Shown here piece by piece: positions 1 to 64,000 of a stretch of 64,000 nucleotides of DNA (positions are counted from its first letter, which is position 1; every line of letters starts with the position of its first letter). The stretch spans positions 1 to 64,000 of the forward strand of contig JAUWYR010000004.1 in NCBI GenBank assembly GCA_030615745.1. Reading direction: 5' to 3'. The position numbers and the translations under genes were made by a program. This DNA is from Candidatus Zixiibacteriota bacterium (GTDB lineage: Bacteria; Zixibacteria; MSB-5A5; SM23-73-2). Below the pieces are notes generated by a model. That model was not told the DNA's origin. It did no database searches and saw only the letters and a program-made list of their open reading frames with translations.

Positions 1-1
1 G

Positions 2-103
2 ACAACATCAGCCGGGTCAACTCAGCCAAATCCAGAACCACAAAAAGAACAGAAGAAAGATACACAAGAGCCGGTAGATGCAGATTATGAGGTGATAGAT
101 TGA
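2..103 (+). CDS. dnaK: DnaK (Hsp70) C-terminal end, partial
   Basis: Only the last 33 codons are present; the frame is open from base 2 to TGA at 101. The peptide is a Pro/Gln/Glu/Lys-rich linker ending in the acidic terminus DADYEVID. This resembles the flexible tail of bacterial DnaK, the ATP-driven chaperone that works with DnaJ and GrpE. No ATPase or substrate-binding domain lies in the window, so the call rests on the tail alone. No dnaJ follows; the next gene is on the opposite strand after three repeat arrays. Confidence 0.75.
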   Translation, partial: TTSAGSTQPNPEPQKEQKKDTQEPVDADYEVID

Positions 104-460
104 AATACCTACCTATGAATATGGATGTAATTTGAGAGTTAAGATTTGAGAAAGAGATTTGAGGGAAAGTCTTCAGTAGGCAGATAGCAGTAGACAGTAA
201 ACAGAAAACAGTAAACGGTCTACGGAAAACAGGAAACGGAATTGTGAAAGAGAGTTGAGATTTGAGAAAGAGATTTGAGGGAAAGTATACAGTAGGCAGT
301 ACACAATAAACGGTATACGGAAAACGAGAAACGGAATTGTGAAAGAGAGTTGAGATTTGAGAAAGAGATTTGAGAAAGAGAAAAGAGAGTTCAGTAGGCA
401 GTGAGCAGAAAACGGTAAACGGAAAACTGTTTACTGTTTACTGTTTTCCGTGAACAAAAA
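104..460. repeat. three heptamer arrays separated by GAGATTT-type spacers
   Basis: This gap is almost entirely repeat. Arrays at 174-243 (10 units), 290-338 (7 units) and 392-454 (9 units) each begin with CAGTAGG and step in exact 7-nt units of the type CRGTAAA. In the third array the units change from CGGAAAA to the near-complementary CTGTTTA at 427 without losing phase. Between arrays lie GAGAGTT/GAGATTT/GAGAAAG words, also mostly 7 nt. The three blocks form a higher-order repeat of about 102-116 bp. The last array ends 6 nt before the stop of the Fis-like gene. No reading frame here is credible. Confidence 0.85.
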
Positions 461-748
461 TCAGCTGAGGTCGTATCTTTTCATCCTATCCCTCAATGTA
501 TTCCTGCTTATCCCTAAAAGCTTTGAGGCTTTTACTTGATTGCTATTTGTCTTTTTTAGTGCTAAAGAAATTACTGCTTTTTCAAAGATGGTAAGTAGAT
601 GTTGATAGATGTGGGTATGAAAAGGTGGCTTGAGCGTTTCAAAAATTCGCTCAATTACTTTAGAAAAAAGTTTATAATAATCTTCTTCAGAGAGTTCTTT
701 TTCTAATTTTTTCTCCTTGTCGTCCTTAACTATTGTCTGGACAGTCAA
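461..748 (-). CDS. Fis-family DNA-binding protein
   Basis: A 95-residue protein whose last 35 residues form a Fis/HTH_8 helix-turn-helix, with the recognisable segment KASKLLGISRNTLRDRMKRY. The preceding 50 residues could form the dimerising helices, which fits a stand-alone Fis-like nucleoid protein rather than the end of an NtrC-type activator. Fis proteins bend DNA and act in transcription and site-specific recombination. The start is TTG at 748, with AGGGG about 6 nt upstream; no ATG fits better. It is monocistronic: repeats lie on its 3' side and a 477-bp gap on its 5' side. Targets cannot be read from the sequence. Confidence 0.75.
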   Translation of the reverse strand: MTVQTIVKDDKEKKLEKELSEEDYYKLFSKVIERIFETLKPPFHTHIYQHLLTIFEKAVISLALKKTNSNQVKASKLLGISRNTLRDRMKRYDLS

Positions 749-880
749 TAGAACCCCTCTGTTTATATATTTATCTTATCGGAGTCTTTCTGATTATTTT
801 CGGCAGGATAAAAATTATCTGAAGCGAGCTTTATAAAAATAGGGGATTTAATTCATATTAACTTTAAAGTATAAGTTAGG

Positions 881-964
881 CAGTGGGCAGTGGGCAGATG
901 ACAGTAGACAGTAAACAGAAAACAGTAAACGGAAAACGGGACACGATAAACGGAAAACGAAATT
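881..964. repeat. heptamer array, 12 units
   Basis: Twelve consecutive 7-nt units drift from CAGTGGG through CAGTAAA to CGGAAAA and CGAAATT without a phase slip. The same words occur in the 174-454 arrays. Confidence 0.85.
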
Positions 965-1129
965 GAGATAGAGATTTGAGATTTGAGGAAGAGAAAAAAG
1001 AATTCAGTAGATTGTAGATTAAAGTATCTACCTATGGATATGGATATAAAAGATGCGGTCATCGTTTTGGGAGGTTGGGGATTTTTAGGGCACAGTGATT
1101 TTTATAGTTAAAAGTCTGTTACTTTAGTG

Positions 1130-1184
1130 CCTGTTGGGTCCATGACCCAACAGGTCTCCACCGCCAAGTCAGGGGACTTGGCGG
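1130..1184. repeat. pair of mini-hairpins after pyrC
   Basis: Two perfect stem-loops in a row. 1130-1154 has a 9-bp stem CCTGTTGGG with a 7-nt loop; 1161-1184 has a 10-bp stem CCGCCAAGTC with a 4-nt loop. They lie 42 nt beyond the pyrC stop and could end the pyr transcript, but there is no U-tract. The second stem resembles the hairpin at 55134-55159. Confidence 0.7.
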
Positions 1185-1225
1185 ACACAGAAAGGGAGGA
1201 TAAATTTTGATGATTATAAGGTCTA

Positions 1226-2554
1226 TTACTTGAGTTTGTGGACTATCTTTCCATTCACTATGGTCATCCAGGCTCTGCCTTTGAGCTTCCACCCTCTAAA
1301 AGGAGTATTTTTTGATTTTGATTTAAGCTTCGATGGATCTACTTCCCATTCGATTTTAGGGTCGATTATGGTTAAATCTGCAGGTGCTCCAGCTTTTATT
1401 TTTCCCTGAGTAAGCTTAAAAATCTTAGCTGGATTTGTGCAGAGCTTAGCAATTGCTTGGATCCAGCTCAGATGTTTTTTCTCAACAAGTTCAGTTATTA
1501 CTAAACCCAAAGCAGTCTCCAATCCTATCATTCCGAAAGGCGCTGAATCGAACTCAACATCCTTTTCCTCAATCGAATGAGGTGCATGGTCGGTGGCAAT
1601 GCAATCGATGGTTCCATCTTTCAGACCCTTTATTATCGCTTCAACATCCTTTTTTGTTCCTAAGGGAGGATTAACTTTACAGCTGGTGTCGAAGCTTTTG
1701 ATAGCCTCGTCAGTTAAGGTGAAGTGATGTGGGGTTACCTCGGATGTGATATTTAACCCCCTTTTCTTTGCCTGCCTTATCAACTCAACTGAGCCAGAGG
1801 TAGAGACGTGAGCGATGTGAAGTTTTACACCGACAAATTCCGCCAATTTAATATCTCGAGCCACCATAACATCCTCAGTTAGAGATGGAATTCCCCTTAA
1901 CCCTAAAACTGTTGAGACAAACCCTTCGTGCATAACCCCATCTTTAGAGAGGTTTAAATCCTCGCAATGGGAGATAACCTGTAGGTCTAACATTTTAGCA
2001 TATTCAAGAGCATGTCTTAAAATTCTTGAATCAGAAACCGGGTTTCCATCATCTGATATCCCAATTGCTCCAGCATTTTTTAGATCAGTCATCTCAGTCA
2101 GTTGTTGACCTTTTCGACCAACTGTTATACAAGCAATAGGATAGACTCTACATTTAGCTAATTTAGCCTTTTCGTATATAAAATTAACTGATTCCTGATC
2201 ATCAATTGGTGGCTGGGTATTGGGCATGCAAAAGATGGTTGAAAAACCACCAGCCACAGCTGATTGTGAGCCAGTATAAATAGTCTCCTCGTCCTCCCTT
2301 CCTGGTTCCCTTAAATGGGTGTGAATATCTATCAAACCAGGGCAACAGATTTTGCCCTCTGCATCGATTATCCTTTCAACAGAATTTGCTTTTTTAGATT
2401 TTTTCTTTTTTAAAACAAGTTTTTCCGTTTCGATTCTTACTATCTTTTCCCCCTTGATATAAATATCCCCAACTTTATCCAGCCCGGATTCTGGATCGAT
2501 AATTCTTGCACAAGCTATTATATAATCATATTCAGGATTAGAAATCCTACTCAA
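1226..2554 (-). CDS. pyrC: dihydroorotase
   Basis: Cyclises N-carbamoyl-aspartate to dihydroorotate, step 3 of pyrimidine synthesis. The 442-residue length fits the class I family. Visible are the metal motif [10 protein letters not shown] near residue 80, ISDDG near 166, SHCED near 196, HVSTSGS near 248 and the catalytic ATDHAPH near 320. The start chosen is TTG at 2554, behind GGAGGGGAG with about 6 nt spacing; it overlaps the pyrB stop by 8 nt. The open frame continues upstream to an ATG at 2611, but that would overlap pyrB by 65 nt and lacks a ribosome site. It is the last gene of pyrR-pyrB-pyrC. Confidence 0.95.
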
Positions 2555-3479
2555 GTTTTTTCTCCCCTCCTGATAAAAGATAAAGAATAGCCATCCTGGT
2601 TGCCACCCCATTTGTCACCTGGTCCAGTATTACTGAATAGGGACCATCTGCAACCTCCGGTGTTATCTCCACTCCGCGGTTCAAAGGACCCGGATGCATT
2701 ATGGTGAAACCCTTGTTGAGTCTTTTCAACCTTTCCTTAGTTATGCCGAAGGTGTTGGTGTATTCCCGGAGTGATGGCAGAAGACCTGACCTCTGACGCT
2801 CAAGCTGAATTCTTAATACCATCACCACATCCCTTCCATCCAGTGCTTTATCCAGATCTGAGTAGACTCTTACACCCATCTTTTCGATCTCATAAGGCAT
2901 AAGGGTAGAAGGACCACAAACGCAAACATCTGCCCCCATAGTAGTAAGACCCCAGATATTGGACCGGGCAACCCTGGAGTGTAGAATATCTCCCACGATA
3001 GCTACTTTTAATCCTTTTAATCTTTTATATTTCTCCCTTAAGGTGAAGAGATCTAAAAGAGCCTGGGTTGGATGTTCATGTGCTCCATCCCCGGCGTTGA
3101 TAACTGATGAATCCACACAGTTTGCAATAAAGTGAGGTGCTCCTGGTGAGGGATGCCTGACAACCACAATGTCGATTTTCATCGCCTCTATGTTTTTTAC
3201 AGTATCCTTCAAGGTCTCACCTTTTTGCACACTTGAGGTGTTAGCTGAGAAATTCACCAGCTCAGCAGAAAGCCTTTTCTCCGCTAATTCAAAAGAAATC
3301 CTTGTTCTGGTCGATGGCTCATAGAAAAGATTCACAATAGTAACCCCTCTCAGGGTGGGAACTTTTCTTATCGGTCGCATCAGTATTTCCTTAAATGTCT
3401 CTGTGGTGTCCAAGATTAGTTCTATCTGTTCTTTTTTCATCCCTTCTAATCCTAAAAGATTTTTACTTTTAAGTTCCAT
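2547..3479 (-). CDS. pyrB: aspartate carbamoyltransferase catalytic subunit
   Basis: Catalyses the committed step of pyrimidine synthesis, carbamoyl phosphate plus aspartate. At 310 residues it has the usual chain length. The carbamoyl-phosphate loop [11 protein letters not shown] lies near residue 55, HPTQALLDL near 138 and HPGPLNRG near 262. No pyrI regulatory subunit follows, so control is expected at the RNA level through PyrR. It overlaps pyrC by 8 nt, which suggests translational coupling. The 174-bp gap to pyrR is filled by a heptamer array. Confidence 0.96.
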
Positions 3480-3534
3480 CGAATTCTCTACTCTTTAAAG
3501 TTTTTTTCTCTTTCTCAACTCTCTTTCTCGATTC

Positions 3535-3678
3535 CGTTTCTCGTTTCCCGTGCTTCGTTATTCGTTATTCGTCATCCGTCATCCGCGTACCGTTCACCGT
3601 GTTCCGTTTTCTGCTTACTGTCTACTGCCTACTTTTCCTCAAATCTCAAATCTCTATCTCAAATCTCTTCTCTCTTTC
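3535..3678. repeat. long heptamer array between pyrB and pyrR, running into pyrR
   Basis: Fourteen uninterrupted heptamers at 3535-3632 pass from CGTTTCT through CGTTATT and CGTCATC to TGTCTAC. This joins in one array the words that occur separately in the CAGTAAA-type and ATGACGA-type arrays elsewhere. CTCAAAT-type units continue at 3638-3678 with one 6-nt slip. The pyrR stop (3654-3656) and its last codons lie inside this block. Confidence 0.85.
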
Positions 3679-4211
3679 ACAATGCTTACCGAATCCTCAG
3701 AATCTTTTTCTTTAATTTTCACCTTCACAAGTTCGTGTTTTGATGTGGGTATGTTTTTTCCGATGTAATCAGCTCTTATCGGGAGCTCACGATGTCCCCT
3801 ATCTACCAAAACTGCGAGTTGGATAGATTTAGGTCTTCCAAAATCGATTATCTGGTCGAGTGCAGCTCTTATAGTTCGTCCGGTAAAAAGGACATCATCT
3901 ACCAAAATTATTATTTTATCCTTCACATCAAACATTATCTCCGTTTTCTGAATTATGGGTTGTTCAAGTTTGGTTTGAACATCGTCCCGATATAAATTTA
4001 TATCCATAAGCCCGACCGGGACTTTTACATTTTCAATTGAATTTATTATTTTGGCGATCCTTTCAGCTAAATACGCGCCTCTTGTTTTTATTCCGATAAT
4101 AGCTAAGTTTTTTGCACCTTTGTTTCTTTCCAAAATCTCATGAGCGATTCTAACAAGACAGCGGTGTAAGGTTTTCTCATCCATTATAAGGATAGGTCTT
4201 GGTTTAGCCAA
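3654..4211 (-). CDS. pyrR: PyrR: pyr operon attenuation regulator / uracil phosphoribosyltransferase
   Basis: An RNA-binding sensor of UMP/PRPP that controls pyr leader folding; many homologues also make UMP from uracil. The PRPP-binding motif [16 protein letters not shown] and the segment [19 protein letters not shown] are diagnostic. The start chosen is TTG at 4211, with AGGAGG (4223-4218) 6 nt upstream. The in-frame TTG at 4229 would place that ribosome site inside the gene. The product is 185 residues. Its last seven or so residues (KERRDLR) are encoded by intergenic repeat words, so the natural C-terminus appears to have been replaced. A matching attenuator lies directly upstream. Confidence 0.93.
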
Positions 4212-4251
4212 CTTTTGCCTCCTTTTCAACTCGCATTAGGCGACAACAGGA

Positions 4252-4283
4252 TAAAAAAATACCTTCCCTTTATCTGGGAAGGT
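4252..4283 (-). terminator. intrinsic terminator of the PyrR attenuator
   Basis: Read leftward, ACCTTCCC, a 7-nt loop and GGGAAGGT form a perfect 8-bp stem followed by A and seven U. It lies between the promoter and the pyrR start, in the position of a leader attenuator. Confidence 0.9.
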
Positions 4284-4314
4284 AAAAACTCTATTCTTTT
4301 CTATTTTCATAATT

Positions 4315-4347
4315 CCTTTTCTAACCTCGCCGGGTTAGTTTAAAAGG
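4315..4347 (-). promoter_or_regulatory. PyrR-binding anti-antiterminator hairpin
   Basis: The leader RNA contains AACCCGGCGAGGTT (4336-4323), matching the known PyrR loop ARUCCNGNGAGGYU at every fixed position but one. It is capped on a CUAACC/GGUUAG stem, with an outer CCUUUU/AAAAGG stem separated by a 5' AAA bulge. The 3' arm (GGUUAGAAAA) can instead pair partly with UUUUUACC at the 5' side of the terminator, a plausible antiterminator. PyrR-UMP binding would then favour termination. Confidence 0.85.
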
Positions 4348-4365
4348 ATTTTGTTTTCGAGAATT

Positions 4366-4393
4366 AATTTAACTTTAAAAATTTGTTTGTCAA
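4366..4393 (-). promoter_or_regulatory. promoter of pyrR-pyrB-pyrC
   Basis: TTGACA (4393-4388), 16 nt, then TAAATT (4371-4366). Initiation near 4359 would begin a leader containing the PyrR hairpin and the terminator. The -10 is only a 4/6 match. Confidence 0.6.
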
Positions 4394-4443
4394 GGGAAAA
4401 ATGAAGAAATTTGTAAGTTCAAGAGAGACAATAAGAAAGGGTG

Positions 4444-4562
4444 GATGACGGTAAATAGTAAACGGAAAACGCAATTGAGATAGAGATTTGAGATTTGAGA
4501 AAGAGAAAAAAGGCAGTAAGCAGATGACAGTAGACGGGAAACGGTAAACGGTAAACAGTAAA
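4444..4562. repeat. two heptamer arrays with GAGATTT spacer
   Basis: Units at 4444-4478 (5) and 4514-4562 (7, CAGTAAG to CGGTAAA) are separated by GAGATTT-type words, the same composite as at 104-460. Open frames across this stretch on both strands are repeat-derived. Confidence 0.8.
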
Positions 4563-4575
4563 TAGTTCCTTGTGA

Positions 4576-4654
4576 ATGTTATCCCTGGCCGGCCTGCCCG
4601 GCCAGGGGCAGGCATCCACAAGGGAAAAGGGCTGGGGATGATAACATCCCCAGC
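4576..4654. repeat. imperfect palindromic element with ATGTTATC ... GATAACAT ends
   Basis: The outer inverted arms ATGTTATC and GATAACAT enclose G/C-rich stems, including CTGGCCGG and CCCGGCCAG. A relative with the same arms and a CTGGCC core lies at 55180-55246. CCCTGGCCGGGCAGG recurs near 4686. Confidence 0.65.
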
Positions 4655-4765
4655 GAGCGGTAGATTGATTGGTAGCTGCAACCTTCCCTGGCCGGGCAGG
4701 CAGGTCGCGAAATACATGAGAAATCGGCATTTGAAAAAATTAAGAAACTCAAAGATATTTTTTTC

Positions 4766-4795
4766 TTGACTTTTTTTTAAAAAAATTTTTATGTT
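4766..4795 (+). promoter_or_regulatory. promoter of tRNA-Arg(CCU)
   Basis: TTGACT, 18 nt of A/T runs, then TATGTT, ending 35 nt before the tRNA. Confidence 0.5.
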
Positions 4796-4829
4796 AGGAC
4801 GTATTTTGAAAGGAGGAGACTTTAATCTT

Positions 4830-4904
4830 GCCCCCGTAGCTCAGTCAGGATAGAGCAACGGTTTCCTAAACCGTTGGTCGCCCGTTCGAGTCGGGCCGGG
4901 GGTA
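4830..4904 (+). tRNA. tRNA-Arg(CCU)
   Basis: A complete cloverleaf of 75 nt. The acceptor GCCCCCG pairs with CGGGGGU (one G-U). The anticodon loop UUCCUAA on the ACGGU/ACCGU stem gives CCU, reading AGG. The T-arm has UUCGAGU. The 3' CCA is not encoded. Unlike the other four tRNAs, no heptamer array touches its 5' end; the nearest lies about 270 nt upstream. Confidence 0.95.
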
Positions 4905-4934
4905 TTTTTTTATTTGACAAATTAAAATTTTTTC

Positions 4935-4962
4935 TTGACAAGCTTTTAAAAAGAAATATAAT
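4935..4962 (+). promoter_or_regulatory. strong promoter of the outer-membrane barrel gene
   Basis: TTGACA (4935-4940), 16 nt, TATAAT (4957-4962): both boxes match the vegetative consensus exactly. The gene starts 35 nt downstream with a good ribosome site (AAAAGGAG). Confidence 0.85.
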
Positions 4963-4997
4963 GTATACTCAATTGAACTTAAAAAAAGGAGTAACAG

Positions 4998-6692
4998 ATG
5001 AAACTTAAGCTTTTGATTTTGATAGTCTTTCTTTTTGTAGTCTCATCCAGTCAAAGCTTCGCTCAATTAACTGATTATAATTTTTTAGGTGGTGGAGCAA
5101 GAGCAAAAGCTATGGGAGGCGCTTTTTTTGGAGTCTCAGATGATCCATCAGCTGCTTCCTGGAATCCAGCTGGCTTGACCCAGTTAGATAAGTATCAGAT
5201 GGTTTTAACCTTTAACAACAACAGATGTAAAACATCCTTTGACCAAACCCTAAAAAGTGGTGGAGAATCCAAACCTATAAGTGACCTTTCCGATGATGTA
5301 AAAAACCTTATCACTTTTGGCTCAGTGGTGATTCCCTTTAAGATCTATGATCAAAAACTGGTTGCGAGCGTGCTTTATAATCGAATATCAGATGTAGGGG
5401 GAGAGCATCTGTTCTATACTAATAACTATCTTATAGCAGAACAAAAGGATATAATTTATAACCAGAATGGAGATCCAATAAAGACTTTCACAATTAGCTC
5501 GAGGATGCATGAGCTTTATAGAATATATCAGCTTCTAACTTTTCCTATTTCTGGGGTTTATGGGGACTTTGGCTTTGTAGGTGATTTTATTGGATATGAT
5601 CGTGAAAAGTACGAATTGGATGTTACTGATTTTAAGCTAAAACAGGAGATAGATGGTGGATTGGACAAGATTTCCTTGGCTTTAGGAGGAAGTCCACTCT
5701 TCAATCTGTCTTTAGGGTTAGCAGTTAATATTTACACCGGTGGATATACTTTACAAGGGGATCATTACGGCTTTATCATATATGATATTGAAAAAGGAGC
5801 ACCAGACACCACTACCTATTTGGATCTGAAACCAGTGATCGAGGCTGATTATTCTGGTTTCAATTTTACTTTTGGGGCAATGTATCAGATGAACAATTTT
5901 AGAATTGGTGGGGTAATAAAAACTCCTTATACCTTAAAGGAAGAACAAGATGTTAGGCTCGAATGGGATGAAAGGGCTTGGAATGAAAATGAGAAAAAAT
6001 GGGAGATCAATCCAGGTAGAACCTCCCGTAGAGGTTTATACCTTCCACAAGAATATGCACAAGAATGGAAGTTTCCATTAGCTTGGGGAATTGGTGCATC
6101 TTATAAGATTCAAAATCTAACTTTAGCTGGTGATTTCGAGATGACATATTATTCCAAAACAGAACTTTCCTATCCTAAAAGCCCAAATGGATCGGGTTTT
6201 GAGGAACAATACTGGGCGGGCGATTTCAATCCTCCTGAGAATCCAGCTTTACCTGATAGGACAGTTAAACTTTTGTGGAATGATGTCAGTCAACTGCGAT
6301 TGGGAGCAGAATATATATTCTCCACAGAATATGGGAAAATCCCCATCCGAATTGGATACAGAAATGACCCAAAGCCTTACACCAGCGTTGAAAACGTTGA
6401 TATAGATACCATGATATTTGCTACTCCAGAGGATACACTCGCAAGTCCGAGATATATCTATAAAGGGGATAAAGGTGATAAAATAAATGGGAATGTTTTT
6501 ACATTTGGAACAGGAATAGGCTGGAGCCAGATACTTTTTGACATCACTTACGAATACAGTCAATACGAGATCAAATCCACTGGCAAAAGCGTTGCGCTTC
6601 CAAAAATTGAGGGAATTAAATATGATGATTTTGATGAAGTGGTGGAAAGGAAAGACCATAAGATCATGATCGGTTTTACCGGCTTTTTCTAA
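4998..6692 (+). CDS. FadL/OmpP1-type outer-membrane transport protein
   Basis: A 564-residue secreted protein with a signal peptide of about 22 residues ending SQSFA. The N-terminal signature GGGARAKAMGGAFFGVSDDP, then SAASWNPAGL, is typical of the OmpP1/FadL/TodX family, which moves hydrophobic molecules across the outer membrane. The rest alternates polar and hydrophobic residues as a beta-barrel does, and the chain ends in aromatic GFTGFF, the usual Bam-recognised C-terminal Phe. It is monocistronic, with a consensus promoter and an intrinsic terminator, so probably abundant. The transported substrate cannot be deduced. Confidence 0.85.
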   Translation: MKLKLLILIVFLFVVSSSQSFAQLTDYNFLGGGARAKAMGGAFFGVSDDPSAASWNPAGLTQLDKYQMVLTFNNNRCKTSFDQTLKSGGESKPISDLSDDVKNLITFGSVVIPFKIYDQKLVASVLYNRISDVGGEHLFYTNNYLIAEQKDIIYNQNGDPIKTFTISSRMHELYRIYQLLTFPISGVYGDFGFVGDFIGYDREKYELDVTDFKLKQEIDGGLDKISLALGGSPLFNLSLGLAVNIYTGGYTLQGDHYGFIIYDIEKGAPDTTTYLDLKPVIEADYSGFNFTFGAMYQMNNFRIGGVIKTPYTLKEEQDVRLEWDERAWNENEKKWEINPGRTSRRGLYLPQEYAQEWKFPLAWGIGASYKIQNLTLAGDFEMTYYSKTELSYPKSPNGSGFEEQYWAGDFNPPENPALPDRTVKLLWNDVSQLRLGAEYIFSTEYGKIPIRIGYRNDPKPYTSVENVDIDTMIFATPEDTLASPRYIYKGDKGDKINGNVFTFGTGIGWSQILFDITYEYSQYEIKSTGKSVALPKIEGIKYDDFDEVVERKDHKIMIGFTGFF

Positions 6693-6710
6693 AAGGAATC
6701 TGATAAAAAG

Positions 6711-6744
6711 AAGGCGAGGCGGAGCAAAAGCTTCGCCTTTTTTG
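6711..6744 (+). terminator. intrinsic terminator after the barrel gene
   Basis: AAGGCGAGGC pairs with GCTTCGCCTT (one mismatch) across a 9-nt loop, followed by a run of T. Confidence 0.85.
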
Positions 6745-6830
6745 TATAGAATTTTCTTGAATGGTAAAAAAATTTAATTAAATTAGAACTGTAAGATTTT
6801 TTTAAAGAAAGTCCGAAGGAAAGGAAAGCT

Positions 6831-7514
6831 ATGAGTCCGAAGAGACGAGTAACCAAGCACATGATGAAGGAGGATAAGTTAGTCACCGCTGCTTTCAAGT
6901 TGACAGAATTTGTTCAGAAAAACTTAAACAGGGTACTTTTATTTACAGGAATTGTGGTTGTTTTAATATTGGTGGTGGTATTTTTCCTTCAAGTTCAAGC
7001 AAAAAGAAATCAAAAAGCTGAAATACTTTTTGGCAAAGCGAGAATTGAACTTAGCTCCGGTAGGCTCTTGCAGGCAATAAATGATTTAAACACCATCAGT
7101 TTGTCCTATGGGGGAACAAAAATTGCTCCTCAAGCTTTATTTCTTTTGGGGAACGCATATTTTTATTCCAAAAATTACGACCAGGCACTTAAAAGTTTCG
7201 AAAACTTCTCTATTCGATATAAAGATGACCCTCAACTTTTAGCCTCTGCTTTAGCTGGTATGGCTCAATGTTATTTTGAGAAAAAAGAATATCTTTTGGC
7301 TGGAGACTATTTTATTAAAGCGGCACAAGTGGATTTAAAAAGTTTTCTTACCCCTAACTTTTTTCTTCAAGCAGGTTACTCCTACAAAAAAGGTGAAAAC
7401 TTTGAAAAAGCCAAAGACGCATTTCAGAAAATAATCGAATTTTTTCCTGAATCTAAAGAAGCCTATCAGGCTAAAATAGACTTAGCGGAGATAACTTATG
7501 GGGACCTCAACTGA
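6831..7514 (+). CDS. membrane-anchored TPR protein
   Basis: 227 residues: a basic cytoplasmic start, one transmembrane helix at about 37-58 (VLLFTGIVVVLILVVVFFLQ), then TPR-like helical pairs (GKARIELSSGRLLQAINDL, FLLGNAYFYSKNYDQALKSF, AYQAKIDLAEITYGDLN). The layout resembles YfgM or the TPR domain next to the Bam/Tol machinery: a bitopic protein with a periplasmic TPR platform. It overlaps the GH57 gene by 17 nt, so the two are probably translated together. A specific role is not evident. Confidence 0.75.
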   Translation: MSPKRRVTKHMMKEDKLVTAAFKLTEFVQKNLNRVLLFTGIVVVLILVVVFFLQVQAKRNQKAEILFGKARIELSSGRLLQAINDLNTISLSYGGTKIAPQALFLLGNAYFYSKNYDQALKSFENFSIRYKDDPQLLASALAGMAQCYFEKKEYLLAGDYFIKAAQVDLKSFLTPNFFLQAGYSYKKGENFEKAKDAFQKIIEFFPESKEAYQAKIDLAEITYGDLN

Positions 7515-9681
7515 TAAAACTCCTTTGAATTTAGCTTTTTTGTGGCATATGCATCAGCCTTATTATAAAAGGCTGAAGGATGGAATCTATCAGATGCCTT
7601 GGGTGAGATTACATGGGTTAAAAGATTATTACGATATGGTAGCAATCCTTAACCAGTATCCATCAATCCATTTGACCTTCAACTTAGTTCCCTCTTTGAT
7701 TGAACAGCTCATAGATTATGGAGAAAAAAATGCTTATGATTTGCACCTTTATTTAACTGAAAAAAAAGCCTCTCAGCTTTCCTTTGATGAGAAACAACAG
7801 ATTTTGTCCACCTTTTTTAATGGAAATCTAAAGACCATGGTCTCTCCCCACTCAAGATTTTATCAGCTATGGGAGAAAAGAGGGAAAGATATTAAAGCTT
7901 CTGTTTCAAGGTATTCTACCCAGGATTTTTTAGACCTGCAGGTTTGGTCGAATTTAGCTTGGATAGATCCGATTTTCAAAAAAGACCCTGAAATCGCCTA
8001 TTTTTTCAAAAAGGGGGAGAACTTCACTGAGGATGATAAAAAGCTTTTGATTTTCAAGCAAAGAGAGATTTTAAAGAAAATACTTTTAGAATATAAAAAA
8101 TTAAAACAAAAAGGACAGATAGAAATTTCTTTTTCTCCCTATTTTCATCCGATAATGCCTTTGATCTTCAATGTAAGATCAGCCAAATTAGCCACCCCTG
8201 AAATCCAGCTACCGAAAGAAAGCTTCTCTTTTCCTGAGGATTTAGAAACTCAGATAGAGAAAGGAATAGAGTTATACAATAAAGTATTTGGGGATAATCC
8301 TGAAGGACTCTGGCCTCCTGAGGGTGCGGTGTCAGAAGATATTTTGCCCATACTTTCCAAATACGGTCTAAAATGGATAGCCTCAGATCAAAAGATACTT
8401 CTTCTAAGCTTACCAGCTTTTGATAAGAAAAGTCAACTCCCCTCAAAAGCTTCACTGTTTTTGCCATACAAAGTAAAAGATTGGGAAATTGCAATAGTTT
8501 TCAGGGATCATTTTTTATCCGATTTAATAGGTTTTGTTTACAGGGAATGGAACCCGGACGAGGCTACAGATGATTTTATAAAAAATTTACACACCATAAG
8601 AAAAAAAATCGGTGAAAAGGAGCTATCAAGAGCTTTAATCTCAGTGATTTTAGATGGAGAGAACTGCTGGGAATATTATTCTAATGATGGGCATGATTTT
8701 TTGAATCTATTATACAAAAAGATCGAAAATGACCCCCTTATAAGAACTGTGAAGATAAGTGAGTTTTTAGAAGAAAATCCTCCGCAAAATACCCTTCCAA
8801 GACTTTGGTCTGGTTCGTGGATAAATAGAGATTTCAAAATATGGATAGGTCATCCTGAGGATAATCTTGCCTGGGACCTTCTCAAGATGACCAGGGATGC
8901 ATTGGTGGAGTATGAGAAAAAAGCTTCTGGGGTGGATCCAGAAAAGCTCTCTTTATCCTGGAAGGAAATACATATCGCTGAGGGTTCGGATTGGTGCTGG
9001 TGGTATGGTGATGAACATCAAGGTCCATCTACTGATGAATTTGATCGATTGTTCAGATCGCACCTTTTAAATGTATATGAGCTTATTAAAAGAAAGCCAC
9101 CAGAGATTTTGTTCAAGCCTATACGAAAGGGAGGAGTTCCTTTGTATATTGAGGAGCCAACAGATTTTATTACACCAGCTTTAGATGGCAGAGAGACCCA
9201 CTATTTCGAATGGCAGAACGCTGGATTTTTGGATTGCGTTAAATCTGGTGGAGTTATGCATAAAGCATCACATCTGGTAAAAGCTTTGTTTTTCGGCTTC
9301 GACCAGGAAAACCTGTATTTCAGAATAGATTTTTCCACAGAGCAAAAAGATTATAGAAAAAAAGAATATCAATTCGATATTGAGTTCACCGAGCCATCCC
9401 AATGTAGGATATCTATCCAGAAAATGGAGGGTGAACTTTATAGATTGGACAAAGAGAAAAAAGAGTGGCAAAAAATTCCACAAAAAATAAAAGTTGTTAT
9501 TGATAAGATAATTGAGATAGCTTTGCCGATCAAATCTTTTGAATTTAAAAAGGATCAATCTATATGGTTTAGATTGATTGTATCCCAGGATAAAAAGGAG
9601 CTGGAAAGATGGCCACAAACTGATCTGATCAAATTTAACCTCCCTTTGGACAAAAAAAAGCCGATGTTTTGGGGTGTTTAA
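7498..9681 (+). CDS. glycoside hydrolase family 57 protein
   Basis: 727 residues with the GH57 barrel in front: region 1 HMHQPYY at 17-23, GQIEISFSPYFHPIMPL near 210, the nucleophile region GLWPPEGAVSEDILP near 270 (Glu in PPEG), and the acid/base region VILDGENCWEYY near 385. GSDWCWWYGDEHQG near 497 is typical of the C-terminal half of alpha-amylase/amylopullulanase-like GH57 members. A beta-rich domain fills 560-727. There is no signal peptide, so it is probably cytoplasmic and acts on alpha-1,4-glucans such as glycogen. Substrate specificity is uncertain. The start ATG at 7498 lies inside the preceding TPR gene. Confidence 0.9.
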   Translation: MGTSTDKTPLNLAFLWHMHQPYYKRLKDGIYQMPWVRLHGLKDYYDMVAILNQYPSIHLTFNLVPSLIEQLIDYGEKNAYDLHLYLTEKKASQLSFDEKQQILSTFFNGNLKTMVSPHSRFYQLWEKRGKDIKASVSRYSTQDFLDLQVWSNLAWIDPIFKKDPEIAYFFKKGENFTEDDKKLLIFKQREILKKILLEYKKLKQKGQIEISFSPYFHPIMPLIFNVRSAKLATPEIQLPKESFSFPEDLETQIEKGIELYNKVFGDNPEGLWPPEGAVSEDILPILSKYGLKWIASDQKILLLSLPAFDKKSQLPSKASLFLPYKVKDWEIAIVFRDHFLSDLIGFVYREWNPDEATDDFIKNLHTIRKKIGEKELSRALISVILDGENCWEYYSNDGHDFLNLLYKKIENDPLIRTVKISEFLEENPPQNTLPRLWSGSWINRDFKIWIGHPEDNLAWDLLKMTRDALVEYEKKASGVDPEKLSLSWKEIHIAEGSDWCWWYGDEHQGPSTDEFDRLFRSHLLNVYELIKRKPPEILFKPIRKGGVPLYIEEPTDFITPALDGRETHYFEWQNAGFLDCVKSGGVMHKASHLVKALFFGFDQENLYFRIDFSTEQKDYRKKEYQFDIEFTEPSQCRISIQKMEGELYRLDKEKKEWQKIPQKIKVVIDKIIEIALPIKSFEFKKDQSIWFRLIVSQDKKELERWPQTDLIKFNLPLDKKKPMFWGV

Positions 9682-9711
9682 ATTAACAATAAAAATCAAT
9701 AAGGAGGACCC

Positions 9712-10068
9712 ATGGAGGAACCGAAAGATTCTTCTGAAAAAACTACAGAAGACCAAGAAGAACAGAAAATGATCGAGGAGGGGAAAACAGCTGCTATTTT
9801 TGGCTACATCCCTTTTTTGTGCTTTATCCCTTTGATCAAGATGAAGGATAATCCATTTGCTTTAAAGCATGGGAAACAGGGATTGATTCTTTTTTTAATC
9901 GAGATCATTGCAGTTGTATTTCTATTGCCCAAAATCAGCGATCTTTTCTGGACTGCTGTTCTAATTTTGTGTCTGGTTTTTGTCCTTTTGGGTATTCTTT
10001 ATGTTCTTCAAGGGAAAACCTGGAAGATCCCCTATATTGGAGATTTAGCGGAGAAGCTAAAGATCTGA
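9712..10068 (+). CDS. small DUF4870-like membrane protein
   Basis: 118 residues: a 25-residue charged Glu/Lys/Gln head, then three hydrophobic stretches. The segment AAIFGYIPFLCFIPL, then NPFALKHGKQGLILF, resembles the DUF4870 family of uncharacterised membrane proteins (HxKQGLxLF). The ribosome site AAGGAGG lies 6 nt before ATG. It is 30 nt behind the GH57 gene and may share its transcript. The function of the family is unknown. Confidence 0.75.
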   Translation: MEEPKDSSEKTTEDQEEQKMIEEGKTAAIFGYIPFLCFIPLIKMKDNPFALKHGKQGLILFLIEIIAVVFLLPKISDLFWTAVLILCLVFVLLGILYVLQGKTWKIPYIGDLAEKLKI

Positions 10069-10330
10069 TTTTGTGTCTTTGGTTTAATAAAGATTTGAAT
10101 CTATTGCTTCATCAACAATGTTTTCGTAAGTTTTTTAATTTGAGTCTGTAACTAAAGAGGTATTGTTGGTCGCTCTTGGACGGATGTTCTCATCCGTCCT
10201 CCCGTTCGGCTGGATGATTCGCATGAATGCCTCAAGGTCAAGAGACATACGCATAACATCCAGCCGGAGCACAAAAAAGTAACATTTTGTTAGTTGCTGG
10301 ACACTATTTTTTAAAAAGTTTTAAGACTTT
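10069..10330. repeat. gap with nested palindromic repeats
   Basis: GGACGGATG, then a short loop and CATCCGTCC, forms a hairpin near 10177-10200. From 10207 CGGCTGGATG pairs with CATCCAGCCG ending at 10266. Its loop holds a copy of the TCAAGAGA/CATACGCA repeat words (AAGGTCAAGAGACATACGCA), so one repeat sits inside the loop of another. No gene is seen. Confidence 0.7.
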
Positions 10331-10356
10331 AAAGCAGGCAAAAGTCTGCTTTTTTG
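10331..10356 (+). terminator. intrinsic terminator before the acyl-CoA synthetase gene
   Basis: AAAGCAGGC, AAAA, GTCTGCTTT with a T-run; one mismatch in the stem. Confidence 0.7.
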
Positions 10357-10359
10357 TGT

Positions 10360-10388
10360 TTGACAATTATACTCATAATCAATATTTT
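10360..10388 (+). promoter_or_regulatory. promoter of the acyl-CoA synthetase gene
   Basis: TTGACA (10360-10365), 17 nt, TATTTT (10383-10388). It lies inside a longer open frame that begins at 10354, which argues that translation starts at the later ATG 10408. Confidence 0.7.
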
Positions 10389-10407
10389 TATTAAAGAAAA
10401 GGTTAAA

Positions 10408-12141
10408 ATGAAATATTTGAATACAAAAGAATTGAAAAAGCTAACTTTGACTCAGATACTCGAACTCAGCGCCAAGACCTACGCTGATCAAATATGCATG
10501 TACTATCACAAAGTGGATAAATTTGTTGGACTCAGCTATAGAGAGATAGATTTGAAATCAAAAGCTTTTGCCCGTGGTTTAATCGAGTTAGGAGTTGAAA
10601 AAGGGGATAGAATAGCAGTCTTATCAGAGAATAGACCGGAGTGGGGAATATCATATTTTGGGATACTTTTAGCTGGAGGGATTGTTCTTCCTTTGGATCC
10701 TTGTTTGAAGATCTCAGAGCTCAAGCATATAATCCGGGAAGCAAAAGCCAAGCTAGTGGTGACATCTGTAAAATTTATCTCAGACCTTGAGGAGATTTCA
10801 AATTCTTTAACTTTTCTTCAAAAAATAATCTGTATGGATGATATGCCCCAAAAAAGCTCTGTTCCTTTTTCCCAGTTACTTAAAGTTAGAGGGGAATCTA
10901 CAAAGGATGTGTTCTACCCGAAATTAGATGATATTGCTTCCGTGATCTATACCTCGGGCACTACCGGAAGCTCAAAAGGTGTGGTTTTGACTCATAAGAA
11001 CATTATCTCCTGTATATGGGGTTTACAAAAGAGGATCGATTTTGATTCATCCGATAATTTTCTTTCGATTCTGCCTCTCCATCACGCTTTCGAGTGCACC
11101 TGCGGATTTTTGACCCCTATTTCAAAAGGTGCCAAGATCACTTTCGCTCGCAGCCTGAAATCCAAAGAGATTTTAGAGGATATAAAAAATTCAGAGGCAA
11201 CTATTATGTTAGGGGTCCCTTTGCTTTTTGAGAAGATGCTTTCAGGTATTTTCAGAGCGGTAAAAAGGCGTCCTTTTTTTGTTCGGGCTCTTTTCAAAGC
11301 CAACTTAGGAGTGGTTAAATTTTTGAAGAAAGCTTTTAAGATAAATTTTGGGAAGGCTCTATTTAAAGGGTTACGCAAAAAGGCAGGACTGTCCAGCTTA
11401 CGTCTATTTTTCTGTGGAGGAGCGCCTTTAGATCCAAAAGTTGCCCAGGGTTTTGATCTTTTGGGGATAAAGTTTTTGCAAGGATATGGTTTGACTGAGA
11501 CCTCTCCGGTCTTAACAGTTAATCCCCAAAAAAATCCCAAACACGAATCTGTGGGGCTCCCTATCCCTGGAGTTGAGCTGAAGATTTTAAATCCGGATAA
11601 AAAAGGTATCGGCGAAATTGCTGCCAGGGGGGATTTGGTGATGGAAGGATATTATAACAACGAGAAGGCGACATCAGAAGTTTTTAAAGATGGCTGGTTT
11701 TTAACCGGGGATTCCGGGTGGGTGGACCGGAATGGATACTATTATGTTGTGGGTAGGTTAAAAAATGTGATCGTTACTCGGGCTGGCAAAAATGTCTATC
11801 CTGAGGAGTTAGAAAATGAATTAAACAAATCTCCTTTTATCTTAGAATCTTTAGTTTTAGGAAGACCTACTCCTGGGGGAAAAGGGGAGGAGCCCTATGC
11901 CATAATCGTTCCGGACTATGACTATTTTGACCAGGTAGCGGAAAAGGATGGGGTGGTCTTTGATGAGGAGAAGATAGAGATGACCATAAAATCTGAGATT
12001 GTGGAATGCTGTTCCAACATCGCAGATTACAAAAGGATCAAAGGATTTAAAATAAGAGAGGAGGAGTTCGAGAAGACGACTACCAAGAAGATAAAAAGGT
12101 ATCTTTATGAGCATAAGGTGGTGAGAGTGTCAGCGGATTGA
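10408..12141 (+). CDS. long-chain acyl-CoA synthetase (AMP-forming)
   Basis: Activates fatty acids to acyl-CoA through an acyl-adenylate. 577 residues; the ANL-superfamily motifs are complete: P-loop YTSGTTGSSKGV near 182, GYGLTETSP near 359, TGDSGWVDRNGYYYVVGR near 432 and the hinge/Lys region KNVYPEELE. The start is ATG 10408 behind AAAGG; upstream codons would lie in the promoter. The last four codons and the stop (12127-12141) overlap a nonamer repeat array, so the C-terminus VSAD is repeat-derived. It stands alone between a promoter and repeats. Chain-length preference is unknown. Confidence 0.92.
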   Translation: MKYLNTKELKKLTLTQILELSAKTYADQICMYYHKVDKFVGLSYREIDLKSKAFARGLIELGVEKGDRIAVLSENRPEWGISYFGILLAGGIVLPLDPCLKISELKHIIREAKAKLVVTSVKFISDLEEISNSLTFLQKIICMDDMPQKSSVPFSQLLKVRGESTKDVFYPKLDDIASVIYTSGTTGSSKGVVLTHKNIISCIWGLQKRIDFDSSDNFLSILPLHHAFECTCGFLTPISKGAKITFARSLKSKEILEDIKNSEATIMLGVPLLFEKMLSGIFRAVKRRPFFVRALFKANLGVVKFLKKAFKINFGKALFKGLRKKAGLSSLRLFFCGGAPLDPKVAQGFDLLGIKFLQGYGLTETSPVLTVNPQKNPKHESVGLPIPGVELKILNPDKKGIGEIAARGDLVMEGYYNNEKATSEVFKDGWFLTGDSGWVDRNGYYYVVGRLKNVIVTRAGKNVYPEELENELNKSPFILESLVLGRPTPGGKGEEPYAIIVPDYDYFDQVAEKDGVVFDEEKIEMTIKSEIVECCSNIADYKRIKGFKIREEEFEKTTTKKIKRYLYEHKVVRVSAD

Positions 12142-12217
12142 ACGGATTTAGCGGAGAAATTCGCAGCAGATGGAACAGATGAATTCACAGCAGATTAAGC
12201 AGATTGAACGGATAATT
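12134..12217. repeat. nonamer array with hexamer spacers, left of the TPR gene
   Basis: Eight 9-nt units of the type CRGATKRAA (CGGATTGAA, CGGATTTAG, CAGATGGAA) are interrupted twice by 6-nt words TCGCAG and TCACAG. All spacings are multiples of 3. A sister array lies at 14252-14371; the two share the run around CAGATGGAACAGATGAAT. Confidence 0.85.
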
Positions 12218-12221
12218 ATTT

Positions 12222-12279
12222 TGTAGGGGCGGGGCTTGTTGAGCTTGGCGAAATCCCGATTTATCGGGGTCCCCGCCCT
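12222..12279. repeat. TGTAGGGGCGGGG palindromic repeat
   Basis: GGGGCGGGG at the left pairs with CCCCGCCC at the right, enclosing TTGTTGAGC and the small hairpin CCCGATTTATCGGG. Related copies: 14375-14429, 28134-28233, 35479-35535 and 35584-35612. Confidence 0.8.
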
Positions 12280-12311
12280 GAGGCAGAGAAATGTTTAACA
12301 AAGGGGAAAGG

Positions 12312-14246
12312 ATGAAAAAGATATTTGTTTTTGTGATTTTGGCTTTGGTTCTTGTTGGTTTTGTTGGGGGGCAGGAAAGAGATACCCTCAAAGTTTCGCA
12401 ACAAGTGGAGAGTTTGAAAGCTGAGATTGAGGAACTTAAAAAGGATGTGTATGAGAAAAGCATTGAGGGAATCAACAGAAGTATAAGCAATGTGAATACG
12501 GTTGCCACAGTCATAGGAGCAGTTGTTGTGTTACTTGGTATCATAGGCGGCATTACCCTGTGGAGGGCTGCTAAAGCTGAACGAGAACTTAGAACAGACG
12601 TGAAGGATACGAGGCGGGAACTCAGGGAGGACACAAAGGATATGAAACAGGAACTTAGAGAAGATATAAAGGAAATGAGGGGAAGAGTAGAAAGTGAATG
12701 CCAAAGAGTGGAGAATATGGCAGACAAAATTGCAACAGTAAAAGATGAGGTAGAAGAAGCTAAAAAGAACATGACAAAAATCCTTATAAAGGAAACCGAG
12801 AAAGCAGGTAAATCAAGAGAGGAGATAGAGGCTATAAAATCTTCGGCTGACAAAACGGTTAAAGAGATGGAAAGTAAGTATAAAGAAATGGTGGAACTTG
12901 TAGAAGAAGCGAAATCGATCTTACAGGACACCACAGAGCAAAAGAAAGCGGCTGAGGAAGCGGCAAGAAAAGCTGAAGCAGAAAGACTTTTTGCGGAAGC
13001 GTATTCGTTAGTTGAAAGAGGAAGGTTGGAGGAAGGCATAGAAACGTATGAGAAAGTAATAAAGTTAACTCCTAAGGATGCAGATGCCTATAACAACTGG
13101 GGTGTTGCTCTTTCAGATTTAGCGGATTTGAAAGAAGATGAGGCTTTATATCGAGAGTCTTTTGAGAAGTATGCTTTAGCAGTAAAATATAAAAAGGATT
13201 ATCATGAAGCCTATTACAACTGGGGTCTAACTCTTACTGACTTAGCAGATTTAGAGGAAGGTGAGGGTTTATACAGAGAATCTTTTAAGAAATATGCTTT
13301 AGCTGTGAAATACAAAAAGGATGATCATGAAACCTATTACAACTGGGGTGTTGCTCTTTCAAATTTAGCGGATTTGAAAAAGGATGAGACTTTATATCGA
13401 GAATCTTTTGAGAAGTATGCTTTAGCAGTAAAATACAAAGAGGACGATCATTTAGTCTATAACAACTGGGGTTTAACCCTTTCTAAGTTAGCCGATTTTA
13501 AAAAGGATGAAAGACTTTATGGTGAATCTTTTGAGAAGTTTGTTTTAGCAGTAAAATACAAAGAGGATTTTGATGGAGCCTATTACAACTGGGGTAATGC
13601 CCTATCTGCCTTAGCAAAGTTGAAGAAGGATGAAACTCTTTATCGTAAATCTTTTGAGAAGTTTGCTTTGGCAGTAAAATACAAAGAGGATTTTCATGAA
13701 GCCTACAACAACTGGGGTTTAGCTCTTTCTGACTTAGCAGATTTAGAGCAAGATGAGGGTTTATACCAAGAATCTTTTAAGAAGTATGCTTTGGCTGTAA
13801 AATATAAAAAGGGTGATTATGAAACCTATTACAACTGGGGTGATGCTCTTTCAGATTTAGCGGATTTGAAAAAGGATGAGGCTTTATATCGAGAATCTTT
13901 TGAGAAGTATGCTTTAGCAGTAAAATACAAAAAGGATTATCATGAAGCCTATTTCGACTGGGGTACTGTGCTATTAGAGTTTGGAAAACTAACAAAAGAA
14001 AAGCAGTTCTTTATACAGGCTTTAGAAAAAATTGAAAAAACTATTGAGATTAAAAAAGAAGATGTAGATGCTTGGTATAATAAAACCTGTGCTTACTCAT
14101 TATTAAATGAAAAAGATAAAGCATTAGAATGTCTCAAAAAAGCAATTGAATTGGACCCATCGTTGAAAGAATATGCCAGAAAAGATAAAGATGAGGATTT
14201 CAAGTGGTTGTGGAAGGACGAGGATTTTAAGAAGTTGGTGGAGTAG
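12312..14246 (+). CDS. secreted or anchored coiled-coil protein with seven near-identical 42-residue TPR units
   Basis: 644 residues from ATG 12312 (GGGGAAAGG upstream; a frame start 21 nt earlier lacks support). A cleavable signal or first hydrophobic segment covers 1-20, a second hydrophobic helix about 62-84 and a charged coiled coil about 85-235. Then TPR units take over: seven 42-residue repeats at about 258-551 with the core YNWGxALSDLADLKKDExLY, then RESFEKYALAVKYK, a degenerate eighth and a final TPR. Repeats are nearly identical at DNA level, so copy number may vary by recombination. TPRs are protein-binding scaffolds; the partner is unknown. The gene is bracketed by nonamer arrays and G/C palindromes, like an inserted cassette. 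Confidence 0.85.
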   Translation: MKKIFVFVILALVLVGFVGGQERDTLKVSQQVESLKAEIEELKKDVYEKSIEGINRSISNVNTVATVIGAVVVLLGIIGGITLWRAAKAERELRTDVKDTRRELREDTKDMKQELREDIKEMRGRVESECQRVENMADKIATVKDEVEEAKKNMTKILIKETEKAGKSREEIEAIKSSADKTVKEMESKYKEMVELVEEAKSILQDTTEQKKAAEEAARKAEAERLFAEAYSLVERGRLEEGIETYEKVIKLTPKDADAYNNWGVALSDLADLKEDEALYRESFEKYALAVKYKKDYHEAYYNWGLTLTDLADLEEGEGLYRESFKKYALAVKYKKDDHETYYNWGVALSNLADLKKDETLYRESFEKYALAVKYKEDDHLVYNNWGLTLSKLADFKKDERLYGESFEKFVLAVKYKEDFDGAYYNWGNALSALAKLKKDETLYRKSFEKFALAVKYKEDFHEAYNNWGLALSDLADLEQDEGLYQESFKKYALAVKYKKGDYETYYNWGDALSDLADLKKDEALYRESFEKYALAVKYKKDYHEAYFDWGTVLLEFGKLTKEKQFFIQALEKIEKTIEIKKEDVDAWYNKTCAYSLLNEKDKALECLKKAIELDPSLKEYARKDKDEDFKWLWKDEDFKKLVE

Positions 14247-14251
14247 GTCAG

Positions 14252-14371
14252 CGGATTTATCAACGGATAGAACGGATTTAGCGGATGGATTCCCAACAGA
14301 TGGAATAGATGGATTCACAGCAGATGGAACAGATGAATTCACAGCAGATGAAACGGATTAAGCGGATGATT
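14252..14371. repeat. nonamer array with hexamer spacers, right of the TPR gene
   Basis: Ten nonamers (CGGATAGAA, CGGATTTAG, CAGATGGAA, CAGATGAAT and so on) are interrupted by TCCCAA and twice by TCACAG, plus one 3-nt word. It begins 5 nt after the TPR-gene stop. Confidence 0.85.
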
Positions 14372-14374
14372 ATA

Positions 14375-14429
14375 TTGTAGGGGCGGGGGGGTCCCCGCCT
14401 ATGGGTGGAGACAAGCTCCACTCCTACAA
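14375..14429. repeat. cloverleaf-like palindromic repeat at the xseA start
   Basis: An outer stem TTGTAGG/CCTACAA encloses two inner hairpins, GGCGGGG with CCCCGCC, and GTGGAG with CTCCAC. It ends 16 nt before the xseA start and supplies the 15 extra upstream codons of the open frame, which are therefore not counted as gene. Confidence 0.75.
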
Positions 14430-14445
14430 GAGAGGAAGGAAAAGT

Positions 14446-15648
14446 ATGCAGCCGAAAATTTACACGGTTACTGAAATCACCAGAGAGGTTAAAGATTTAT
14501 TAGAGGAAAATATACCTCCTGTCTGGGTTGAGGGAGAAATCTCCAATTATACCTTGCACTCATCCGGACACCGTTATTTCTCCTTGAAAGATGAGAACTC
14601 ACAGATAAGGTGCGTTTTCTGGAGATGGCAGGCTTTCTCCCTTTCTTTTGAGCCTGAGGATGGGATGAAAGTCATTGCCCTGGGAAATATAACAGTCTAT
14701 GAGAAAGCAGGTCAATATCAGCTTTATGTGGAAAAGCTTCATCCCTTAGGAATCGGTAAATTAGAGCTCGAATTTCAAAGATTAAAAGAAAGACTTTATA
14801 AAGAGGGTCTTTTCGATGAACAACACAAAGTCCCCATTCCAGAATTTCCACAAGTTATAGGAGTGGTGACCTCACCAACTGGCGCAGCCATCAGAGACAT
14901 CGTGAAAATTATCCAAAGAAGGGCACCGGATGTTAATATAATATTAAATCCGGTCAGAGTTCAGGGCAAAGGGGCGAAAGAGGAGATCGCCCAGGCAATA
15001 AGAGATTTTAACCAATACAAAAAAGTCGACCTTTTAATAGTTGGAAGGGGCGGAGGGTCTTTGGAAGACCTGTGGGCTTTTAATGAGGAGGTTGTTGTTA
15101 GAGCAATTTATGATTCGAAGATACCGATTATATCCGCAGTTGGTCATGAGATAGATTTCACCATATCAGATTTCGTAGCAGACTTAAGAGCACCAACACC
15201 TTCTGCTGGAGCTGAACTTGCAGTGAGGGACAGAACAGAGTTAATAAAAGAGATGAATTCACTTTTGAATAAATTAGTCAGTTTACAAAAATCGACCATT
15301 GATCTTTTTAAAAGAGAAGTTGAATCTTTAGTAAAATCTTATGGATTTAAGCGTCCTTTGGATATGTTGACACAACTCTCCCAGAGAACAGATGAGCTTT
15401 ACAAAGCTTTATCAAAAGGGGTAAAAAATTTCTTTGAATTTAAGAAAAAATCCTTATCTTTGGTTTTGGGTAAGCTGAACGTCTTGTCACCCCTTTCTGT
15501 TTTTGAGAGGGGATTCAGCTTAACCCGCAAGTTGCCCGAGCTTATGATAATTAAGGATGCGGGTTTGCTTAAAAAAGATGATAGGGTAGAGGTCAAATTC
15601 CTTAAGGGGAAAATTGAGTCAAAGGTGGAGAAGATTGAAAAGGAATAA
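14446..15648 (+). CDS. xseA: exodeoxyribonuclease VII large subunit
   Basis: Catalytic subunit of ExoVII, a single-strand-specific exonuclease used in repair. 400 residues from ATG 14446 with AGAGGAAGGA upstream. The N-terminal OB-fold has VWVEGEISNYTLHSSGHRYF. The catalytic domain has the family segments VVTSPTGAAIRDI, RGGGSLEDLWAFNEE and SAVGHEIDFTISD. A C-terminal coiled coil follows for binding XseB. XseB follows 3 nt after the stop, the usual order. The gene opens the xseA-xseB-ispA-dxs-nadK block. Confidence 0.96.
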   Translation: MQPKIYTVTEITREVKDLLEENIPPVWVEGEISNYTLHSSGHRYFSLKDENSQIRCVFWRWQAFSLSFEPEDGMKVIALGNITVYEKAGQYQLYVEKLHPLGIGKLELEFQRLKERLYKEGLFDEQHKVPIPEFPQVIGVVTSPTGAAIRDIVKIIQRRAPDVNIILNPVRVQGKGAKEEIAQAIRDFNQYKKVDLLIVGRGGGSLEDLWAFNEEVVVRAIYDSKIPIISAVGHEIDFTISDFVADLRAPTPSAGAELAVRDRTELIKEMNSLLNKLVSLQKSTIDLFKREVESLVKSYGFKRPLDMLTQLSQRTDELYKALSKGVKNFFEFKKKSLSLVLGKLNVLSPLSVFERGFSLTRKLPELMIIKDAGLLKKDDRVEVKFLKGKIESKVEKIEKE

Positions 15649-15651
15649 AAG

Positions 15652-15885
15652 ATGGGAAAAGAAAAAAGCTTTGAAGAGGCTTTAAAAAGATTAGAGGAGA
15701 TTGTTCAAAAATTAGAGGGAGGAGACCTATCCCTGGATGAGTCCCTTTCACTTTTTGAAGAGGGGATAAATCTTTCACGATTTTGCACAAAAAAACTTGC
15801 TCAGGCAGAGAAAAAGGTGGAGAAGCTTTTAAAATTGGGAGAGGAGTTCAAATTAGAACCTCTGGATCTTGAAGAAGAGGAGTGA
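15652..15885 (+). CDS. xseB: exodeoxyribonuclease VII small subunit
   Basis: 77 residues, the usual size. [20 protein letters not shown], then [12 protein letters not shown], is the family signature of the helical hairpin that binds XseA. It is sandwiched tightly between xseA and ispA. Confidence 0.95.
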
Positions 15886-15886
15886 A

Positions 15887-16747
15887 ATGGATTTCAAAAA
15901 ATATCTTGAGGAAAAAAGAAAATTAGTTAACGAAACACTCGACACTTTTCTGCCCGAAGAAAAAGAGAAGCCAAAGATTATTCATAAGGCCATGAGATAT
16001 TCAGTCTTTGCAGGTGGTAAAAGATTAAGACCGATCTTAGCAATAGCGGTATTTGAGCTTTTAGGGGGTAAAGGGAAAAAAATTTTACCTTCTGCTTGTG
16101 CCTTAGAGCTTATCCACACCTATTCTTTGATCCACGATGACTTACCTTGTATGGATGACGATGACTTAAGAAGGGGTAAGCCCACTTTGCACAAGGTATT
16201 TGGAGAGGGGATAGCTGTTTTAGCAGGTGATGCTCTGCACGCCTTAGCTTTTGAGCTTTTGATCTCTACCAAAAGACCAGATGTCGCCTTAGAAGTTGCA
16301 AAGGCTATCGGGACCAAAGGTATGATCGGAGGACAGGTTGCTGATCTTGAAGCTGAGGGAAAATCCAGAATAACGCTTCCTGAGGTCAAATATATCCACC
16401 AACACAAAACAGGAGCTTTGATAAAAGGATCGGTTATGGCAGGTGCGCTCTTAGCAGATGCCTCTCCCAAAAAGCTTTCCAAATTATCTGAATTTGGTCA
16501 AAATATAGGCTTGGCTTTCCAGATAATAGATGATATATTAGATGTGATCGGTAAAGAGAGATTAGTCGGAAAGAAAATCAAAAAAGATAAGCTCAAGGCT
16601 ACTTATCCTAAACTTATAGGAGTGGAAAAATCAAAAAAAATGGCAGAAAAGCTCATCCAACAGGCTAAAGACCAGCTCGGTATATTTAAAAGGAATGGAG
16701 CTATCTTAAAGAATTTAGCTGACTTTGTGGTGAATCGGAGCTTTTGA
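15887..16747 (+). CDS. ispA: farnesyl/geranylgeranyl diphosphate synthase
   Basis: A trans-prenyltransferase condensing IPP with allylic diphosphates. 286 residues from ATG 15887, 1 nt after the xseB stop; GAGG lies inside xseB. The first Asp-rich motif reads DDLPCMDDDDLRRGKPT and the second DDILD, here followed by VIGKE. GGKRLRP is the substrate-binding Arg/Lys segment. Together with dxs downstream it links isoprenoid precursor supply to prenyl chain formation. The product chain length is uncertain. The stop overlaps the dxs leader. Confidence 0.94.
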   Translation: MDFKKYLEEKRKLVNETLDTFLPEEKEKPKIIHKAMRYSVFAGGKRLRPILAIAVFELLGGKGKKILPSACALELIHTYSLIHDDLPCMDDDDLRRGKPTLHKVFGEGIAVLAGDALHALAFELLISTKRPDVALEVAKAIGTKGMIGGQVADLEAEGKSRITLPEVKYIHQHKTGALIKGSVMAGALLADASPKKLSKLSEFGQNIGLAFQIIDDILDVIGKERLVGKKIKKDKLKATYPKLIGVEKSKKMAEKLIQQAKDQLGIFKRNGAILKNLADFVVNRSF

Positions 16748-16749
16748 AG

Positions 16750-18690
16750 ATGGAAAACCTTTTAGATAAAATCAACTCACCTGCGGACTTAAAAAAGATC
16801 CCTTTAGAAAAACTTCCCCAATTAGCTGAAAAGATAAGGGGAAAAATCATATCAGTTGTTTCAAAAAACGGAGGACACCTGTCCTCGAATTTAGGTGCGG
16901 TTGAACTGACGCTTGCCCTGCATTATGTGTTTGACTCGCCCAAGGATAAAATCGTCTGGGATGTGGGGCACCAGTGTTACACTCATAAGCTTTTAACTGG
17001 AAGAAAAGAGAAATTTGAAACCATAAGAAAATACCTTGGACTTTCAGGATTTCCAAAAAAGGATGAATCAGAGCACGATGTTTTCGATGTTGGACATGCC
17101 TCTACATCCATCTCCTCCGCTCTTGGATTAGTCTGCGCAAGAGATTTAAAAGGGGAGGACTTTTCTGTAATTGCTGTTATCGGGGATGGAGCATTAAGTG
17201 GTGGATTGTCCTTTGAGGGACTTAACAATGCTGGAGCGCAGAAAAAAGACTTAATCGTGATCTTAAATGATAACTCCATGTTCATATCAAAGAACGTGGG
17301 GGCTATGGCTAAATATCTGACTGACCTTTTGACTGATGAGAAGTATAACAAGCTCAAAGCAGAAGTTTGGGAGCTTGTGGGTAAGTTTAAACGAAGAGAT
17401 AAGATCAGAGCTATGGTTCAGCAAGTTGAGGAGTCAGTGAAGGGTTTTTTAGTTCCCGGGATTATATTTGAGAAATTAGGTTTCAGATATTTCGGACCTA
17501 TAGATGGGCATCACCTTCCTCAATTGATCAAGACATTATCCCATCTCAAGACTTTAAAAGGACCGATATTTCTTCATGTTCTGACTAAAAAAGGGAAGGG
17601 ATATAAATATGCTGAGGAGGATGCCCCCCGTTTTCATGGTATAGGCTCTTTTGACAAGGTAACTGGAAATTCCAACTCTGAGAAAGGAAGAAAGGCTTTC
17701 ACCGATGTGTTCTCAGAAGCGATGGTGGAGATAGGAGAAAAAGATGAGAAAGTTGTTGCGATAACTGCTGCTATGTCTTTAGGCACCGGACTTTACTCTT
17801 TTGCCCAGAAGTTCCCACAAAGATTTTTCGATGTTGGAATAGCAGAACAGCATGGCGCCGCATTCTCTGCTGGCTTAGCTCGTCAAGGCTTAAAGCCTGT
17901 TTTTGCGGTCTATTCAACATTTTTGCAAAGGGCTTTTGATCAGGTTATTCATGATATCGCCTTGCAAAATCTTCCGGTGACTTTAGCAATAGATAGAGCA
18001 GGAATAGTTGGTGAGGATGGACCCACTCATCACGGCTTTCTTGATTTATCATATCTTCGTGGAATTCCCAATTTTGTGATTGCCTCCCCCAAAGATGGAA
18101 AGGAGCTAAAGGATTTACTTTACACCGCAGTCAACTGGAAAAAATCTCCTTTTGCATTGAGGTATCCGAGATGTCCTGTTCCTGATCAACCTGAAAAAGT
18201 CGGTATCGATCAAGAGAAAAGTTTTGGAAAGATAGAGGTGGGGAGCTGGGAGGTTTTGAGAGAGGGGAATGATATTTTGATCTTAGCCACAGGCTCTGTG
18301 GTTATTCCTTCGGTTGAGGCTTCTTTTAAACTCACAAAAGATTATATTGATGCCACTGTGGTAAATTGCAGGTTTATAAAACCTCTGGATGAGACCCTTC
18401 TTTTTTCACTTTTAAAAAAGCATGAATTTGTTTTAACAGTTGAGGAGAATTCGCTTCTGGGTGGATTTGGCTCTGCGATTTTGGAGTTTATCCAAAAAAA
18501 CAGCTTAAATAATATCCATTTGAAAATGCTGGGAATTCCGGATAAATTCATCCAGCATGGTAAAAGGGGTCTCCTTTTAAAAGATCTGGGGCTTGACCCT
18601 GATGGGATTTTTAAAGCTGTAAAAGAATTGTTAAAGACAAAAAGGGGGAAATTAAAGTTTCAGATCTCAAAACAAAACAAATTAAAATGA
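16750..18690 (+). CDS. dxs: 1-deoxy-D-xylulose-5-phosphate synthase
   Basis: First enzyme of the MEP isoprenoid pathway, a thiamine diphosphate enzyme that condenses pyruvate and glyceraldehyde 3-phosphate. 646 residues from ATG 16750; a TTG two codons earlier overlaps the ispA stop. Seen are the ThDP motif GDGALSGGLSFEGLNN with NDN, then DVGIAEQHGAAFSAGLA and DRAGIVGEDGPTHHG. At 18200-18217 (VGIDQE) the coding sequence carries an 18-nt repeat word found elsewhere in the window. It overlaps nadK by 4 nt (ATGA). Confidence 0.97.
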   Translation: MENLLDKINSPADLKKIPLEKLPQLAEKIRGKIISVVSKNGGHLSSNLGAVELTLALHYVFDSPKDKIVWDVGHQCYTHKLLTGRKEKFETIRKYLGLSGFPKKDESEHDVFDVGHASTSISSALGLVCARDLKGEDFSVIAVIGDGALSGGLSFEGLNNAGAQKKDLIVILNDNSMFISKNVGAMAKYLTDLLTDEKYNKLKAEVWELVGKFKRRDKIRAMVQQVEESVKGFLVPGIIFEKLGFRYFGPIDGHHLPQLIKTLSHLKTLKGPIFLHVLTKKGKGYKYAEEDAPRFHGIGSFDKVTGNSNSEKGRKAFTDVFSEAMVEIGEKDEKVVAITAAMSLGTGLYSFAQKFPQRFFDVGIAEQHGAAFSAGLARQGLKPVFAVYSTFLQRAFDQVIHDIALQNLPVTLAIDRAGIVGEDGPTHHGFLDLSYLRGIPNFVIASPKDGKELKDLLYTAVNWKKSPFALRYPRCPVPDQPEKVGIDQEKSFGKIEVGSWEVLREGNDILILATGSVVIPSVEASFKLTKDYIDATVVNCRFIKPLDETLLFSLLKKHEFVLTVEENSLLGGFGSAILEFIQKNSLNNIHLKMLGIPDKFIQHGKRGLLLKDLGLDPDGIFKAVKELLKTKRGKLKFQISKQNKLK

Positions 18691-19571
18691 AAAGCATAGG
18701 TATAATCGCTAATCCTAAAAAGCCGAAGGTAAAAAAGATAATAGAACAGATGATTTTGTGGGCTGAAAAAAATAAAATCGACTGCTATCTTTCCGATGAG
18801 CTAAAAGATTTGGTCGGTATCGATCAAGAGATTGGAAAAAAAGAAAAACTCTTACCTTTATCTTCACTCCCTGATAAATCAGAGGTTTTAATATCTTTGG
18901 GCGGGGATGGAACTATGCTCAAAACTGCGAGAACAGCGGGAGAAAAGTGTAATCCAATACTTGGAATAAATCTTGGAAGCTTAGGATTTATCACCGAGAC
19001 AACGACAAACGATCTTGAGAAGACCTTAAATCGTTTGTTAAAAAAGGAATTCCAACTCGAAAAAAGAATGGTTTTGAAGGCGAAAATCGATTTGATGGAC
19101 CAGCCATATGTTTTCGCTTTAAATGATGTAGTTTTGGACAAAGGAGGTGTTGCCAGATTAATTCAGATGCACCTTTACGACAAGGATGAGTTCGTCTGTT
19201 CATATTCTGCTGATGGATTAATAATCTCCACGCCCACCGGTTCAACCGCATATTCTTTAGCTTCAGGTGGACCGATAATAAATCCCAAAATAAACGCAAT
19301 TATTGTTGCACCGATCTGCCCCCATACCCTTGCCTCCAGGCCAATCATCTTTTCAGAAAAAGGTAATTTGAAAATTGTTGTTGAATGCGACCAGAGAGAT
19401 GCTCTGCTCACCATAGATGGGCAGATCGCCAAAACATTAAAGTCTGGAACCTCGGTTTTAGTAAGCAAAGCAGAGCACACTGTTAATCTTATAAAATTTC
19501 CAGAATCTTCCTTTTACTCTGTTTTAAGAAAGAAGCTCCACTGGGGTGCAAGACCGAGGACAGAGGAGTAA
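18687..19571 (+). CDS. nadK: NAD kinase
   Basis: Makes NADP from NAD and ATP (or polyphosphate). 294 residues with GGDGTMLKTAR, the NLGSLGFITE segment and PTGSTAYSLASGGPI, all family hallmarks. At residues about 43-48 (VGIDQE) it carries the same repeat word, in the same frame, as dxs at residues 484-489. It ends the xseA-nadK block; 171 bp of A/T-rich sequence follow. Confidence 0.96.
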   Translation: MKSIGIIANPKKPKVKKIIEQMILWAEKNKIDCYLSDELKDLVGIDQEIGKKEKLLPLSSLPDKSEVLISLGGDGTMLKTARTAGEKCNPILGINLGSLGFITETTTNDLEKTLNRLLKKEFQLEKRMVLKAKIDLMDQPYVFALNDVVLDKGGVARLIQMHLYDKDEFVCSYSADGLIISTPTGSTAYSLASGGPIINPKINAIIVAPICPHTLASRPIIFSEKGNLKIVVECDQRDALLTIDGQIAKTLKSGTSVLVSKAEHTVNLIKFPESSFYSVLRKKLHWGARPRTEE

Positions 19572-19742
19572 TTTTTTTATAGAGGGAAAGATATAAAAAG
19601 GGGAAAGGACGCTTTTACAGGATAAAGAAAAATTAAAACCGCAGTAAAGTTTAAAAAGCAAAATTAAAAAATTTAAAAAAATATTTATGAAAAGATGAAG
19701 ATATTTTATGGTAATGCTCTGCAAAAGGTCAAAAAGTTCTAA

Positions 19743-20288
19743 ATGGCCATTAAAAAATCTGAAATTTTTCTAATTCCAAATCTTTTAACCCTTCTCCGCC
19801 TTATCTTACTCCCTTTTATCTTTTACTTCCTTTTAAAAAACACAACCAAAGATTTAATTTACGCCATAATACTTATGGGAATAGTATATTTTTCAGATAT
19901 CTTCGATGGGTATTTAGCTCGAAAGCTGAATCAAAAGTCAGATTTCGGGAAGATTTTAGACCCGATTGTTGATAAAATAGTCATCTTTTGCTTTGGTTTA
20001 TATGTTCTTTTTTATAAAGGATTTCCGCTCTGGGCTTTTGTGTTAATATTGATTAAAGACATTTCAATTCTTTCTGGTGGTCTATATCTTATCAAAAAGA
20101 AAAATGTAATTCCAACTCCTAATTTTTGGGGGAAATACACTGCCTCAGTCTTAGGAGTAGTTTTGTTTTTGTATATACTGGAAATCGATTCTTTAAAAAT
20201 TTTGGGTTTATGGATTGGTGTAGGAATGGTTCTGATTACAATTTTTACCTATGTAAAACTTTTTATTCATAGCATGCAAAAAAGTTAA
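19743..20288 (+). CDS. pgsA: CDP-alcohol phosphatidyltransferase (phosphatidylglycerophosphate synthase-like)
   Basis: 181 residues with four or five membrane helices. The CDP-OH-P signature is complete: DIFDGYLARKLNQKSDFGKI, then LDPIVDKI. Size and sequence favour PgsA, which makes phosphatidylglycerophosphate from CDP-diacylglycerol, although other family members share the motif. No strong ribosome site precedes ATG 19743. It sits alone between the nadK block and small membrane genes. Confidence 0.85.
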   Translation: MAIKKSEIFLIPNLLTLLRLILLPFIFYFLLKNTTKDLIYAIILMGIVYFSDIFDGYLARKLNQKSDFGKILDPIVDKIVIFCFGLYVLFYKGFPLWAFVLILIKDISILSGGLYLIKKKNVIPTPNFWGKYTASVLGVVLFLYILEIDSLKILGLWIGVGMVLITIFTYVKLFIHSMQKS

Positions 20289-20398
20289 AAGTCAAAGGTA
20301 AATCTTTTAGCTGATAATTTTTTTCAATAACAACAAGGATAATAATCTCTGAAGCTGAAAAAAAGTTTTTAAAAATTTTTTCAAACGAAACTTTATTC

Positions 20399-20416
20399 TC
20401 GGTATCGATCAAGAGA
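20399..20416 (+). repeat. 18-nt element NNN-GTAT-N'N'N'-TCAAGAGA, intergenic copy
   Basis: TCGGTATCGATCAAGAGA, identical to copies inside dxs (18200) and nadK (18814). A second form, TGCGTATGCATCAAGAGA, occurs at 49221 and 56036, and reversed at 42418 and 56284. A third, CGCGTATGCGTCAAGAGA, is at 49145. The three forms differ by compensatory changes in the 3-bp stem around GTAT. Confidence 0.85.
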
Positions 20417-20455
20417 TAAGATTTTCGTAAGTTTTATCAAAAAAGGAGGATTTTT

Positions 20456-20638
20456 ATGTTTTATGGTCAACCCTGGTTTACATTTATAAACATTGGCAGA
20501 ATGATTTTTTCATTAGTCCTTTTAGCATTAGTTATAATAATTCCCATCGTCATCTACAATCTCGGTTCCAAGCTCGATAAGATAAATCAGAAACTTGACT
20601 ACATCGGGGAGCTTTTAAGAACACAGCAAAGGGCATAA
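20456..20638 (+). CDS. small single-pass membrane protein, unknown function
   Basis: 60 residues with a strong AAAGGAGG site before ATG. One hydrophobic helix (about 17-37, FSLVLLALVIIIPIVIYNL) is followed by an amphipathic, heptad-like tail (LDKINQKLDYIGELL). The family is not recognised. Ribosome site and composition argue that it is a real gene; it may assemble through its C-terminal helix. Confidence 0.6.
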   Translation: MFYGQPWFTFINIGRMIFSLVLLALVIIIPIVIYNLGSKLDKINQKLDYIGELLRTQQRA

Positions 20639-20744
20639 GGTTATTTGAAAAACTGAATTTTTATATAAAATCCCCATTCTTACTCTCATGCGATTGTTAT
20701 CTCTCTACTCAGCAAAGGGTAAGTTGGGATGGACTTTAAACTCC

Positions 20745-20766
20745 CTCTCCACAAGTGGAGAGGGAA
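20745..20766. repeat. CCCTCTCCAC palindrome
   Basis: CCCTCTCCAC, then AA, then GTGGAGAGGG: a 10-bp perfect stem followed by AAAAGGGTGAGG. This short G/C-rich repeat type is common between genes in many bacteria. It lies in the 244-bp gap before the next gene. Confidence 0.75.
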
Positions 20767-20882
20767 AAGGGTGAGGAAAGATCATTCATATAAAAAATAA
20801 CGCGAAAAGCTTTCAATAAAACAGTTGCGAAACTTGGCTAAAATACTTATCTTGATTTTGAAAATTAGATAAAGGAGAAGCT

Positions 20883-21548
20883 ATGAGAAAGACGATAATT
20901 TTTATTTTAGCTTTATTTTTTCTTTTTGCAATTTTTCAAACATCTTTTGGCAAAAAGGAAAAGACCGGGAAAGTTAAAGGGAACGTTTTTACTGACAAAA
21001 AATTCGGATACCAGCTCACCTTTTTGGAAAACTGGAAGCTTTCAACTGAAAAAGAGCCCTCTCTGGTCCGGGCAACCTTGATGAAAAAAAACTACCAGGT
21101 TGACAGATCCACGAGATTCGGAGGGTATGAGGTAAACATCCCGACAATAATTATCTTAGCTGATACCACCTCCCTATCTCTGGAGGAGTTCAAAAATGCA
21201 CTTCTGGAGGAGAGCAAAAAGATAAAGAATTTGGATAAGTATAGGCTGAAACTTGAGTTTTTAACCAACTCAGAGCTTTTGCAGGAAAGGGAGACCTTAG
21301 TCGATTCTATTCCAGCTTTTATTTTGACCTTTAAGAAAAGATATTTTAAGACCACTGTAGATGAAACCCGGGGTATAACTCCTGAGGGAACTGAAGTAAT
21401 AGTTGAAGAGTTTATCGTCGGTCATATCGTTTTTTTCAAAAAGGAAAAAAATATTTTTTTGGTGCATTTTTCCTGTGAGCGACAATTCATCGGACCGAAT
21501 CATCGTGAATTTACCAATATTATGAATGGATGGGAATTTAAAGATTAA
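20883..21548 (+). CDS. secreted protein of unknown function (PsbP/DUF1795-like)
   Basis: 221 residues. A signal peptide of about 22 residues (LFAIFQTSFG) precedes a single globular domain. VFTDKKFGYQLTFLENWKLS resembles the opening strand of PsbP/DUF1795-type domains (FGYxLxxPxxW). The middle has DTTSLSLEEFKNALLEESKK and the end has FLVHFSCERQFIGPNHREF. Strong ribosome site AAAGGAG. No catalytic motif is visible and no neighbour reveals a role; probably periplasmic. Confidence 0.6.
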   Translation: MRKTIIFILALFFLFAIFQTSFGKKEKTGKVKGNVFTDKKFGYQLTFLENWKLSTEKEPSLVRATLMKKNYQVDRSTRFGGYEVNIPTIIILADTTSLSLEEFKNALLEESKKIKNLDKYRLKLEFLTNSELLQERETLVDSIPAFILTFKKRYFKTTVDETRGITPEGTEVIVEEFIVGHIVFFKKEKNIFLVHFSCERQFIGPNHREFTNIMNGWEFKD

Positions 21549-21552
21549 AATC

Positions 21553-21587
21553 CTAAATTCTAAATTCTAAATTCAAAATTCAAAATA
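21553..21587. repeat. heptamer array, 5 units
   Basis: CTAAATT three times, then CAAAATT and CAAAATA, starting 4 nt after the stop of the preceding gene. Confidence 0.75.
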
Positions 21588-21680
21588 GAATATAAGCCTT
21601 CTTAATTGATCAATCGATAAAATGCTTGCTGATTAACTTTTTAAGATTAAAGAAAATTTTTTAAAAAGTCCTCTTTTTGA

Positions 21681-21709
21681 TTGACAATAACTCTTTCAGA
21701 TATTAATTT
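21681..21709 (+). promoter_or_regulatory. promoter of lapA-lapB
   Basis: TTGACA (21681-21686), 17 nt, TAATTT (21704-21709), 24 nt before ATG; the -10 is imperfect. Confidence 0.5.
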
Positions 21710-21733
21710 AGAAATTAAATCGAAGGAGGTTGT

Positions 21734-22039
21734 ATGTGGGCTGTAAGATTTTTTCTGATTATAGTGATTATCATCTTGGTCATTGGCTTCTCCATATATA
21801 ATTCAGCTGAGACGGTCGATGTTAATCTATTTGGCAAGGTGTATATAGATGTTCCAATGATCTACCTTGCTTTCTGGGCATTTGTCATCGGTATGTTGAT
21901 TTCATTTCTTTTAGGCATAACCCACTACCTCAAATTTCAATCTGAACTCAGAGAACAGAAAAAGGGAAACAAAAGCCTAATGGAGGAGATCACCACTTTA
22001 AGAAATATCCCCTTGGAGGAGGATATAGAGGAAAAATAG
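21734..22039 (+). CDS. lapA: LapA-family (DUF1049) membrane protein
   Basis: 101 residues: two transmembrane helices (about 5-25 and 42-65) around a short periplasmic loop containing NSAETVDVNLFGKVYIDVPM, typical of LapA/YciS, followed by a cytoplasmic coiled coil. In E. coli LapA partners LapB in controlling lipopolysaccharide synthesis. AAGGAGG precedes ATG and the next gene is lapB, so the assignment is supported by context. Confidence 0.85.
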   Translation: MWAVRFFLIIVIIILVIGFSIYNSAETVDVNLFGKVYIDVPMIYLAFWAFVIGMLISFLLGITHYLKFQSELREQKKGNKSLMEEITTLRNIPLEEDIEEK

Positions 22040-22054
22040 TTGGGAGGATAAAAA

Positions 22055-23200
22055 GTGGAATATGTGCTTAACTGGTGGATTTTAGCGGGTATAGTAATTG
22101 TTATTTTTGTTTTAATCCTTTTCTGGTTTGGTTCAAAAAGAAAAAAAGCCAAGCCAGCAGAAAAAATCTATATTGAAGGATTAAAAGCTTTGGTGTCTGG
22201 CGAGGACAGGATAGCTTTTCAAGAATTCAGGAAGGTTGTCGATTTAGATACGAATAACATCGATGCTTATCTTAAATTGGGGGACCTTTTCAGAAAAAGA
22301 AAAAGGTTTGATCGAGCGCTTCAGATTCACAAACAGCTCCTTTTGCGGCATAATCTCACTTTTGAATCAAAAAAGGAGATAAAAAAAGCTATAGCCTCTG
22401 ATTACATAGAATCTAAAGACTACAACCAGGCTTGCGCTGTTTTGGAGGATTTGTTGAAATCAGATGAAAAGGACTTCTGGGTGCTCTCGAAACTTTTAGC
22501 TGAATATGAGGAAAAAGAGGATTGGGAGAAAGCTTTCTACTTAAGAGAAAAATTTTTCAAAGACAAAAAAGAGAAAAGTCAGAAAATCTTAGCGCTTTAT
22601 AAGGTCTTTATGGGTAAGAAATTAGCCTCTGAAAAAGAGTTCCACAAAGCAAGGATCTCTTATAAGGAGGCTTTGCATAAAGATGTTGGCTGTGTTCCAG
22701 CCTTAATCTTTTTGGGCGATGCATACTATGAGGAGAAAAGGGTAGAGGAGGCGATTTCATCCTGGAAAAAGCTTTTGGAGATAGCGCCGAAGTCCTCTTA
22801 TCTGGTTTTCGAAAAGCTCGAAAAAGCTTTATTCGAATTGGGAAACTACGGGGAGATAGAGAAAATCTATGACCTGGTATTAAGAAACGACCCCCAGAAC
22901 ATACAGGCGCTTTTCGCATTATCAATTTTAGATGAGAAAAGAGGGAGAAAATCTCAGGCAGAACAGAAACACCTGCAGATTTTAGACTCAGACCCTGATT
23001 TTTTACCTTCAAGGCTCAGCTTGATAAAGATATATCAGGATAAAGGGGAAAAAACTAAAGCTAAGGAGATGGTCGATTCTTTGTTTGATGACTTTTTTAC
23101 CCAATCTGAGAAATTTTTCTGCGAGAGGTGTGGATATAGCTCAACTGAGCCTTTGTGGAGATGCCCTTCTTGTAAGGAGTGGAATAGCTTCGGGATTTAA
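22055..23200 (+). CDS. lapB: LapB/YciM lipopolysaccharide assembly TPR protein
   Basis: 381 residues from GTG 22055, with GGGAGGA upstream. An N-terminal membrane anchor (about 6-25) leads into roughly nine TPR-like repeats and ends in a rubredoxin-type zinc ribbon: FCERCGYSSTEPLWRCPSC, then KEW (Cys at about 356, 359, 370, 373). That architecture is specific to LapB, which in E. coli recruits FtsH to LpxC. Its presence supports an LPS-bearing outer membrane. It is coupled to lapA by a 15-nt gap. Confidence 0.9.
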   Translation: MEYVLNWWILAGIVIVIFVLILFWFGSKRKKAKPAEKIYIEGLKALVSGEDRIAFQEFRKVVDLDTNNIDAYLKLGDLFRKRKRFDRALQIHKQLLLRHNLTFESKKEIKKAIASDYIESKDYNQACAVLEDLLKSDEKDFWVLSKLLAEYEEKEDWEKAFYLREKFFKDKKEKSQKILALYKVFMGKKLASEKEFHKARISYKEALHKDVGCVPALIFLGDAYYEEKRVEEAISSWKKLLEIAPKSSYLVFEKLEKALFELGNYGEIEKIYDLVLRNDPQNIQALFALSILDEKRGRKSQAEQKHLQILDSDPDFLPSRLSLIKIYQDKGEKTKAKEMVDSLFDDFFTQSEKFFCERCGYSSTEPLWRCPSCKEWNSFGI

Positions 23201-23268
23201 AAAAATAGTTTTTTTATCCTCTATTTAAAAAAGTTTTAATAACTAAAGAAAGTATCCTTTCGGTTCAG

Positions 23269-25884
23269 ATGGAGAAGATAGGAACCCCATTGATGAATCA
23301 ATATTGTAAAATAAAATCTCTGTATCCACAAGAGATTTTGTTTTTCAGAATGGGGGATTTCTATGAGATGTTCGGAGAGGACGCCAAGATCGCATCAAAG
23401 ATTTTGGGTATAGCTTTAACTTCACGGGCACATGGAAAATCGGAAAAAGTTCCTTTAGCTGGTGTCCCTTATCATTCAGCTGAAAAATATATATCACAAT
23501 TATTAAGGGCCGGAAAGAAAGTGGTTATCTGTGAGCAAACAGAGGACCCCAAAACCGCAAAAGGGATTGTTAAAAGAGAGGTGGTTGAGCTTATCACCCC
23601 GGGAACAATAACCATCGATAGCCTTTTTGACTCGGATGAAAAAATTTTTTTAGCAAGCCTTACCTTTGATGAACAAAATGCTGGTCTGGCAGTTTTAGAC
23701 CTTTCCACAGGCGAGTTCAAAGTTGAGGAGGATTCTTTTCAGAAAGTAGTGGAGAAAATAAACGCGATAAAGCCAAAGGAGATACTTCTGCCTCAAAGAC
23801 TCTCTGAGAAAAAATCACTTGAGCTTGAAGATTTAAAAAATCAAGCGACCCTTACCTTTCTTGATGATTACAAGTTCAGCTATGATTATGCTTATCAAAC
23901 CATCACCAGCCACTTCAAGACAGCATCTCTGGATGGCTTTGGGATCTCGGATTTAAACTTGGGAATCTCGTCTGCTGGAAGCATCCTTTCTTATCTTGAG
24001 CAGACCAAAAAGACTTTCCTTTTGCACATCAATAAGATAACAAAGGCATCTTATGATGAGTGTATGTTTTTGGACTTCACCACCTTGAGAAATCTGGAGA
24101 TATTTTCTCCTTTCAGCTCAACTGATTCAAAGGATTTTTCTTTTAAGAAAAATAGTCTATTCCACATTCTGAATAAGACCAAAACCGCGATGGGAGCAAG
24201 GCTTTTAAAGGAATGGTTGAAAGCTCCCCTTTATAATGTGGAAAAGATAAAACAAAGGCAAAACTCAGTATCTGAGCTTTTGGAAAAAAGGGATAAAACG
24301 TTTGATCTTACAAAACTTTTAGACAAAATCCAGGATATAGAGAGGCTTGCTGGAAAGCTCGGTTATGGTAAAGCCAATCCAAAAGACCTTGTCGCACTGG
24401 GTTTGTCTTTGAAAAATGTTCCGGAGATTAAAAATCTTTTAAAAGAGTTTAACTCCGCTCTTTTGAAAAACATAAAAGAAAAACTACCCGATACCTCTGA
24501 GATAGTCGATCTGATCCAATCCTCAATTGTGGATGACCCTCCTTCGGTTTTAACTGAGGGTGGAATTATAAAAAAAGGATACAGCCAAAAGCTTGATGAG
24601 TTAAAAGAAAAGATAAAAACATCCAGGGATTGGATAGCCACCCTTCAACAGACCGAGAGGGAAAAAACAAAAATCCCTACACTTAAGGTTGGTTTTAACC
24701 GGGTGTTCGGATATTATATAGAGATCACCAAGCGCCATCTTTCCAAGGTTCCAGAGGGGTATATACGAAAGCAGACTCTAATAAATGCTGAGAGATTTGT
24801 CACCGAGGAGTTGAAAAAAAGGGAAGAGATAATCTTAGGTGCTGAGGAGAAAATCTTTGAACTCGAGCATGATCTTTTTTTAGAGATAAGGTCTAAGGTT
24901 GCAAAAAAAATTAAGGATATTCAGAAAACCTCTGAATACTTAGCCACTTTAGATATCTTGTTAAGTTTTAAGGAGGTGGTTTTAAATTATCGTTATGTTC
25001 GTCCTGAAATCGATTTAAGTGATGATATAATAATCGAGGATGGGAGACATCCGATTCTTGAACATCTGCTCGAAAAAGGATTTGTTCCAAATGATACAAT
25101 AATCAATTCAGACGAAAAGATTCACATCATAACCGGACCGAATATGGCTGGAAAGTCAACCTATTTGAGGCAGGTTGGACTTATAGTGCTTTTGGCTCAA
25201 GTTGGCTGTTTTGTTCCAGCTAAGAAAGCAAAAGTAGGTCTGGTGGACAGAATATTCACCAGGGTGGGTGCCTTGGATAGTATCGCAACAGGCAAAAGCA
25301 CATTTTTGGTGGAGATGAACGAAACAGCCAATATATTAAACAATGCCACCTCGAAAAGCTTAATCCTTTTGGATGAGATCGGTAAGGGAACATCAACTTT
25401 TGATGGGCTTTCCATTGCCTGGGCTACAACTGAGTATATCCACTATCATCCCAAGCTTTGTTCCAGGACTTTAGTTGCAACCCATTTCCACGAGTTAACT
25501 GAGTTAGCCAAACTTCTTCCAAAGGTAAGAAACTATCAGATAAAGGTTAAGGAATGGAAAGATGAGATAATATTTTTAAGAAAGATCGTCCCCGGAGGAT
25601 GCGATGACTCATTCGGAATTTATGTGGCAAAATTAGCTGGAGTTCCAAAGGAGGTCCTGGAAAGGTCAAGGGAGATATTGTTGAAATTAGAAGGAGAGGA
25701 GCTTTCTTACAAGAGGGTTTCAAAACCAGGGGCTTTCTCGCAAAAAAAATCTTATCAGTTAAGTATTTTTTCAGCTAAGGATAACGAACTTGCTCAGGAT
25801 TTGAAGAAAATTAATATAAATAAGTTGACACCTCTGGAGGCTTTGAATAAGTTGGAGGAGTTGAAGAGGAAAGCGGAAGAATAA
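23269..25884 (+). CDS. mutS: DNA mismatch repair protein MutS
   Basis: 871 residues, full length. The mismatch-reading FxE motif is in FFRMGDFYEMF at about 25-35. Walker A is GPNMAGKSTYLRQ near 622 and Walker B is LILLDEIGKGTS near 700, followed by the THFHEL segment. The C-terminus ends in a short helical tail. The start at ATG 23269 has no convincing ribosome site. The stop touches a heptamer array at 25883, and the S23 gene follows 51 nt later. mutL lies 2.4 kb downstream, separated by the S23 and KAP genes. Confidence 0.97.
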   Translation: MEKIGTPLMNQYCKIKSLYPQEILFFRMGDFYEMFGEDAKIASKILGIALTSRAHGKSEKVPLAGVPYHSAEKYISQLLRAGKKVVICEQTEDPKTAKGIVKREVVELITPGTITIDSLFDSDEKIFLASLTFDEQNAGLAVLDLSTGEFKVEEDSFQKVVEKINAIKPKEILLPQRLSEKKSLELEDLKNQATLTFLDDYKFSYDYAYQTITSHFKTASLDGFGISDLNLGISSAGSILSYLEQTKKTFLLHINKITKASYDECMFLDFTTLRNLEIFSPFSSTDSKDFSFKKNSLFHILNKTKTAMGARLLKEWLKAPLYNVEKIKQRQNSVSELLEKRDKTFDLTKLLDKIQDIERLAGKLGYGKANPKDLVALGLSLKNVPEIKNLLKEFNSALLKNIKEKLPDTSEIVDLIQSSIVDDPPSVLTEGGIIKKGYSQKLDELKEKIKTSRDWIATLQQTEREKTKIPTLKVGFNRVFGYYIEITKRHLSKVPEGYIRKQTLINAERFVTEELKKREEIILGAEEKIFELEHDLFLEIRSKVAKKIKDIQKTSEYLATLDILLSFKEVVLNYRYVRPEIDLSDDIIIEDGRHPILEHLLEKGFVPNDTIINSDEKIHIITGPNMAGKSTYLRQVGLIVLLAQVGCFVPAKKAKVGLVDRIFTRVGALDSIATGKSTFLVEMNETANILNNATSKSLILLDEIGKGTSTFDGLSIAWATTEYIHYHPKLCSRTLVATHFHELTELAKLLPKVRNYQIKVKEWKDEIIFLRKIVPGGCDDSFGIYVAKLAGVPKEVLERSREILLKLEGEELSYKRVSKPGAFSQKKSYQLSIFSAKDNELAQDLKKININKLTPLEALNKLEELKRKAEE

Positions 25885-25931
25885 TGAAGAATGACGGATG
25901 AAGAATGATTAATGACGAATGACGGATGACG
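25883..25931. repeat. heptamer array 5' of the S23 gene
   Basis: Seven units of type RATGAMG (AATGAAG, AATGACG, GATGACG) fill the gap between mutS and the S23 start. The downstream array 26309-26343 has the reverse-complement words. Confidence 0.85.
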
Positions 25932-25934
25932 AAT

Positions 25935-26309
25935 ATGGCGGTTTATAAAAAGTTTGAGGATTTGCCTGTGTGGATTTTGGCGAAGGATTTGGCGGTAAAA
26001 ATATATCAGGTGAGCAAGGGAGAAAAATTTCGTAAGGATTATGCTTTGGTTGACCAGATTCGAAGGGCATCTATTTCTATTTCGAGTAATATCGCTGAGG
26101 GGTTTGAAAGGGGATCGAAAAAAGAATTTATTCAATTTCTCTATATAGCCAAGGGTTCTTTAGGTGAAGTGAGAAGTCAATTGCAAGTTTGCTTTGAACT
26201 GGGTTATATGAATGAGCAAAACCTGAAAACTCTTTTATTGCAGAGTTATGACCTCTCGAATCAATTAGGTGCTTTTATTTCATCAATTAAGAAGAGGATT
26301 AGAATTTAA
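25935..26309 (+). CDS. S23-type four-helix-bundle protein (23S rRNA intervening-sequence family)
   Basis: 124 residues from ATG 25935 (an ATG 9 nt earlier lies within the heptamer array). Family signatures are FEDLPVWILAKDLAVKIY, QIRRASISISSNIAEGFERG and FLYIAKGSLGEVRSQLQ. Members were first seen inside 23S rRNA intervening sequences; relatives include the accessory Avd protein of diversity-generating retroelements. The role of free-standing copies is unsettled. Here it lies between mutS and mutL, bracketed by heptamer arrays of opposite orientation. Its last codons belong to a 65-bp direct repeat whose second copy precedes mutL. Confidence 0.9.
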   Translation: MAVYKKFEDLPVWILAKDLAVKIYQVSKGEKFRKDYALVDQIRRASISISSNIAEGFERGSKKEFIQFLYIAKGSLGEVRSQLQVCFELGYMNEQNLKTLLLQSYDLSNQLGAFISSIKKRIRI

Positions 26310-26359
26310 TTCGTCATCATTCATCAATCATTCGTCATAATTTAAGGATGAAAAATAAG
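26295..26359 (+). repeat. 65-bp direct repeat, copy 1 (S23 tail, heptamers, mutL leader)
   Basis: One mismatch from copy 2 at 28247-28311. It covers the last codons of S23 (KKRIRI), a 5-unit heptamer array at 26309-26343, and ATGAAAAATAAG, which equals the first four codons of mutL. After this point the copies diverge. Confidence 0.92.
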
Positions 26360-26399
26360 CTTATCATATTACTCGCAGTTGACAGGAGGTTGGTTAAAA

Positions 26400-28124
26400 A
26401 TGGGGAATAAAAAACAAAAGCCTGCAAAAATCTTGTTGGATGTTCCTGTTGATGATGGGGTTTTAGGTTTTGATAATTATAGGGATGCTTTGATAAATAT
26501 TATCAAAAGCTCCGAACCAAGGTTCACTATTGGAATCTTCGGTGGCTGGGGAACTGGGAAGACTACTTTGATGAAGATGATGAAGAAAAAGTTGGATGAT
26601 GAGGGAGAGGCTACGGTTTGGTTTAATCCCTGGGAATATGAGAAAGAGGAGCATTTGATAATTCCATTATTGCAAACAATTAATTTTGAGCTTAAAGATA
26701 AGAAACTACTAAATCCTCAAACACTTAAAAAGTTTGGCAAAGCTATACTTGCTTTAACCTCTGGCTTTACCGCAAAAATACCGGTAATTGGAGTGGAACT
26801 TAGCCCTAAAGATGCTATAGAATCTTACCAGAAACTTTTCGAAAGTAAAAACCTTTCATCCCTTTATTTTGACCTTAAGCAACAGTTGAAGGATATCATT
26901 AAAGAACTTAAAGAAAAAGAGAAATCAAGAATGATAATCTTTGTTGATGACCTCGATAGATGTTTACCAGATAGGGCACTTCAGGTGTTAGAATCAGTGA
27001 AATTATTTTTGGATGCAGAAGGTTATGTTTTTGTATTGGGTTTAGACCGCAGTATCATTGAAAAGTGTGTTAACAGAAAATATGGCGAAAACTCAGGAAT
27101 TAGTGGGACTGACTATATAAAGAAGATGATTCAGGTTCCTTTTAATTTACCTGGATTAAGGGAGCAGGAAGTTAAGGCTTATGTTAAACGATTACGAGAC
27201 GAGATAAAAGGGACAGACGTAGAGGTATATGTTGAAAAGTATATTGACATAATTTCTAAAGGAATGGAGGCGAATCCGAGGGAGATAAAAAGATTTATAA
27301 ATAATTTCATTTTAATAAATCAAATAAGCGCAGGAGAAACAGAGCCCGATAAGTTATTAGTTTTGTTAATAATCCAGTTCAGATGGGAGGGATTTTACAA
27401 TGCACTAGCTGAATATAAGACAGATTTTCTGGCTTCGGTACTAGCATATACGGAGGAAGATAGAGACGTAAAATCTGAGCAGGGAAGAAAACAATTCCTA
27501 GAGCACTGGGGATACTTAGAGTTATTAGAAAAGACCTTAGATGATGACTTAAACTCTTTTTTGAAGGGGGAAGGTAAAATCTTATTCGGAATCCAAGATT
27601 TAGACCCCTATATCCATTTTTCCAAAGCTGCAAAGATACCTGAAGCAGAAGTAAAAGCTCTTACAAAAGAAAAGTTAATTTCTTTATTAAGAAATGGAAG
27701 AATAGATGAGTTTAATAAAATTCGTCCACGCCCGACAGTAGATTTGGCAGGAGCTGATCTGAGCGGAACTCATTTAAGTGAAGCTAATCTGAGAGGAGCT
27801 AATCTGAGAGAAGCTAAGATGAGCGAATCTGATCTGCGCGGAGCCAATCTAGCGGAAGCAGATATAGGGAAAGCCCGCTTTTGGCGATCTAATCTAAGCG
27901 GAGCTGATTTAAATAGAATCATAATTGATGATTACACTATTTTTTTCAAAACAATCATTGAGAATGTCAAGAATCTATCGGAAGAAATAAGAGAGACATT
28001 AGATATTGAAATAGAAGACGGTGTTGAAAAAGCTACAAGCAAAGGGCTTTTCGAGAAAAAGGCGAAGGAAGAAAAGGTAGAATCGTCGGATATGAAATCT
28101 GACGCTACGAAAGAAAAATCATAA
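26400..28124 (+). CDS. KAP-family P-loop NTPase with pentapeptide repeats
   Basis: 574 residues from ATG 26400; GGAGG lies 11 nt upstream. Walker A is GGWGTGKTT at 48-56, followed by the KAP-typical WFNPWEY. Walker B is IIFVDDLDRC near 180, then LEAVKLFLD-type and GLDRSIIEKCV segments and a helical sensor region (NPREIKRFINNF). About 447-503 are pentapeptide repeats (ADLSG, ANLRG, ADLNR), then a charged tail. No KAP membrane insertion is obvious, so it may be cytoplasmic. KAP NTPases include phage-exclusion proteins such as PifA, but the function here is unproven. Bracketing by a 65-bp direct repeat suggests an inserted cassette. Confidence 0.88.
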   Translation: MGNKKQKPAKILLDVPVDDGVLGFDNYRDALINIIKSSEPRFTIGIFGGWGTGKTTLMKMMKKKLDDEGEATVWFNPWEYEKEEHLIIPLLQTINFELKDKKLLNPQTLKKFGKAILALTSGFTAKIPVIGVELSPKDAIESYQKLFESKNLSSLYFDLKQQLKDIIKELKEKEKSRMIIFVDDLDRCLPDRALQVLESVKLFLDAEGYVFVLGLDRSIIEKCVNRKYGENSGISGTDYIKKMIQVPFNLPGLREQEVKAYVKRLRDEIKGTDVEVYVEKYIDIISKGMEANPREIKRFINNFILINQISAGETEPDKLLVLLIIQFRWEGFYNALAEYKTDFLASVLAYTEEDRDVKSEQGRKQFLEHWGYLELLEKTLDDDLNSFLKGEGKILFGIQDLDPYIHFSKAAKIPEAEVKALTKEKLISLLRNGRIDEFNKIRPRPTVDLAGADLSGTHLSEANLRGANLREAKMSESDLRGANLAEADIGKARFWRSNLSGADLNRIIIDDYTIFFKTIIENVKNLSEEIRETLDIEIEDGVEKATSKGLFEKKAKEEKVESSDMKSDATKEKS

Positions 28125-28133
28125 TGGAGTCAA

Positions 28134-28233
28134 TGTAGGGACGGTCCTCGTGGCTGTCCGCCTAAGGATTCGGACAGGGACCCCCCGCCAGAGGCGGGGG
28201 ATTTCGCTATGCTCAACAAACCCTGTCCTTACG
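28134..28233. repeat. G/C-rich composite palindromic repeat
   Basis: Contains CTGTCCG paired with CGGACAG and CCCCCGCC paired with GGCGGGGG, then the ATTTCGCTATGCTCAACAAA segment. That segment is the reverse complement of the TTTGTTGAGCGAAGCGAAAT words in the 35479 copy. It lies between the KAP stop and direct-repeat copy 2. Confidence 0.75.
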
Positions 28234-28246
28234 TAAAACCAAAAAA

Positions 28247-28311
28247 AGGATTAAAATTTAATTCGTCATCATTCATCAATCATTCGTCATAATTTAAGGA
28301 TGAAAAATAAG
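28247..28311 (+). repeat. 65-bp direct repeat, copy 2, at the mutL start
   Basis: Includes AGGATTAAAATTTAA, which reads as the last codons and stop of an S23 protein (RIKI), although no S23 gene precedes it. Heptamers at 28261-28295 and the mutL start at 28300 follow. Confidence 0.92.
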
Positions 28312-30060
28312 ATCACCATACTTCCCCAAGATTTGGTTAACAAAATCGCTGCTGGTGAGGTGGTGGAGCGTCCGGCATCTGTTGTCAAGGAGCTGGTTGA
28401 GAATTCGATCGATGCTAAGGCTAAAAGTATTAAGGTGAAAATAAGATTCGGCGGGGTGAAATTAATAGAAGTTACAGATGATGGGGAAGGGATGAATCCT
28501 GAGGATGCGGAGCTTTCTTTAAAAAGACATGCGACAAGCAAGATAAAAGAAAAAGACGACCTTTATAATATAAAAACCTTAGGTTTCAGAGGGGAAGCTC
28601 TACCATCCATTGCCTCTGTTTGCTTTTTGGAACTTTTAACAAGACAAAAAGATGCACTTTCAGGAACTTTTCTAAGCTTAGAAGCAGGTATGATAAAACA
28701 AAAAAAAGAGATCGGCGCGCCTTGTGGAACATCTGTAACTGTAAAAGAGCTTTTTTATAATACCCCTGCAAGGCTTAAGTTTTTAAAATCCAAACTCACT
28801 GAAACCAAACATATAATCGACCTTATACAGAATTATGCCTTAGCATATCCATCTCTATTATTTGAGCTCGAATCTGACCAGAGAACTCTTCTGAATTTAC
28901 CAGCTTCAATTTTAAAACAGAGAATAGCTGACATCTGGGGAAATGATCTGAAATCAAAATTGGTAGAGATGGAAAAAGAAAGGTCCGACCCTGAGATTTT
29001 CGGATTTTTAGGAAAGCCTGAACTCACAAGGTCTAATCGTTCTGAAATACGCATTTTCGTTAACAGAAGACCTGTGGTCTCAAGGGTCTTAAATCATGCT
29101 ATACAATCGGGATATAGAGACCTTCTTCCACAGGGGAAATTTCCCTTTGCTTTTGCCTTTTTCGAGATAGACCCGGAAAAGATCGATGTGAACGTTCATC
29201 CAACAAAAAGGGAGATCAAATTCTCAAATGAACATCAAATCTACAATCTGCTATATTTGAAAGTGAAAAAGTCACTTAAGAGTTTTCAGACTATCCCTTC
29301 ATACAATCTTTCATCTGAAAAATTGGTATCTGAAAAGTCCGAAAAAGCTAAAGTTGGAGAAAAAATAATTGATTATAGCACAAAAATGCAAAAACCCGAC
29401 TTTATTCAGGAAAAGATAATTGATAAAATCTATCCTGCTGAAAAAAGGAAAGAAATTGAGCCAGAAGAAAAAACAACTTTTCAGAAAATTTGGCAAATCT
29501 TTGATCAATATATATTGGTCCAGAACGAAGATGAGTTATGGATTATCGACCAGCACGCAGCACATGAGAGGATACTTTATGAAGAAATAAGTGAGAATAT
29601 AGGCAAAAGTGGTCTATTATCACAAAAGCTGCTTTTTCCAGAGACACTTGAGCTCTCTCCAAAAGAGTTTTTGATCTACCGGGAAAATTCCGATATTTTA
29701 CTAAAGTTAGGATTTGAGGTGGAGCTTTTCGGTAAGAACAGCCTTTTAATTTCTGGGGTTCCATCTCTTTTAAAAAACCGGTCTGAAAAAAACTTTTTCT
29801 GTGAGCTTTTATCTGAGCTGGATGAAAATTTAAAAAAAGAAGGGGACAGGATAAAATCGGTTGCTAAAGCTTTTGCCTGTAAATCAGCGATAAAATCAGG
29901 CCTGAGGCTTTCTTATGAGGAGATAAAAACACTTTACCAGAGTCTTTTATCAACAAAAAATCCCTTCAGTTGTCCTCATGGCAGACCAACCATTATAAAA
30001 ATATCACTTGAAGAGCTCGATAAAAAGTTTATGCGAAGCATTCTTCGAAAAAGAACCTGA
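28300..30060 (+). CDS. mutL: DNA mismatch repair protein MutL
   Basis: 586 residues. GHKL ATPase motifs: KIAAGEVVERPASVVKELVE, NSIDA, DDGEGM and FRGEALPSIASV. The C-terminal domain keeps the endonuclease metal motif DQHAAHERILYE near 417, plus an ACKSAIKSG segment and CPHGRPT. It should therefore nick DNA itself, as in bacteria lacking MutH. AAGG precedes ATG 28300, inside the direct repeat. The C-terminal codons contain the 18-nt palindromic word at 30032-30049 (MRSILR), shared with truB and an intergenic site. miaA follows 8 nt later. Confidence 0.97.
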   Translation: MKNKITILPQDLVNKIAAGEVVERPASVVKELVENSIDAKAKSIKVKIRFGGVKLIEVTDDGEGMNPEDAELSLKRHATSKIKEKDDLYNIKTLGFRGEALPSIASVCFLELLTRQKDALSGTFLSLEAGMIKQKKEIGAPCGTSVTVKELFYNTPARLKFLKSKLTETKHIIDLIQNYALAYPSLLFELESDQRTLLNLPASILKQRIADIWGNDLKSKLVEMEKERSDPEIFGFLGKPELTRSNRSEIRIFVNRRPVVSRVLNHAIQSGYRDLLPQGKFPFAFAFFEIDPEKIDVNVHPTKREIKFSNEHQIYNLLYLKVKKSLKSFQTIPSYNLSSEKLVSEKSEKAKVGEKIIDYSTKMQKPDFIQEKIIDKIYPAEKRKEIEPEEKTTFQKIWQIFDQYILVQNEDELWIIDQHAAHERILYEEISENIGKSGLLSQKLLFPETLELSPKEFLIYRENSDILLKLGFEVELFGKNSLLISGVPSLLKNRSEKNFFCELLSELDENLKKEGDRIKSVAKAFACKSAIKSGLRLSYEEIKTLYQSLLSTKNPFSCPHGRPTIIKISLEELDKKFMRSILRKRT

Positions 30061-30068
30061 ATTTTATT

Positions 30069-30986
30069 ATGGATAAGGTTTTGGTTATCACCGGTCCAAC
30101 TGGTGTTGGTAAAACCAAAGTCTCAATTGAAGTTGCCGATATATTAAAAGGTGAGATAATTTCTTGCGATTCAAGGCAGATTTATCGAGGAATGGATATT
30201 GGCACAGCCAAACCCAGAAAAGACCAAAGAAAAAAAGTTTTACATCATCTTTTAGACCTTGCCTTTCCAGACCAGAAATTCTCAGCAGCAGATTATGCAA
30301 AAGAGGCAAAAAAGAAAATAAAGGATGTGATAAAAAAAGGGAAAATCCCTGTAGTTGTCGGAGGTTCTGGATTATATCTTAGGGCACTTTGCAAAGGATT
30401 TTTTAAAGGTCCTAAAGGGGATGAAAGAATTAGACGAAAACTGAAAAAAGAAATGGAAAGCTTTGGTAAAAATTATCTTTACCTGAAGCTAAAACAAATC
30501 GATCCGGAGGCTGCTTTAAGAATACATCCAAATGATGAACATAGAATCATAAGAGCTCTGGAAGTATATGAACTCACAGGTAAAAAGATCTCCCAGTTTC
30601 AAAAAGAAGGGGAGTATGAGCCAGAGGAGTTTAAATTTATTAAGTTCGGTCTAACTTTAAAAAGGGATAAGCTATACCAAAGAATCGACCAGAGAGTTGA
30701 CCAGATGATAAAAGATGGTCTTTTAGAAGAAGTAAAACAGTTGAAAAAGATGGGTTATTCTCCTGAACTTTTGCCCCTCAGGACTTTTGGTTATAAGGAG
30801 TTATTTTCTTATCTTGGGGGGAAAATCGATCTGGAAGAAGCAATTGAACTGATTAAACTTAACACTCATCATTATGCAAAAAGACAGATCACCTGGTTCA
30901 AAAAGGAAAAAGATATAATTTGGCTCGATGCAGAGAAAAACAATTTGGTATCTGAGATCGTTCAAATATTTTCAAAAAATGCTTGA
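30069..30986 (+). CDS. miaA: tRNA dimethylallyltransferase
   Basis: Adds dimethylallyl to A37 of tRNAs reading UNN codons. 305 residues; P-loop ITGPTGVGKTKVSIE, SCDSRQIYRGMDIGTAKP, GGSGLYLRAL and RTFGYKEL are diagnostic. Eight nt from mutL, the common mutL-miaA pairing. The promoter of the next gene overlaps its stop codon. Confidence 0.96.
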   Translation: MDKVLVITGPTGVGKTKVSIEVADILKGEIISCDSRQIYRGMDIGTAKPRKDQRKKVLHHLLDLAFPDQKFSAADYAKEAKKKIKDVIKKGKIPVVVGGSGLYLRALCKGFFKGPKGDERIRRKLKKEMESFGKNYLYLKLKQIDPEAALRIHPNDEHRIIRALEVYELTGKKISQFQKEGEYEPEEFKFIKFGLTLKRDKLYQRIDQRVDQMIKDGLLEEVKQLKKMGYSPELLPLRTFGYKELFSYLGGKIDLEEAIELIKLNTHHYAKRQITWFKKEKDIIWLDAEKNNLVSEIVQIFSKNA

Positions 30987-31011
30987 CACTATTTTTGAAT
31001 TTATATATATA
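30983..31011 (+). promoter_or_regulatory. promoter of the mltD-like gene
   Basis: TTGACA (30983-30988), 17 nt, TATATA (31006-31011), overlapping the miaA stop; the gene starts 30 nt later after AAGGAG. Confidence 0.65.
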
Positions 31012-31040
31012 TCAACAAGTTATCTTTTAAGGAGAAGAAA

Positions 31041-33191
31041 ATGATAAAAAAAGCCTTATTTTTCCTTCTTATACTTGTGATTTTTGGTGGATGTTCAAGG
31101 CAAGCTATAAAGCCAAATGTTTTAACCCCTCCTGCCAAAAAAGATATAACTTTTGAAAAAGACACAGATACCTTATCCCTTTTGGACCAGATGTTTTTTT
31201 TGCAATTGAAGGAGGCAGAAAACTATTATGCCTTGGGAGTAAGAGCTAATCAAGAGAGTGAGTGGGAAAAGGCTCAAGAAAACTTCGAGAAGGCTTTAGA
31301 GATAATATCAAATTTGAGTCTTGATGGGGATGCTGAGTCCAAATGGAGCACCAGAATAGATAAGCTTTTGCATGAGATCTCAGCAGACTATAAGATAACA
31401 TTATTATATTTGGGTGCTCTTTCATCTGATGCTTCAATTTCTGCTTTTGTTGAGAGGTTTAAGGATATTCATAACTTCAAAAAATTAAGAGAGGAATATA
31501 AACCCAAAAAACCCTCTATTGAAGAAAAGACCATAATAACCTATGATATGCCAATATTCTTAAATGAACAGGTGGAAAACTGCATTCTCTATTTCCAGAC
31601 CATAGCGCGAGAACCTTTTAAAAAATATCTGGCAAGGTCTGGAAAGTATATACCCTTAATGTCGGAGATCATAAAAGAAAAAGAATTGCCTCATGATTTA
31701 GTCTATCTTCCTTTGATCGAGTCCGGATTTAATCCAAAAGCCTATTCCTGGGCACATGCAGTAGGTCCCTGGCAATTCATACGTTCAACCGGAAGAATAT
31801 ATGGTCTTAGAAGAAACCACTGGTATGATGAGCGCAGAGACTTCGTCAAATCGACCTATGCTGCCTGTGACTATCTAAAATTCCTCTATGGCAAGTTCGG
31901 AAACTGGCTTCTGGCTTTAGCCGCTTACAACGGAGGGGAAGGTAGGGTAGCAAAACAGATAAAAAGACAGAAGACCAAAGATTTTTGGAAACTGAGTTTG
32001 AAAAAACAGACCCGAAACTATGTTCCTTTATACATAGCTGCTACTATAATCGCCAAAAATCCTCAAGAATACGGGTTTTCTGTGGAATATGAAGACCCTT
32101 TGGAGTTCGATGTTGTTAAAGTGAATAAAGTCATAGATTTGAAAGTAGTTGCTGATGCTTTAAATGTCTCTTTAGATACGATAAAGGAGCTAAATCCAAA
32201 GCTTTTGAGAGGAGTTACACCTCCCGGCTATAAGAATTTCCCATTGAGGATTCCCAGGGGAGCAAGAAACCTTTTTGTTCAGAAATATGACAGTATCCCT
32301 GAAAAAGACCTTTATGTTTTACATAAGATAAAGTGGGGAGAGACAGTATCTTCCATAGCAAAAAAATATGGTGTATCTCCTTTCAGCATCATCGAGACTA
32401 ATAATCTGTCCAGAAGATACAAAATTTATGCTGGCGATTATCTTAAGATACCCAGATTCAAAAGCAAAGGCTCAAGAAAAAAACCCTCCGACTTTAAGTA
32501 TACGTTCGATTCCAAAGGGCAGAAAATCTACACGGTGAAAAAGGGAGATACTCTCACAGAGATTGCACAAGCTTTTGGAACTACCACAAAAAAATTAGCC
32601 TCTTTTAACAGAATAAAAATAAAAAATCCTATCTATCGTGGTCAAAAACTTAGGATTCCAACTTCGTTTGAGTCTAATTATAAGGTCAATTCAATAGGAG
32701 AAAAAGTTTACGCTGTGAAAAGGGGAGATACGCTCTCAAAGATTGCCCGAGCTTTTGGGACTACTCCAGAAAAATTAGCCTCATATAATGGAATAAATAT
32801 AAAAGACCCTATCTATCGTGGTCAGAAACTTAGGATTCCAACTTCCTCCGGAAAAATTGTGGTTTATACAGTTAAAAAAGGGGAGACCCTTTGGGACATA
32901 GGCAATAAGTTCAAGGTTACTCCCTATGAAATAGCGCAGATTAATGATATAAAGGAAAAAAATTATATAAAGGAAGGGCAGAAGTTAAAAATTCCATCGA
33001 ATGGGAAAGGTTATACTTCAAAACAGAGCTCAGATGGCAAAGTTATCTTTTATATGGTCAAAAGGGGTGATAGCTTGTGGAAAATCGCCAGACTTTTCGG
33101 GGTATCCTTGAAAAACCTTTTGAGCTGGAATACCATAGCTGACCCAAAATCGATTAGAGCAGGGGATAAGATAAAGATTTATCTGAGATAA
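31041..33191 (+). CDS. mltD: MltD-like lipoprotein lytic transglycosylase with five LysM domains
   Basis: 716 residues. A lipoprotein signal with lipobox FGGC (Cys18) directs it to an envelope membrane. The SLT domain has the catalytic Glu in PLIESGFNPKAYSWAHAVGP near 226, then WQFIRSTGRIYGL and the ALAAYNGG segment. Five LysM peptidoglycan-binding repeats start near 424, 494, 554, 606 and 667. LysM 2 and 3 are nearly identical at DNA level, a recent duplication. It cleaves the glycan backbone of peptidoglycan during remodelling. sppA follows 26 nt downstream. Confidence 0.93.
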   Translation: MIKKALFFLLILVIFGGCSRQAIKPNVLTPPAKKDITFEKDTDTLSLLDQMFFLQLKEAENYYALGVRANQESEWEKAQENFEKALEIISNLSLDGDAESKWSTRIDKLLHEISADYKITLLYLGALSSDASISAFVERFKDIHNFKKLREEYKPKKPSIEEKTIITYDMPIFLNEQVENCILYFQTIAREPFKKYLARSGKYIPLMSEIIKEKELPHDLVYLPLIESGFNPKAYSWAHAVGPWQFIRSTGRIYGLRRNHWYDERRDFVKSTYAACDYLKFLYGKFGNWLLALAAYNGGEGRVAKQIKRQKTKDFWKLSLKKQTRNYVPLYIAATIIAKNPQEYGFSVEYEDPLEFDVVKVNKVIDLKVVADALNVSLDTIKELNPKLLRGVTPPGYKNFPLRIPRGARNLFVQKYDSIPEKDLYVLHKIKWGETVSSIAKKYGVSPFSIIETNNLSRRYKIYAGDYLKIPRFKSKGSRKKPSDFKYTFDSKGQKIYTVKKGDTLTEIAQAFGTTTKKLASFNRIKIKNPIYRGQKLRIPTSFESNYKVNSIGEKVYAVKRGDTLSKIARAFGTTPEKLASYNGINIKDPIYRGQKLRIPTSSGKIVVYTVKKGETLWDIGNKFKVTPYEIAQINDIKEKNYIKEGQKLKIPSNGKGYTSKQSSDGKVIFYMVKRGDSLWKIARLFGVSLKNLLSWNTIADPKSIRAGDKIKIYLR

Positions 33192-33217
33192 CCTGTCCGA
33201 TCAGGAAAGGAGTATTT

Positions 33218-34102
33218 TTGGCTAAAAAGAAAGACATTATAGTAGGTGTAATTATCGGGTTAAGCTTTTTGATCTTTATCCTGATTTTGCTTTTAGGTGT
33301 TTCAAGTCTCTATACAGATCGAGATATTTATTTTGGTGGGTTTGGTAAAAAAGTAGCGATAATAGATATATTTGGAGTAATCTCTTCCTCTGATGATGTG
33401 GTAAGGCAGTTAAAAAAATACAGGGATGATTCCTCTGTTCCCTCCATTGTTTTGAACATAGACAGTCCTGGTGGTGGTATAGCTGCATCCCAGGAGATAT
33501 TTGAGGAGATAAAGAAGGTAAGACAAAAGGGTAAAAAGGTTGTTGCTTCGATGAGGTCTGTGGCTGCATCAGGTGGTTATTATATAGCCTGTGCAGCTGA
33601 CACCATCGTGGCAAATCCCGGGACGATCACAGGATCAATAGGGGTGATATTCGAATTTCCTGTTGCTGAGAAGCTTTTTAAAAAGATAGGAGTTGAGTTT
33701 GAAGTTGTCAAATCTGGCGAGGTTAAGGATATGGGAACTTTCACTCGACCCATGACCAAAAAGGAAAGAGAGCTCCTTCAGTCAGTTATTGATGATGCCT
33801 ATTATCAATTCGTAGATGTGTTGGTAAAGATGAGAAATCTACCTGAAAAAGAGGTTTTGAAAATCGCGGATGGTAGAATTTTCACCGGGTCTCAGGCTAA
33901 AAAACTTGGATTGATCGATGTTTTGGGTAATTTTGAGGATGCCATAAGGATTGCTGGTGAGATGGGAGGGATTGAAGGTCCACCAAAGATTATCAAGGAG
34001 AGAAAAAGAAAACTTACAATTTTTGATCTCTTAACTAAAAATTTTAGTAATCTTTTAAGTCAAGAGAACTTTGCTCCAAAATTTGAATATATATTCAAGT
34101 AG
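33218..34102 (+). CDS. sppA: signal peptide peptidase SppA, short form
   Basis: 294 residues from TTG 33218, with AGGAAAGGAG upstream. An N-terminal membrane helix (about 8-30) anchors a single ClpP/crotonase-type domain. DSPGGGIAASQEI, the nucleophile region SVAASGGYYIACAADTI (Ser near 117), GSIGVI and the Lys-bearing KSGEVKDMG (near 170) match the single-domain SppA family that degrades cleaved signal peptides. It lies in an envelope run after mltD and before fmdB. Confidence 0.92.
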   Translation: MAKKKDIIVGVIIGLSFLIFILILLLGVSSLYTDRDIYFGGFGKKVAIIDIFGVISSSDDVVRQLKKYRDDSSVPSIVLNIDSPGGGIAASQEIFEEIKKVRQKGKKVVASMRSVAASGGYYIACAADTIVANPGTITGSIGVIFEFPVAEKLFKKIGVEFEVVKSGEVKDMGTFTRPMTKKERELLQSVIDDAYYQFVDVLVKMRNLPEKEVLKIADGRIFTGSQAKKLGLIDVLGNFEDAIRIAGEMGGIEGPPKIIKERKRKLTIFDLLTKNFSNLLSQENFAPKFEYIFK

Positions 34103-34112
34103 GTGAAAAGGG

Positions 34113-34334
34113 TTGCCAATTTTCGAATATAGATGCAAATCATGTGATCATAGATTTGAAGTTCTCATACGTTCTTCTAATGAAAAAAACCCTGTTTGTC
34201 CTCTCTGCAAAGAAGAGGTGGAAAGGATTTTCTCAGTTTTCGGTTTTTCAAAAGGAAAAAGATTTATATCTTCTTCTGTGAAGACATCTTGCGGAAGTTG
34301 CATAACCAAAAGATGTGACAGTTGTGGAATTTAA
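34113..34334 (+). CDS. FmdB-family zinc-ribbon protein
   Basis: 73 residues from TTG 34113. MPIFEYRCKSCDHRFEVL, then CPLC, is the FmdB zinc-ribbon signature (two CxxC pairs). A second Cys cluster (CGSCITKRCDSCG) closes the chain. These are small regulatory or putative metal-binding proteins of unclear role. AGGTGAAAAGGG lies upstream. Confidence 0.88.
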   Translation: MPIFEYRCKSCDHRFEVLIRSSNEKNPVCPLCKEEVERIFSVFGFSKGKRFISSSVKTSCGSCITKRCDSCGI

Positions 34335-34364
34335 AGTAAATCAAAAATTAAAAGGAGGTAAAAA

Positions 34365-34649
34365 GTGACGAAAGCAGATTTAGTTGAAAGGGTTACAGAA
34401 AAAACAGGACTTACAAGAACCGATGTTGCGGTGGTAGTGGATGGTCTTTTGGAAACAATAAAGAGTGCCATGGAGGAAGGAAACAATATCGAGCTCAGAG
34501 GATTTGGCACTTTTAAAATCAAGACAAGAAAGGCAAGAAAAGCCAGAAACCCGAGGACCGGTGAGGAGGTGCCGGTGCCTGACCGTAAGGTCCCCGTTTT
34601 TAAGCCATCTAACGAATTCAAGAATTTAATTACTAAGCAACCTTTGTAA
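34365..34649 (+). CDS. HU/IHF-family nucleoid protein
   Basis: 94 residues from GTG 34365 after AAAAGGAGG. MTKADLVERVTEKTGLTRTD, the arm region GFGTFKIKTRKARKARNPRT and EVPVPDRKVPVFKPS match the HU/IHF family, which bends DNA as a dimer. HU and IHF subunits cannot be separated with confidence from sequence alone. Confidence 0.94.
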   Translation: MTKADLVERVTEKTGLTRTDVAVVVDGLLETIKSAMEEGNNIELRGFGTFKIKTRKARKARNPRTGEEVPVPDRKVPVFKPSNEFKNLITKQPL

Positions 34650-34659
34650 AAGGGGTGAA

Positions 34660-34755
34660 ATGCCGAGCGGTAAAAAAAGAAAAAGACTGAAGATAAAGAC
34701 CCACAAAAGAAAAAAAAGGCTAAGAAGGGATCGGCACAAAAAGAAAAAAAGATAA
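34660..34755 (+). CDS. 31-residue AURKAIP1/COX24-domain basic protein
   Basis: Starts MPSGKKRKRLKIKTHKRKKR and ends RRDRHKKKKR: 31 residues, about two thirds Lys/Arg. It matches the tiny COX24-type proteins of Bacteroidetes and relatives, thought to be ribosome-associated. GGGGTGAA lies upstream. The stop shares one base with the next ATG (TAATG). It is short enough to be missed by gene finders. Confidence 0.8.
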   Translation: MPSGKKRKRLKIKTHKRKKRLRRDRHKKKKR

Positions 34756-35240
34756 TGAGAATTTTTGTCATCTCCGACACCCATGTGCCTGAAAGAGCTA
34801 AAGGACTCCCAGAGAAATTTCTATCGTTATTAAAACCAGATGACTTTATCTTTCATGCAGGTGATTTCACCACTCTGGATACTCTAAAAAAGCTGGAGAA
34901 AAAAGCAAAAACAATAGCAGTGCACGGAAATATGGATGATCCGGAGATTAAAAAATCTTTGCCCGAGAAGAGAGTGGAAGTTATTGCTGGAAGAAAAATA
35001 GGACTTATTCACGGGTTTGGAGGACCTCTTGGTATACCTAAAAGGGTTTATCAGGAGTTTAATGAGAAACCGGATGTGATTCTTTTTGGTCATTCTCATA
35101 ACCCCTATCACAAGAAAATAGATGGGACCCTCCTTTTCAATCCGGGAAGCTTATCTGGAAACCTTTTTTCCTGGAAAAAATCATACGGTATCCTGAAGAT
35201 TGAACAGGACAAAATATGGGGAGAGATTATTTATATCTGA
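34755..35240 (+). CDS. YfcE/MJ0936-type metallophosphoesterase
   Basis: 161 residues. Calcineurin-like metal motifs appear in order: ISDTHVP, HAGDFTT, VHGNMDD, IHGFGG and FGHSHNPYHKK, with FNPGSLSG at the end. Family members hydrolyse phosphodiesters with Mn or Ni; the physiological substrate is usually unknown. It is coupled to the COX24-like gene by TAATG. A heptamer array and tRNA-Arg(CCG) follow within 60 nt and might share the transcript. Confidence 0.9.
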   Translation: MRIFVISDTHVPERAKGLPEKFLSLLKPDDFIFHAGDFTTLDTLKKLEKKAKTIAVHGNMDDPEIKKSLPEKRVEVIAGRKIGLIHGFGGPLGIPKRVYQEFNEKPDVILFGHSHNPYHKKIDGTLLFNPGSLSGNLFSWKKSYGILKIEQDKIWGEIIYI

Positions 35241-35257
35241 GAGGAGGGGCAGGGTAA

Positions 35258-35292
35258 ACTAAAAACTATGAACTAACAGCTATCTACTAAAA
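35258..35292. repeat. heptamer array in the leader of tRNA-Arg(CCG)
   Basis: Five units (ACTAAAA, ACTATGA, ACTAACA, GCTATCT, ACTAAAA) ending 3 nt before the tRNA. Confidence 0.75.
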
Positions 35293-35295
35293 AAA

Positions 35296-35368
35296 GCCCC
35301 TGTAGCTCAGTTGGATAGAGCAGCGGCCTCCGGAGCCGCGTGCACCCGTTCGAGTCGGGTCAGGGGTA
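35296..35368 (+). tRNA. tRNA-Arg(CCG)
   Basis: 73 nt: acceptor GCCCCUG/CAGGGGU, anticodon loop CUCCGGA on GCGGC/GCCGC giving CCG (reads CGG), T-loop UUCGAGU. CCA is not encoded. Confidence 0.95.
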
Positions 35369-35376
35369 GGATGAAA

Positions 35377-35612
35377 GTTTAAAATTAAAAATTTAAAGTT
35401 CAAAATTAAAAGAAACGGGTATTAGAAAAGACAGGTTATAGGTTATAGGTCATAGGTTGTAGGTGTTAGGGAAATAAATGTATGGGCGGGGTTTGTTGAG
35501 CGAAGCGAAATCCCGATTTATCGGGGTCCCCGCCTGAAAAAAACAGGTCATAGGTTATAGGTGGTAGGTGATAGGAAAATAAATGTAGGGGCGGGGTTTA
35601 TCCCCGCCCGAG
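35377..35612. repeat. mosaic of heptamer arrays and G/C palindromes
   Basis: Fills most of the gap before proS. Heptamer arrays at 35377-35411 (GTTTAAA type), 35434-35468 and 35546-35573 (GGTTATA type) alternate with two TGTAGGGGCGGGG palindromes. The palindrome at about 35479-35535 has inner CCCGATTTATCGGG; that at about 35584-35612 is GGGCGGGG TTTAT CCCCGCCC. Array, palindrome, array, palindrome suggests the pair duplicated as a unit. Confidence 0.8.
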
Positions 35613-35664
35613 GAAACTGAAAATGTAGAAAGTTTTAAAAAACATTTGAGCGAAAAGTTAAATC

Positions 35665-37410
35665 ATGAAATGGTCTGAAACCTACATTCCGACTTTAAGA
35701 GAGTTTCCAGCTGAGGCTGAGATCATCTCACATAAGCTTCTGATCAAGGCTGGGTATATCAGAAAATTAACCTCCGGGGTGTATAACTATCTTCCACTTA
35801 TGCAATCAGTCCTTTTAAAAATCACAAACATTGTCAGAGAGGAGATGAACAAATCCGGTGCCCAGGAGATTTTAATGCCGGTTTTGCATCCAGCTGAGCT
35901 CTGGCAGAAATCTGGAAGATGGGAGACCGTTGGTAAAGAACTGATGAGAATGAGGGATAGACATCAGAGGGATCTGGTCTTAGGAGGAACTCATGAGGAA
36001 GTTGTAACAAATTTGATAAAGGGAGAGATACGCTCCTACCGTCAACTCCCTGTAAATTTATATCAGATTCAAACTAAATTCAGAGATGAGATAAGACCGA
36101 GGTTCGGCTTGATGAGAGGAAGGGAATTTCTGATGAAGGATGCCTATACCTTTGATGCGAATGAGAAAAGCTTCAATATAAGTTATCAGAAGATGGTAGA
36201 TGCCTACTTTAAGATTTTCAAAAGATGCGGTTTGGAAACCAAGATGGTTGAATCGGACACTGGAGCAATGGGAGGAAAAGCCGCTCATGAATTTATGGTG
36301 ATAGTTGATACCGAAGGAGGCGAAAACATCATCTTTTATTGTGACAGGTGCGACTACTCAGCAAATATTGACAAAGCGAGCTCTTTTGATTTGAAAGAGA
36401 TAAAATCCGAAGGATTCACAGAAAAAGAAACTTTCAAAAAAATGGAGAAAGTCCATACTCCAGATAAAAAGACGATCGAGGAGGTAACTTTATTTTTAAA
36501 TCAGCCACCGGAGAAACTTGTTAAAACTTTAATATATAGAGCGGATGGAAATTTAGTTGCCGCATTGATAAGGGGAGACAAGGAGATAAATGAGGTGAAA
36601 TTGAAAAATGCGCTCGGATGTATCCAGTTGGAGATGGCTGACTCCGAATCAATCAAAAAATTAACGAAAGCAGAAGTTGGATTCTCAGGTCCTGTGGGTC
36701 TGAAAGGTGTAAAAATGATAGTGGATGAGCAGATACCAAACCTTTTCAACTTCGTTACCGGAGCAAATCAAAATGATTACCACCTTGTAAACGTCAATTC
36801 AGAAAGGGATTTTAAAATCGACCAGGTAGCTGATATAAAAACCGCAAAGGAGGGCGAGGGTTGTCCAAAATGTAAAAAAGGTAGACTTAAAACTGATAGG
36901 GGAATTGAGGTTGGGAATACATTCATGCTCGGAACAAAATATAGCCAGTCCCTGGGAGCCACTTTTATAGATAAAGATGGAAAAGAGAAACCATTTATTA
37001 TGGGCTCCTATGGTGTGGGGATAACTCGAACAGCTCAGGCTGCTGTGGAAAAATATCACGACGAAAAGGGGATAATCTGGCCAGTTTCAATTGCTCCTCT
37101 GCATATAAATATTCTTCCAGTGAATATCCAGGACCAAACACAAAAAAATGTTGCCTTCGATATCTATCAAAGGATGAAAGAAAATAAAATGGAGGTTCTA
37201 ATAGATGATAGGGATGAAAGGGCAGGGGTTAAGTTCAACGATTCTGATCTGATCGGTCTACCCCTGAGGATAACAGTAGGAGAAAAATATCTTAAAAAGA
37301 AAAAAGTAGAGCTTACACTAAGAGGAAAAAACGAAACTTTATTTTGCCCAAAAGAGGAGGTTTTAGAAAAGAGCAAAAAGATTTTAGAAAAACTAAAGGC
37401 TGTGTTTTAA
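35665..37410 (+). CDS. proS: prolyl-tRNA synthetase (bacterial type)
   Basis: 581 residues, the long bacterial form with an editing insertion between class II motifs 2 and 3. Seen are LIKAGYIRKLTSGVYNYLPL, GGTHEEVVTNL, the motif 2 region FRDEIRPRFGLMRGREFLMK, editing-domain segments LVAALIRGDKEINEVKL and TGANQNDYH, a Cys-rich turn (GCPKCKKG) and motif 3 GSYGVGITRTAQA. It charges tRNA-Pro; the matching tRNA-Pro(UGG) is at 59118. No T-box leader is seen. It is closed by a strong terminator. Confidence 0.96.
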   Translation: MKWSETYIPTLREFPAEAEIISHKLLIKAGYIRKLTSGVYNYLPLMQSVLLKITNIVREEMNKSGAQEILMPVLHPAELWQKSGRWETVGKELMRMRDRHQRDLVLGGTHEEVVTNLIKGEIRSYRQLPVNLYQIQTKFRDEIRPRFGLMRGREFLMKDAYTFDANEKSFNISYQKMVDAYFKIFKRCGLETKMVESDTGAMGGKAAHEFMVIVDTEGGENIIFYCDRCDYSANIDKASSFDLKEIKSEGFTEKETFKKMEKVHTPDKKTIEEVTLFLNQPPEKLVKTLIYRADGNLVAALIRGDKEINEVKLKNALGCIQLEMADSESIKKLTKAEVGFSGPVGLKGVKMIVDEQIPNLFNFVTGANQNDYHLVNVNSERDFKIDQVADIKTAKEGEGCPKCKKGRLKTDRGIEVGNTFMLGTKYSQSLGATFIDKDGKEKPFIMGSYGVGITRTAQAAVEKYHDEKGIIWPVSIAPLHINILPVNIQDQTQKNVAFDIYQRMKENKMEVLIDDRDERAGVKFNDSDLIGLPLRITVGEKYLKKKKVELTLRGKNETLFCPKEEVLEKSKKILEKLKAVF

Positions 37411-37508
37411 TTAAAAATAGCAAAGAAAAATTGAAAATATTACGTATAAATAAATTAATTTAAATCAGTTTTTTGTTGCATTTTTGAACTTAAGCTTTTA
37501 TATTTTAA

Positions 37509-37536
37509 AAAAGAGTGGGAAGCTTCCCACTCTTTT
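37509..37536. terminator. bidirectional terminator between proS and rimP
   Basis: A perfect 28-nt palindrome: AAAAGAGTGGGA with its complement, the two halves meeting at AGCT, with A-run and T-run ends. Confidence 0.9.
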
Positions 37537-37566
37537 ACCTAATAGTTAAAAGTCAGGTTAAACAAA

Positions 37567-38016
37567 ATGAAAGAACTTGAGGATAAAATAAAAAAGTCAC
37601 TTTTACCATTGATTGAAAAAGAAGGTTTCGATTTAGTCGATCTTGAGTTAAAAGGACTTGCCCCTACATCTATTTTAAGGGTTTATGTTGATAGAGCTGG
37701 AGGGATAACTTTAAATGAGTGTGCTAAGCTTTCAGGGAAGCTCTCTGATTACTTAGACTTAGAGGATTTAATCCCTCACCATTACACATTAGAGGTCTCC
37801 TCACCGGGATTGGACCGACCATTGACTTCAGAGGGCGATTTCAAAAGGAAGATCGGGGAGAAAGTGAAAGTTTTCCTTAAATCTCCATTAGAGGAAAAAA
37901 TCGAGTTTGAGGGGAAAATAGTGAACTTTCAAGATAAAAAAGTTTTTCTGGATAAGGGAGAGGAAATAAAGGTTATTCCTTTTGAAAAAATCGAAAAAGC
38001 TAAAATTGTCTTTTAG
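37567..38016 (+). CDS. rimP: ribosome maturation factor RimP
   Basis: 149 residues. Two-domain RimP fold signatures: KEGFDLVDLELKG, LRVYVDRAGGITLNECAKLS and YTLEVSSPGLDRPL. It acts in 30S assembly. First gene of the rimP-nusA-infB operon; nusA begins 9 nt after its stop. Confidence 0.95.
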   Translation: MKELEDKIKKSLLPLIEKEGFDLVDLELKGLAPTSILRVYVDRAGGITLNECAKLSGKLSDYLDLEDLIPHHYTLEVSSPGLDRPLTSEGDFKRKIGEKVKVFLKSPLEEKIEFEGKIVNFQDKKVFLDKGEEIKVIPFEKIEKAKIVF

Positions 38017-38025
38017 GGAGGGAAA

Positions 38026-39285
38026 ATGGATACCTACGAGATTTTAGAGGCACTAACTCAGATAACTAAAAGTAAAAACATAGATATGGAGTTTGTGATC
38101 GAGACCTTAGAGCAAAGTCTTTTGTCTGCAGCCAAGAAGAAATTTGGAGATTCCGACAACATAGAGGTAGAAGTTGACACAAAAACCGGTGAAATCGAGA
38201 TGTATGCTTTAAAGAAAGTTGTGGAACAGGTCTCAGATCCAAACCAAGAGATCTCTTTACCCCAGGCTCAAGAAATCAATCATCAGGTCAAATTGGATGA
38301 AAAAGTCAAGGTGCCAATAAGTTTTGATGAATTTGGAAGAAACGCTATTCTTACCGCTAAGCAGATCATGATTCAGAGAGTCAGGGAAGCAGAAAGGGAT
38401 AAAATATATGAGGAATATAAGGATAAAATAGGAATAGTTGTTACCGGCTCTGTTCAACAGGTTAACAAGGGTAACATAATAGTCAATTTGGGGAAAGCAG
38501 AGGCGCTCCTTCCTCCCAAAGAGCAAATTCAAAAGGAACGCTATCGCCAGGGTGATAGAATAAGAGCTTATATTTTGAATGTTGAGAAAAGCTCTCGTGG
38601 TCCCCAGATAATTTTGTCCAGGACTCATCCCGATCTTTTAAAAAAATTGTTTGAGCTTGAGGTTCCTGAGATTTTCGAAAGGATAATCGAGATAAAAGCA
38701 ATTGTCAGAGAACCTGGAGAAAGAGCCAAAATCGCTGTTAGCTCAATAGATGATCGAGTGGATCCAGTTGGCGCTTGTGTTGGGATTAAGGGAGCAAGGG
38801 TTCAGAGCATAGTCAGAGAACTCAACAATGAGAGAATAGATATTATCCTTTGGCATCCTGACCCTCAAACTTTTGTCACCAGAGCATTATCCCCTGCTAA
38901 GATTGCAAAAATCGACGTCTTTCCTGAAAAAGAGGAGATGGCCGTGGTGGTTGAAGATGATATGTTATCCTTAGCTATTGGAAGGGGTGGACAAAATGCG
39001 AGATTGGCTGCCAAACTAACTGGCTGGAAGATAAATATTCTGAGTGTCACTGAGTATAAAGAAGAAAGAAAGCTTGGAGAAGAACCAAAAATGAAGATTT
39101 CTCTTCTGTCTGGCATTGGAAAAAAATTGGAGGAGAAGTTAGCAAAAGCAAAGATCGAAACCATTCAGGATCTCGCAAAGACAGATGTTAAAACTTTGTC
39201 TGAAATCGAAGGAATTGGTAAAAAGAAAGCAGAATCTTTGATAGAGAAAGCTCAGGAATATATGACCACAAAGCCAGTGAGCTAA
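38026..39285 (+). CDS. nusA: transcription factor NusA
   Basis: 419 residues: N-terminal RNA-polymerase-binding domain, S1 domain (about 135-200; VTGSVQQVNKGNIIVNLG), two KH domains (GIKGARVQSIVREL, AIGRGGQNARLAAKL) and a short helix-hairpin-helix tail (SEIEGIGKKKAESLIEKA) in place of the long E. coli acidic repeats. It controls pausing, termination and antitermination. GGGAGGGAAA lies upstream. Confidence 0.96.
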   Translation: MDTYEILEALTQITKSKNIDMEFVIETLEQSLLSAAKKKFGDSDNIEVEVDTKTGEIEMYALKKVVEQVSDPNQEISLPQAQEINHQVKLDEKVKVPISFDEFGRNAILTAKQIMIQRVREAERDKIYEEYKDKIGIVVTGSVQQVNKGNIIVNLGKAEALLPPKEQIQKERYRQGDRIRAYILNVEKSSRGPQIILSRTHPDLLKKLFELEVPEIFERIIEIKAIVREPGERAKIAVSSIDDRVDPVGACVGIKGARVQSIVRELNNERIDIILWHPDPQTFVTRALSPAKIAKIDVFPEKEEMAVVVEDDMLSLAIGRGGQNARLAAKLTGWKINILSVTEYKEERKLGEEPKMKISLLSGIGKKLEEKLAKAKIETIQDLAKTDVKTLSEIEGIGKKKAESLIEKAQEYMTTKPVS

Positions 39286-39335
39286 GATAAGAGTAAAAGC
39301 TTTCGAAAAAATTACAAAAGGTAAATTAAAAGATT

Positions 39336-41567
39336 ATGGTCAAAAAAAGAGTCCACCAAATAGCTAAAGAATATAAAGTCTCCAGTGAGGCTTTGCTTTC
39401 GATTTTGAGGGAGTTGGGTTTTAAAGTTAGGTCTCACATGAGCGTGGTGGATGATAAAATGGCTTTAGCTGTTGAGAAGAAATTCGAACAGGAGAAAGAA
39501 GCTGTTAAAAAGGAGTATGCCTGGAAAAGGCAAAAAAAAGAGGAAAGGGAGAAAAGAGAAGAGCTTTACAAAAAGATTGAGAAAATAAAATCGAGACTGA
39601 AAGCTAAAGAACTGGAATTGAAGAGAAAAGAGGGGATAAAGAGATTTGATAAAAGGAAAGATACAAGAATAAGGTTTAAAAAGCCAAAGAAGTTTGTTGA
39701 TAAAAAGCAAGTCAAACAAAGTGTTAAAAAGACATTTGCTCAGATCGAATCTTTCAAAAAAATCAAAAGATATAGAAAGAAGACCACGGAGGAGCTTGGG
39801 GTTGAGGAGCCGACTAATGTTATCCAGGTAAGCGAGTACGCCTCTGTAGCAGAGCTGGCAAGTCTGTTGGGAGTTAAGCCAGCAGAACTTATTGCAAAAC
39901 TCTTGGAGCTGGGTGTTATCGCCAGCATGAACCAGAGGCTCGATATGGACACTATCCAAACAGCGGCCTTGGAGTTCGGATATAATGTTGAAGAGGTAAA
40001 AGAGGTGGGGATAGAGGAGGAGGAGGAAAAGGAAGATGGGAAGGATTTATTATCTCGCGCACCGGTTATAACTATAATGGGGCATGTTGATCATGGGAAA
40101 ACTTCCCTTCTGGATTACATCAGAAAGAGCAATATAATTGCCGGGGAATCAGGGGGTATTACCCAGCACATTGGCGCTTACGAGGTGAATTCGTCTAAAG
40201 GGAAAATAACCTTTCTTGATACACCGGGCCATGAGGCATTTACAGCCATGAGAGCAAGAGGGGCTCAGATAACTGACATCGTGGTTTTAATGGTGGCTGT
40301 GGATGATGGAGTTATGCCTCAGACAACAGAGGCAATAGACCATGCAAAAGCAGCAGGGGTTCCAATTATAGTTGCGATTAACAAAATGGATCTACCTGGA
40401 GCAGATTCAGAGATGGTGAAAAATCAGCTCTCCAAACAGGGGCTTGTTCCCGAGGAGTGGGGTGGAAAGGCAATAATAGTGGAGACATCTGCAAAAACAG
40501 GAATGGGAGTGGATAAGCTTTTGGAGATGATTTTGCTTCAAGCCGAGATGATGGAGTTAAAGGCTAATCCCAATCGTCGTGCCCAGGGGGTGGTGGTCGA
40601 ATCGAGACTGGACCGTGGAAGAGGTCCTATCGCAACTGTCCTAATCCAGAAGGGGACCTTAAAAAATGGAGACCCTTTTGTTACTGGAATTTATTATGGA
40701 AAGGTGAGAGCCATGTTAGATGACAAGGGTATACAACTTACCTCTGCTGGACCTGCCCAACCTGTTTTGATTTTAGGTGCCTCAGGAGTTCCACAGGCTG
40801 GGGATAGTTTTATTGTCACTGAATCGGATCAGGAGGCAAAAGAGCTGAGCCTGAAAAGAATGAGGCTTTACCGGGAAAAAGAACTAAGAAGAAAAAAGCA
40901 AATTAGTTTACCCACTCTCAAAGAGCACGCTGTTGAGGAAGGGGTTAAAGAATTGAAATTGATCATCAAGGCAGATGTGGTGGGCTCAATTGAGGCGCTC
41001 TCCGATTGTTTGGAAAAACTCTCTGTCCCTGATCTCAAGGTGAATATAATCCATAAAGGAACTGGCGCAGTAAACGAATCTGATGTCTTGCTTGCAGCTG
41101 CCTCTGATGCAGTTGTTATCGGATTTCATATTCGACCAGATATGCGGGCTAAAGAGGCAGCCCAAAGGGAAAAAGTTGATATAAGGCTTTATGATGTGAT
41201 CTATGAAATTGAAAAGGAGATAAAAGCTGCTTTAGAGGGGATGCTGGAACCTGAGATAAAAGAGGTGATAACCGGAACCGCTGAGGTAAGGGAAATCTTC
41301 AGGATCCCAAAAGTTGGACAGGTGGCAGGATGCTATGTACAGGAAGGGAGTTTAATAAGAGGTGATAAAGTCAGGGTGATAAGAGATGGAGTGGTGATCT
41401 ACGACAGCACCCTCTCATCTTTGAGAAGGTTTAAAGATGATGTGAAAGAAGTCACCTCGGGTTTTGAATGTGGAGTTAAAGTGGAGAACTTCGAGGATTT
41501 AAAGCCGGACGACATTTTAGAAAGCTATCAAATTGTTAAAATAGCTAAGAAGTTGGAAGAGGCATGA
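39336..41567 (+). CDS. infB: translation initiation factor IF-2
   Basis: 743 residues. An IF2_N domain (VHQIAKEYKVSSEALLSILR), a Lys/Glu/Arg-rich linker with DKRKDTRIRFKKPKKF, a second N-terminal helical domain, then the GTPase: G1 GHVDHGKTSLLD near 249, G3 DTPGHEAFTAM, G4 NKMDLPG. The C-terminal domains bind fMet-tRNA. It brings initiator tRNA to the 30S subunit. Confidence 0.97.
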   Translation: MVKKRVHQIAKEYKVSSEALLSILRELGFKVRSHMSVVDDKMALAVEKKFEQEKEAVKKEYAWKRQKKEEREKREELYKKIEKIKSRLKAKELELKRKEGIKRFDKRKDTRIRFKKPKKFVDKKQVKQSVKKTFAQIESFKKIKRYRKKTTEELGVEEPTNVIQVSEYASVAELASLLGVKPAELIAKLLELGVIASMNQRLDMDTIQTAALEFGYNVEEVKEVGIEEEEEKEDGKDLLSRAPVITIMGHVDHGKTSLLDYIRKSNIIAGESGGITQHIGAYEVNSSKGKITFLDTPGHEAFTAMRARGAQITDIVVLMVAVDDGVMPQTTEAIDHAKAAGVPIIVAINKMDLPGADSEMVKNQLSKQGLVPEEWGGKAIIVETSAKTGMGVDKLLEMILLQAEMMELKANPNRRAQGVVVESRLDRGRGPIATVLIQKGTLKNGDPFVTGIYYGKVRAMLDDKGIQLTSAGPAQPVLILGASGVPQAGDSFIVTESDQEAKELSLKRMRLYREKELRRKKQISLPTLKEHAVEEGVKELKLIIKADVVGSIEALSDCLEKLSVPDLKVNIIHKGTGAVNESDVLLAAASDAVVIGFHIRPDMRAKEAAQREKVDIRLYDVIYEIEKEIKAALEGMLEPEIKEVITGTAEVREIFRIPKVGQVAGCYVQEGSLIRGDKVRVIRDGVVIYDSTLSSLRRFKDDVKEVTSGFECGVKVENFEDLKPDDILESYQIVKIAKKLEEA

Positions 41568-41571
41568 GGTG

Positions 41572-41850
41572 ATGGTAGGAACTCTTCTAATCGACATTCA
41601 TTTTCCTGAAAGTAGCTCATTAAAAGCCAAAAGACAACACTTGAGAAGGATAAAGGACAAGCTCAGAAACAAACTTAATGTATCGGTGGCGGAAGTTGGT
41701 AATAACGATCTTTGGCAAAGGACTATCATGGGAGTGTGTGTTATAGCAAATGAAAAAAGATTTGCTAACGAGATTTTGTCAAAAGCGGTTAAGCAGGTCT
41801 CTGAGGAAAATGGGATTGTTATCTTAAATTATTCAATGGAATTTTATTAA
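41572..41850 (+). CDS. ylxP: DUF503 / YlxP-like protein
   Basis: 92 residues from ATG 41572; a GTG one codon earlier is possible. VGTLLIDIHFPESSSLKAKR and VSVAEVGNNDLWQRT match DUF503, a small alpha/beta protein found between infB and rbfA in many bacteria and linked to ribosome assembly. It starts 4 nt after infB. Confidence 0.88.
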   Translation: MVGTLLIDIHFPESSSLKAKRQHLRRIKDKLRNKLNVSVAEVGNNDLWQRTIMGVCVIANEKRFANEILSKAVKQVSEENGIVILNYSMEFY

Positions 41851-41852
41851 AG

Positions 41853-42218
41853 ATGACTCTTAGAAGAAAGGAGAGGGTGGAAGACCAGATCAAAAAAGAG
41901 GTCTCAAAGATTATCGGTCAGAATCTTAAAGACCCGCGAGCTGGTTTTATCACAATAACCTCGGTGGAACTATCCTCAGATCTGAGATTTGCTAAAATCT
42001 TTTTTACAGTCTTAGGAGATGAAAAAGAGAAGGAGGACTCAGAGAAGGCGCTTACAAGCGCTACTAAATTCGTTCAACAGAAGATGGCTACGAGGATAAG
42101 GTTGAAATATACTCCTCAGATTGTCTTCAGATATGACCACACACTTGAGCAGGCTTTAAGAATAGAAAAGATCTTATCTAAGATACAAAATGAGAAAAGG
42201 AAAAAGATTAGAGACTAA
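41853..42218 (+). CDS. rbfA: ribosome-binding factor A
   Basis: 121 residues. The KH-type fold shows RKERVEDQIKKEVSKII, DPRAGFITITSVELSSDLRF, AKIFFTVLG and YTPQIVFRYDHTLEQALRIE. It binds 30S precursors and acts in 16S 5'-end maturation. It starts 2 nt after ylxP and its 3' end overlaps nrnA by 29 nt. Confidence 0.95.
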   Translation: MTLRRKERVEDQIKKEVSKIIGQNLKDPRAGFITITSVELSSDLRFAKIFFTVLGDEKEKEDSEKALTSATKFVQQKMATRIRLKYTPQIVFRYDHTLEQALRIEKILSKIQNEKRKKIRD

Positions 42219-43269
42219 AGAAATTCTTAAAAAAATCGAGCAAAGCAAAAAGATACTTATAACATCACACACAGATCCAGATGGAGATTCTTTCTGTTCA
42301 CAGCTTGCTTTAGCTAATTTTTTGGATAGTCTTGGCAAGACCTATGAAATTTTTAACCAGGGAGAAATCTCGAGCAAATATCTTTTTTTAGATGAGAAAA
42401 GAAGAATAAAAAACAAATCTCTTGATGCATACGCAAAAACAGTTCAAAATCTTTTATCTTCTCCTAAAGATTATGATTTAGTTATATTCATTGAGTGCTC
42501 TAATCTGGATCGAGTTGGGTGGGTTAAAAATTTGATACCAGAGGATAGTTTTTTGATAAACATAGACCATCACCGGGATAACACCTTTTTCGGCAGTATA
42601 AATTATGTTGACCCAAAAGCTTCTGCTACCGGTGAGATGATCTATGATATTATGAAAACCTTTGGATTTTCTTTTGATAAAAAAACTGCTGAGTTAATCT
42701 ATGTAGCTATAATGACCGATACAGGAAGATTCAAATACTCCAATACCACTCCCAAATCTCTGAGGGTATGTGCTGATTTGTTAGGATATGGAGTGGACAT
42801 TCGCTTTTTAACAGAAAAGATCTATTTCAATTTTTCTGAACCTGCTTTGAGGCTTTTAGGAACTACTTTGGAAAACTTAGAGCTTTTCGCAGGTAATAAA
42901 ATATCTTTTTTGACCATTACTTATCCTATGCTGGAAAAGTTTAAAGTCCCACATCAGGATATTGATGGGTTTGTTGAATTTTCGTTATCTTTAGAAGATA
43001 GTAAAGTTGGAGCACTTTTTTTGGAGACAAAAAAGGGGTTCGCTCAAGTGAGCTTGAGGTCTTGTGATTTTATGGATGTTTGCCAAATAGCTAAAAGCTT
43101 TGGTGGAGGAGGTCACAAAAACGCATCAGGTTTTTTATCTGAGGGAAAAATCGATGTGGTTAAAAGAAAAGTTTTAGATTCCCTTTTAAAAAAGCTTAAG
43201 GAGAAATCCTCAAGCTTCTCTAAAAAAAAGATGTCATACAAAATCGAAAATCGAAAAGAAAAAAGATGA
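42190..43269 (+). CDS. nrnA: DHH/DHHA1 phosphoesterase, NrnA-like (oligoribonuclease / pAp phosphatase)
   Basis: 359 residues. The metal motif SHTDPDGDSFCSQLAL and NIDHHRDNTFFG are DHH signatures; the C-terminal DHHA1 motif is SFGGGGHKNASGF. NrnA degrades nano-RNAs and dephosphorylates pAp. Position between rbfA and truB is conserved. Residues about 77-82 (SLDAYA) are encoded by the reversed 18-nt repeat TCTCTTGATGCATACGCA (42418-42435). The 29-nt overlap with rbfA makes the exact start less certain. It overlaps truB by 4 nt. Confidence 0.92.
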   Translation: MRKGKRLETKEILKKIEQSKKILITSHTDPDGDSFCSQLALANFLDSLGKTYEIFNQGEISSKYLFLDEKRRIKNKSLDAYAKTVQNLLSSPKDYDLVIFIECSNLDRVGWVKNLIPEDSFLINIDHHRDNTFFGSINYVDPKASATGEMIYDIMKTFGFSFDKKTAELIYVAIMTDTGRFKYSNTTPKSLRVCADLLGYGVDIRFLTEKIYFNFSEPALRLLGTTLENLELFAGNKISFLTITYPMLEKFKVPHQDIDGFVEFSLSLEDSKVGALFLETKKGFAQVSLRSCDFMDVCQIAKSFGGGGHKNASGFLSEGKIDVVKRKVLDSLLKKLKEKSSSFSKKKMSYKIENRKEKR

Positions 43270-44285
43270 CTCAGAATTTAGCTAAAAAGACAAATGCTTT
43301 TTCCTTACGTAACTCTACGGGTCTTTTTAATGGAAAAAAAATTCTTGATGGTCTTTTGATAGTAAACAAAAAAAGGGGTCCCACCTCTTTTGATGTCGTC
43401 CAAAAGTTGCGTAATATACTAAATTACAAAAGGATAGGACATACAGGGACACTCGACCCCTTTGCCTCAGGTGTATTGGTTTGTTGTCTTGGCAAGGGAA
43501 CAAAAATTGTCCAGTTTATAACTTTTTGGGAAAAAGAATATATCGCAAAGATTAAGTTAGGTGAACAGACCGATACATACGACTCTCAGGGAAAGATTGT
43601 GAAAAAATTCGAAGAATGCTTCGCAAATGAGGGATTTGTGCTCGAAGAAAATAAAATACAAAGTGTGATAGATTCTTTTAAAGGTGAAATTTGGCAAACT
43701 CCTCCTTTGTATTCAGCAATAAAATATAAGGGAAAAAAACTGTACCAATTTGCAAGAGAGGGAAAAGAGGTTAAAATTAAAAAAAGAAAAGTAAAAATTG
43801 AAAATATTGAGATTTTAAAGATAAAGCTCCCCTTTGTTTGGATAAAAGTAAGGTGTTCTAAAGGAACCTATATCAGGAGCTTAGGTTTTGATATTGGTAA
43901 AAAGTTAGGTTGCGGAGCATATCTAATTTCTCTATGTCGAACCAAGGTGGGTCCATTTGAGCTAAAAGATTCTTTCACTCTCGATGCAATAAGAAAAATA
44001 AAAGATGAGGGTAAATTGAACAAAATCGTTGTCTCTATGGAAAAAGCACTCGAAAATCTCCCATCTCTTGTGGTCTCAGATGAGAACAAATTCAAAATAA
44101 AGCATGGTCAAGACCTTAAAGTAAAGGATATAAAATCTGTGAAAAAAGATTTCTCAAAAAAAGATAGGGTGGTTTTAAAGGATGGCTCTGGGAAAATCTT
44201 GGCAATAGGGGAAAGTCTGGTCTCCTCTGAAGAGATCTCAGATGAACAAAAAGTAATTTTTAGATACATGAGGGTAGTTGTTTGA
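43266..44285 (+). CDS. truB: tRNA pseudouridine-55 synthase
   Basis: 339 residues. GLLIVNKKRGPTSFDVV, catalytic Asp in GHTGTLDPFASGVLV, YSAIKYKGKKLYQFAREG and GTYIRSLGFDIG identify TruB, which makes the T-loop pseudouridine of tRNAs. The first 28 residues precede the conserved core and are unusual. Residues about 115-120 (FEECFA) are encoded by the 18-nt palindromic word TTCGAAGAATGCTTCGCA at 43608, also found at the mutL end and at 54947; this lies in a region of variable length in the family. Confidence 0.95.
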   Translation: MTQNLAKKTNAFSLRNSTGLFNGKKILDGLLIVNKKRGPTSFDVVQKLRNILNYKRIGHTGTLDPFASGVLVCCLGKGTKIVQFITFWEKEYIAKIKLGEQTDTYDSQGKIVKKFEECFANEGFVLEENKIQSVIDSFKGEIWQTPPLYSAIKYKGKKLYQFAREGKEVKIKKRKVKIENIEILKIKLPFVWIKVRCSKGTYIRSLGFDIGKKLGCGAYLISLCRTKVGPFELKDSFTLDAIRKIKDEGKLNKIVVSMEKALENLPSLVVSDENKFKIKHGQDLKVKDIKSVKKDFSKKDRVVLKDGSGKILAIGESLVSSEEISDEQKVIFRYMRVVV

Positions 44286-45343
44286 TGGAGGTCATTTTCG
44301 ACATAACAAAAATCGATTCATCTTTTTTCAAAAGACCGGTGGTAACTTTAGGGACATTCGATGGAGTCCATCTCGGGCATCAGTTAATAATAAGAAAAGT
44401 GGTTGAAAAGGCAAAAAAGAAAAAGAAAAAAAGCGTTCTGGTCACCTACGAGCCACATCCTCAATGGATTATTGACCCAGAAACTGCCCCTTTTATTCTT
44501 ACAACCCTTGATGAAAAATTATTGTTTCTCGAAAAATTAGGGCTGGACCTGACCATAGTGGTTAATTTTGATAAAAACTTTTCAAAAACCTCAGCTGAAG
44601 AATTCATAAAAAAGATTTTGGTGGAAAAATTAAATATAGGTGAATTGGTGGTTGGATATGACCACGCATTTGGAAAAAACAGAAAGGGACGCCTGCCACT
44701 TTTGAAAAAGAAAGCTAAGGAGTATCGATTTGGATTGGAGGTTATCTCTCCTATTAAAAATGACGATTTACCCATAAAAAGCACAAAAATAAGATTTGAA
44801 CTCAAATCAGGGGACTTTCAAAAAGCTGTTAAGATGTTGGGTCACGCTTATCCGATCTTGGGTAAAAAAGTGGAGGGCAAAGGCAGAGGATATAAGCTCG
44901 GCTTTCCCACCATAAATCTAAAGGTTCCTGAAAGAAAGCTTCTCCCTCAAGACGGGGTCTTTTCAGCAGAGGTGAAAATTAAAGAGGAGTTTTATCGGGG
45001 AATGGTTTATTACGGGAAAAGTCCTACTTTTGAATACAAATCAAAATCTTTGGAAGTGAATATATTCGACTTCGAACCAGAAGAAGATGTTGAAAAAGTC
45101 TTCCTTTCTCTTTTTGACTGGATTAGACCTGATATCAAATTCGATAATTTAGATGCATTAAAAAGAAAGCTTAAAGAGGATGAGAAAAAAGTCAAAAGAT
45201 TACTTATGCGAAGCCTTAGGAGTCCTTCGGACATTTCGTCAAGATGTCGTCAAGACTCTTCGAGCTTCGCACATACGAAAAGAAAAAATTTAAAAGGAGG
45301 TTTTTTTGCCAATAGAGAAACAAAGAAGACAAAAGCTTGTTGA
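44285..45343 (+). CDS. ribF: bifunctional riboflavin kinase / FAD synthetase with repeat-derived tail
   Basis: Converts riboflavin to FMN and FAD. 352 residues from ATG 44285 (TGATG overlap with truB). The adenylyltransferase domain has [22 protein letters not shown] and STKIR; the kinase domain has [15 protein letters not shown] and DGVFSAEV. Typical homologues end near the [12 protein letters not shown]-type helix at about 305. Here about 45 more residues follow, encoded by a 65-bp palindromic repeat (45207-45271), the rpsO ribosome site and 38 nt of rpsO. The repeat evidently replaced the original stop. Confidence 0.94.
45207..45271. repeat. 65-bp palindromic repeat inside the ribF 3' end
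   Basis: Bounded by TGCGAAGC and GCTTCGCA. Inside are GGAGTCCTTCGGA and GACTCTTCGAGC, partly complementary to each other and related to the 36-nt repeat at 47719 and 57944. It is read through in frame by ribF. Confidence 0.85.
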
Positions 45344-45575
45344 AGAATTTCAACATCACCAAAAAGATACCGGCTCTCCTGAGATTCAGATTGCTTTATT
45401 AACTGAGAAAATCTCTGCGTTAACCGAACATCTCAAAGCCTCTCCCAAGGATTTCAGTTCGAGAAGGGGGCTTTTGAAGATGGTTGGAAAAAGGAGAAGG
45501 CTTTTGGATTATTTAAAAAAGAATGAGCTTGAAAGTTATAAAAAGATTATAGAGAAGCTGAACATCAGAAAATAG
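45306..45575 (+). CDS. rpsO: 30S ribosomal protein S15
   Basis: 89 residues from TTG 45306 behind AAAAGGAGG. The whole family pattern is present ([20 protein letters not shown], then [18 protein letters not shown]). It binds the central domain of 16S rRNA. Its start lies inside ribF because of the ribF tail. pnp follows 14 nt downstream, the conserved rpsO-pnp pair. Confidence 0.97.
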
Positions 45576-45589
45576 AGGTATTTGAATAA

Positions 45590-47692
45590 ATGAATGAGAC
45601 AAAAAAGATCGACTTAGAAGGAAAAAAACTTATCTTTGAGACCGGGCGGATGGCGAAGCAAGCAGATGGAGCTTGCCTGGTAAAACTTGGTGACACTATG
45701 GTCTTAGCTACCGCAGTGGTAGATAAAGAGGAAAAAGAGGAAAACAAGTTCAGGGGATTTTTCCCTCTGACTGTTGATTACAGAGAGAAGGCTTATGCTG
45801 CTGGCAAAATACCTGGAGGATTTTTCAAAAGGGAGGGAAGACCTTCTGAAAAAGAGATCTTATCCTCAAGACTTATTGACCGCTCCTTAAGACCTCTTTT
45901 TCCTGAAGGCTATCATAAAGAGGTTCAGGTAGTAGCGATGGTCTTATCATCTGATCAGGAAAATGATGGAGACATTTTGGGAATCAATGGTGCCTCTATC
46001 GCATTATCCCTTTCATCTATTCCTTTCTGCGGACCGATTGGAGCTGTAAGAATCGGAAGAGTAAGTCATAAATATGTGATAAACCCAACTTTCTCAGAGC
46101 TGGAGCAAAGCGATATGAATATTGTTGCCGCGGGAACAGAGGAGAGCATAATAATGGTTGAAGGCTTTTGTAATGAGGTATCAGAGGATGAGTTCTTTTT
46201 TGCATTAGAATTATCTTTTCAACAGATAAAAAAGATCATCGAGACACAGAAAGAGTTGATTTCAAGTTGTGGTCAGCCTAAAGAAAAAGTGAAAAAAATG
46301 CTCATCGAAGAAGACCTTAAGAAAACGCTTAAAGAAATGTCTTTGGATCAAATAAAAAAAGCCAATCATACAGGTGATAAGAACACTCGTCAAGAGATAT
46401 TGGAAAATCTTTTCGAATCGATTAAAGAGAAGTTAGCTTCATCTTTTCCAGAAAAAGAAGCTGAGATATCCTATATTTTGACAGAACTGGAAAGAGAAGA
46501 ACTTCGAAGGATGATATTAGAGGAGAGGCTGAGGTCAGATGGAAGGGACTACGATACTATAAGACCCATAACTTGTGAGGTAGGGGTTTTGCCTCGCGCA
46601 CATGGGTCAGCATTATTTACTCGGGGTCAAACCCAGTCTCTTGTTGCAACTACCCTCGGCACAAAAATCGATGAACAGATAGTAGATGACCTCGAAGGTG
46701 AATCGAGTAAAAGCTATATGCTACATTACAATTTTCCTCCTTTTTCGGTAGGGGAGGTTAGATACCTTCGAGCTCCTCAAAGAAGGGAGATCGGACATGG
46801 GGCTTTAGCTGAAAGAGCTATTCAACCGATGATTCCAAAGGAGGAGGTATTTCCATATACCATTCGTGTCGTTTCAGATATTCTGGAATCAAATGGCTCC
46901 TCCTCCATGGCAACAGTTTGCGGTGGCTCTTTATCTCTGATGGATGCCGGTATTCCAATCAAAGCCCCGGTAGCAGGAATCGCTATGGGTCTTTTGAAAA
47001 AGGAAGAAAAGGTGGTTATTCTCACCGACATCTTAGGTGTTGAGGACCATTTTGGAGATATGGACTTCAAGGTGGCTGGAAGCAGACAGGGGATAACAGC
47101 TTTTCAGATGGATATAAAAATATCTAAAATTGAGCTTGCTATTTTAAGAAAGGCTCTTTCTAAAGCTAAGGATGCATACTTGTTCATCTTGGATGTTATG
47201 GAAAAAACGATTTCTGAGCCGAGGGAAAACCTCTCGGTCTATGCTCCGCGAATAATCATTTTTAAGATAAAATCAGATAAGATCGGAGACGTGATAGGTC
47301 CTGGAGGGAAAACGATAAGAGGAATAATTAAGCAAACCGGTGCAAAAATTGACATTGAAGATGATGGCTCAATATTTATAGCTACCCCTGACCAGAAGGC
47401 AGCAGAACTGGCTCACGATTTAATTCTGAGACTGGTGGAAGAGCCCGAGATCGGGAAAGTCTATACTGGAAAGGTGAAAAGGATTTTACCATTTGGGGCT
47501 TTGGTGGAGATACTCCCCGGACAGGAGGGTTTAGTCCATATATCTGAATTGGACCATAAAAGGGTATACAAGGTCGAGGACGTTATTAATTTAGGTGATG
47601 AGGTTAAGGTTAAGATTTTAGGAATAGAGCCAGATGGAAAAATCAAGCTTTCAAGAAAGGCATGTCTCAGACCATCATCTATCAAGAGATAA
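45590..47692 (+). CDS. pnp: polyribonucleotide nucleotidyltransferase
   Basis: Phosphorolytic 3'-5' exoribonuclease. 700 residues: two RNase PH domains (TVDYREKAYAAGKIPGGFFK, GSALFTRGQTQSLVATTLG), the helical linker, KH (IGDVIGPGGKTIRGI) and S1 (YTGKVKRILPFGALVEIL). The last codons and the TAA lie in TATCAAGAGATAAG, a partial copy of the TCAAGAGA repeat words. A 63-bp gap with a 36-nt repeat separates it from the M16 gene. Confidence 0.97.
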   Translation: MNETKKIDLEGKKLIFETGRMAKQADGACLVKLGDTMVLATAVVDKEEKEENKFRGFFPLTVDYREKAYAAGKIPGGFFKREGRPSEKEILSSRLIDRSLRPLFPEGYHKEVQVVAMVLSSDQENDGDILGINGASIALSLSSIPFCGPIGAVRIGRVSHKYVINPTFSELEQSDMNIVAAGTEESIIMVEGFCNEVSEDEFFFALELSFQQIKKIIETQKELISSCGQPKEKVKKMLIEEDLKKTLKEMSLDQIKKANHTGDKNTRQEILENLFESIKEKLASSFPEKEAEISYILTELEREELRRMILEERLRSDGRDYDTIRPITCEVGVLPRAHGSALFTRGQTQSLVATTLGTKIDEQIVDDLEGESSKSYMLHYNFPPFSVGEVRYLRAPQRREIGHGALAERAIQPMIPKEEVFPYTIRVVSDILESNGSSSMATVCGGSLSLMDAGIPIKAPVAGIAMGLLKKEEKVVILTDILGVEDHFGDMDFKVAGSRQGITAFQMDIKISKIELAILRKALSKAKDAYLFILDVMEKTISEPRENLSVYAPRIIIFKIKSDKIGDVIGPGGKTIRGIIKQTGAKIDIEDDGSIFIATPDQKAAELAHDLILRLVEEPEIGKVYTGKVKRILPFGALVEILPGQEGLVHISELDHKRVYKVEDVINLGDEVKVKILGIEPDGKIKLSRKACLRPSSIKR

Positions 47693-47718
47693 GATTTGGG
47701 CTTTATATAATAGGCTTT

Positions 47719-47754
47719 TCCGAAGGATTTCCGAAGGACTCTTCGAGCATAGAA
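47719..47754. repeat. 36-nt repeat, copy 1 (upstream of the M16 gene)
   Basis: Starts TCCGAAGGATTTCCGAAGG and ends TTCGAGCATAGAA; identical over 36 nt to 57944-57979 inside murI. It ends 1 nt before the M16 ATG, so it supplies or displaced the ribosome-binding region. Confidence 0.92.
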
Positions 47755-47755
47755 T

Positions 47756-49051
47756 ATGAAAACGAAATTCGATGGAAAGTATAATAAAACGATATTGCAA
47801 AATGGGATAAGGGTTGTCTCTGAGAAGATCCCCTGGGTTAGTTCTGTTTGTGTTGGTGCATGGGTTGATGTAGGGTCAAGAGATGAAAATCAGAAAGAAG
47901 GCGGATTGTCTCATTTAATTGAGCATATGCTTTTTAAGGGGACTAAAAAAAGGTCAGCAAAACAGATTGCCTTAGCCTTGGAGTCGATAGGAGGAAGTCT
48001 CAATGCTTTTACAGGGAGGGAGAACACCTGCTATTATGCTAAGGTCTTGGATGAGAATCTTGATTCAGCAATTGACCTCTTATCTGACATTTTAAAAAAC
48101 CCTCTTTTCGACCCGGTTGATTTCAAAAAGGAAAAAAGAGTGATAATAGAGGAGATCAAAGACGCTGAGGATACTCCATCTGATCTGGTCTTTGACCTTT
48201 TTATGGAGGCTTTGTGGAAGAATCAAACCTTAGGAAAACCGATTTTAGGAACTGTGGAAAGTGTAAAAAGAATTAAAAGAACAAACCTCTTAGCATATTT
48301 TAAACGCAATTATATTCCACCTAAAATAGTTGTTTGTGCCTCAGGAAACCTAAGTCATAAAAATTTAGTCAGGATGGTGAGAAAAAAGTTTGATAAAAAT
48401 TTTAGAGCTTTTTCTTTTCACCGAACTGACCCAAAGATAGAAAAAAAGCCCATACCTTATACCCGGAAGATGGTAACTGAGAAAGGGATTGCCCAAACTC
48501 ATATCTGTATTGGATTCCCTGCTTTTGATTTCAACCATCCACAAAAATATCCAGCTTTAGTTTTGAGCAATATCTTGGGTGGAGGAATGAGTTCTCGCCT
48601 TTTCCAAACAGTTAGGGAGAAATTAGGACTTGTTTATAATATATATAATTTTTTCGACTTCTATTTTGATTCAGGAACATTCGGTGTATATCTCGGAACC
48701 AACCAGGAGGATATCCAGATGGCAGTGAAGGCGGTTTTGAGGGAATTTTCCAAAATAAAAAATGACAGATTGCCAAAGACAGAACTTAAGAATGCTAAAT
48801 ATCAGCTAAAGGGTAATCTGATATTGGGAGCTGAGAGCATCTCTTATCGGATGAGTAGATTAGCTCGTCATGAGCTATATTCTCAAGATTACTGGAGTTT
48901 GAAAAAATCTATCTTGGCTATTGAAGGGGTAAAAGCAAAAGAAGTAAAAGAGGTTGCTGAAAAGATCTTAGACTCTGATAAAGTCTGCATAACCATTTTG
49001 GGTCCGGTAAAAACAGGGGTGATAAAAAAAATAGATTGGGGACTTTTTTAA
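47756..49051 (+). CDS. M16-family zinc protease (PepR/MPP-like)
   Basis: 431 residues. The inverted zinc motif HLIEHMLFKGT near 57 has the downstream Glu in EEIKDAEDTPSD. LGGGMSSRLFQTVREKLGLV is the C-terminal half signature of the processing-peptidase group. No signal peptide. The gene usually follows pnp, as here. The region before ATG 47756 is the 36-nt repeat with no clear Shine-Dalgarno site, so translation may be weak or start elsewhere; no nearer alternative ATG is evident. Confidence 0.92.
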   Translation: MKTKFDGKYNKTILQNGIRVVSEKIPWVSSVCVGAWVDVGSRDENQKEGGLSHLIEHMLFKGTKKRSAKQIALALESIGGSLNAFTGRENTCYYAKVLDENLDSAIDLLSDILKNPLFDPVDFKKEKRVIIEEIKDAEDTPSDLVFDLFMEALWKNQTLGKPILGTVESVKRIKRTNLLAYFKRNYIPPKIVVCASGNLSHKNLVRMVRKKFDKNFRAFSFHRTDPKIEKKPIPYTRKMVTEKGIAQTHICIGFPAFDFNHPQKYPALVLSNILGGGMSSRLFQTVREKLGLVYNIYNFFDFYFDSGTFGVYLGTNQEDIQMAVKAVLREFSKIKNDRLPKTELKNAKYQLKGNLILGAESISYRMSRLARHELYSQDYWSLKKSILAIEGVKAKEVKEVAEKILDSDKVCITILGPVKTGVIKKIDWGLF

Positions 49052-49065
49052 CTTCTATTCAGAAA

Positions 49066-50070
49066 ATGAAACCTATTTTATTTCCCCTTTTTTTTCTTTT
49101 AATTTTAAGTTTATCACTTTTTTTTATCTGGAGAATTGTGTATGCGCGTATGCGTCAAGAGACCGAAGGTCAAGAGACATCAAGAGAAAGGTTTAAATCC
49201 CAACAATTTTCATCCGAAAATGCGTATGCATCAAGAGATAAAAATAATATTTTACTCTATCATAAAATAGAAGATAAGTGGGAGTGGGGAATCACCCGAC
49301 AAAGGATAAGCCAATTTGAAAAGCAGATGAAATTTCTTTATAAGCAGGGTTATAAATTGATGAGGTTGGACCTGTCCGGTCAGGAAAAAAATTTCACTAA
49401 TGACTTTGATTCTGAGAACAAAAAGATTTTTTTGACCTTTGATGATGGTTATGAATCTGTCTATACTCATGCTTTTCCTATTCTTGAGAAGTTTGGTTTT
49501 TCTGCAACTGTTTTTCTTATCACAGGATGGGTAGGAAAAAAGAATTTGTGGGATATAAACTGGGGGAAAAAGTTTAATCACCTCTCTTGGTCACAGATAG
49601 AAGAGCTTAAAAAATTCGGATTTAATTTTGGTTCTCATACTGTGAATCATCCTGATCTAACTAAACTTAATGGAAAAGAAGTTGAATATGAGCTTTTGAA
49701 TTCAAAAAATATGATAGAAGATAGGTTAGGGGAGAGGGTTGAGTTTTTATCCTATCCATTTGGAAAATATAATAGATCAGTTCAAAGAATTGCTGAAGAT
49801 ATTGGTTATAAAAACGCGTTCACTATTTGCTCTGGACCAAAAAAATTTTCCGACCCATATGCTTTAGGACGATTAGGGATCTATCTTTTTGATTCGAGCT
49901 TGACTTTACATATAAAATTGAACCAAACACCAATTTTTTGGATAGAGGATATGAAAGGAAGGATAATTAACCAATTTGCCAATGGGACAACTCTTTTCAA
50001 GTCAAAACCAAAATACGATTTTTGCTTAAAAAGTGAAAAGCCTAAAAGTATCTTCGTAAAAAAGGTATGA
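49066..50070 (+). CDS. membrane-anchored polysaccharide deacetylase (NodB domain)
   Basis: 334 residues from ATG 49066 (a TTG frame start 30 nt earlier lies in the M16 gene). One N-terminal membrane helix (LFFLLILSLSLFFIW), then a spacer, then the NodB domain: FLTFDDGYESVYTHAFPIL near 123, SHTVNHPDL and FLSYPFGKYN. These hold the metal Asp/His residues and predict N- or O-deacetylation of a cell-wall or surface glycan. The spacer at residues 27-58 is largely repeat-encoded: CGCGTATGCGTCAAGAGA at 49145, a CGAAGGTCAAGAGACATC segment, and TGCGTATGCATCAAGAGA at 49221. Confidence 0.9.
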   Translation: MKPILFPLFFLLILSLSLFFIWRIVYARMRQETEGQETSRERFKSQQFSSENAYASRDKNNILLYHKIEDKWEWGITRQRISQFEKQMKFLYKQGYKLMRLDLSGQEKNFTNDFDSENKKIFLTFDDGYESVYTHAFPILEKFGFSATVFLITGWVGKKNLWDINWGKKFNHLSWSQIEELKKFGFNFGSHTVNHPDLTKLNGKEVEYELLNSKNMIEDRLGERVEFLSYPFGKYNRSVQRIAEDIGYKNAFTICSGPKKFSDPYALGRLGIYLFDSSLTLHIKLNQTPIFWIEDMKGRIINQFANGTTLFKSKPKYDFCLKSEKPKSIFVKKV

Positions 50071-50414
50071 AAATGAGAGCATTTTTCTTGCGGTGGTTTG
50101 TTTTGAGCCTGGCAATTTTTATCGTTGCTAACATAACTAATCTTATATATATTAACAATTTAAAAACTTTGATCTTGGGAAGCTTGATTTTGGGCATTCT
50201 TAACGTGTTCCTTAAGCCGATTTTGATTTTTTTCACTTTGCCTTTGAGCATAATGACTTTAGGTCTTTTCATACTGATTATTAATGGAGTTGTTCTTTAT
50301 CTGGTCTCTTTTTTGGTCTCTGGTTTTGAAATTCAAAGTTTTGGAAAAGCTTTTTTAGCAGCTTTTTTGATAACGATATTGGGTGCCTTTATTAATTGGA
50401 TAGTCAAAGACTGA
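50067..50414 (+). CDS. phage-holin-superfamily IV-like membrane protein (PF04020 type)
   Basis: 115 residues with four hydrophobic helices. LGILNVFLKPILIFFTLPLS, then IMTLGLFILIINGVVLYL, is the pattern of the widespread YvlD/holin-IV-like family, which is chromosomal and not evidence of a prophage. It overlaps the deacetylase gene by 4 nt. Function unknown; probably envelope-related. Confidence 0.85.
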   Translation: MKMRAFFLRWFVLSLAIFIVANITNLIYINNLKTLILGSLILGILNVFLKPILIFFTLPLSIMTLGLFILIINGVVLYLVSFLVSGFEIQSFGKAFLAAFLITILGAFINWIVKD

Positions 50415-50465
50415 ACATAAGAAGGTAAGATGGGTCTACGATTTCTACACAGATTCTAAGGTATC

Positions 50466-50512
50466 GGAGCCATAAAGGCTCCGCTAAGCGTAGCAGAGGG
50501 TTTATCCCTCTG
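50466..50512. repeat. pair of mini-hairpins before asnS
   Basis: GGAGCC, ATAAA, GGCTCC, and CAGAGGG, TTTAT, CCCTCTG, separated by GCTAAGCGTAGC. The second ends 8 nt before the asnS ATG, where a ribosome site would be expected. Confidence 0.7.
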
Positions 50513-50520
50513 AGAAAAAG

Positions 50521-51819
50521 ATGATAAGCCATTGTTACATTGAAGATATTGGGACGCACCTTGGAGGGGAGATTTTGCTTAAGGGTTGGTTATACAACAA
50601 GCGCTCCAAAGGTAAGATACATTTTCTCTTGGTGCGAGATGGAACAGGAATTATTCAATGTGTAATGAGTGAGGGAGAGGTTTCCGAAGATGTCTTCAAC
50701 ACTTATGATAAGTTAACTCAGGAGTCATCCCTTGAGGTCAAGGGTAAGGTGAGGGAGGATAAGCGTGCTCCTGGAGGATATGAGCTGGAGTTATCTGATA
50801 TTAAAATCATTCAGATCGCCGAAGATTATCCTATTACACCCAAATCCCATGGAACAGCATTTTTGATGGATCACCGTCACCTGTGGTTAAGATCAAAACG
50901 TCAGCATGCAATTTTAAAAATAAGAAACGAGCTGGTGTTTGCGATAAGGGATTTCTTTTACCGCAATAAGTTCATTCTCGTTGATGCTCCGATTCTAACC
51001 GGCGCAATTGGGGAGACCGCCTCAACATTGTTCGAGACCCAATATTACGACGAAGGCAAAGCTTATCTTGCTCAGACAGGTCAACTATATAATGAAGCAG
51101 CTTGCATGGCTTTTGGCAAAATATATTGTTTTGGACCAACTTTCAGGGCGGAAAAATCTAAGACCAGACGTCATCTAACAGAGTTCTGGCAGGTTGAGGC
51201 TGAGATGGCATATTATGAGCAGGAGGACAATTTAGAACTTCAAGAAAAATTGGTGGAATACATTATAAGTTGGGTCTTGAAAAAAAATAAAAAGGAGCTT
51301 GAACTCTTAGAAAGGGATCTTTCAAAACTTGAGAAAATAATTGCTCCATTTCCTAAGATTTTATATGATGACGCAGTAAAAATTTTAAAAAAAGAGGGAG
51401 GCGATATAGAGTGGGGTTCTGATTTGGGTGGGGATGATGAGACGATATTATCTAATATGTATGAAAAGCCGGTTTTCGTATGTAATTATCCTAAAAAGGC
51501 CAGGGCATTTTATATGAAGCCCCATCCGGAAAGAGAGGATCTGGTATTGTGCGCTGATCTTCTGGCTCCAGAGGGATATGGTGAGATAATCGGAGGTTCG
51601 CAGAGAAACGATGATTACGATAGCCTGGTTCAAAGGATAAAAGAGGAAAATCTCCCTTTAGATGCATATGAATGGTTTCTGGACTTAAGAAAATATGGCT
51701 CTGTTCCTCATTCTGGTTTCGGATTAGGAGTTGAGAGGACTTTAGCCTGGATATGTAAGCTTCCACATATAAGGGAGTCGATACCATTTCCGAGGATGCT
51801 TTATCGACTATATCCTTAG
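50521..51819 (+). CDS. asnS: asparaginyl-tRNA synthetase
   Basis: 432 residues. Class IIb: an N-terminal OB-fold ([20 protein letters not shown]) and a catalytic core with [20 protein letters not shown] (motif 2) and [13 protein letters not shown] (motif 3). The AsnRS subtype is supported by [20 protein letters not shown] and the long motif 2-3 insertion. AspRS of the archaeal type is the alternative but fits less well. No good ribosome site precedes ATG 50521. leuS follows 32 nt after the stop. Confidence 0.9.
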
Positions 51820-51851
51820 AAGATTGAATTAAAAGAGATAAAAGGATTAAA

Positions 51852-54305
51852 ATGCAAATGTATCCTTTTAAAGAAATAGAGGAGAGGTGGCAGAAAAGAT
51901 GGGAAAAGCAAAAGCTCTACCTTACCCCTGATCCTCCCAAGAAGAAATATTACATGCTGGTTATGTTCGCCTATACCTCTGGTGATATTCACATAGGTCA
52001 TTTCAGAAATTACATAATAGGTGATGTGATTGCCAGATACAAGACGATGAATGGATTCGATGTTCTGCATCCGTTTGGATGGGACGCTTTTGGTCTTCCA
52101 GCAGAGGAGGCGGCAATAAAACACGGTGTTAATCCAGAGGAGTGGGCTTTAAAAAATATAGAGGTCTCAAGAAAGACTATACAGAAAAGCGGGGTATCTT
52201 TTGATTGGGAAAGGGAGGTCATAACCTGCCTTCCTGATTACTACAAATGGACTCAATGGATGTTTCTGAGACTTTATGAGAATAACTTAGCTTATCGAGG
52301 TAAATCATTTGTGAATTGGTGTCCACATTGCAATACTGTTTTAGCTAATGAGCAGGTTGTCGGGAGGAGGTGCTGGAGATGTGAACATGAGGTTACCAAA
52401 AAGGAGCTTTCGCAATGGTTTTTTAAAATCACCGCCTACATCCAGAGATTACTTTCTGATCTTTTTAAGCTTAAAGACTGGCCCGAACCAATAAAAATAA
52501 TGCAAAGAAACTGGATCGGTAAATCAGAGGGGACAGAGATAGATTTCACAATAGAAGGAACTGGCGAGAAAATCTCTGTTTTCACCACACGATCTGATAC
52601 TATATATGGAGTTACATTTATGGCAATCTCTCCGGAAAATCCCCTTTTGCAAAAATTAAATATTGAGCCCAAATACAAAAAAGATGTTGATGATTATATA
52701 AGAAAATCTGCTTTTAGAAATGAGGCTGAAAGAGTTTCTGCAGCAGAAAAAGATGGTGTTTTCACTGGAAGATTTGCTATAAACCCACTCTCTGGTGAAA
52801 AGATACAGTTATGGGTAGCGGATTACGTGGTAGGCACCTATGGAACTGGAATCGTGATGGGTGTTCCAGGACATGACCAGAGAGATTTCGAGTTCTGTAA
52901 AAAGTATAAAATCCCCATAAAAGTAGTTATACAGCCAAAGGGTCTTACTTTTTCTCCCAATAAGATGAAAAAGGCATACGTTGAACCGGGAGTGATGGTC
53001 AACTCAGACAGATTCAATGGACTTTGGTCTGAAAAGGGAATTGAGAAGATAACAGAATATGTAGAATTAAAAAAACTTGGGAGGAAAAAAATAAATTATA
53101 AGCTGAGAGACTGGCTTATCTCTCGTCAGAGATTTTGGGGAGCGCCAATTCCTATGATTCACTGCGAAAAATGCGGGATGGTTCCTGTGCCTGAAAAAGA
53201 TTTGCCTGTTCTTTTGCCTAAAAGTAACATAGACTTTTTTCCAAAAGGCAGGTCTCCTTTAGCTGATGTGGATGAGTTTATCAAGACTACCTGCCCTAAG
53301 TGTAAAGGTAAAGCTAAAAGAGACCCTGACACGATGGATACGTTTGTCTGTTCCTCCTGGTATCTTTTCAGATACACTGATCCTAAAAATAAAAACCAGC
53401 CTTTTGCAAAAAAGAAAGTTTCCCGGTGGTTGCCAGTGGATAAATACATCGGAGGTGCAGAACATGCAACAGGTCATCTTTTGTATTTCAGATTCTTTAC
53501 CAAGTTTTTACACGACATCGGGTATTTGTCAGTCGATGAGCCAGCAATTGAGCTTTTTAACCATGGGATGGTTTTGGATTCAAAAGGTGAGGTGATGTCA
53601 AAATCGAAGGGAAATGCAGTTTCTCCGATCGATTTGATGAACCAGAAAGGTGTAGATGTTTCAAGAATTGCGGTCTATTTTGCTGCCCCTTCTGAGAAGG
53701 AGATATTGTGGACAGGCGAAGGGATTACAGGTGCATCGAGATTTCTGAATAAAATTTATAATTTAGCACAAAAAGTTAAGCCAAAAGACTTAAATTATAA
53801 TATCAAGTTTAATGACTTAACTGATACTGAAAAAACAACTTACAGAAAATTACATCAGACGATAAAAAAGGTTAATGAAGACATAGAGACTCTACAATTT
53901 AACACTGCTATTGCTTCTATGATGGAGTTTTTGAACCTGTTTAGCTCAATATCTTCTGATTCAAGGATTTATACCTATTGTCTTAAGAATTTAATCCAGC
54001 TTTTAGCTCCATTTGCTCCACATTTAGCAGAGGAGTTATGGGAGAAATTGGGTTTTAAACAGAGTGTTTTCAAATCCAAATGGCCCGCTTATGATAAAGA
54101 CGCAGTGATCGAAGAATTAGTTACTATCGTAGTTCAGGTAAATGGCAAGCTCAGGACGTCTTTTGAGGTTCCATTGAATACTGATAAGGAGAAGATCGAG
54201 AGAATAGCTTTGGAGAATGAGAAAATTAAGAAATTTACTAAGGATAAAAGGGTTTTAAAGACTATTTTTATTCCTAATAAATTGATAAATCTGGTGGTGG
54301 GGTAG
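51852..54305 (+). CDS. leuS: leucyl-tRNA synthetase
   Basis: 817 residues, the single-chain bacterial form. Class I signature GDIHIGHFRNYIIGDV near 43, a zinc-type knuckle CPHCNTVLANEQVVGRRCWR, a CP1 editing domain with TTRSDTIYGVTFMAISPENP, a second Cys cluster in the insertion (HCEKCGMVPVPE), KMSKS as VMSKSKGN near 580 and the C-terminal anticodon-binding domain. AAAAGG precedes ATG 51852. Confidence 0.97.
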   Translation: MQMYPFKEIEERWQKRWEKQKLYLTPDPPKKKYYMLVMFAYTSGDIHIGHFRNYIIGDVIARYKTMNGFDVLHPFGWDAFGLPAEEAAIKHGVNPEEWALKNIEVSRKTIQKSGVSFDWEREVITCLPDYYKWTQWMFLRLYENNLAYRGKSFVNWCPHCNTVLANEQVVGRRCWRCEHEVTKKELSQWFFKITAYIQRLLSDLFKLKDWPEPIKIMQRNWIGKSEGTEIDFTIEGTGEKISVFTTRSDTIYGVTFMAISPENPLLQKLNIEPKYKKDVDDYIRKSAFRNEAERVSAAEKDGVFTGRFAINPLSGEKIQLWVADYVVGTYGTGIVMGVPGHDQRDFEFCKKYKIPIKVVIQPKGLTFSPNKMKKAYVEPGVMVNSDRFNGLWSEKGIEKITEYVELKKLGRKKINYKLRDWLISRQRFWGAPIPMIHCEKCGMVPVPEKDLPVLLPKSNIDFFPKGRSPLADVDEFIKTTCPKCKGKAKRDPDTMDTFVCSSWYLFRYTDPKNKNQPFAKKKVSRWLPVDKYIGGAEHATGHLLYFRFFTKFLHDIGYLSVDEPAIELFNHGMVLDSKGEVMSKSKGNAVSPIDLMNQKGVDVSRIAVYFAAPSEKEILWTGEGITGASRFLNKIYNLAQKVKPKDLNYNIKFNDLTDTEKTTYRKLHQTIKKVNEDIETLQFNTAIASMMEFLNLFSSISSDSRIYTYCLKNLIQLLAPFAPHLAEELWEKLGFKQSVFKSKWPAYDKDAVIEELVTIVVQVNGKLRTSFEVPLNTDKEKIERIALENEKIKKFTKDKRVLKTIFIPNKLINLVVG

Positions 54306-54538
54306 AGGCAAAACCAGGGATTTTTGATGATTGATGATTAATGAAGATTTTTAAATTGCGAGGTGAGTTTACATAATGTTTATTATAAGACCTTTTATGG
54401 TTCGCTTTATCTTGAGTTCTTAAAAGATAAAGTTCGCATTCCTTCTTTTTTAGAGGGAAACTTTTGTTCGCTTTTTTTAGCCTGGTCAAATGGAAGAAAT
54501 TTTAAAACCCAGTTCCCTGACGTTAGGAGGATTCCATT
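54306..54538. other. start of a 1-kb repeat-rich gap
   Basis: Three heptamers (TTGATGA, TTGATGA, TTAATGA) at 54324-54344 follow the leuS stop. The rest up to 54538 is A/T-rich with no recognised feature. Confidence 0.5.
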
Positions 54539-54658
54539 ATGAAGTCATTATCTGTAAAAGGAGCCGGCAGAGCTTCCCAGAAATCCCAGCCCACGTATGT
54601 CAAACTCTTAATGGAATGCGAACCTTTCAGGTTTGCCTTTCCTTATAGTTTTTCTTAA
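54539..54658 (+). CDS. possible 39-residue small protein
   Basis: ATG 54539 is preceded by TAGGAGG at a good 8-9 nt spacing. The reading frame (MKSLSVKGAGRASQKS, then QPTYVKLLMECEPFRF) runs 39 codons to TAA. The composition is not obviously repeat-like, but its 3' third contains the hairpin GCGAACC, TTTCA, GGTTTGC typical of the repeats around it. No family is recognised. It may be a genuine small gene, or a relic of a longer one broken by repeats. Confidence 0.35.
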   Translation: MKSLSVKGAGRASQKSQPTYVKLLMECEPFRFAFPYSFS

Positions 54659-54985
54659 AAGTAAAGCTGAAGCTTTACACTCCATATCTCACCTTATAGA
54701 TTTGGTTTTTTCAGAAATCTCTTATTTTAAGATTATGTGGGTTATTGACTTAAACTAAAACTTTAAGTCATAATAATATATTATCTGGAGTGCAACAACT
54801 TGTTGTTGCAACTCTATGCGAAAACAAGTTTTCGCACTACCTAAGAGAAAAGCAGAGCAAGGGTGCTCTGCGCTATGAGGTTTTGTGTTTTTTGAACAGA
54901 CAGGAATGTCTGTTCTACCTTCGGTTATTTTTTAACATCGGGCATGTTCGAAGAATGCTTCGCAAAGCCCGACGCTACATTTAAA
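54659..54985. repeat. cluster of mini-hairpins with differing stems
   Basis: In order: GTAAAGCT/AGCTTTAC (54661), GCAACAAC/GTTGTTGC (about 54793), TGCGAAAAC/GTTTTCGCA (about 54816), GCAGAGCA/TGCTCTGC (about 54852), GAACAGACA/TGTCTGTTC (about 54895), then TCGGGC/GCCCGA. The loop of the last holds the 18-nt word TTCGAAGAATGCTTCGCA at 54947. Loops are 2-4 nt in most. A 64-codon open frame across this cluster is an artefact of it. Confidence 0.8.
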
Positions 54986-55382
54986 AAAATTTATCAAACA
55001 CAAAAATTGGGATTACTAACTATCTTTGCAAACGTTTTTTATTTTTCAGCAAACCTCTCCCCTATCAGACCTAAACTAAAACTTTAAGTCGAACGTCGGG
55101 TATGAAACCCGACGCTACGCTTAAATTTTCTGTGCTGGTCAAGTCCCCTGACTCGACCAGAAAATCTCTGTTCCGCGGGGATGTTATCTCTGGCCAGCCA
55201 GGCATCCCCGCAAATAAATTCTGGGTGGATGATAACATCCGCCCAGAACAAAGAAATATATGTACGTAATCTTTTGTCCCTAAATCCTTTTTTTAGGAAC
55301 AATTATTATTAATTAGTATATAAGTATATGATATGCTCAAATTTCCTTGCAACATGATTTTCATTTTGATATATTAAAAAAG
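54986..55382. repeat. remaining gap before smpB with hairpins and a 4576-like element
   Basis: CGTCGGG, a 7-nt loop and CCCGACG at about 55093; CTGGTCAAGTC paired with GACTCGACCAG at 55134-55159; and at 55180-55246 a relative of the 4576-4654 element (ATGTTATC ... GATAACAT arms, CTGGCC core). The last 130 nt before smpB are A/T-rich and probably hold its promoter, but no clear boxes were assigned. Confidence 0.65.
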
Positions 55383-55853
55383 ATGGAAAAAAAAGAAGAG
55401 ATAAAAATAGTAGCGACTAACAGGAAGGCTCATCACGACTATACTATAGTTGAGACCTATGAGGCTGGGTTGGAACTAAAGGGGAGCGAGGTTAAATCTT
55501 TAAGGGAAGGTAAAGTCTCTTTGAGGGACTCCTTTGCCAGGATAGTTGATGAACAGCTACATTTATTAAATATGCACATAAGCTCCTATGAGAAGGCATC
55601 TAAGTTTGGACATGATCCAAAAAGAACAAAAAAATTGTTGATGCATAAAAGGGAAATAAAAAGACTTATGGGCAAAACTTTTGAAAAGGGATACACCTTA
55701 GTCCCTTTAAAAATCTACTTTAAAGGAAGTTTTGCCAAGGTGGAATTAGCCCTAGTCACTGGTAAAAGAAAATATGATAAAAGGAGAGCCCTGGCTGAAA
55801 AAGAGGCTAAAAGAAAAATAGAAAGAGCCTTTAAAGAGAGACAAATCTCTTGA
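55383..55853 (+). CDS. smpB: SsrA-binding protein SmpB
   Basis: 156 residues from ATG 55383 (an earlier in-frame TTG lies in A/T-rich leader). NRKAHHDYTIVETYEAGLEL, KGSEVKSLREGKVSLRDSF and the basic C-terminal helix match SmpB, the tmRNA partner in ribosome rescue. No tmRNA gene was found nearby. The stop codon at 55851 is inside a TCTCTTGA repeat, so the last residues (RQIS) are repeat-influenced. Confidence 0.96.
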   Translation: MEKKEEIKIVATNRKAHHDYTIVETYEAGLELKGSEVKSLREGKVSLRDSFARIVDEQLHLLNMHISSYEKASKFGHDPKRTKKLLMHKREIKRLMGKTFEKGYTLVPLKIYFKGSFAKVELALVTGKRKYDKRRALAEKEAKRKIERAFKERQIS

Positions 55854-55878
55854 TGTCTCTTGACCTTCGGCATACGCA
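55846..55878. repeat. TCTCTTGA/CATACGCA repeat between smpB and the amidase gene
   Basis: Two TCTCTTGA words, CCTTCGG, then CATACGCA. Reversed, this resembles the 49145-49187 block of the deacetylase gene minus one internal TCAAGAGA segment. Confidence 0.75.
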
Positions 55879-55884
55879 AATAAG

Positions 55885-57351
55885 ATGGCAAAAAAAGTAG
55901 CTTTTTTAACAATCTTTTTAGTGTCGTCGTTTGCCTTTACATCTTTATCCCAAAGCATTTATGAACTTTCAAACTTACCTAAAGTAAAAATAGATAAAGT
56001 TGATTATGTTTGTTTAGATGAAGTTGTCCGGGTTTTGCGTATGCATCAAGAGATAGGTGGTAAGATTTATCAGGATGAAAAAGAGGGAAAAGCGATATGG
56101 TATTATAAGGGTCAAAGATTGGAATTTACACCCTTTTCCCCTTACGTTTTAATTGATAACTCAATCTATGATCTTTTGTTCGAGGTAAAATTAAAGAAAG
56201 GGGAAATCTTTGTTCCTCAAAAAAATTTCTTTTCCCTTTTAAAAGAGTTAAAAAAGCAAAGCAAAAAATTCAAGGAAAACTTATCTCTTGATGCATACGC
56301 ATTTTCAAAACCCTCTTATCTTGAGTATAACATCACAGATATTTTTGCATCTAAAAAGCTCAATGGAATTTTAATCGAGATATTTATTTCCTATCCCATA
56401 AATTATGAGGTTTTTAAAAGTGAGAATAACTGTATCAACATTTTCTTCTATGAGGGGAAAATCGACACCGGTTATTTTAATTTCAAAGAAATTCCAAGTA
56501 TAATAAAAAAGATAACGGCTTATCAATACGGAAACTCAGTCCAGGTCTCCTTATGGACGAAAAAGTCCTTTCATACACTATCCCACAATCTGGAATCTTT
56601 TCCTTTTCGTATTCAAATCTCCTTGGAGGATACAACCGAGATTGCTAAAAGTGCACAAGATGATCTAATCGACGTGGTGGTCATTGACCCAGGTCATGGT
56701 GGGGTCGATTTTGGATTTTTTGGTCAAAGGAGTCTTTGGGAAAAAGATATCACTTTAGATATAGCCTTAAGGTTAAAAAAGCTTTTAGAGAAAGAAACTG
56801 ATTTAAAAGTTGTCCTTACAAGAGATTATGATGTTTTTATTCCTCTTAAAAAAAGAGCAAGAATAGCAAATAAAGAGGGTGGAGACCTGTTAATAAGCAT
56901 TCACTGTGAATTTTCTGAGGACGAAAATGAATCTGGATTTGAAATCTTCTTTTTCGGAGAGTCTCAAAAAGATAAAGAAACGACTTTAACTTTTAAAGAG
57001 GATTTAGAAAAAACCAATGAAATTTTTTCTGATTCGATTTTTATTCTCCCTGACACCACCCAATACCTGTTCTTTGAACAGTCAAAAAATTTAGCTTTTA
57101 TAGTTTGTGAGGAGATGGAAAAAAAACTTAAAATGTTTTCAAAGGGAATTTTTCAAGAAAAGTTTTTAGTTTTGAAAAAAGCCTATATGCTTGGAATTTT
57201 AGTTAATTGTGGATTTATCTCCAATCCAGATGAGGAAAAGCTTTTGGCACAAAGTCCTTTTAGAGAAAAAATTGCAGAGGCTCTGTTTTTTGGAATAATG
57301 AGGTTTAAAATTGAGGGTGAGCACGAAAAAAGCTATGAAGCTAAAAGATGA
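55885..57351 (+). CDS. Amidase_3-family N-acetylmuramoyl-L-alanine amidase with altered catalytic position
   Basis: 488 residues: a signal peptide (about 1-23), a 240-residue N-terminal beta-rich region, then Amidase_3 from about 263. Zinc ligands are seen in VVVIDPGHGGVDFG, SLWEKDITLDIALRL and LLISIHCE (usually SIHxN). The family's catalytic Glu in the usual VETGFLSN is replaced: here LVNCGFISNPDE near 440, Asn for Glu. It may be inactive or work as a binding/regulatory protein. Repeat words encode residues about 51-57 (LRMHQEI) and 134-139 (SLDAYA). It overlaps murI by 17 nt. Confidence 0.85.
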   Translation: MAKKVAFLTIFLVSSFAFTSLSQSIYELSNLPKVKIDKVDYVCLDEVVRVLRMHQEIGGKIYQDEKEGKAIWYYKGQRLEFTPFSPYVLIDNSIYDLLFEVKLKKGEIFVPQKNFFSLLKELKKQSKKFKENLSLDAYAFSKPSYLEYNITDIFASKKLNGILIEIFISYPINYEVFKSENNCINIFFYEGKIDTGYFNFKEIPSIIKKITAYQYGNSVQVSLWTKKSFHTLSHNLESFPFRIQISLEDTTEIAKSAQDDLIDVVVIDPGHGGVDFGFFGQRSLWEKDITLDIALRLKKLLEKETDLKVVLTRDYDVFIPLKKRARIANKEGGDLLISIHCEFSEDENESGFEIFFFGESQKDKETTLTFKEDLEKTNEIFSDSIFILPDTTQYLFFEQSKNLAFIVCEEMEKKLKMFSKGIFQEKFLVLKKAYMLGILVNCGFISNPDEEKLLAQSPFREKIAEALFFGIMRFKIEGEHEKSYEAKR

Positions 57352-58186
57352 AAAAAAAATAGGGATATTCGACTCAGGTGTGGGTGGTTTAACTGTTGCT
57401 CGCGAGATTCTTAAAATCCTCCCCTTTGAACAGATAATCTATTTTGGCGATACTGCGCGTTGCCCATATGGTCCGAGATCGAAAAAAATTGTCAGGGAAT
57501 TTTCATTGCAGAATGTGAATTTTTTATTATCTCAAAATGTTAAATTCATCGTAGTGGCTTGTAATACTTCCTCAGCTTTGGCTTTGGATTTTTTAAAAAA
57601 AAGGTTTGAAATTCCCATGATGGGAGTTATCGAGCCAGGAGCAAAAGGAGCAGTCGAGGCAACTAAAAATAAAAAGGTAGGGGTGATCGGAACTTTAGGA
57701 ACAATTTCATCTGGTTCTTATGTTAAAGCTATTCATAAAATGGACAAAAAGATTATAATTTATCCTCTGTCCTGCCCTCTTTTTGTCAGCTTGACTGAGG
57801 AGGGTTTTATTAACAAAAAAGCGACCTATCTTATCGCTGAGGAATACTTGAAGCCTTTGAAGAAAAAAAGAATCGATACTTTGATCTTAGGATGCACCCA
57901 CTATCCTTTGTTAAAAGGGGTTATAAGAAATGCGATGAAAAAATCCGAAGGATTTCCGAAGGACTCTTCGAGCATAGAAAATGTAACGTTGATCGACTCA
58001 GCTGAAAAGACAGCTTTGGATGTCAAAAGGTTTTTATTAGAAAAAGACCTTTTAAGAAAATCTGATAAAGAACCTTCTCATAAATTTTTTGTCTCAGACC
58101 AGCCGGATAAATTCAAAAAACTCGGACAAAGATTTTTAGGGAAAAAGATAAAAAGGGTTGAATTAGTGGACATAAACAAATACTAA
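57335..58186 (+). CDS. murI: glutamate racemase with an in-frame repeat insertion
   Basis: Makes D-glutamate for peptidoglycan. 283 residues from ATG 57335 (an earlier frame start lies deeper in the amidase gene). Catalytic Cys motifs are VVACNTSSALAL and GCTHYPLLKGV, with FDSGVGGLTVAREIL at the N-terminus. Between GCTHYPLL and VTLIDSAEKTA, homologues have a short link. Here residues about 204-215 (SEGFPKDSSSIE) are encoded exactly by the 36-nt repeat. The reading frame survives on both sides, so the enzyme is probably functional. Confidence 0.95.
   Translation: MKLKDEKKIGIFDSGVGGLTVAREILKILPFEQIIYFGDTARCPYGPRSKKIVREFSLQNVNFLLSQNVKFIVVACNTSSALALDFLKKRFEIPMMGVIEPGAKGAVEATKNKKVGVIGTLGTISSGSYVKAIHKMDKKIIIYPLSCPLFVSLTEEGFINKKATYLIAEEYLKPLKKKRIDTLILGCTHYPLLKGVIRNAMKKSEGFPKDSSSIENVTLIDSAEKTALDVKRFLLEKDLLRKSDKEPSHKFFVSDQPDKFKKLGQRFLGKKIKRVELVDINKY
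57944..57979. repeat. 36-nt repeat, copy 2 (inside murI)
   Basis: Identical to 47719-47754. Its length, a multiple of three, keeps murI in frame. Confidence 0.92.
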
Positions 58187-58189
58187 ATT

Positions 58190-58777
58190 ATGAAAATAGT
58201 TTTAGCCACAAATAATCAACATAAAATAAAAGAGATAAAAGAAATTTTAAAAGATCCCAATTTAGAGATTTTAACCCTTGCTGATTTTCCTGATTTTCCA
58301 AAGCCAGAGGAAACCGGAAAGACCTTTGAGGAAAATGCAACTATTAAAGCAAAGTCAGTCTATGATTTTACAAAAATTGCCTCGATTGCTGATGATTCAG
58401 GGTTAGAGGTGGACGCTTTAAATAATATGCCGGGAATTTTATCCGCAAGATTTGCAGGGGAGGGTTGTAGTTATGAAGATAACAATTTAAAGCTTTTAAA
58501 TTTGATGAAAGATATTCCCTGGGACAAAAGGAGTGCAACTTTTGTTTGCGTTGTGGCAATAGCTTACGATTTTAAAAATATAAAAATTGTTGAGGGGAAA
58601 GTCAAAGGTGTAATCGCACAGAAACAGATGGGAAAAAATGGCTTCGGCTACGACCCTTTGTTTTATTATCCTCCATTGAGTAAAACATTTGCTCAACTTG
58701 CGCTTGATGTGAAAAACGAAATAAGCCACAGGGCAATTGCATTCAGAAAGGCCAAAAAACTTCTATCTTCTTTTTAA
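58190..58777 (+). CDS. rdgB: XTP/dITP diphosphatase (RdgB/HAM1)
   Basis: Removes non-canonical purine nucleoside triphosphates. 195 residues with ATNNQHKIKEIKEIL, SIADDSGLEVDALNNMPGIL, GKNGFGYDPLF and EISHRAIAFRKA, all family blocks. It begins 3 nt after murI and ends the smpB-amidase-murI-rdgB run. Confidence 0.96.
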   Translation: MKIVLATNNQHKIKEIKEILKDPNLEILTLADFPDFPKPEETGKTFEENATIKAKSVYDFTKIASIADDSGLEVDALNNMPGILSARFAGEGCSYEDNNLKLLNLMKDIPWDKRSATFVCVVAIAYDFKNIKIVEGKVKGVIAQKQMGKNGFGYDPLFYYPPLSKTFAQLALDVKNEISHRAIAFRKAKKLLSSF

Positions 58778-59017
58778 AATCAAATTTCCAAATGAGGTTT
58801 TGAGTAAAACCAAAGTTTTGCACTCAAGGAAAGATAACATAAAGCTTGTAAGCACGAATTCATTCGTGCATTTTATTTGCACAGATAGAATCTGTGCCTA
58901 CAAATCTAACTTCTTTTCAAAAGCAGATTTATAAGTGAGGTTTTCAGGTAAAGCTAAAGCTTTACACTCCAAAAAGATAGACTGAGTTTTTTGTTTTTCT
59001 GAAAAGATAAAACTTTC
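58778..59017. repeat. mini-hairpin cluster between rdgB and the tRNA cluster
   Basis: Stems seen: TGAGTAAAAC with GTTTTGCACTCA (58799), GCACGAA/TTCGTGC (58851), GCACAGAT/ATCTGTGC (about 58879) and GTAAAGCT/AGCTTTAC (58951). Each has a short loop. The third and fourth are followed by CTAC and ACTCC, as in the 54659-54985 cluster. Confidence 0.75.
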
Positions 59018-59045
59018 TTGACAACTATCCTAAATCTTTTATATT
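59018..59045 (+). promoter_or_regulatory. promoter of the tRNA cluster
   Basis: TTGACA (59018-59023), 16 nt, TATATT (59040-59045). Initiation near 59052 would place the heptamer array 59080-59114 in the 5' leader of the tRNA-Pro precursor. Confidence 0.75.
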
Positions 59046-59079
59046 TTTAACCGTAATAAATGGGTGGGGTGGTGGGGTT

Positions 59080-59114
59080 CTAATACCTAATACCTACCAC
59101 CTAACACCTAAAAG
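59080..59114. repeat. heptamer array in the tRNA-Pro leader
   Basis: Five units: CTAATAC twice, CTACCAC, CTAACAC, CTAAAAG; ends 3 nt before the tRNA. Confidence 0.8.
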
Positions 59115-59117
59115 AAC

Positions 59118-59194
59118 CGGGGTGTAGCGCAGTCTGGTAGCGCACATGGTTTGGGACCATGGTGTCGGAGGTTCAAATCCTCTCACCCCGACCA
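59118..59194 (+). tRNA. tRNA-Pro(UGG)
   Basis: Acceptor CGGGGUG/CACCCCG, anticodon loop UUUGGGA on CAUGG/CCAUG giving UGG, T-loop UUCAAAU. The CCA end is encoded (59192-59194). Confidence 0.96.
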
Positions 59195-59204
59195 GAGAAA
59201 GTTG

Positions 59205-59287
59205 GAAAACAGCAAACTGTTCACAGCTAACAGTAGAAAGTTTCGTAAAAACTGTGAACTGTTAACCGTTTACTGTGAACAGAAACT
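59205..59287. repeat. heptamer array filling the tRNA-Pro/tRNA-Arg spacer
   Basis: About twelve 7-nt steps (GAAAACA, GCAAACT, GTTCACA to GTGAACA, GAAACTG) run to the first base of the tRNA. Confidence 0.75.
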
Positions 59288-59361
59288 GCCCCCGTAGCTC
59301 AGTTGGATAGAGCATCTGCCTTCTAAGCAGAGGGTCGCCTGTTCGAGTCAGGCCGGGGGTA
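59288..59361 (+). tRNA. tRNA-Arg(UCU)
   Basis: Acceptor GCCCCCG/CGGGGGU, anticodon loop CUUCUAA on UCUGC/GCAGA giving UCU (reads AGA), T-loop UUCGAGU. CCA is not encoded. Confidence 0.95.
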
Positions 59362-59370
59362 GCTGGAGTA

Positions 59371-59449
59371 AGTAAACAGAAAACAGTATACGGTAAACAG
59401 TAAAAGATTTTTTTCTGTATACTGTTTACTGTGAACTGTCTACTGACAA
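59371..59449. repeat. two opposed heptamer arrays in the tRNA-Arg/tRNA-His spacer
   Basis: Five AGTAAAC-type units (59371-59405), a T-rich 9-nt link, then five CTGTTTA-type units (59415-59449). The halves are near reverse complements and could fold into a long hairpin. It ends 3 nt before tRNA-His. Confidence 0.8.
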
Positions 59450-59452
59450 CAC

Positions 59453-59530
59453 GGTGGGTGTAGCTCAGTTGGTTAGAGCACCAGGTTGTGGCCCTGGTGG
59501 TCGCGGGTTCAAGTCCCGTCATCCACCCCA
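59453..59530 (+). tRNA. tRNA-His(GUG)
   Basis: Acceptor GUGGGUG/CAUCCAC, with the His-specific extra G(-1) at 59453 facing C73, anticodon GUG in UUGUGGC, T-loop UUCAAGU, CCA encoded (59528-59530). Its 3' end is overlapped on the other strand by the stop and last codons of the recombinase remnant. Confidence 0.96.
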
Positions 59531-60256
59531 TTTTTCAGTTTTGTTCCCTTCGGCTAATAAGTCGAAGGGCTTTCTGTATGTGGGATAAAGAGTTCCGTCA
59601 ATTACTTGACAGTTCGAAAGTAGAAAATTGAGAAGTTTCCTTTTCTCTGGGGCTTCTTGCTTCTGATATAGAAAATACGCTTTGCTGGCGAGTTCTAAGA
59701 TTTTGATTCCCTCATCGAAGTAGCTTTTATTGGCATTTTGATGACATTGAATTTCGGATAGTATTCTTGACTGCTCCTCTATCCATTGTTCTGATTTTCT
59801 GTTCCAGAATTCCTCTGTGATTTTACCTTCGAGTTTGTCCTCATAGGCTTGGTCAAGCTTTTGTTGAAGTTTTTTATGCCGTAAGGTGAGCTTGCCTATC
59901 ATCTCATCGTGATATGCTTTCTCGTCAACGTGACTTGCTTTTAAGGCTTCTTTGATCCATTCCAGTTTTGCATCATCGATTACTATTTTTTTAACCACCT
60001 GACCAAGTTTGTCCTCAAGTAACTCTTCCCGGATATATGCTTTCTCACATTTTCCCTTGGAACCGGTGCAGTGATAGTAGATGTATCTATTCTTCTGTAT
60101 TTCTGCGGTGATGGAACAACCGCAGCGTCCACAGGTCAAAAGTCCAACAAAGGCGAAATTCCTCTTTTTCGGCTTGGGCTTATTGTGGTTTTTGAATACT
60201 TCCTGAACTTTTTCGAAAAGCTTTTTAGTTATGATCGGTGGATGCTTGCCTGAATA
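59519..60256 (-). pseudogene. C-terminal remnant of a large serine recombinase
   Basis: An open frame of about 245 codons without the catalytic resolvase domain. It begins right after a TGA (60257-60259) with YSGKHPPIITKKLFEKVQEV, the recombinase-domain link (YxGxHxPII...F..VQ). It continues through FAFVGLLTCGRCGCSIT and YYHCTGSKGKC (zinc ribbon), then a long coiled coil (KKLQQKLDQAYEDKLEGKIT). Further upstream only short noncoding sequence remains. The last codons (WGG and stop) lie in the 3' end of tRNA-His, an attachment-site position. It is probably a relic of an integrated element; an internal TTG start (60139) could still yield a fragment. Confidence 0.88.
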
Positions 60257-60331
60257 TCAAAAGCGCTAAAGTCATGATAACAGATTTATTTTAAGAGAAT
60301 GGGATTATTTTATTTCGGTCACTTTTTTTAC

Positions 60332-60359
60332 TTGACAAAAATTGTGGTTGTATTATATT
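60332..60359 (+). promoter_or_regulatory. promoter of the dockerin-tipped protein gene
   Basis: TTGACA (60332-60337), 16 nt, TATATT (60354-60359). The leader to ATG 60446 is about 80 nt and ends in AGGAGG. Confidence 0.75.
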
Positions 60360-60445
60360 TTAATAAAGAGAGCAAGTCATTTTAACAATAAACTTTATAA
60401 GAATTGAATGGCGCAAACCTTGAAAAAACAAGGAGGCGATTTTAA

Positions 60446-62098
60446 ATGAAGAAAAAACTTCTTGTCGTTCTTTTGTGTTTGACTTTCCTGCTTATCTTTC
60501 CGGGACTGGCAAAAGCTCAGTTCGGTTCGATTTCTGGGAAAGTAACAGATGAAGAGACTGGGTTTCCTATCATGGGAGCTCACGTTTGGGCAAGAGCAGA
60601 TACTACCCAACCGGGGGGATATGGATTCGGTATAACCGATACTTTAGGATTGTATGTAATTGACAGTCTCGATGCTGGAGAATTTCTGGTCTCGTCTTCT
60701 GCCCTGGGATATGAAGACGAGAATTATCCTGAATCCGTGATTGTGGCAGCTGCTGAGAATACGCCAGATATCGATTTTGCTCTCACCCCTGCAGAAGCGA
60801 CCGGTTCTATTTCCGGGATGGTTACAGATGGAGAAACCGGTCTCCCACTTCCTATGGCTCACGTCTGTGCTTATGGTAGTACTCATGTCGAAGGGGATGC
60901 TTGGACGGACACTGCCGGATATTATCTCATACAGAACCTTGTCGCTGGACAGTATATAGTAGGAGTTCATAAGAACGGATATGAAGATGAGGTCTATCCC
61001 GAATCGGTGACTGTTGAGGAGGGGCAGAATATACCTGATATAGATTTCGCTTTGACCCCCATAGGTGAATATGGTTCAATTTCAGGTTGGGTAACAGACG
61101 AACAGACAGCACTCCCACTTCCCATGGCTCATGTCTGGGCATATGATAGCGTTGCTCGCTTCGGAGAGGATAGTTGGACCGATACAGCTGGATACTATCT
61201 CATACAAAACCTAACAGCTGGGCAGTATGCAGTTGGAGCTCATAAGAGTGGATACGAAATTGGGTTTTATCCGGAATTGGTTGCTGTTGAGGAGGGACAG
61301 AATACGCCTGATATAGATTTCGCTTTGACTCCAACAGGTGAGTACGGCTCAATTATAGGCTGGGTCGGTGATGAAGAGACCGGTCTCCCCATTATCATGG
61401 CTTACCTGAGAGCCATAGGTTTGGATGATGAAATTTGCGGGGAGGCTTGGAGCGATACCAGCGGTCAATACGGAATCTTAGATCTTCCCCCCGGGATTTA
61501 CCGCGTCGTGGTCAGCAAAGATGGTTATGCTCCAGAAACCTATCCTGATTCGGTAATTGTGGTTGCCGGGCAGAATACACCCCATATTGATTTTTCTCTG
61601 ACTCCAATAGGTGAGTACGGATCAATTTCTGGGAGGGTTACCGATGAAGAGACTGGTCTTCCGATCAGCATGGCTTATCTTTTAGCCATAGGCTTGGATA
61701 ACTGGTGTTATGCAGAGGCCTGGAGTGATACCAGCGGTTATTATACTATCCAATACCTGTGTACTGGCATTTACCAGGTCAACGTGCATGTAATAGGCTA
61801 TATTCCAGAAAGCTATCCCGATTCAGTGATGGTGTTAGCTGGTGAAAATACCTCAGACATCGACTTTGCTCTTACATCTATTTATTTTGGTGATGTTACT
61901 GGAGATGGAAATATCAACCTTACTGACGCTATCTATCTGGCAAATTATTGTCTAAAAGCTGGTCCTGCTCCTGAACCTTTAGAAGCCGGAGAGGTCAACT
62001 GCGACGACGAAATAAATTTATCAGATGTGATATACTTGGCGAACTATTTGTTGAAAGGTGGACCCGCTCCACACCATTGCGGAAACTATCAATTTTAG
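60446..62098 (+). CDS. secreted protein: five carboxypeptidase-regulatory-like repeats plus dockerin-type EF-hand pair
   Basis: 550 residues. Signal peptide about 1-24 (FPGLAKA). Five tandem beta-sandwich repeats of about 90 residues follow, each opening GSISGxVTDEETGLPLPMAH and closing NTPDIDFALTP. At about 481-545 is a dockerin-like pair: GDVTGDGNINLTDAIYLANY and NCDDEINLSDVIYLANYLLK. The first loop keeps the calcium-binding D-x-N/D-x-D pattern. Such ends are common on secreted proteins of several FCB candidate phyla, often without cohesins. It is probably extracellular or surface-bound. The repeats are divergent enough to be old. Confidence 0.85.
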   Translation: MKKKLLVVLLCLTFLLIFPGLAKAQFGSISGKVTDEETGFPIMGAHVWARADTTQPGGYGFGITDTLGLYVIDSLDAGEFLVSSSALGYEDENYPESVIVAAAENTPDIDFALTPAEATGSISGMVTDGETGLPLPMAHVCAYGSTHVEGDAWTDTAGYYLIQNLVAGQYIVGVHKNGYEDEVYPESVTVEEGQNIPDIDFALTPIGEYGSISGWVTDEQTALPLPMAHVWAYDSVARFGEDSWTDTAGYYLIQNLTAGQYAVGAHKSGYEIGFYPELVAVEEGQNTPDIDFALTPTGEYGSIIGWVGDEETGLPIIMAYLRAIGLDDEICGEAWSDTSGQYGILDLPPGIYRVVVSKDGYAPETYPDSVIVVAGQNTPHIDFSLTPIGEYGSISGRVTDEETGLPISMAYLLAIGLDNWCYAEAWSDTSGYYTIQYLCTGIYQVNVHVIGYIPESYPDSVMVLAGENTSDIDFALTSIYFGDVTGDGNINLTDAIYLANYCLKAGPAPEPLEAGEVNCDDEINLSDVIYLANYLLKGGPAPHHCGNYQF

Positions 62099-62718
62099 CT
62101 TTGGGGAAGTTTTGATCAATTACCAATGCTGTGAAAAGGTTTTAAAGATTAAGCAATCATAAAAAGCCTTTAGATTTTTGTTGAATTTTACACGCACAAG
62201 GGTTCCCTTATTCAAAAAGAAAGGGGCAGGGGGTGGACATACCCCCTCCGACGATTGAGATTATATAGATTCCAACAGCTGAGAAGTATCAGGTATCTGT
62301 TCTTCTGTTGTTGCCAAATAAGTTCTAAGACCGTCCACTACTCCACCCTTTGTTTTAATTGAACTCAGATTTTTGTGTATTTTTATGGATTATTAAATTG
62401 CTACACCGCACCCTTTGATCCTTAGAGAAAAAAATATAGGCAAAGTCCTCTTCAAAAAACTTTTCAAGCCGACCATCTCATTTCTCTTGAAAAAATGTCT
62501 TGATTTATATTCTTTAGTAGGGATCGAGCAAAGTTTAGCTAAAACGTAACCAAGACTTTTTCTGGATTTTTTCATAATCTTTGATTATCTATGCAACAAT
62601 TCATCTAAACTCAGAGTATATAGAATTTAAAGCGGAATGATCTCCATTCTGCGCAAGACTTGAACTCGATAAAAAGAGGTATTTTGTGGAAAAGCACTAA
62701 AAGCCTAAAGGAGCTGTT
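62099..62718. other. 620-bp gap
   Basis: No supported gene. One possible hairpin has GGGGG and CCCCC arms around TGGACATA near 62229. The last 40 nt contain the AAAGGAG ribosome site of the next gene; no convincing promoter was identified. Confidence 0.4.
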
Positions 62719-63612
62719 ATGAAAAAGTATTTTGTATTTTTAGTGATATTTTTAATCATCAATGTTCATAATTCCTTGGCTTCTTATTTAAATATCACTT
62801 TTCGGGGTATTGGTTTAAGTATAGGAAATTCAAAGAAAGCGAATGGAATACGTTTGAATTTTGTTGATAATGAGGTTGAAAAAATAAATGGTCTCAACTT
62901 AACGTTATGGAAGCCAAAAGATAACTCAGATGCTATAATGAATGGTTTTGCCTTGGGAGTAATAGGACCAGAAGTCAAGGATATAAACGGTCTTGCCTTG
63001 GGTGGAGTTGGAGTGGTCACAGAAAAGATGAATGGTGTTTCTTTTGGGTTAATTGGAGTTACGTCCACGGAAATAAATGGAATAACAATTGGAGGTATCG
63101 GGGTGGCAAATGATAACTTAAAGGGAATAGCAATCGGAGGGATCGGAGTGGCAAATCAAGACGTCAATGGAATAACAGTTGGTGGTGTCGGGGTAGCAAA
63201 CCAGAACTTAAATGGAATAGCGATAGGTGGTATTGGTGTGGCAAATCAAGATGTGGATGGGATAGCAATAGGAGGGATCGGAGTGGCAAATCAAGACCTG
63301 AATGGGATAGCCATCGGTGGTATTGGGGTAGGTAGCCAGAATGTAAATGGAATAGTAATCGGAGGGGTAGGGGTAGGGGCACAGGACATAACAGGTTTTG
63401 TATTCGGAGGAGTACATGTGAAGTCTAATAGTTTAACTGGCTTAGGAATAGGAGGATACTGCAAGCTAAAAGAAAACCTGAATGGCGTTTCTATTGGAAT
63501 ATTTAATTATACCAGACATCTTGAGGGTGTGCAAATCGGTATTCTTAATTACTGTGGAAACAACCCGAAGCCTTTGAGATTATTGCCGATTATCAATGTG
63601 CATATTGATTGA
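62719..63612 (+). CDS. secreted 15-residue-repeat solenoid protein (LA_2272-like surface repeats)
   Basis: 297 residues with a signal peptide of about 21 residues (NVHNSLA). The body is a run of 15-residue repeats, NGIAIGGIGVANQDL and variants, about ten between residues 98 and 245 and near-identical at DNA level (45 nt). More diverged units before (GLALGGVGVVTEKMN) and after (GVSIGIFNYTRHLE) resemble the LA_2272 surface-repeat family. The strict Gly/Ile alternation predicts a narrow beta-solenoid. Secretion suggests a surface or periplasmic role; no enzyme motif is visible. Confidence 0.75.
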   Translation: MKKYFVFLVIFLIINVHNSLASYLNITFRGIGLSIGNSKKANGIRLNFVDNEVEKINGLNLTLWKPKDNSDAIMNGFALGVIGPEVKDINGLALGGVGVVTEKMNGVSFGLIGVTSTEINGITIGGIGVANDNLKGIAIGGIGVANQDVNGITVGGVGVANQNLNGIAIGGIGVANQDVDGIAIGGIGVANQDLNGIAIGGIGVGSQNVNGIVIGGVGVGAQDITGFVFGGVHVKSNSLTGLGIGGYCKLKENLNGVSIGIFNYTRHLEGVQIGILNYCGNNPKPLRLLPIINVHID

Positions 63613-64000
63613 AGGCGTGGATTTCACCTTGTTATAATAGACAATATTAGATAGCCACTGTCTATTCAAAACCCTAACTTTAATTAGTTGTGTCAGGAGC
63701 TTTACTCCTGACACAACCCAAAAATGGAGTGTAATCATTTATGATTGCAGGGATACCGTTTTGGTGGGATGCATTCCTTTCTTTCGTTTGTCAGCATTAG
63801 GAAATCCCGACGACAACCAGCCTTAGTAATTCCTATACTCAAGGCATCAAAAAGTTCCTTAAAATTTTGAGGGGTTGATGTTCGGTTCCGATTCCCAATT
63901 CAAATGAATATTAATATTGACTTTTAGAAAGAACCAATTATACTTAGCCTAATCAAGAAGGTGGCTTTAGCTTTGAATAATGTGGTTTTCTCAGTTGGTT
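63613..64000. other. terminal gap with two hairpins
   Basis: 63687-63717 is a perfect 13-bp stem (GTTGTGTCAGGAG, CTTTA, then its complement). GTAATCAT/ATGATTGC near 63731 follows in the GAGTGTAA...GCAGGG context shared with other mini-hairpins. The remaining sequence to the window end holds no recognised gene. Confidence 0.6.

Follow-up and report, generated by a model that had tools for sequence, protein, structure and literature searches.

The window analysed here is a 64,000-nt stretch of the genome of a sediment bacterium of the Zixibacteria. It carries, among other genes, dxs, nadK, nrnA, a deacetylase gene, an SmpB-like gene and an amidase gene, and copies of very short hairpin units are dispersed in and between genes (Table 1). 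The unit F1, on which the original prediction centred, is composed of a 3-nt arm, a short loop, a complementary arm and the tail TCAAGAGA. The pattern GTATNNNTCAAGAGA matches the window eight times, at all eight predicted places, with a shuffle expectation of 0.00. The other units are copies of two further 18-nt families (F2 and F3) and of a 15-nt unit (F5). The 33-nt composite near the 3' end of the SmpB-like gene (55347-55853) provides the final codon and TGA stop of that gene, overlapping it at 55846-55853. Repeats of other kinds are also present in the window: at least eight tandem 123-nt units at 12963-14123, probably a repeat protein, and intergenic arrays at 134-1005, 4422-4565 and 59200-59407 in which short words recur (AGTAAACGGAAAACAG and GAGATTTGAGAAAGAGA, for example).

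Table 1. Small hairpin units located in the window, grouped by family; SM23_73_2 is the congener of the host.
Position	Strand	Unit	Context	Comparison with relatives
18200-18217	+	F1 TCG-GTAT-CGA-TCAAGAGA	in dxs, adds VGIDQE	net 18-nt gap; relatives lack the peptide; rather ragged alignment
18814-18831	+	F1 TCG-GTAT-CGA-TCAAGAGA	in nadK, adds VGIDQE	single 18-nt gap; residues absent in nine relatives
20399-20416	+	F1 TCG-GTAT-CGA-TCAAGAGA	intergenic	18-nt gap in SM23_73_2
42418-42435	-	F1 TGC-GTAT-GCA-TCAAGAGA	in nrnA, SLDAYA on gene strand	six-residue insert relative to SM23_73_2
49137-49187	+	51-nt nested composite: TGTGTATG, F1 CGC-GTAT-GCG-TCAAGAGA (49145-49162), F5 CCGAAGGTCAAGAGA (49163-49177), CATCAAGAGA	in deacetylase gene	region absent in SM23_73_2
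49221-49238	+	F1 TGC-GTAT-GCA-TCAAGAGA	second in deacetylase gene	not present in SM23_73_2, surrounding alignment gapped
56036-56053	+	F1 TGC-GTAT-GCA-TCAAGAGA	in amidase gene, adds RMHQEI	residues absent in six relatives
56284-56301	-	F1 TGC-GTAT-GCA-TCAAGAGA	second in amidase gene, SLDAYA on gene strand	relatives shorter, boundary inexact
30032-30049	+	F2 TGC-GAA-GCA-TTC-TTC-GAA		
36406-36423	+	F2 TCC-GAA-GGA-TTC-ACA-GAA		18-nt gap in SM23_73_2
43608-43625	-	F2 TGC-GAA-GCA-TTC-TTC-GAA		
54947-54964	-	F2 TGC-GAA-GCA-TTC-TTC-GAA	tip of larger inverted repeat (GTCGGGC...GCCCGAT)	
47730-47747	+	F3 TCC-GAA-GGA-CTC-TTC-GAG		19-nt gap in SM23_73_2
57955-57972	+	F3 TCC-GAA-GGA-CTC-TTC-GAG		
55846-55878	-	33-nt composite TGCGTATG-[CCGAAGGTCAAGAGA]-CATCAAGAGA (F5 part 55856-55870)	3' end of SmpB-like gene	
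10230-10245	+	F5-like CC-TCAA-GG-TCAAGAGA	ATG before, CA after	

The genome containing the window (2.28 Mb in 74 contigs, 98.6% complete) holds 78 matches to GTATNNNTCAAGAGA, 43 forward and 35 reverse, against one match for the pattern read backwards as a control. When this search is extended to relatives, as the original prediction had proposed, the congener candidate division Zixibacteria bacterium SM23_73_2 has six matches and the remaining relatives among 39 genomes (the host and 38 relatives) have zero to three. A stricter F1 pattern finds 75 copies in the host, four in SM23_73_2 and one in each of three others among 132 genomes of the phylum. The commonest F1 18-mer yields four single matches, one of them in SM23_73_2, in a scan of about 85,000 species with one genome each that may omit the window's own genome. 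Eight viral contigs among those searched with the element pattern contain one match apiece. SM23_73_2, with its six matches, is the only multi-copy carrier found besides the host. None of the loci searched has F1 in a tRNA or tmRNA gene. One F1 copy is carried by an insertion sequence that is itself multi-copy and has a DDE transposase reading frame (L011 1498-1515, L045 1-20; contig ends C12, C37 and C42).

Removal of duplicates leaves 76 distinct F1 copies in the host, 73 of which have perfectly complementary arms. Six arm types are represented, TGC/GCA (42 copies), TCG/CGA (18), TCC/GGA (8), CGC/GCG (2), TCA/TGA (2) and TAC/GTA (1). Non-complementary arms, far from being as frequent as complementary ones, are confined to three singletons. 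The arms in SM23_73_2 are TTC/GAA (three copies), CTC/GAG and TGC/GCA, plus one unpaired. When each of 15 distinct sequences is counted once, pairing is found in 86.7% of cells, compared with 13 to 46.7% for slid structures. Thirteen of their 45 pair cells carry two-sided changes and none a one-sided standard-pair change, with about seven independent arm changes in total because copies of the same arm type are clonal. The covariation score of these sequences is reached by 0 of 500 shuffles. Thus, the 3-nt arms do change together, as predicted. The covariation may reflect a hairpin selected for mobility, or a copying mechanism that changes both arms in concert.

The tail and the loop behave differently, both having been described as fixed. 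Allowing one mismatch in the tail brings in hardly any extra F1-like copies, whereas the loop can be GTAT, GGAC, GAAT or GAA above the same tail. The tail may form a second mini-hairpin, (A)TC-AAGA-GA(T), as suggested by two internal pairs and flanking bases. As single-stranded DNA the 18-mers are predicted to fold weakly (about -1 kcal/mol) and unremarkably compared with shuffles, so the hairpins could matter only when bound or together with other features. The 18-nt hairpin element of the original prediction is real, but the hairpin occupies only its first half, and other 18-nt families exist beside it in the genome.

The second family, F2 (TSCGAAGSATTCNNNGAA), is built from TGC-GAA-GCA or TCC-GAA-GGA followed by TTC-NNN-GAA and is unrelated to F1 in sequence. 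It is present in 52 copies in the host, eight in SM23_73_2 and one in the other 37 genomes together. F3 (TCCGAAGGA plus CTCTTCGAG) and F4 (TGCGGAGCA plus TCTTGACGA) are 18-nt units with a layout like that of F1; the short core of F4 is too unspecific as a query for counting. The layout common to the 18-nt families is a 3-bp mini-hairpin followed by a second mini-hairpin or by a tail of 8-9 nt. Adjacent double mini-hairpins show no excess genome-wide (508, against 516 and 668 in controls), so the layout alone is not enriched and only particular sequences recur. All eight F2 matches in SM23_73_2 sit within one larger dispersed repeat (GAAGAATCTC...TGCGAAGCATTCTTCGAATTTCC; L239-L245, L080), suggesting that F2 predates the expansion in the host or was carried by that repeat. 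Together, the small hairpin units number well over a hundred copies in the host genome and are recently inserted.

Units also occur in tandem and within one another. The 15-nt unit F5 (CCGAAGGTCAAGAGA) has 31 matches in the host; in the 29 distinct contexts examined it is embedded in another unit or abuts one, in most cases at TGCGNNNG^CA. The TCC form of F1 is nested within F4, as TGCGGAGCATC^...^TTGACGAT. In units of the F5 type, the last base of the arm has its pairing partner in the C or T immediately after the unit. The sequence TCCGAAGGATTCATCGAAGATCAAGAGATAG, found at L209, L224 and L232, can be read as an F2 unit whose second loop has taken up a 15-nt TCGAAGATCAAGAGA unit. A larger inverted repeat, GTCGGGC...GCCCGAC (L058, L059 and position 54947), holds a different stack of small units at its tip in each locus, as if it collected insertions.

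Most F1 copies lie inside genes. Open reading frames of at least 80 residues contain 53 of the 76 host copies, distributed over frames +1 (21), -0 (14), +0 (7), +2 (6) and -2 (5); no copy uses the remaining frame, where the tail reads TGA. This pattern can be explained by selection against stops and frameshifts after insertion, with no need for a function of the peptides. In the window, seven of the eight copies are in coding frames, as noted originally, with 20399 the sole intergenic copy and those at 49145 and 49221 sharing one gene. The use of unrelated genes, more than one frame and both orientations likewise holds genome-wide, with five frames and both strands in use. Among homologues, VGIDQE of NadK is present in the host only, compared with nine relatives, and the same is true of Dxs in a more ragged alignment. 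The amidase insert RMHQEI is missing from six relatives, and the six-residue NrnA insert is seen in comparison with SM23_73_2. The peptides in NadK, NrnA and the amidase, and less cleanly Dxs, are thus no conserved family motif.

Empty sites show how the copies arrived. Twenty-two F1 sites can be aligned to DNA of SM23_73_2, which is one close relative and, like the host, a draft assembly, and F1 is present there at none of them. In six of the alignments F1 corresponds to one uninterrupted 18-nt gap, with no target duplication. The clearest case is L016, where the host has GATGCACTG[TGCGTATGCATCAAGAGA]GAGGATGACC and SM23_73_2 has GATGCATTG-GAGGATGACC, the target bases not being duplicated. A histogram of insertion sizes peaks at 18-19 nt, a peak that is not unbiased since most of the aligned loci were picked for carrying F1. 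Relatives outside the genus also lack the nadK and amidase inserts, which identifies these as gains in the host rather than losses elsewhere. Copies were thus acquired once the host lineage had separated from its nearest sequenced relative, by insertions of exactly 18 nt.

The insertion sites share a sequence preference. The 60 non-nested F1 sites have A or T at position -2 in 58 cases, T at +1 in 46 and G at +4 in 45 (75%; p=8.5e-21 against base composition). The 40 non-nested F2 sites have A or T at -2 in 36 cases, A at -1 in 25, A at +2 in 26 and G at +4 in 27 (68%; p=2.9e-11); both p-values assume independent sites. A target of about AWN^TANG is thus common to F1 and F2 despite their unrelated sequences, suggesting that one insertion machinery probably serves both. 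The start (TNNG) and end (A) of the units themselves fit this target, so that the junction of tandem copies resembles it. The shared preference is the chief support for a single putative enzyme serving all the units. A role of the tail as a guide pairing with the target was considered and dropped, as the target TARGA is similar to the tail rather than its complement.

We interpret the units, with a probability of roughly 0.7, as non-autonomous mobile repeats of very small size that belong to a Zixibacteria genus and are moved by a trans-acting enzyme. Such an enzyme, a putative DNA recombinase or transposase, would recognise the folded strand by its shape more than by its sequence and would join it at an AWN^TANG-like target. 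Copies in genes would persist because 18 nt add six tolerated residues without a frameshift. A more far-reaching version, which we regard as possible but doubtful, is that mobility is set by shape and length and not by sequence. One recombinase would then move any 18-nt strand with two adjacent mini-hairpins, a TNNG start and an A end, and families would arise freely, nest and seed hexapeptides.

Genes for Y1 transposases are present in the host (three) and in SM23_73_2 (six), and the units could be minimal REP/REPIN-like hairpins moved by these REP-associated tyrosine transposases. Like REPs, the units are short hairpin repeats, and both the inverted mini-hairpin pairs of F2 and F3 and insertion without target-site duplication fit the described action of Y1 enzymes and the doublet architecture of REPINs (PMC3116915). 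However, REPs flank their RAYT gene, whereas all three host genes (L116, L118 and L120) have other, larger inverted hairpin repeats on their flanks, with a GTAG foot at two of the genes, and the F1 tail is absent around these loci. These genes and hairpins are apparently ordinary REP/RAYT pairs in Zixibacteria. In addition, REPs are 20-40 bp long, lie mainly between genes and carry the GTAG or CGTC tags that define their superfamilies (PMC3733652); F1 and F2 lack such a foot, and no such motif is found in the flank at -4 to -1. Of the enzymes suggested in the original prediction, Y1 transposases are thus present but lie next to other hairpin repeats, and we consider movement by them unlikely.

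Errors of replication or repair offer a second alternative, in which the inverted arms would result from snap-back of the polymerase or from template switching, and the copies from capture of short oligonucleotides at breaks. Concerted arm changes without one-sided intermediates are what snap-back copying would produce, and tandem and nested copies are also compatible with it. Random capture, however, would not be expected to yield the same sequence 42 times at unrelated sites, a constant length of 18 nt or a common target motif, which makes this origin improbable. Spread through an RNA copy and a reverse transcriptase, as in retrotransposition, a retron or a diversity-generating element, appears slightly less probable again. 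An RNA intermediate has been proposed for the small dispersed repeats (SDRs) of cyanobacteria, and hairpin covariation would be compatible with RNA. Yet the reverse transcriptase that the original prediction suggested looking for (PF00078) was found in neither the host nor SM23_73_2, control genomes being positive, and intermediates of the G-U type occupy 0 of the 45 pair cells. That the peptides are conserved residues or functional protein motifs, the DNA likeness following from peptide use, is almost certainly wrong: most copies do lie in reading frames, but they use five frames and both orientations, some are intergenic, homologues lack the residues and the exact 18-nt gaps of the empty sites refute it.

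Read as mobile repeats moved in trans, the units can be compared with known small repeats. The SDRs of Nostoc punctiforme and relatives, the subject of Elhai et al. (2008, Genome Res 18:1484), are reportedly 21-27 nt long, with compensatory changes and self-nesting. As SDRs are described, they share with the present units a very short, non-autonomous nature, a structure that compensatory changes maintain in families differing in sequence, nesting, restriction to one clade and precise insertion at a preferred site. Recent mobility of the SDR type, seen as empty sites and nesting, is also found here, with 22 sites empty in SM23_73_2 and nested copies in the host. SDR5 inserts precisely into HIP1 (PMC4390886), and the SDR work on Nostoc punctiforme is cited in PMC3116915 and PMC4390886. 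Compared by description, the 18-nt units fall outside SDR1-8 on length, and no sequence likeness to them was seen. They belong to another phylum, prefer about AWN^TANG over HIP1, lie mostly inside protein genes, and have a host in which no reverse transcriptase was found. By analogy, then, the units are SDR-like, but their size, phylum, target and intragenic habit set them apart.

Other comparisons are more distant. Rickettsia palindromic elements are palindromic and lie in frame within unrelated genes; they use several frames and orientations, and each adds tens of residues. The in-frame habit in unrelated genes, with several frames and orientations, is common to both; however, these elements are about 150 bp long (PMC10969869), as against 18 nt and six residues here. 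With such differences in size and structure they are not the closest analogue, as originally supposed, and the cyanobacterial SDRs are closer. MITEs are likewise non-autonomous and presumably moved in trans, but the present units have neither a target-site duplication nor a pair of terminal inverted repeats and are far smaller.

At 18 nt, the units would be as small as almost any recorded mobile DNA, and smaller than the cyanobacterial SDRs at their reported size. Several families of unrelated sequence with the same length, layout and target preference point to a single putative enzyme that would read DNA shape. With a defined target motif and many clean empty sites, the way in which such tiny repeats move becomes directly testable. 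Since a length of 18 nt is divisible by three and the tail closes only one of the six frames, the units enter core genes (dxs, nadK and nrnA among them), and the addition of hexapeptides provides a route to sudden small protein insertions.

What the first reader, a model, noticed from the sequence alone, without database searches (positions are those of the whole stretch)
26295..28311. KAP NTPase cassette bracketed by a 65-bp direct repeat that duplicates the mutL leader
Copies at 26295-26359 and 28247-28311 differ at one base. Both contain the end of an S23 gene, a heptamer array and the first four codons of mutL. The second copy carries the S23 tail codons although no S23 gene precedes it. 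The simplest reading is that a KAP gene plus a G/C palindrome was inserted at, or duplicated with, the S23-mutL junction, leaving mutS-S23-[KAP]-mutL.
Basis: seen in the sequence. Interest (0 to 1): 0.75.

Follow-up and report, generated by a model that had tools for sequence, protein, structure and literature searches.

The report
KAP gene between duplicated mutL leaders
In a Zixibacteria genome a single ATPase gene that resembles known phage-defence genes sits inside the mutS-mutL repair-gene pair between two almost identical copies of the mutL leader, so it is an old gene gain whose flanking repeats have stayed strangely young and would let it be lost without a trace.

Summary
The repeat is real: 26289-26359 and 28241-28311 match at 68 of 71 bases, with a perfect 57-base core holding the S23 stop, the right heptamer array and the first four mutL codons. 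Relatives confirm a KAP-less site: G007 has S23, one array set, then mutL; G009 has a decayed S23 there. The sister species SM23_73_2 (G001) has mutS-S23-array-mutL head-KAP, so KAP arrived before the two species split (synonymous sites saturated). Yet the two copies here differ at 0/57 core sites, while the first copy differs from its G001 counterpart at 8/57. The repeat is therefore not a frozen scar: the copies were homogenised, or the second was re-made, later. The G/C palindrome is not part of the cassette; it is a dispersed MITE-like repeat with at least 13 other copies. KAP starts at 26400, lacks clear membrane segments, carries pentapeptide repeats and resembles PDC-S20, PifA and QatA defence NTPases. 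No recombinase or terminal inverted repeats were found. The second junction could not be checked in G001, whose contig ends inside KAP. The broader surprise is that orphan S23 genes in at least two phyla are bracketed by inverted, gene-specific heptamer arrays.

The parts
23269..25884 (+). mutS
   Evidence: Pfam MutS_I to MutS_V
25879..25934 (+). left heptamer array of the S23 gene; begins inside the last codons of mutS
   Evidence: period-7 scan; inverted match to the right array
25935..26309 (+). S23 / four-helix bundle gene (23S_rRNA_IVP); start set by comparison with G001
   Evidence: PF05635 E 4.8e-35, TIGR02436, comparison with G001
26289..26359 (+). repeat copy R1: S23 tail, right heptamer array, mutL ribosome-binding region and first four mutL codons
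26348..26410 (+). leader ORF that starts with the copied mutL codons (MKNKLIILLAVDRRLVKNGE) and ends just inside the KAP start; G001 has MKNKIKNNLLLTGG ending just before KAP
   Evidence: sequence read
26400..28124 (+). KAP P-loop NTPase with C-terminal pentapeptide repeats, 574 aa
   Evidence: PF07693 E 9.6e-49 and PF00805; PDC-S20, QatA, PifA profiles; start by comparison with G001
28133..28234 (.). MITE-like dispersed repeat with G/C palindrome, not part of the KAP gain
   Evidence: at least 13 related copies elsewhere in the genome; also in G001
28241..28311 (+). repeat copy R2: S23 tail, right heptamer array, mutL ribosome-binding region and first four mutL codons
28300..30060 (+). mutL
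   Evidence: Pfam MutL_C, DNA_mis_repair

Best explanation
A single KAP NTPase gene with its own ribosome-binding site was captured in the mutS-S23-mutL operon in the common ancestor of this species and SM23_73_2. The capture duplicated at least 71 bases of the junction (S23 tail, right heptamer array, mutL start). The result keeps both neighbours intact: S23 keeps its tail and array, mutL keeps its own leader, and the spare mutL start in front of KAP now opens a short leader ORF that ends at the KAP start, where it could couple translation. The two copies have since been kept alike by recombination between them (gene conversion, or loss and regain of the cassette). A crossover between them would delete KAP exactly and restore S23-array-mutL in frame. 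Shown: the repeat, the shared first junction, the KAP-less relative, purifying selection on KAP. Inferred: the capture mechanism (most likely filled-in repair of a staggered or hairpin-induced break, or template switching), the homogenisation, the coupling, and any defence role.
For: Repeat present and unique to this locus. Among about 80 S23 loci examined only this one has its right terminus repeated beyond a further gene. KAP-less S23-array-mutL in G007, with S23 tree support 0.81 for G000+G001+G007; decayed S23 tail before mutL and a left array after mutS in G009. First junction shared by G001, contig LJUW01000065.1 of Zixibacteria bacterium SM23_73_2. Native mutL starts mostly M-x-x-K-I, MKNKIK in G012; G001 has MKNKIK in front of KAP. 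dN/dS between the species about 0.07 for KAP (118 codons), 0.05 for S23, 0.07 for mutS, with dS 1.3-1.6 for all three, so KAP has descended with its neighbours. R1 against R2 0/57 in the core while R1 against G001 8/57.
Against: The second junction rests on one assembly, since G001 lacks the rest of KAP and mutL. The S23 tail in R2 keeps the older state at three sites where R1 has changed, so homogenisation, if any, did not cover the tail recently. MKNKI is a common start in an A+T-rich genome, so the mutL origin of those codons in G001 is likely, not certain. No trace of how the DNA was captured remains, and only one pair of species is available.
Confidence: 0.55

Rival explanations
1. KAP was inserted first without a second array, and the second copy arose later in this lineage only, as a local duplication of R1 into the KAP-mutL gap.
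For: R1 and R2 are identical over 57 bases while G001 R1 differs at 8; R2 keeps tail states shared with G001, so it could have been copied after the array changed but before the R1 tail changed.
Against: G001 already has mutL-like start codons in front of KAP, so at least the mutL head appears to have been duplicated before the split.
Confidence: 0.22
2. The KAP cassette still cycles: recombination between R1 and R2 excises it as a circle or deletes it, and it re-enters by homology at the single array, which keeps the copies alike.
For: Long direct repeats around one gene, near-identity despite great age.
Against: No integrase, transposase or replication gene in the interval; KAP shows the same divergence as its neighbours, as expected of a resident gene; no reads to look for circles.
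Confidence: 0.12
3. A transposon-like insertion with an unusually long target-site duplication.
For: Direct repeats immediately flank the inserted gene.
Against: No transposase and no inverted repeats at the ends of the KAP segment; duplications of 65 bases or more are outside what I know for bacterial transposases; no second locus with this KAP segment in 59 related genomes.
Confidence: 0.05
4. Assembly artefact: a chimeric join at the repeat.
For: Genome in 74 contigs; an exact repeat of 57 bases is near common k-mer sizes.
Against: R1 and R2 differ in their tails and have different flanks, the first junction is in an independent assembly of another species, and mutS-mutL order is normal in relatives.
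Confidence: 0.06

Closest known systems
KAP family NTPases of the PDC-S20 / PifA / QatA kind
   Same: KAP domain with intact Walker A (GGWGTGKTT) and Walker B (IIFVDDLDRC); profile matches 5e-43, 4.7e-32, 1.1e-38.
   Different: QatA curated cut-off not reached (145 against 600 bits); pentapeptide C-terminus; no strong hydrophobic segment; neighbours are mutS, S23 and mutL, not Qat partners.
23S rRNA intervening sequences with an S23p ORF (Coxiella burnetii IVS, PMC4990558)
   Same: S23 ORF, tandem heptamers in front of it, complementary ends.
   Different: Here the gene lies between mutS and mutL, not in a 23S rRNA gene, and one end is duplicated around a KAP gene.
Insertions bracketed by long direct repeats that allow exact deletion
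   Same: One gene between direct repeats; a crossover would restore the KAP-less site.
   Different: No recombinase; the repeats contain the start of a housekeeping gene and stay alike over a deep species split.
Heptameric intergenic repeats (STRR of cyanobacteria, from memory; abundance of heptameric repeats in bacteria noted in PMC4692102)
   Same: Tandem 7-base units in intergenic DNA.
   Different: Here arrays bracket S23 genes in inverted orientation, each gene with its own unit.

Membership tests
KAP NTPase (PF07693) | profile match over cut-off with Walker A and B motifs | tested here: met
   166.6 bits against cut-off 20; motifs in the translation
KAP NTPase (PF07693) | transmembrane helices in the P-loop domain, common in the family but not required (own knowledge) | tested here: not met
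   highest 19-residue hydropathy mean 1.46
Qat anti-phage system | QatA over the curated cut-off | tested here: not met
   144.9 bits against 600
PDC-S20 candidate defence gene | profile match along the protein | tested here: inconclusive
   5e-43 over residues 6-359, profile 5-378 of 464; no curated cut-off shown
S23 / 23S rRNA intervening sequence protein (PF05635) | profile match over cut-off | tested here: met
   120.4 bits against 33.8
23S rRNA intervening sequence element | lies inside a 23S rRNA gene | tested here: not met
   lies between mutS and mutL; no Rfam match in 25800-28400
23S rRNA intervening sequence element | complementary ends around the S23 ORF | tested here: met
   30-nt arms, 80% complementary; same pattern at many other S23 loci
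transposon / integrative element | transposase, integrase or terminal inverted repeats in the inserted segment | tested here: not met
   only KAP is encoded; no inverted repeat joins its ends
excisable cassette | deleted or circular form exists in the population | not testable with these tools
   no raw reads

The most novel reading that the evidence does not exclude
Orphan S23 genes with their inverted heptamer arrays are a widespread class of genetic element whose array ends are recombination-active, and here such an end was copied to bring in and hold a defence-like gene inside the mutS-mutL operon; the arrays, not a recombinase, would be the agents of gene capture and of the homogenisation.
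Probability: 0.1. Interest if true: 0.7.

Novelty: new member of a known kind. Interest (0 to 1): 0.36.

Why it matters
A defence-like gene lodged in the mismatch-repair operon, with a spare copy of the mutL start in front of it and exact-deletion repeats on both sides, is a natural test case for how bacteria gain and lose single defence genes without harming important neighbours. The mismatch between the age of the gene and the youth of its repeats makes ongoing recombination at the site directly testable. The wider pattern behind the repeat, S23 genes bracketed by gene-specific inverted heptamer arrays in at least two phyla, may help explain what the long-puzzling S23 proteins act on.

Tried and rejected
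The first genome-contig scan with KAP alone found nothing; the second, with the two-species alignment, found the sister contig and otherwise relatives at 36% or less. G001 was searched for the KAP end and mutL: absent from that assembly. Other S23 loci were checked for a second copy of their right end with cargo between: none. Coupled change of left and right arrays between orthologous S23 loci was clear only for L097/L102, not for the other five pairs, so no claim of covariation is made. Rfam finds nothing in 25800-28400. Literature searches found only the Coxiella heptamers.

Full report
Observation. The repeat exists as described. One search gives 26289-26368 and 28241-28320 as the largest direct repeat in the region (80 nt, 93%). 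From the S23 tail to the fourth mutL codon (26289-26359 against 28241-28311) the copies differ at three sites, all A in the second copy and G in the first, all in the S23 tail; the other 57 bases (26303-26359) are identical. The second copy has the tail codons AAA AAA AGG ATT AAA ATT TAA without an S23 gene. One search found no third copy in the genome.

Anatomy. mutS ends at 25884 and its last codons merge into a tandem heptamer array (25879-25934). S23 (PF05635; start 25935 by comparison with the sister) follows, then the inverted right array, then the mutL start codons ATGAAAAATAAG. In R1 these codons open a 20-codon ORF that ends at 26410, just inside the KAP start. KAP begins at ATG 26400 behind AGGAGG; the TTG start 26379 is excluded because the sister has two stops there. 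KAP has 574 aa: KAP domain, then pentapeptide repeats. Eight bases after its stop lies a G/C-rich element, 28133-28234, of which at least 13 relatives lie elsewhere in this genome and several in the sister. Its ends (ATGTAGGGAC / GTCCTTACGT) read like the terminal repeats of a MITE. It abuts R2, then mutL.

Relatives. It has mutS-S23-array-ATGAAAAATAAAATT-KAP, and the contig stops inside KAP. mutL and the rest of KAP are missing from that assembly. G007 of the same order has mutS, a TPR gene, array, S23, array, mutL, without KAP; its S23 is 67% identical and groups with ours and that of G001 (support 0.81). G009 has a left array after mutS and a decayed S23 tail shortly before mutL. So S23 before mutL is older than the genus, and KAP was added at the S23-mutL junction.

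Where the duplicated codons come from. mutL starts across the class mostly read M-x-x-K-I, for example MKNKIKVLP in G012, MPTKIKILP in G006, MVEKIEILP in G010. G001 has MKNKIK in front of KAP. The copied codons are therefore most likely mutL codons, and the duplication of the mutL head predates the species split.

Age against likeness. Between the two species dS is 1.27 for the KAP part available, 1.63 for S23 and 1.55 for mutS, with dN 0.084, 0.075 and 0.107: saturated synonymous sites, strong purifying selection, and no sign that KAP is younger than its neighbours. In the 57-base core R1 and R2 of this genome differ at 0 sites, while R1 differs from R1 of G001 at 8. If the copies had diverged independently since before the split, about 8 or more differences would be expected; the Poisson chance of none is about 0.0003 (my calculation, which treats sites as independent). 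Either the copies were homogenised, or the array part of the second copy was made anew in this lineage. In the tail, R2 keeps the state shared with G001 at three sites (9 differences to G001 against 12 for R1 in 71 bases), so R2 is not simply a fresh copy of today's R1.

Mechanism. What is shown: gain of one gene at the junction with duplication of the junction, long retention, and copies that remain alike. What is inferred: capture during repair of a break at the junction, which the hairpin-forming arrays could favour; later recombination between the copies; exact deletion as the expected product of a crossover; translational coupling of KAP to the copied mutL start. No transposase, integrase or terminal inverted repeat was found.

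What KAP may do. PADLOC profiles give PDC-S20 (5e-43), QatA and PifA; NCBIfam QatA is far below its cut-off. Relatives found at 36% or less carry other C-terminal parts, several ending in what looks by eye like a formylglycine-generating-enzyme domain, so the pentapeptide part looks like a swappable end. A defence role is plausible and untested.

The wider pattern. The repeated piece is one end of an S23 unit. At about 80 S23 loci in this phylum the two flanks show a clearly raised period of 7, and each gene's left array tends to match the inverse of its own right array: 45 of 80 score 15 or more, against 1 of 80 with swapped partners. The same holds for S23 genes of three genomes labelled as Bacteroidota (11 of 18 against 2 of 306). 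Of eight S23 loci in this genome six besides the present one have a counterpart at the same site in G001, so these units are stable. Coxiella's 23S rRNA intervening sequence has tandem heptamers (GACAGAT) before its S23p ORF and complementary ends (PMC4990558). I found no paper describing the pattern for orphan S23 genes in the open-access library, which is not proof that none exists. In the window itself 14 heptamer arrays occur and almost none of other periods from 4 to 12, most of them away from S23, so heptamer arrays are a trait of the whole genome.

Verdict.

Noticed in passing
window 25879-26338 and S23 loci L037-L142, L212-L237: Orphan S23 (PF05635) genes are bracketed by inverted tandem heptamer arrays whose unit differs from gene to gene (45/80 against 1/80 with swapped partners in Zixibacteria; 11/18 against 2/306 in Bacteroidota).
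   Followed up: partly
window 174-237, 398-455, 874-962, 3531-3633, 4513-4577, 21533-21601, 35366-35475, 59077-59450: Intergenic tandem heptamer arrays without an S23 gene; 14 arrays in the window against 0 or 1 for every other period from 4 to 12. Several lie beside tRNA genes (59118-59530).
   Followed up: partly
window 28133-28234; L022-L036: Dispersed MITE-like repeat (ATGTAGGGAC...GTCCCTACAT with a G/C palindrome), at least 13 other copies in the genome and present in the sister species.
   Followed up: partly
L097 and L102 (tRNA region in G000 and G001): At this shared S23 site the heptamers of the two species have quite different sequences while each species keeps its own left and right arrays complementary.
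   Followed up: partly
L047, L121, L126, L141, L142, L105: Several S23 genes are broken by in-frame stops or frameshifts, so the family is gained and decays.
   Followed up: no
L156, L157, L162: KAP NTPases with a C-terminus that looks like a formylglycine-generating-enzyme domain instead of pentapeptide repeats, suggesting a modular, defence-type architecture.
   Followed up: no
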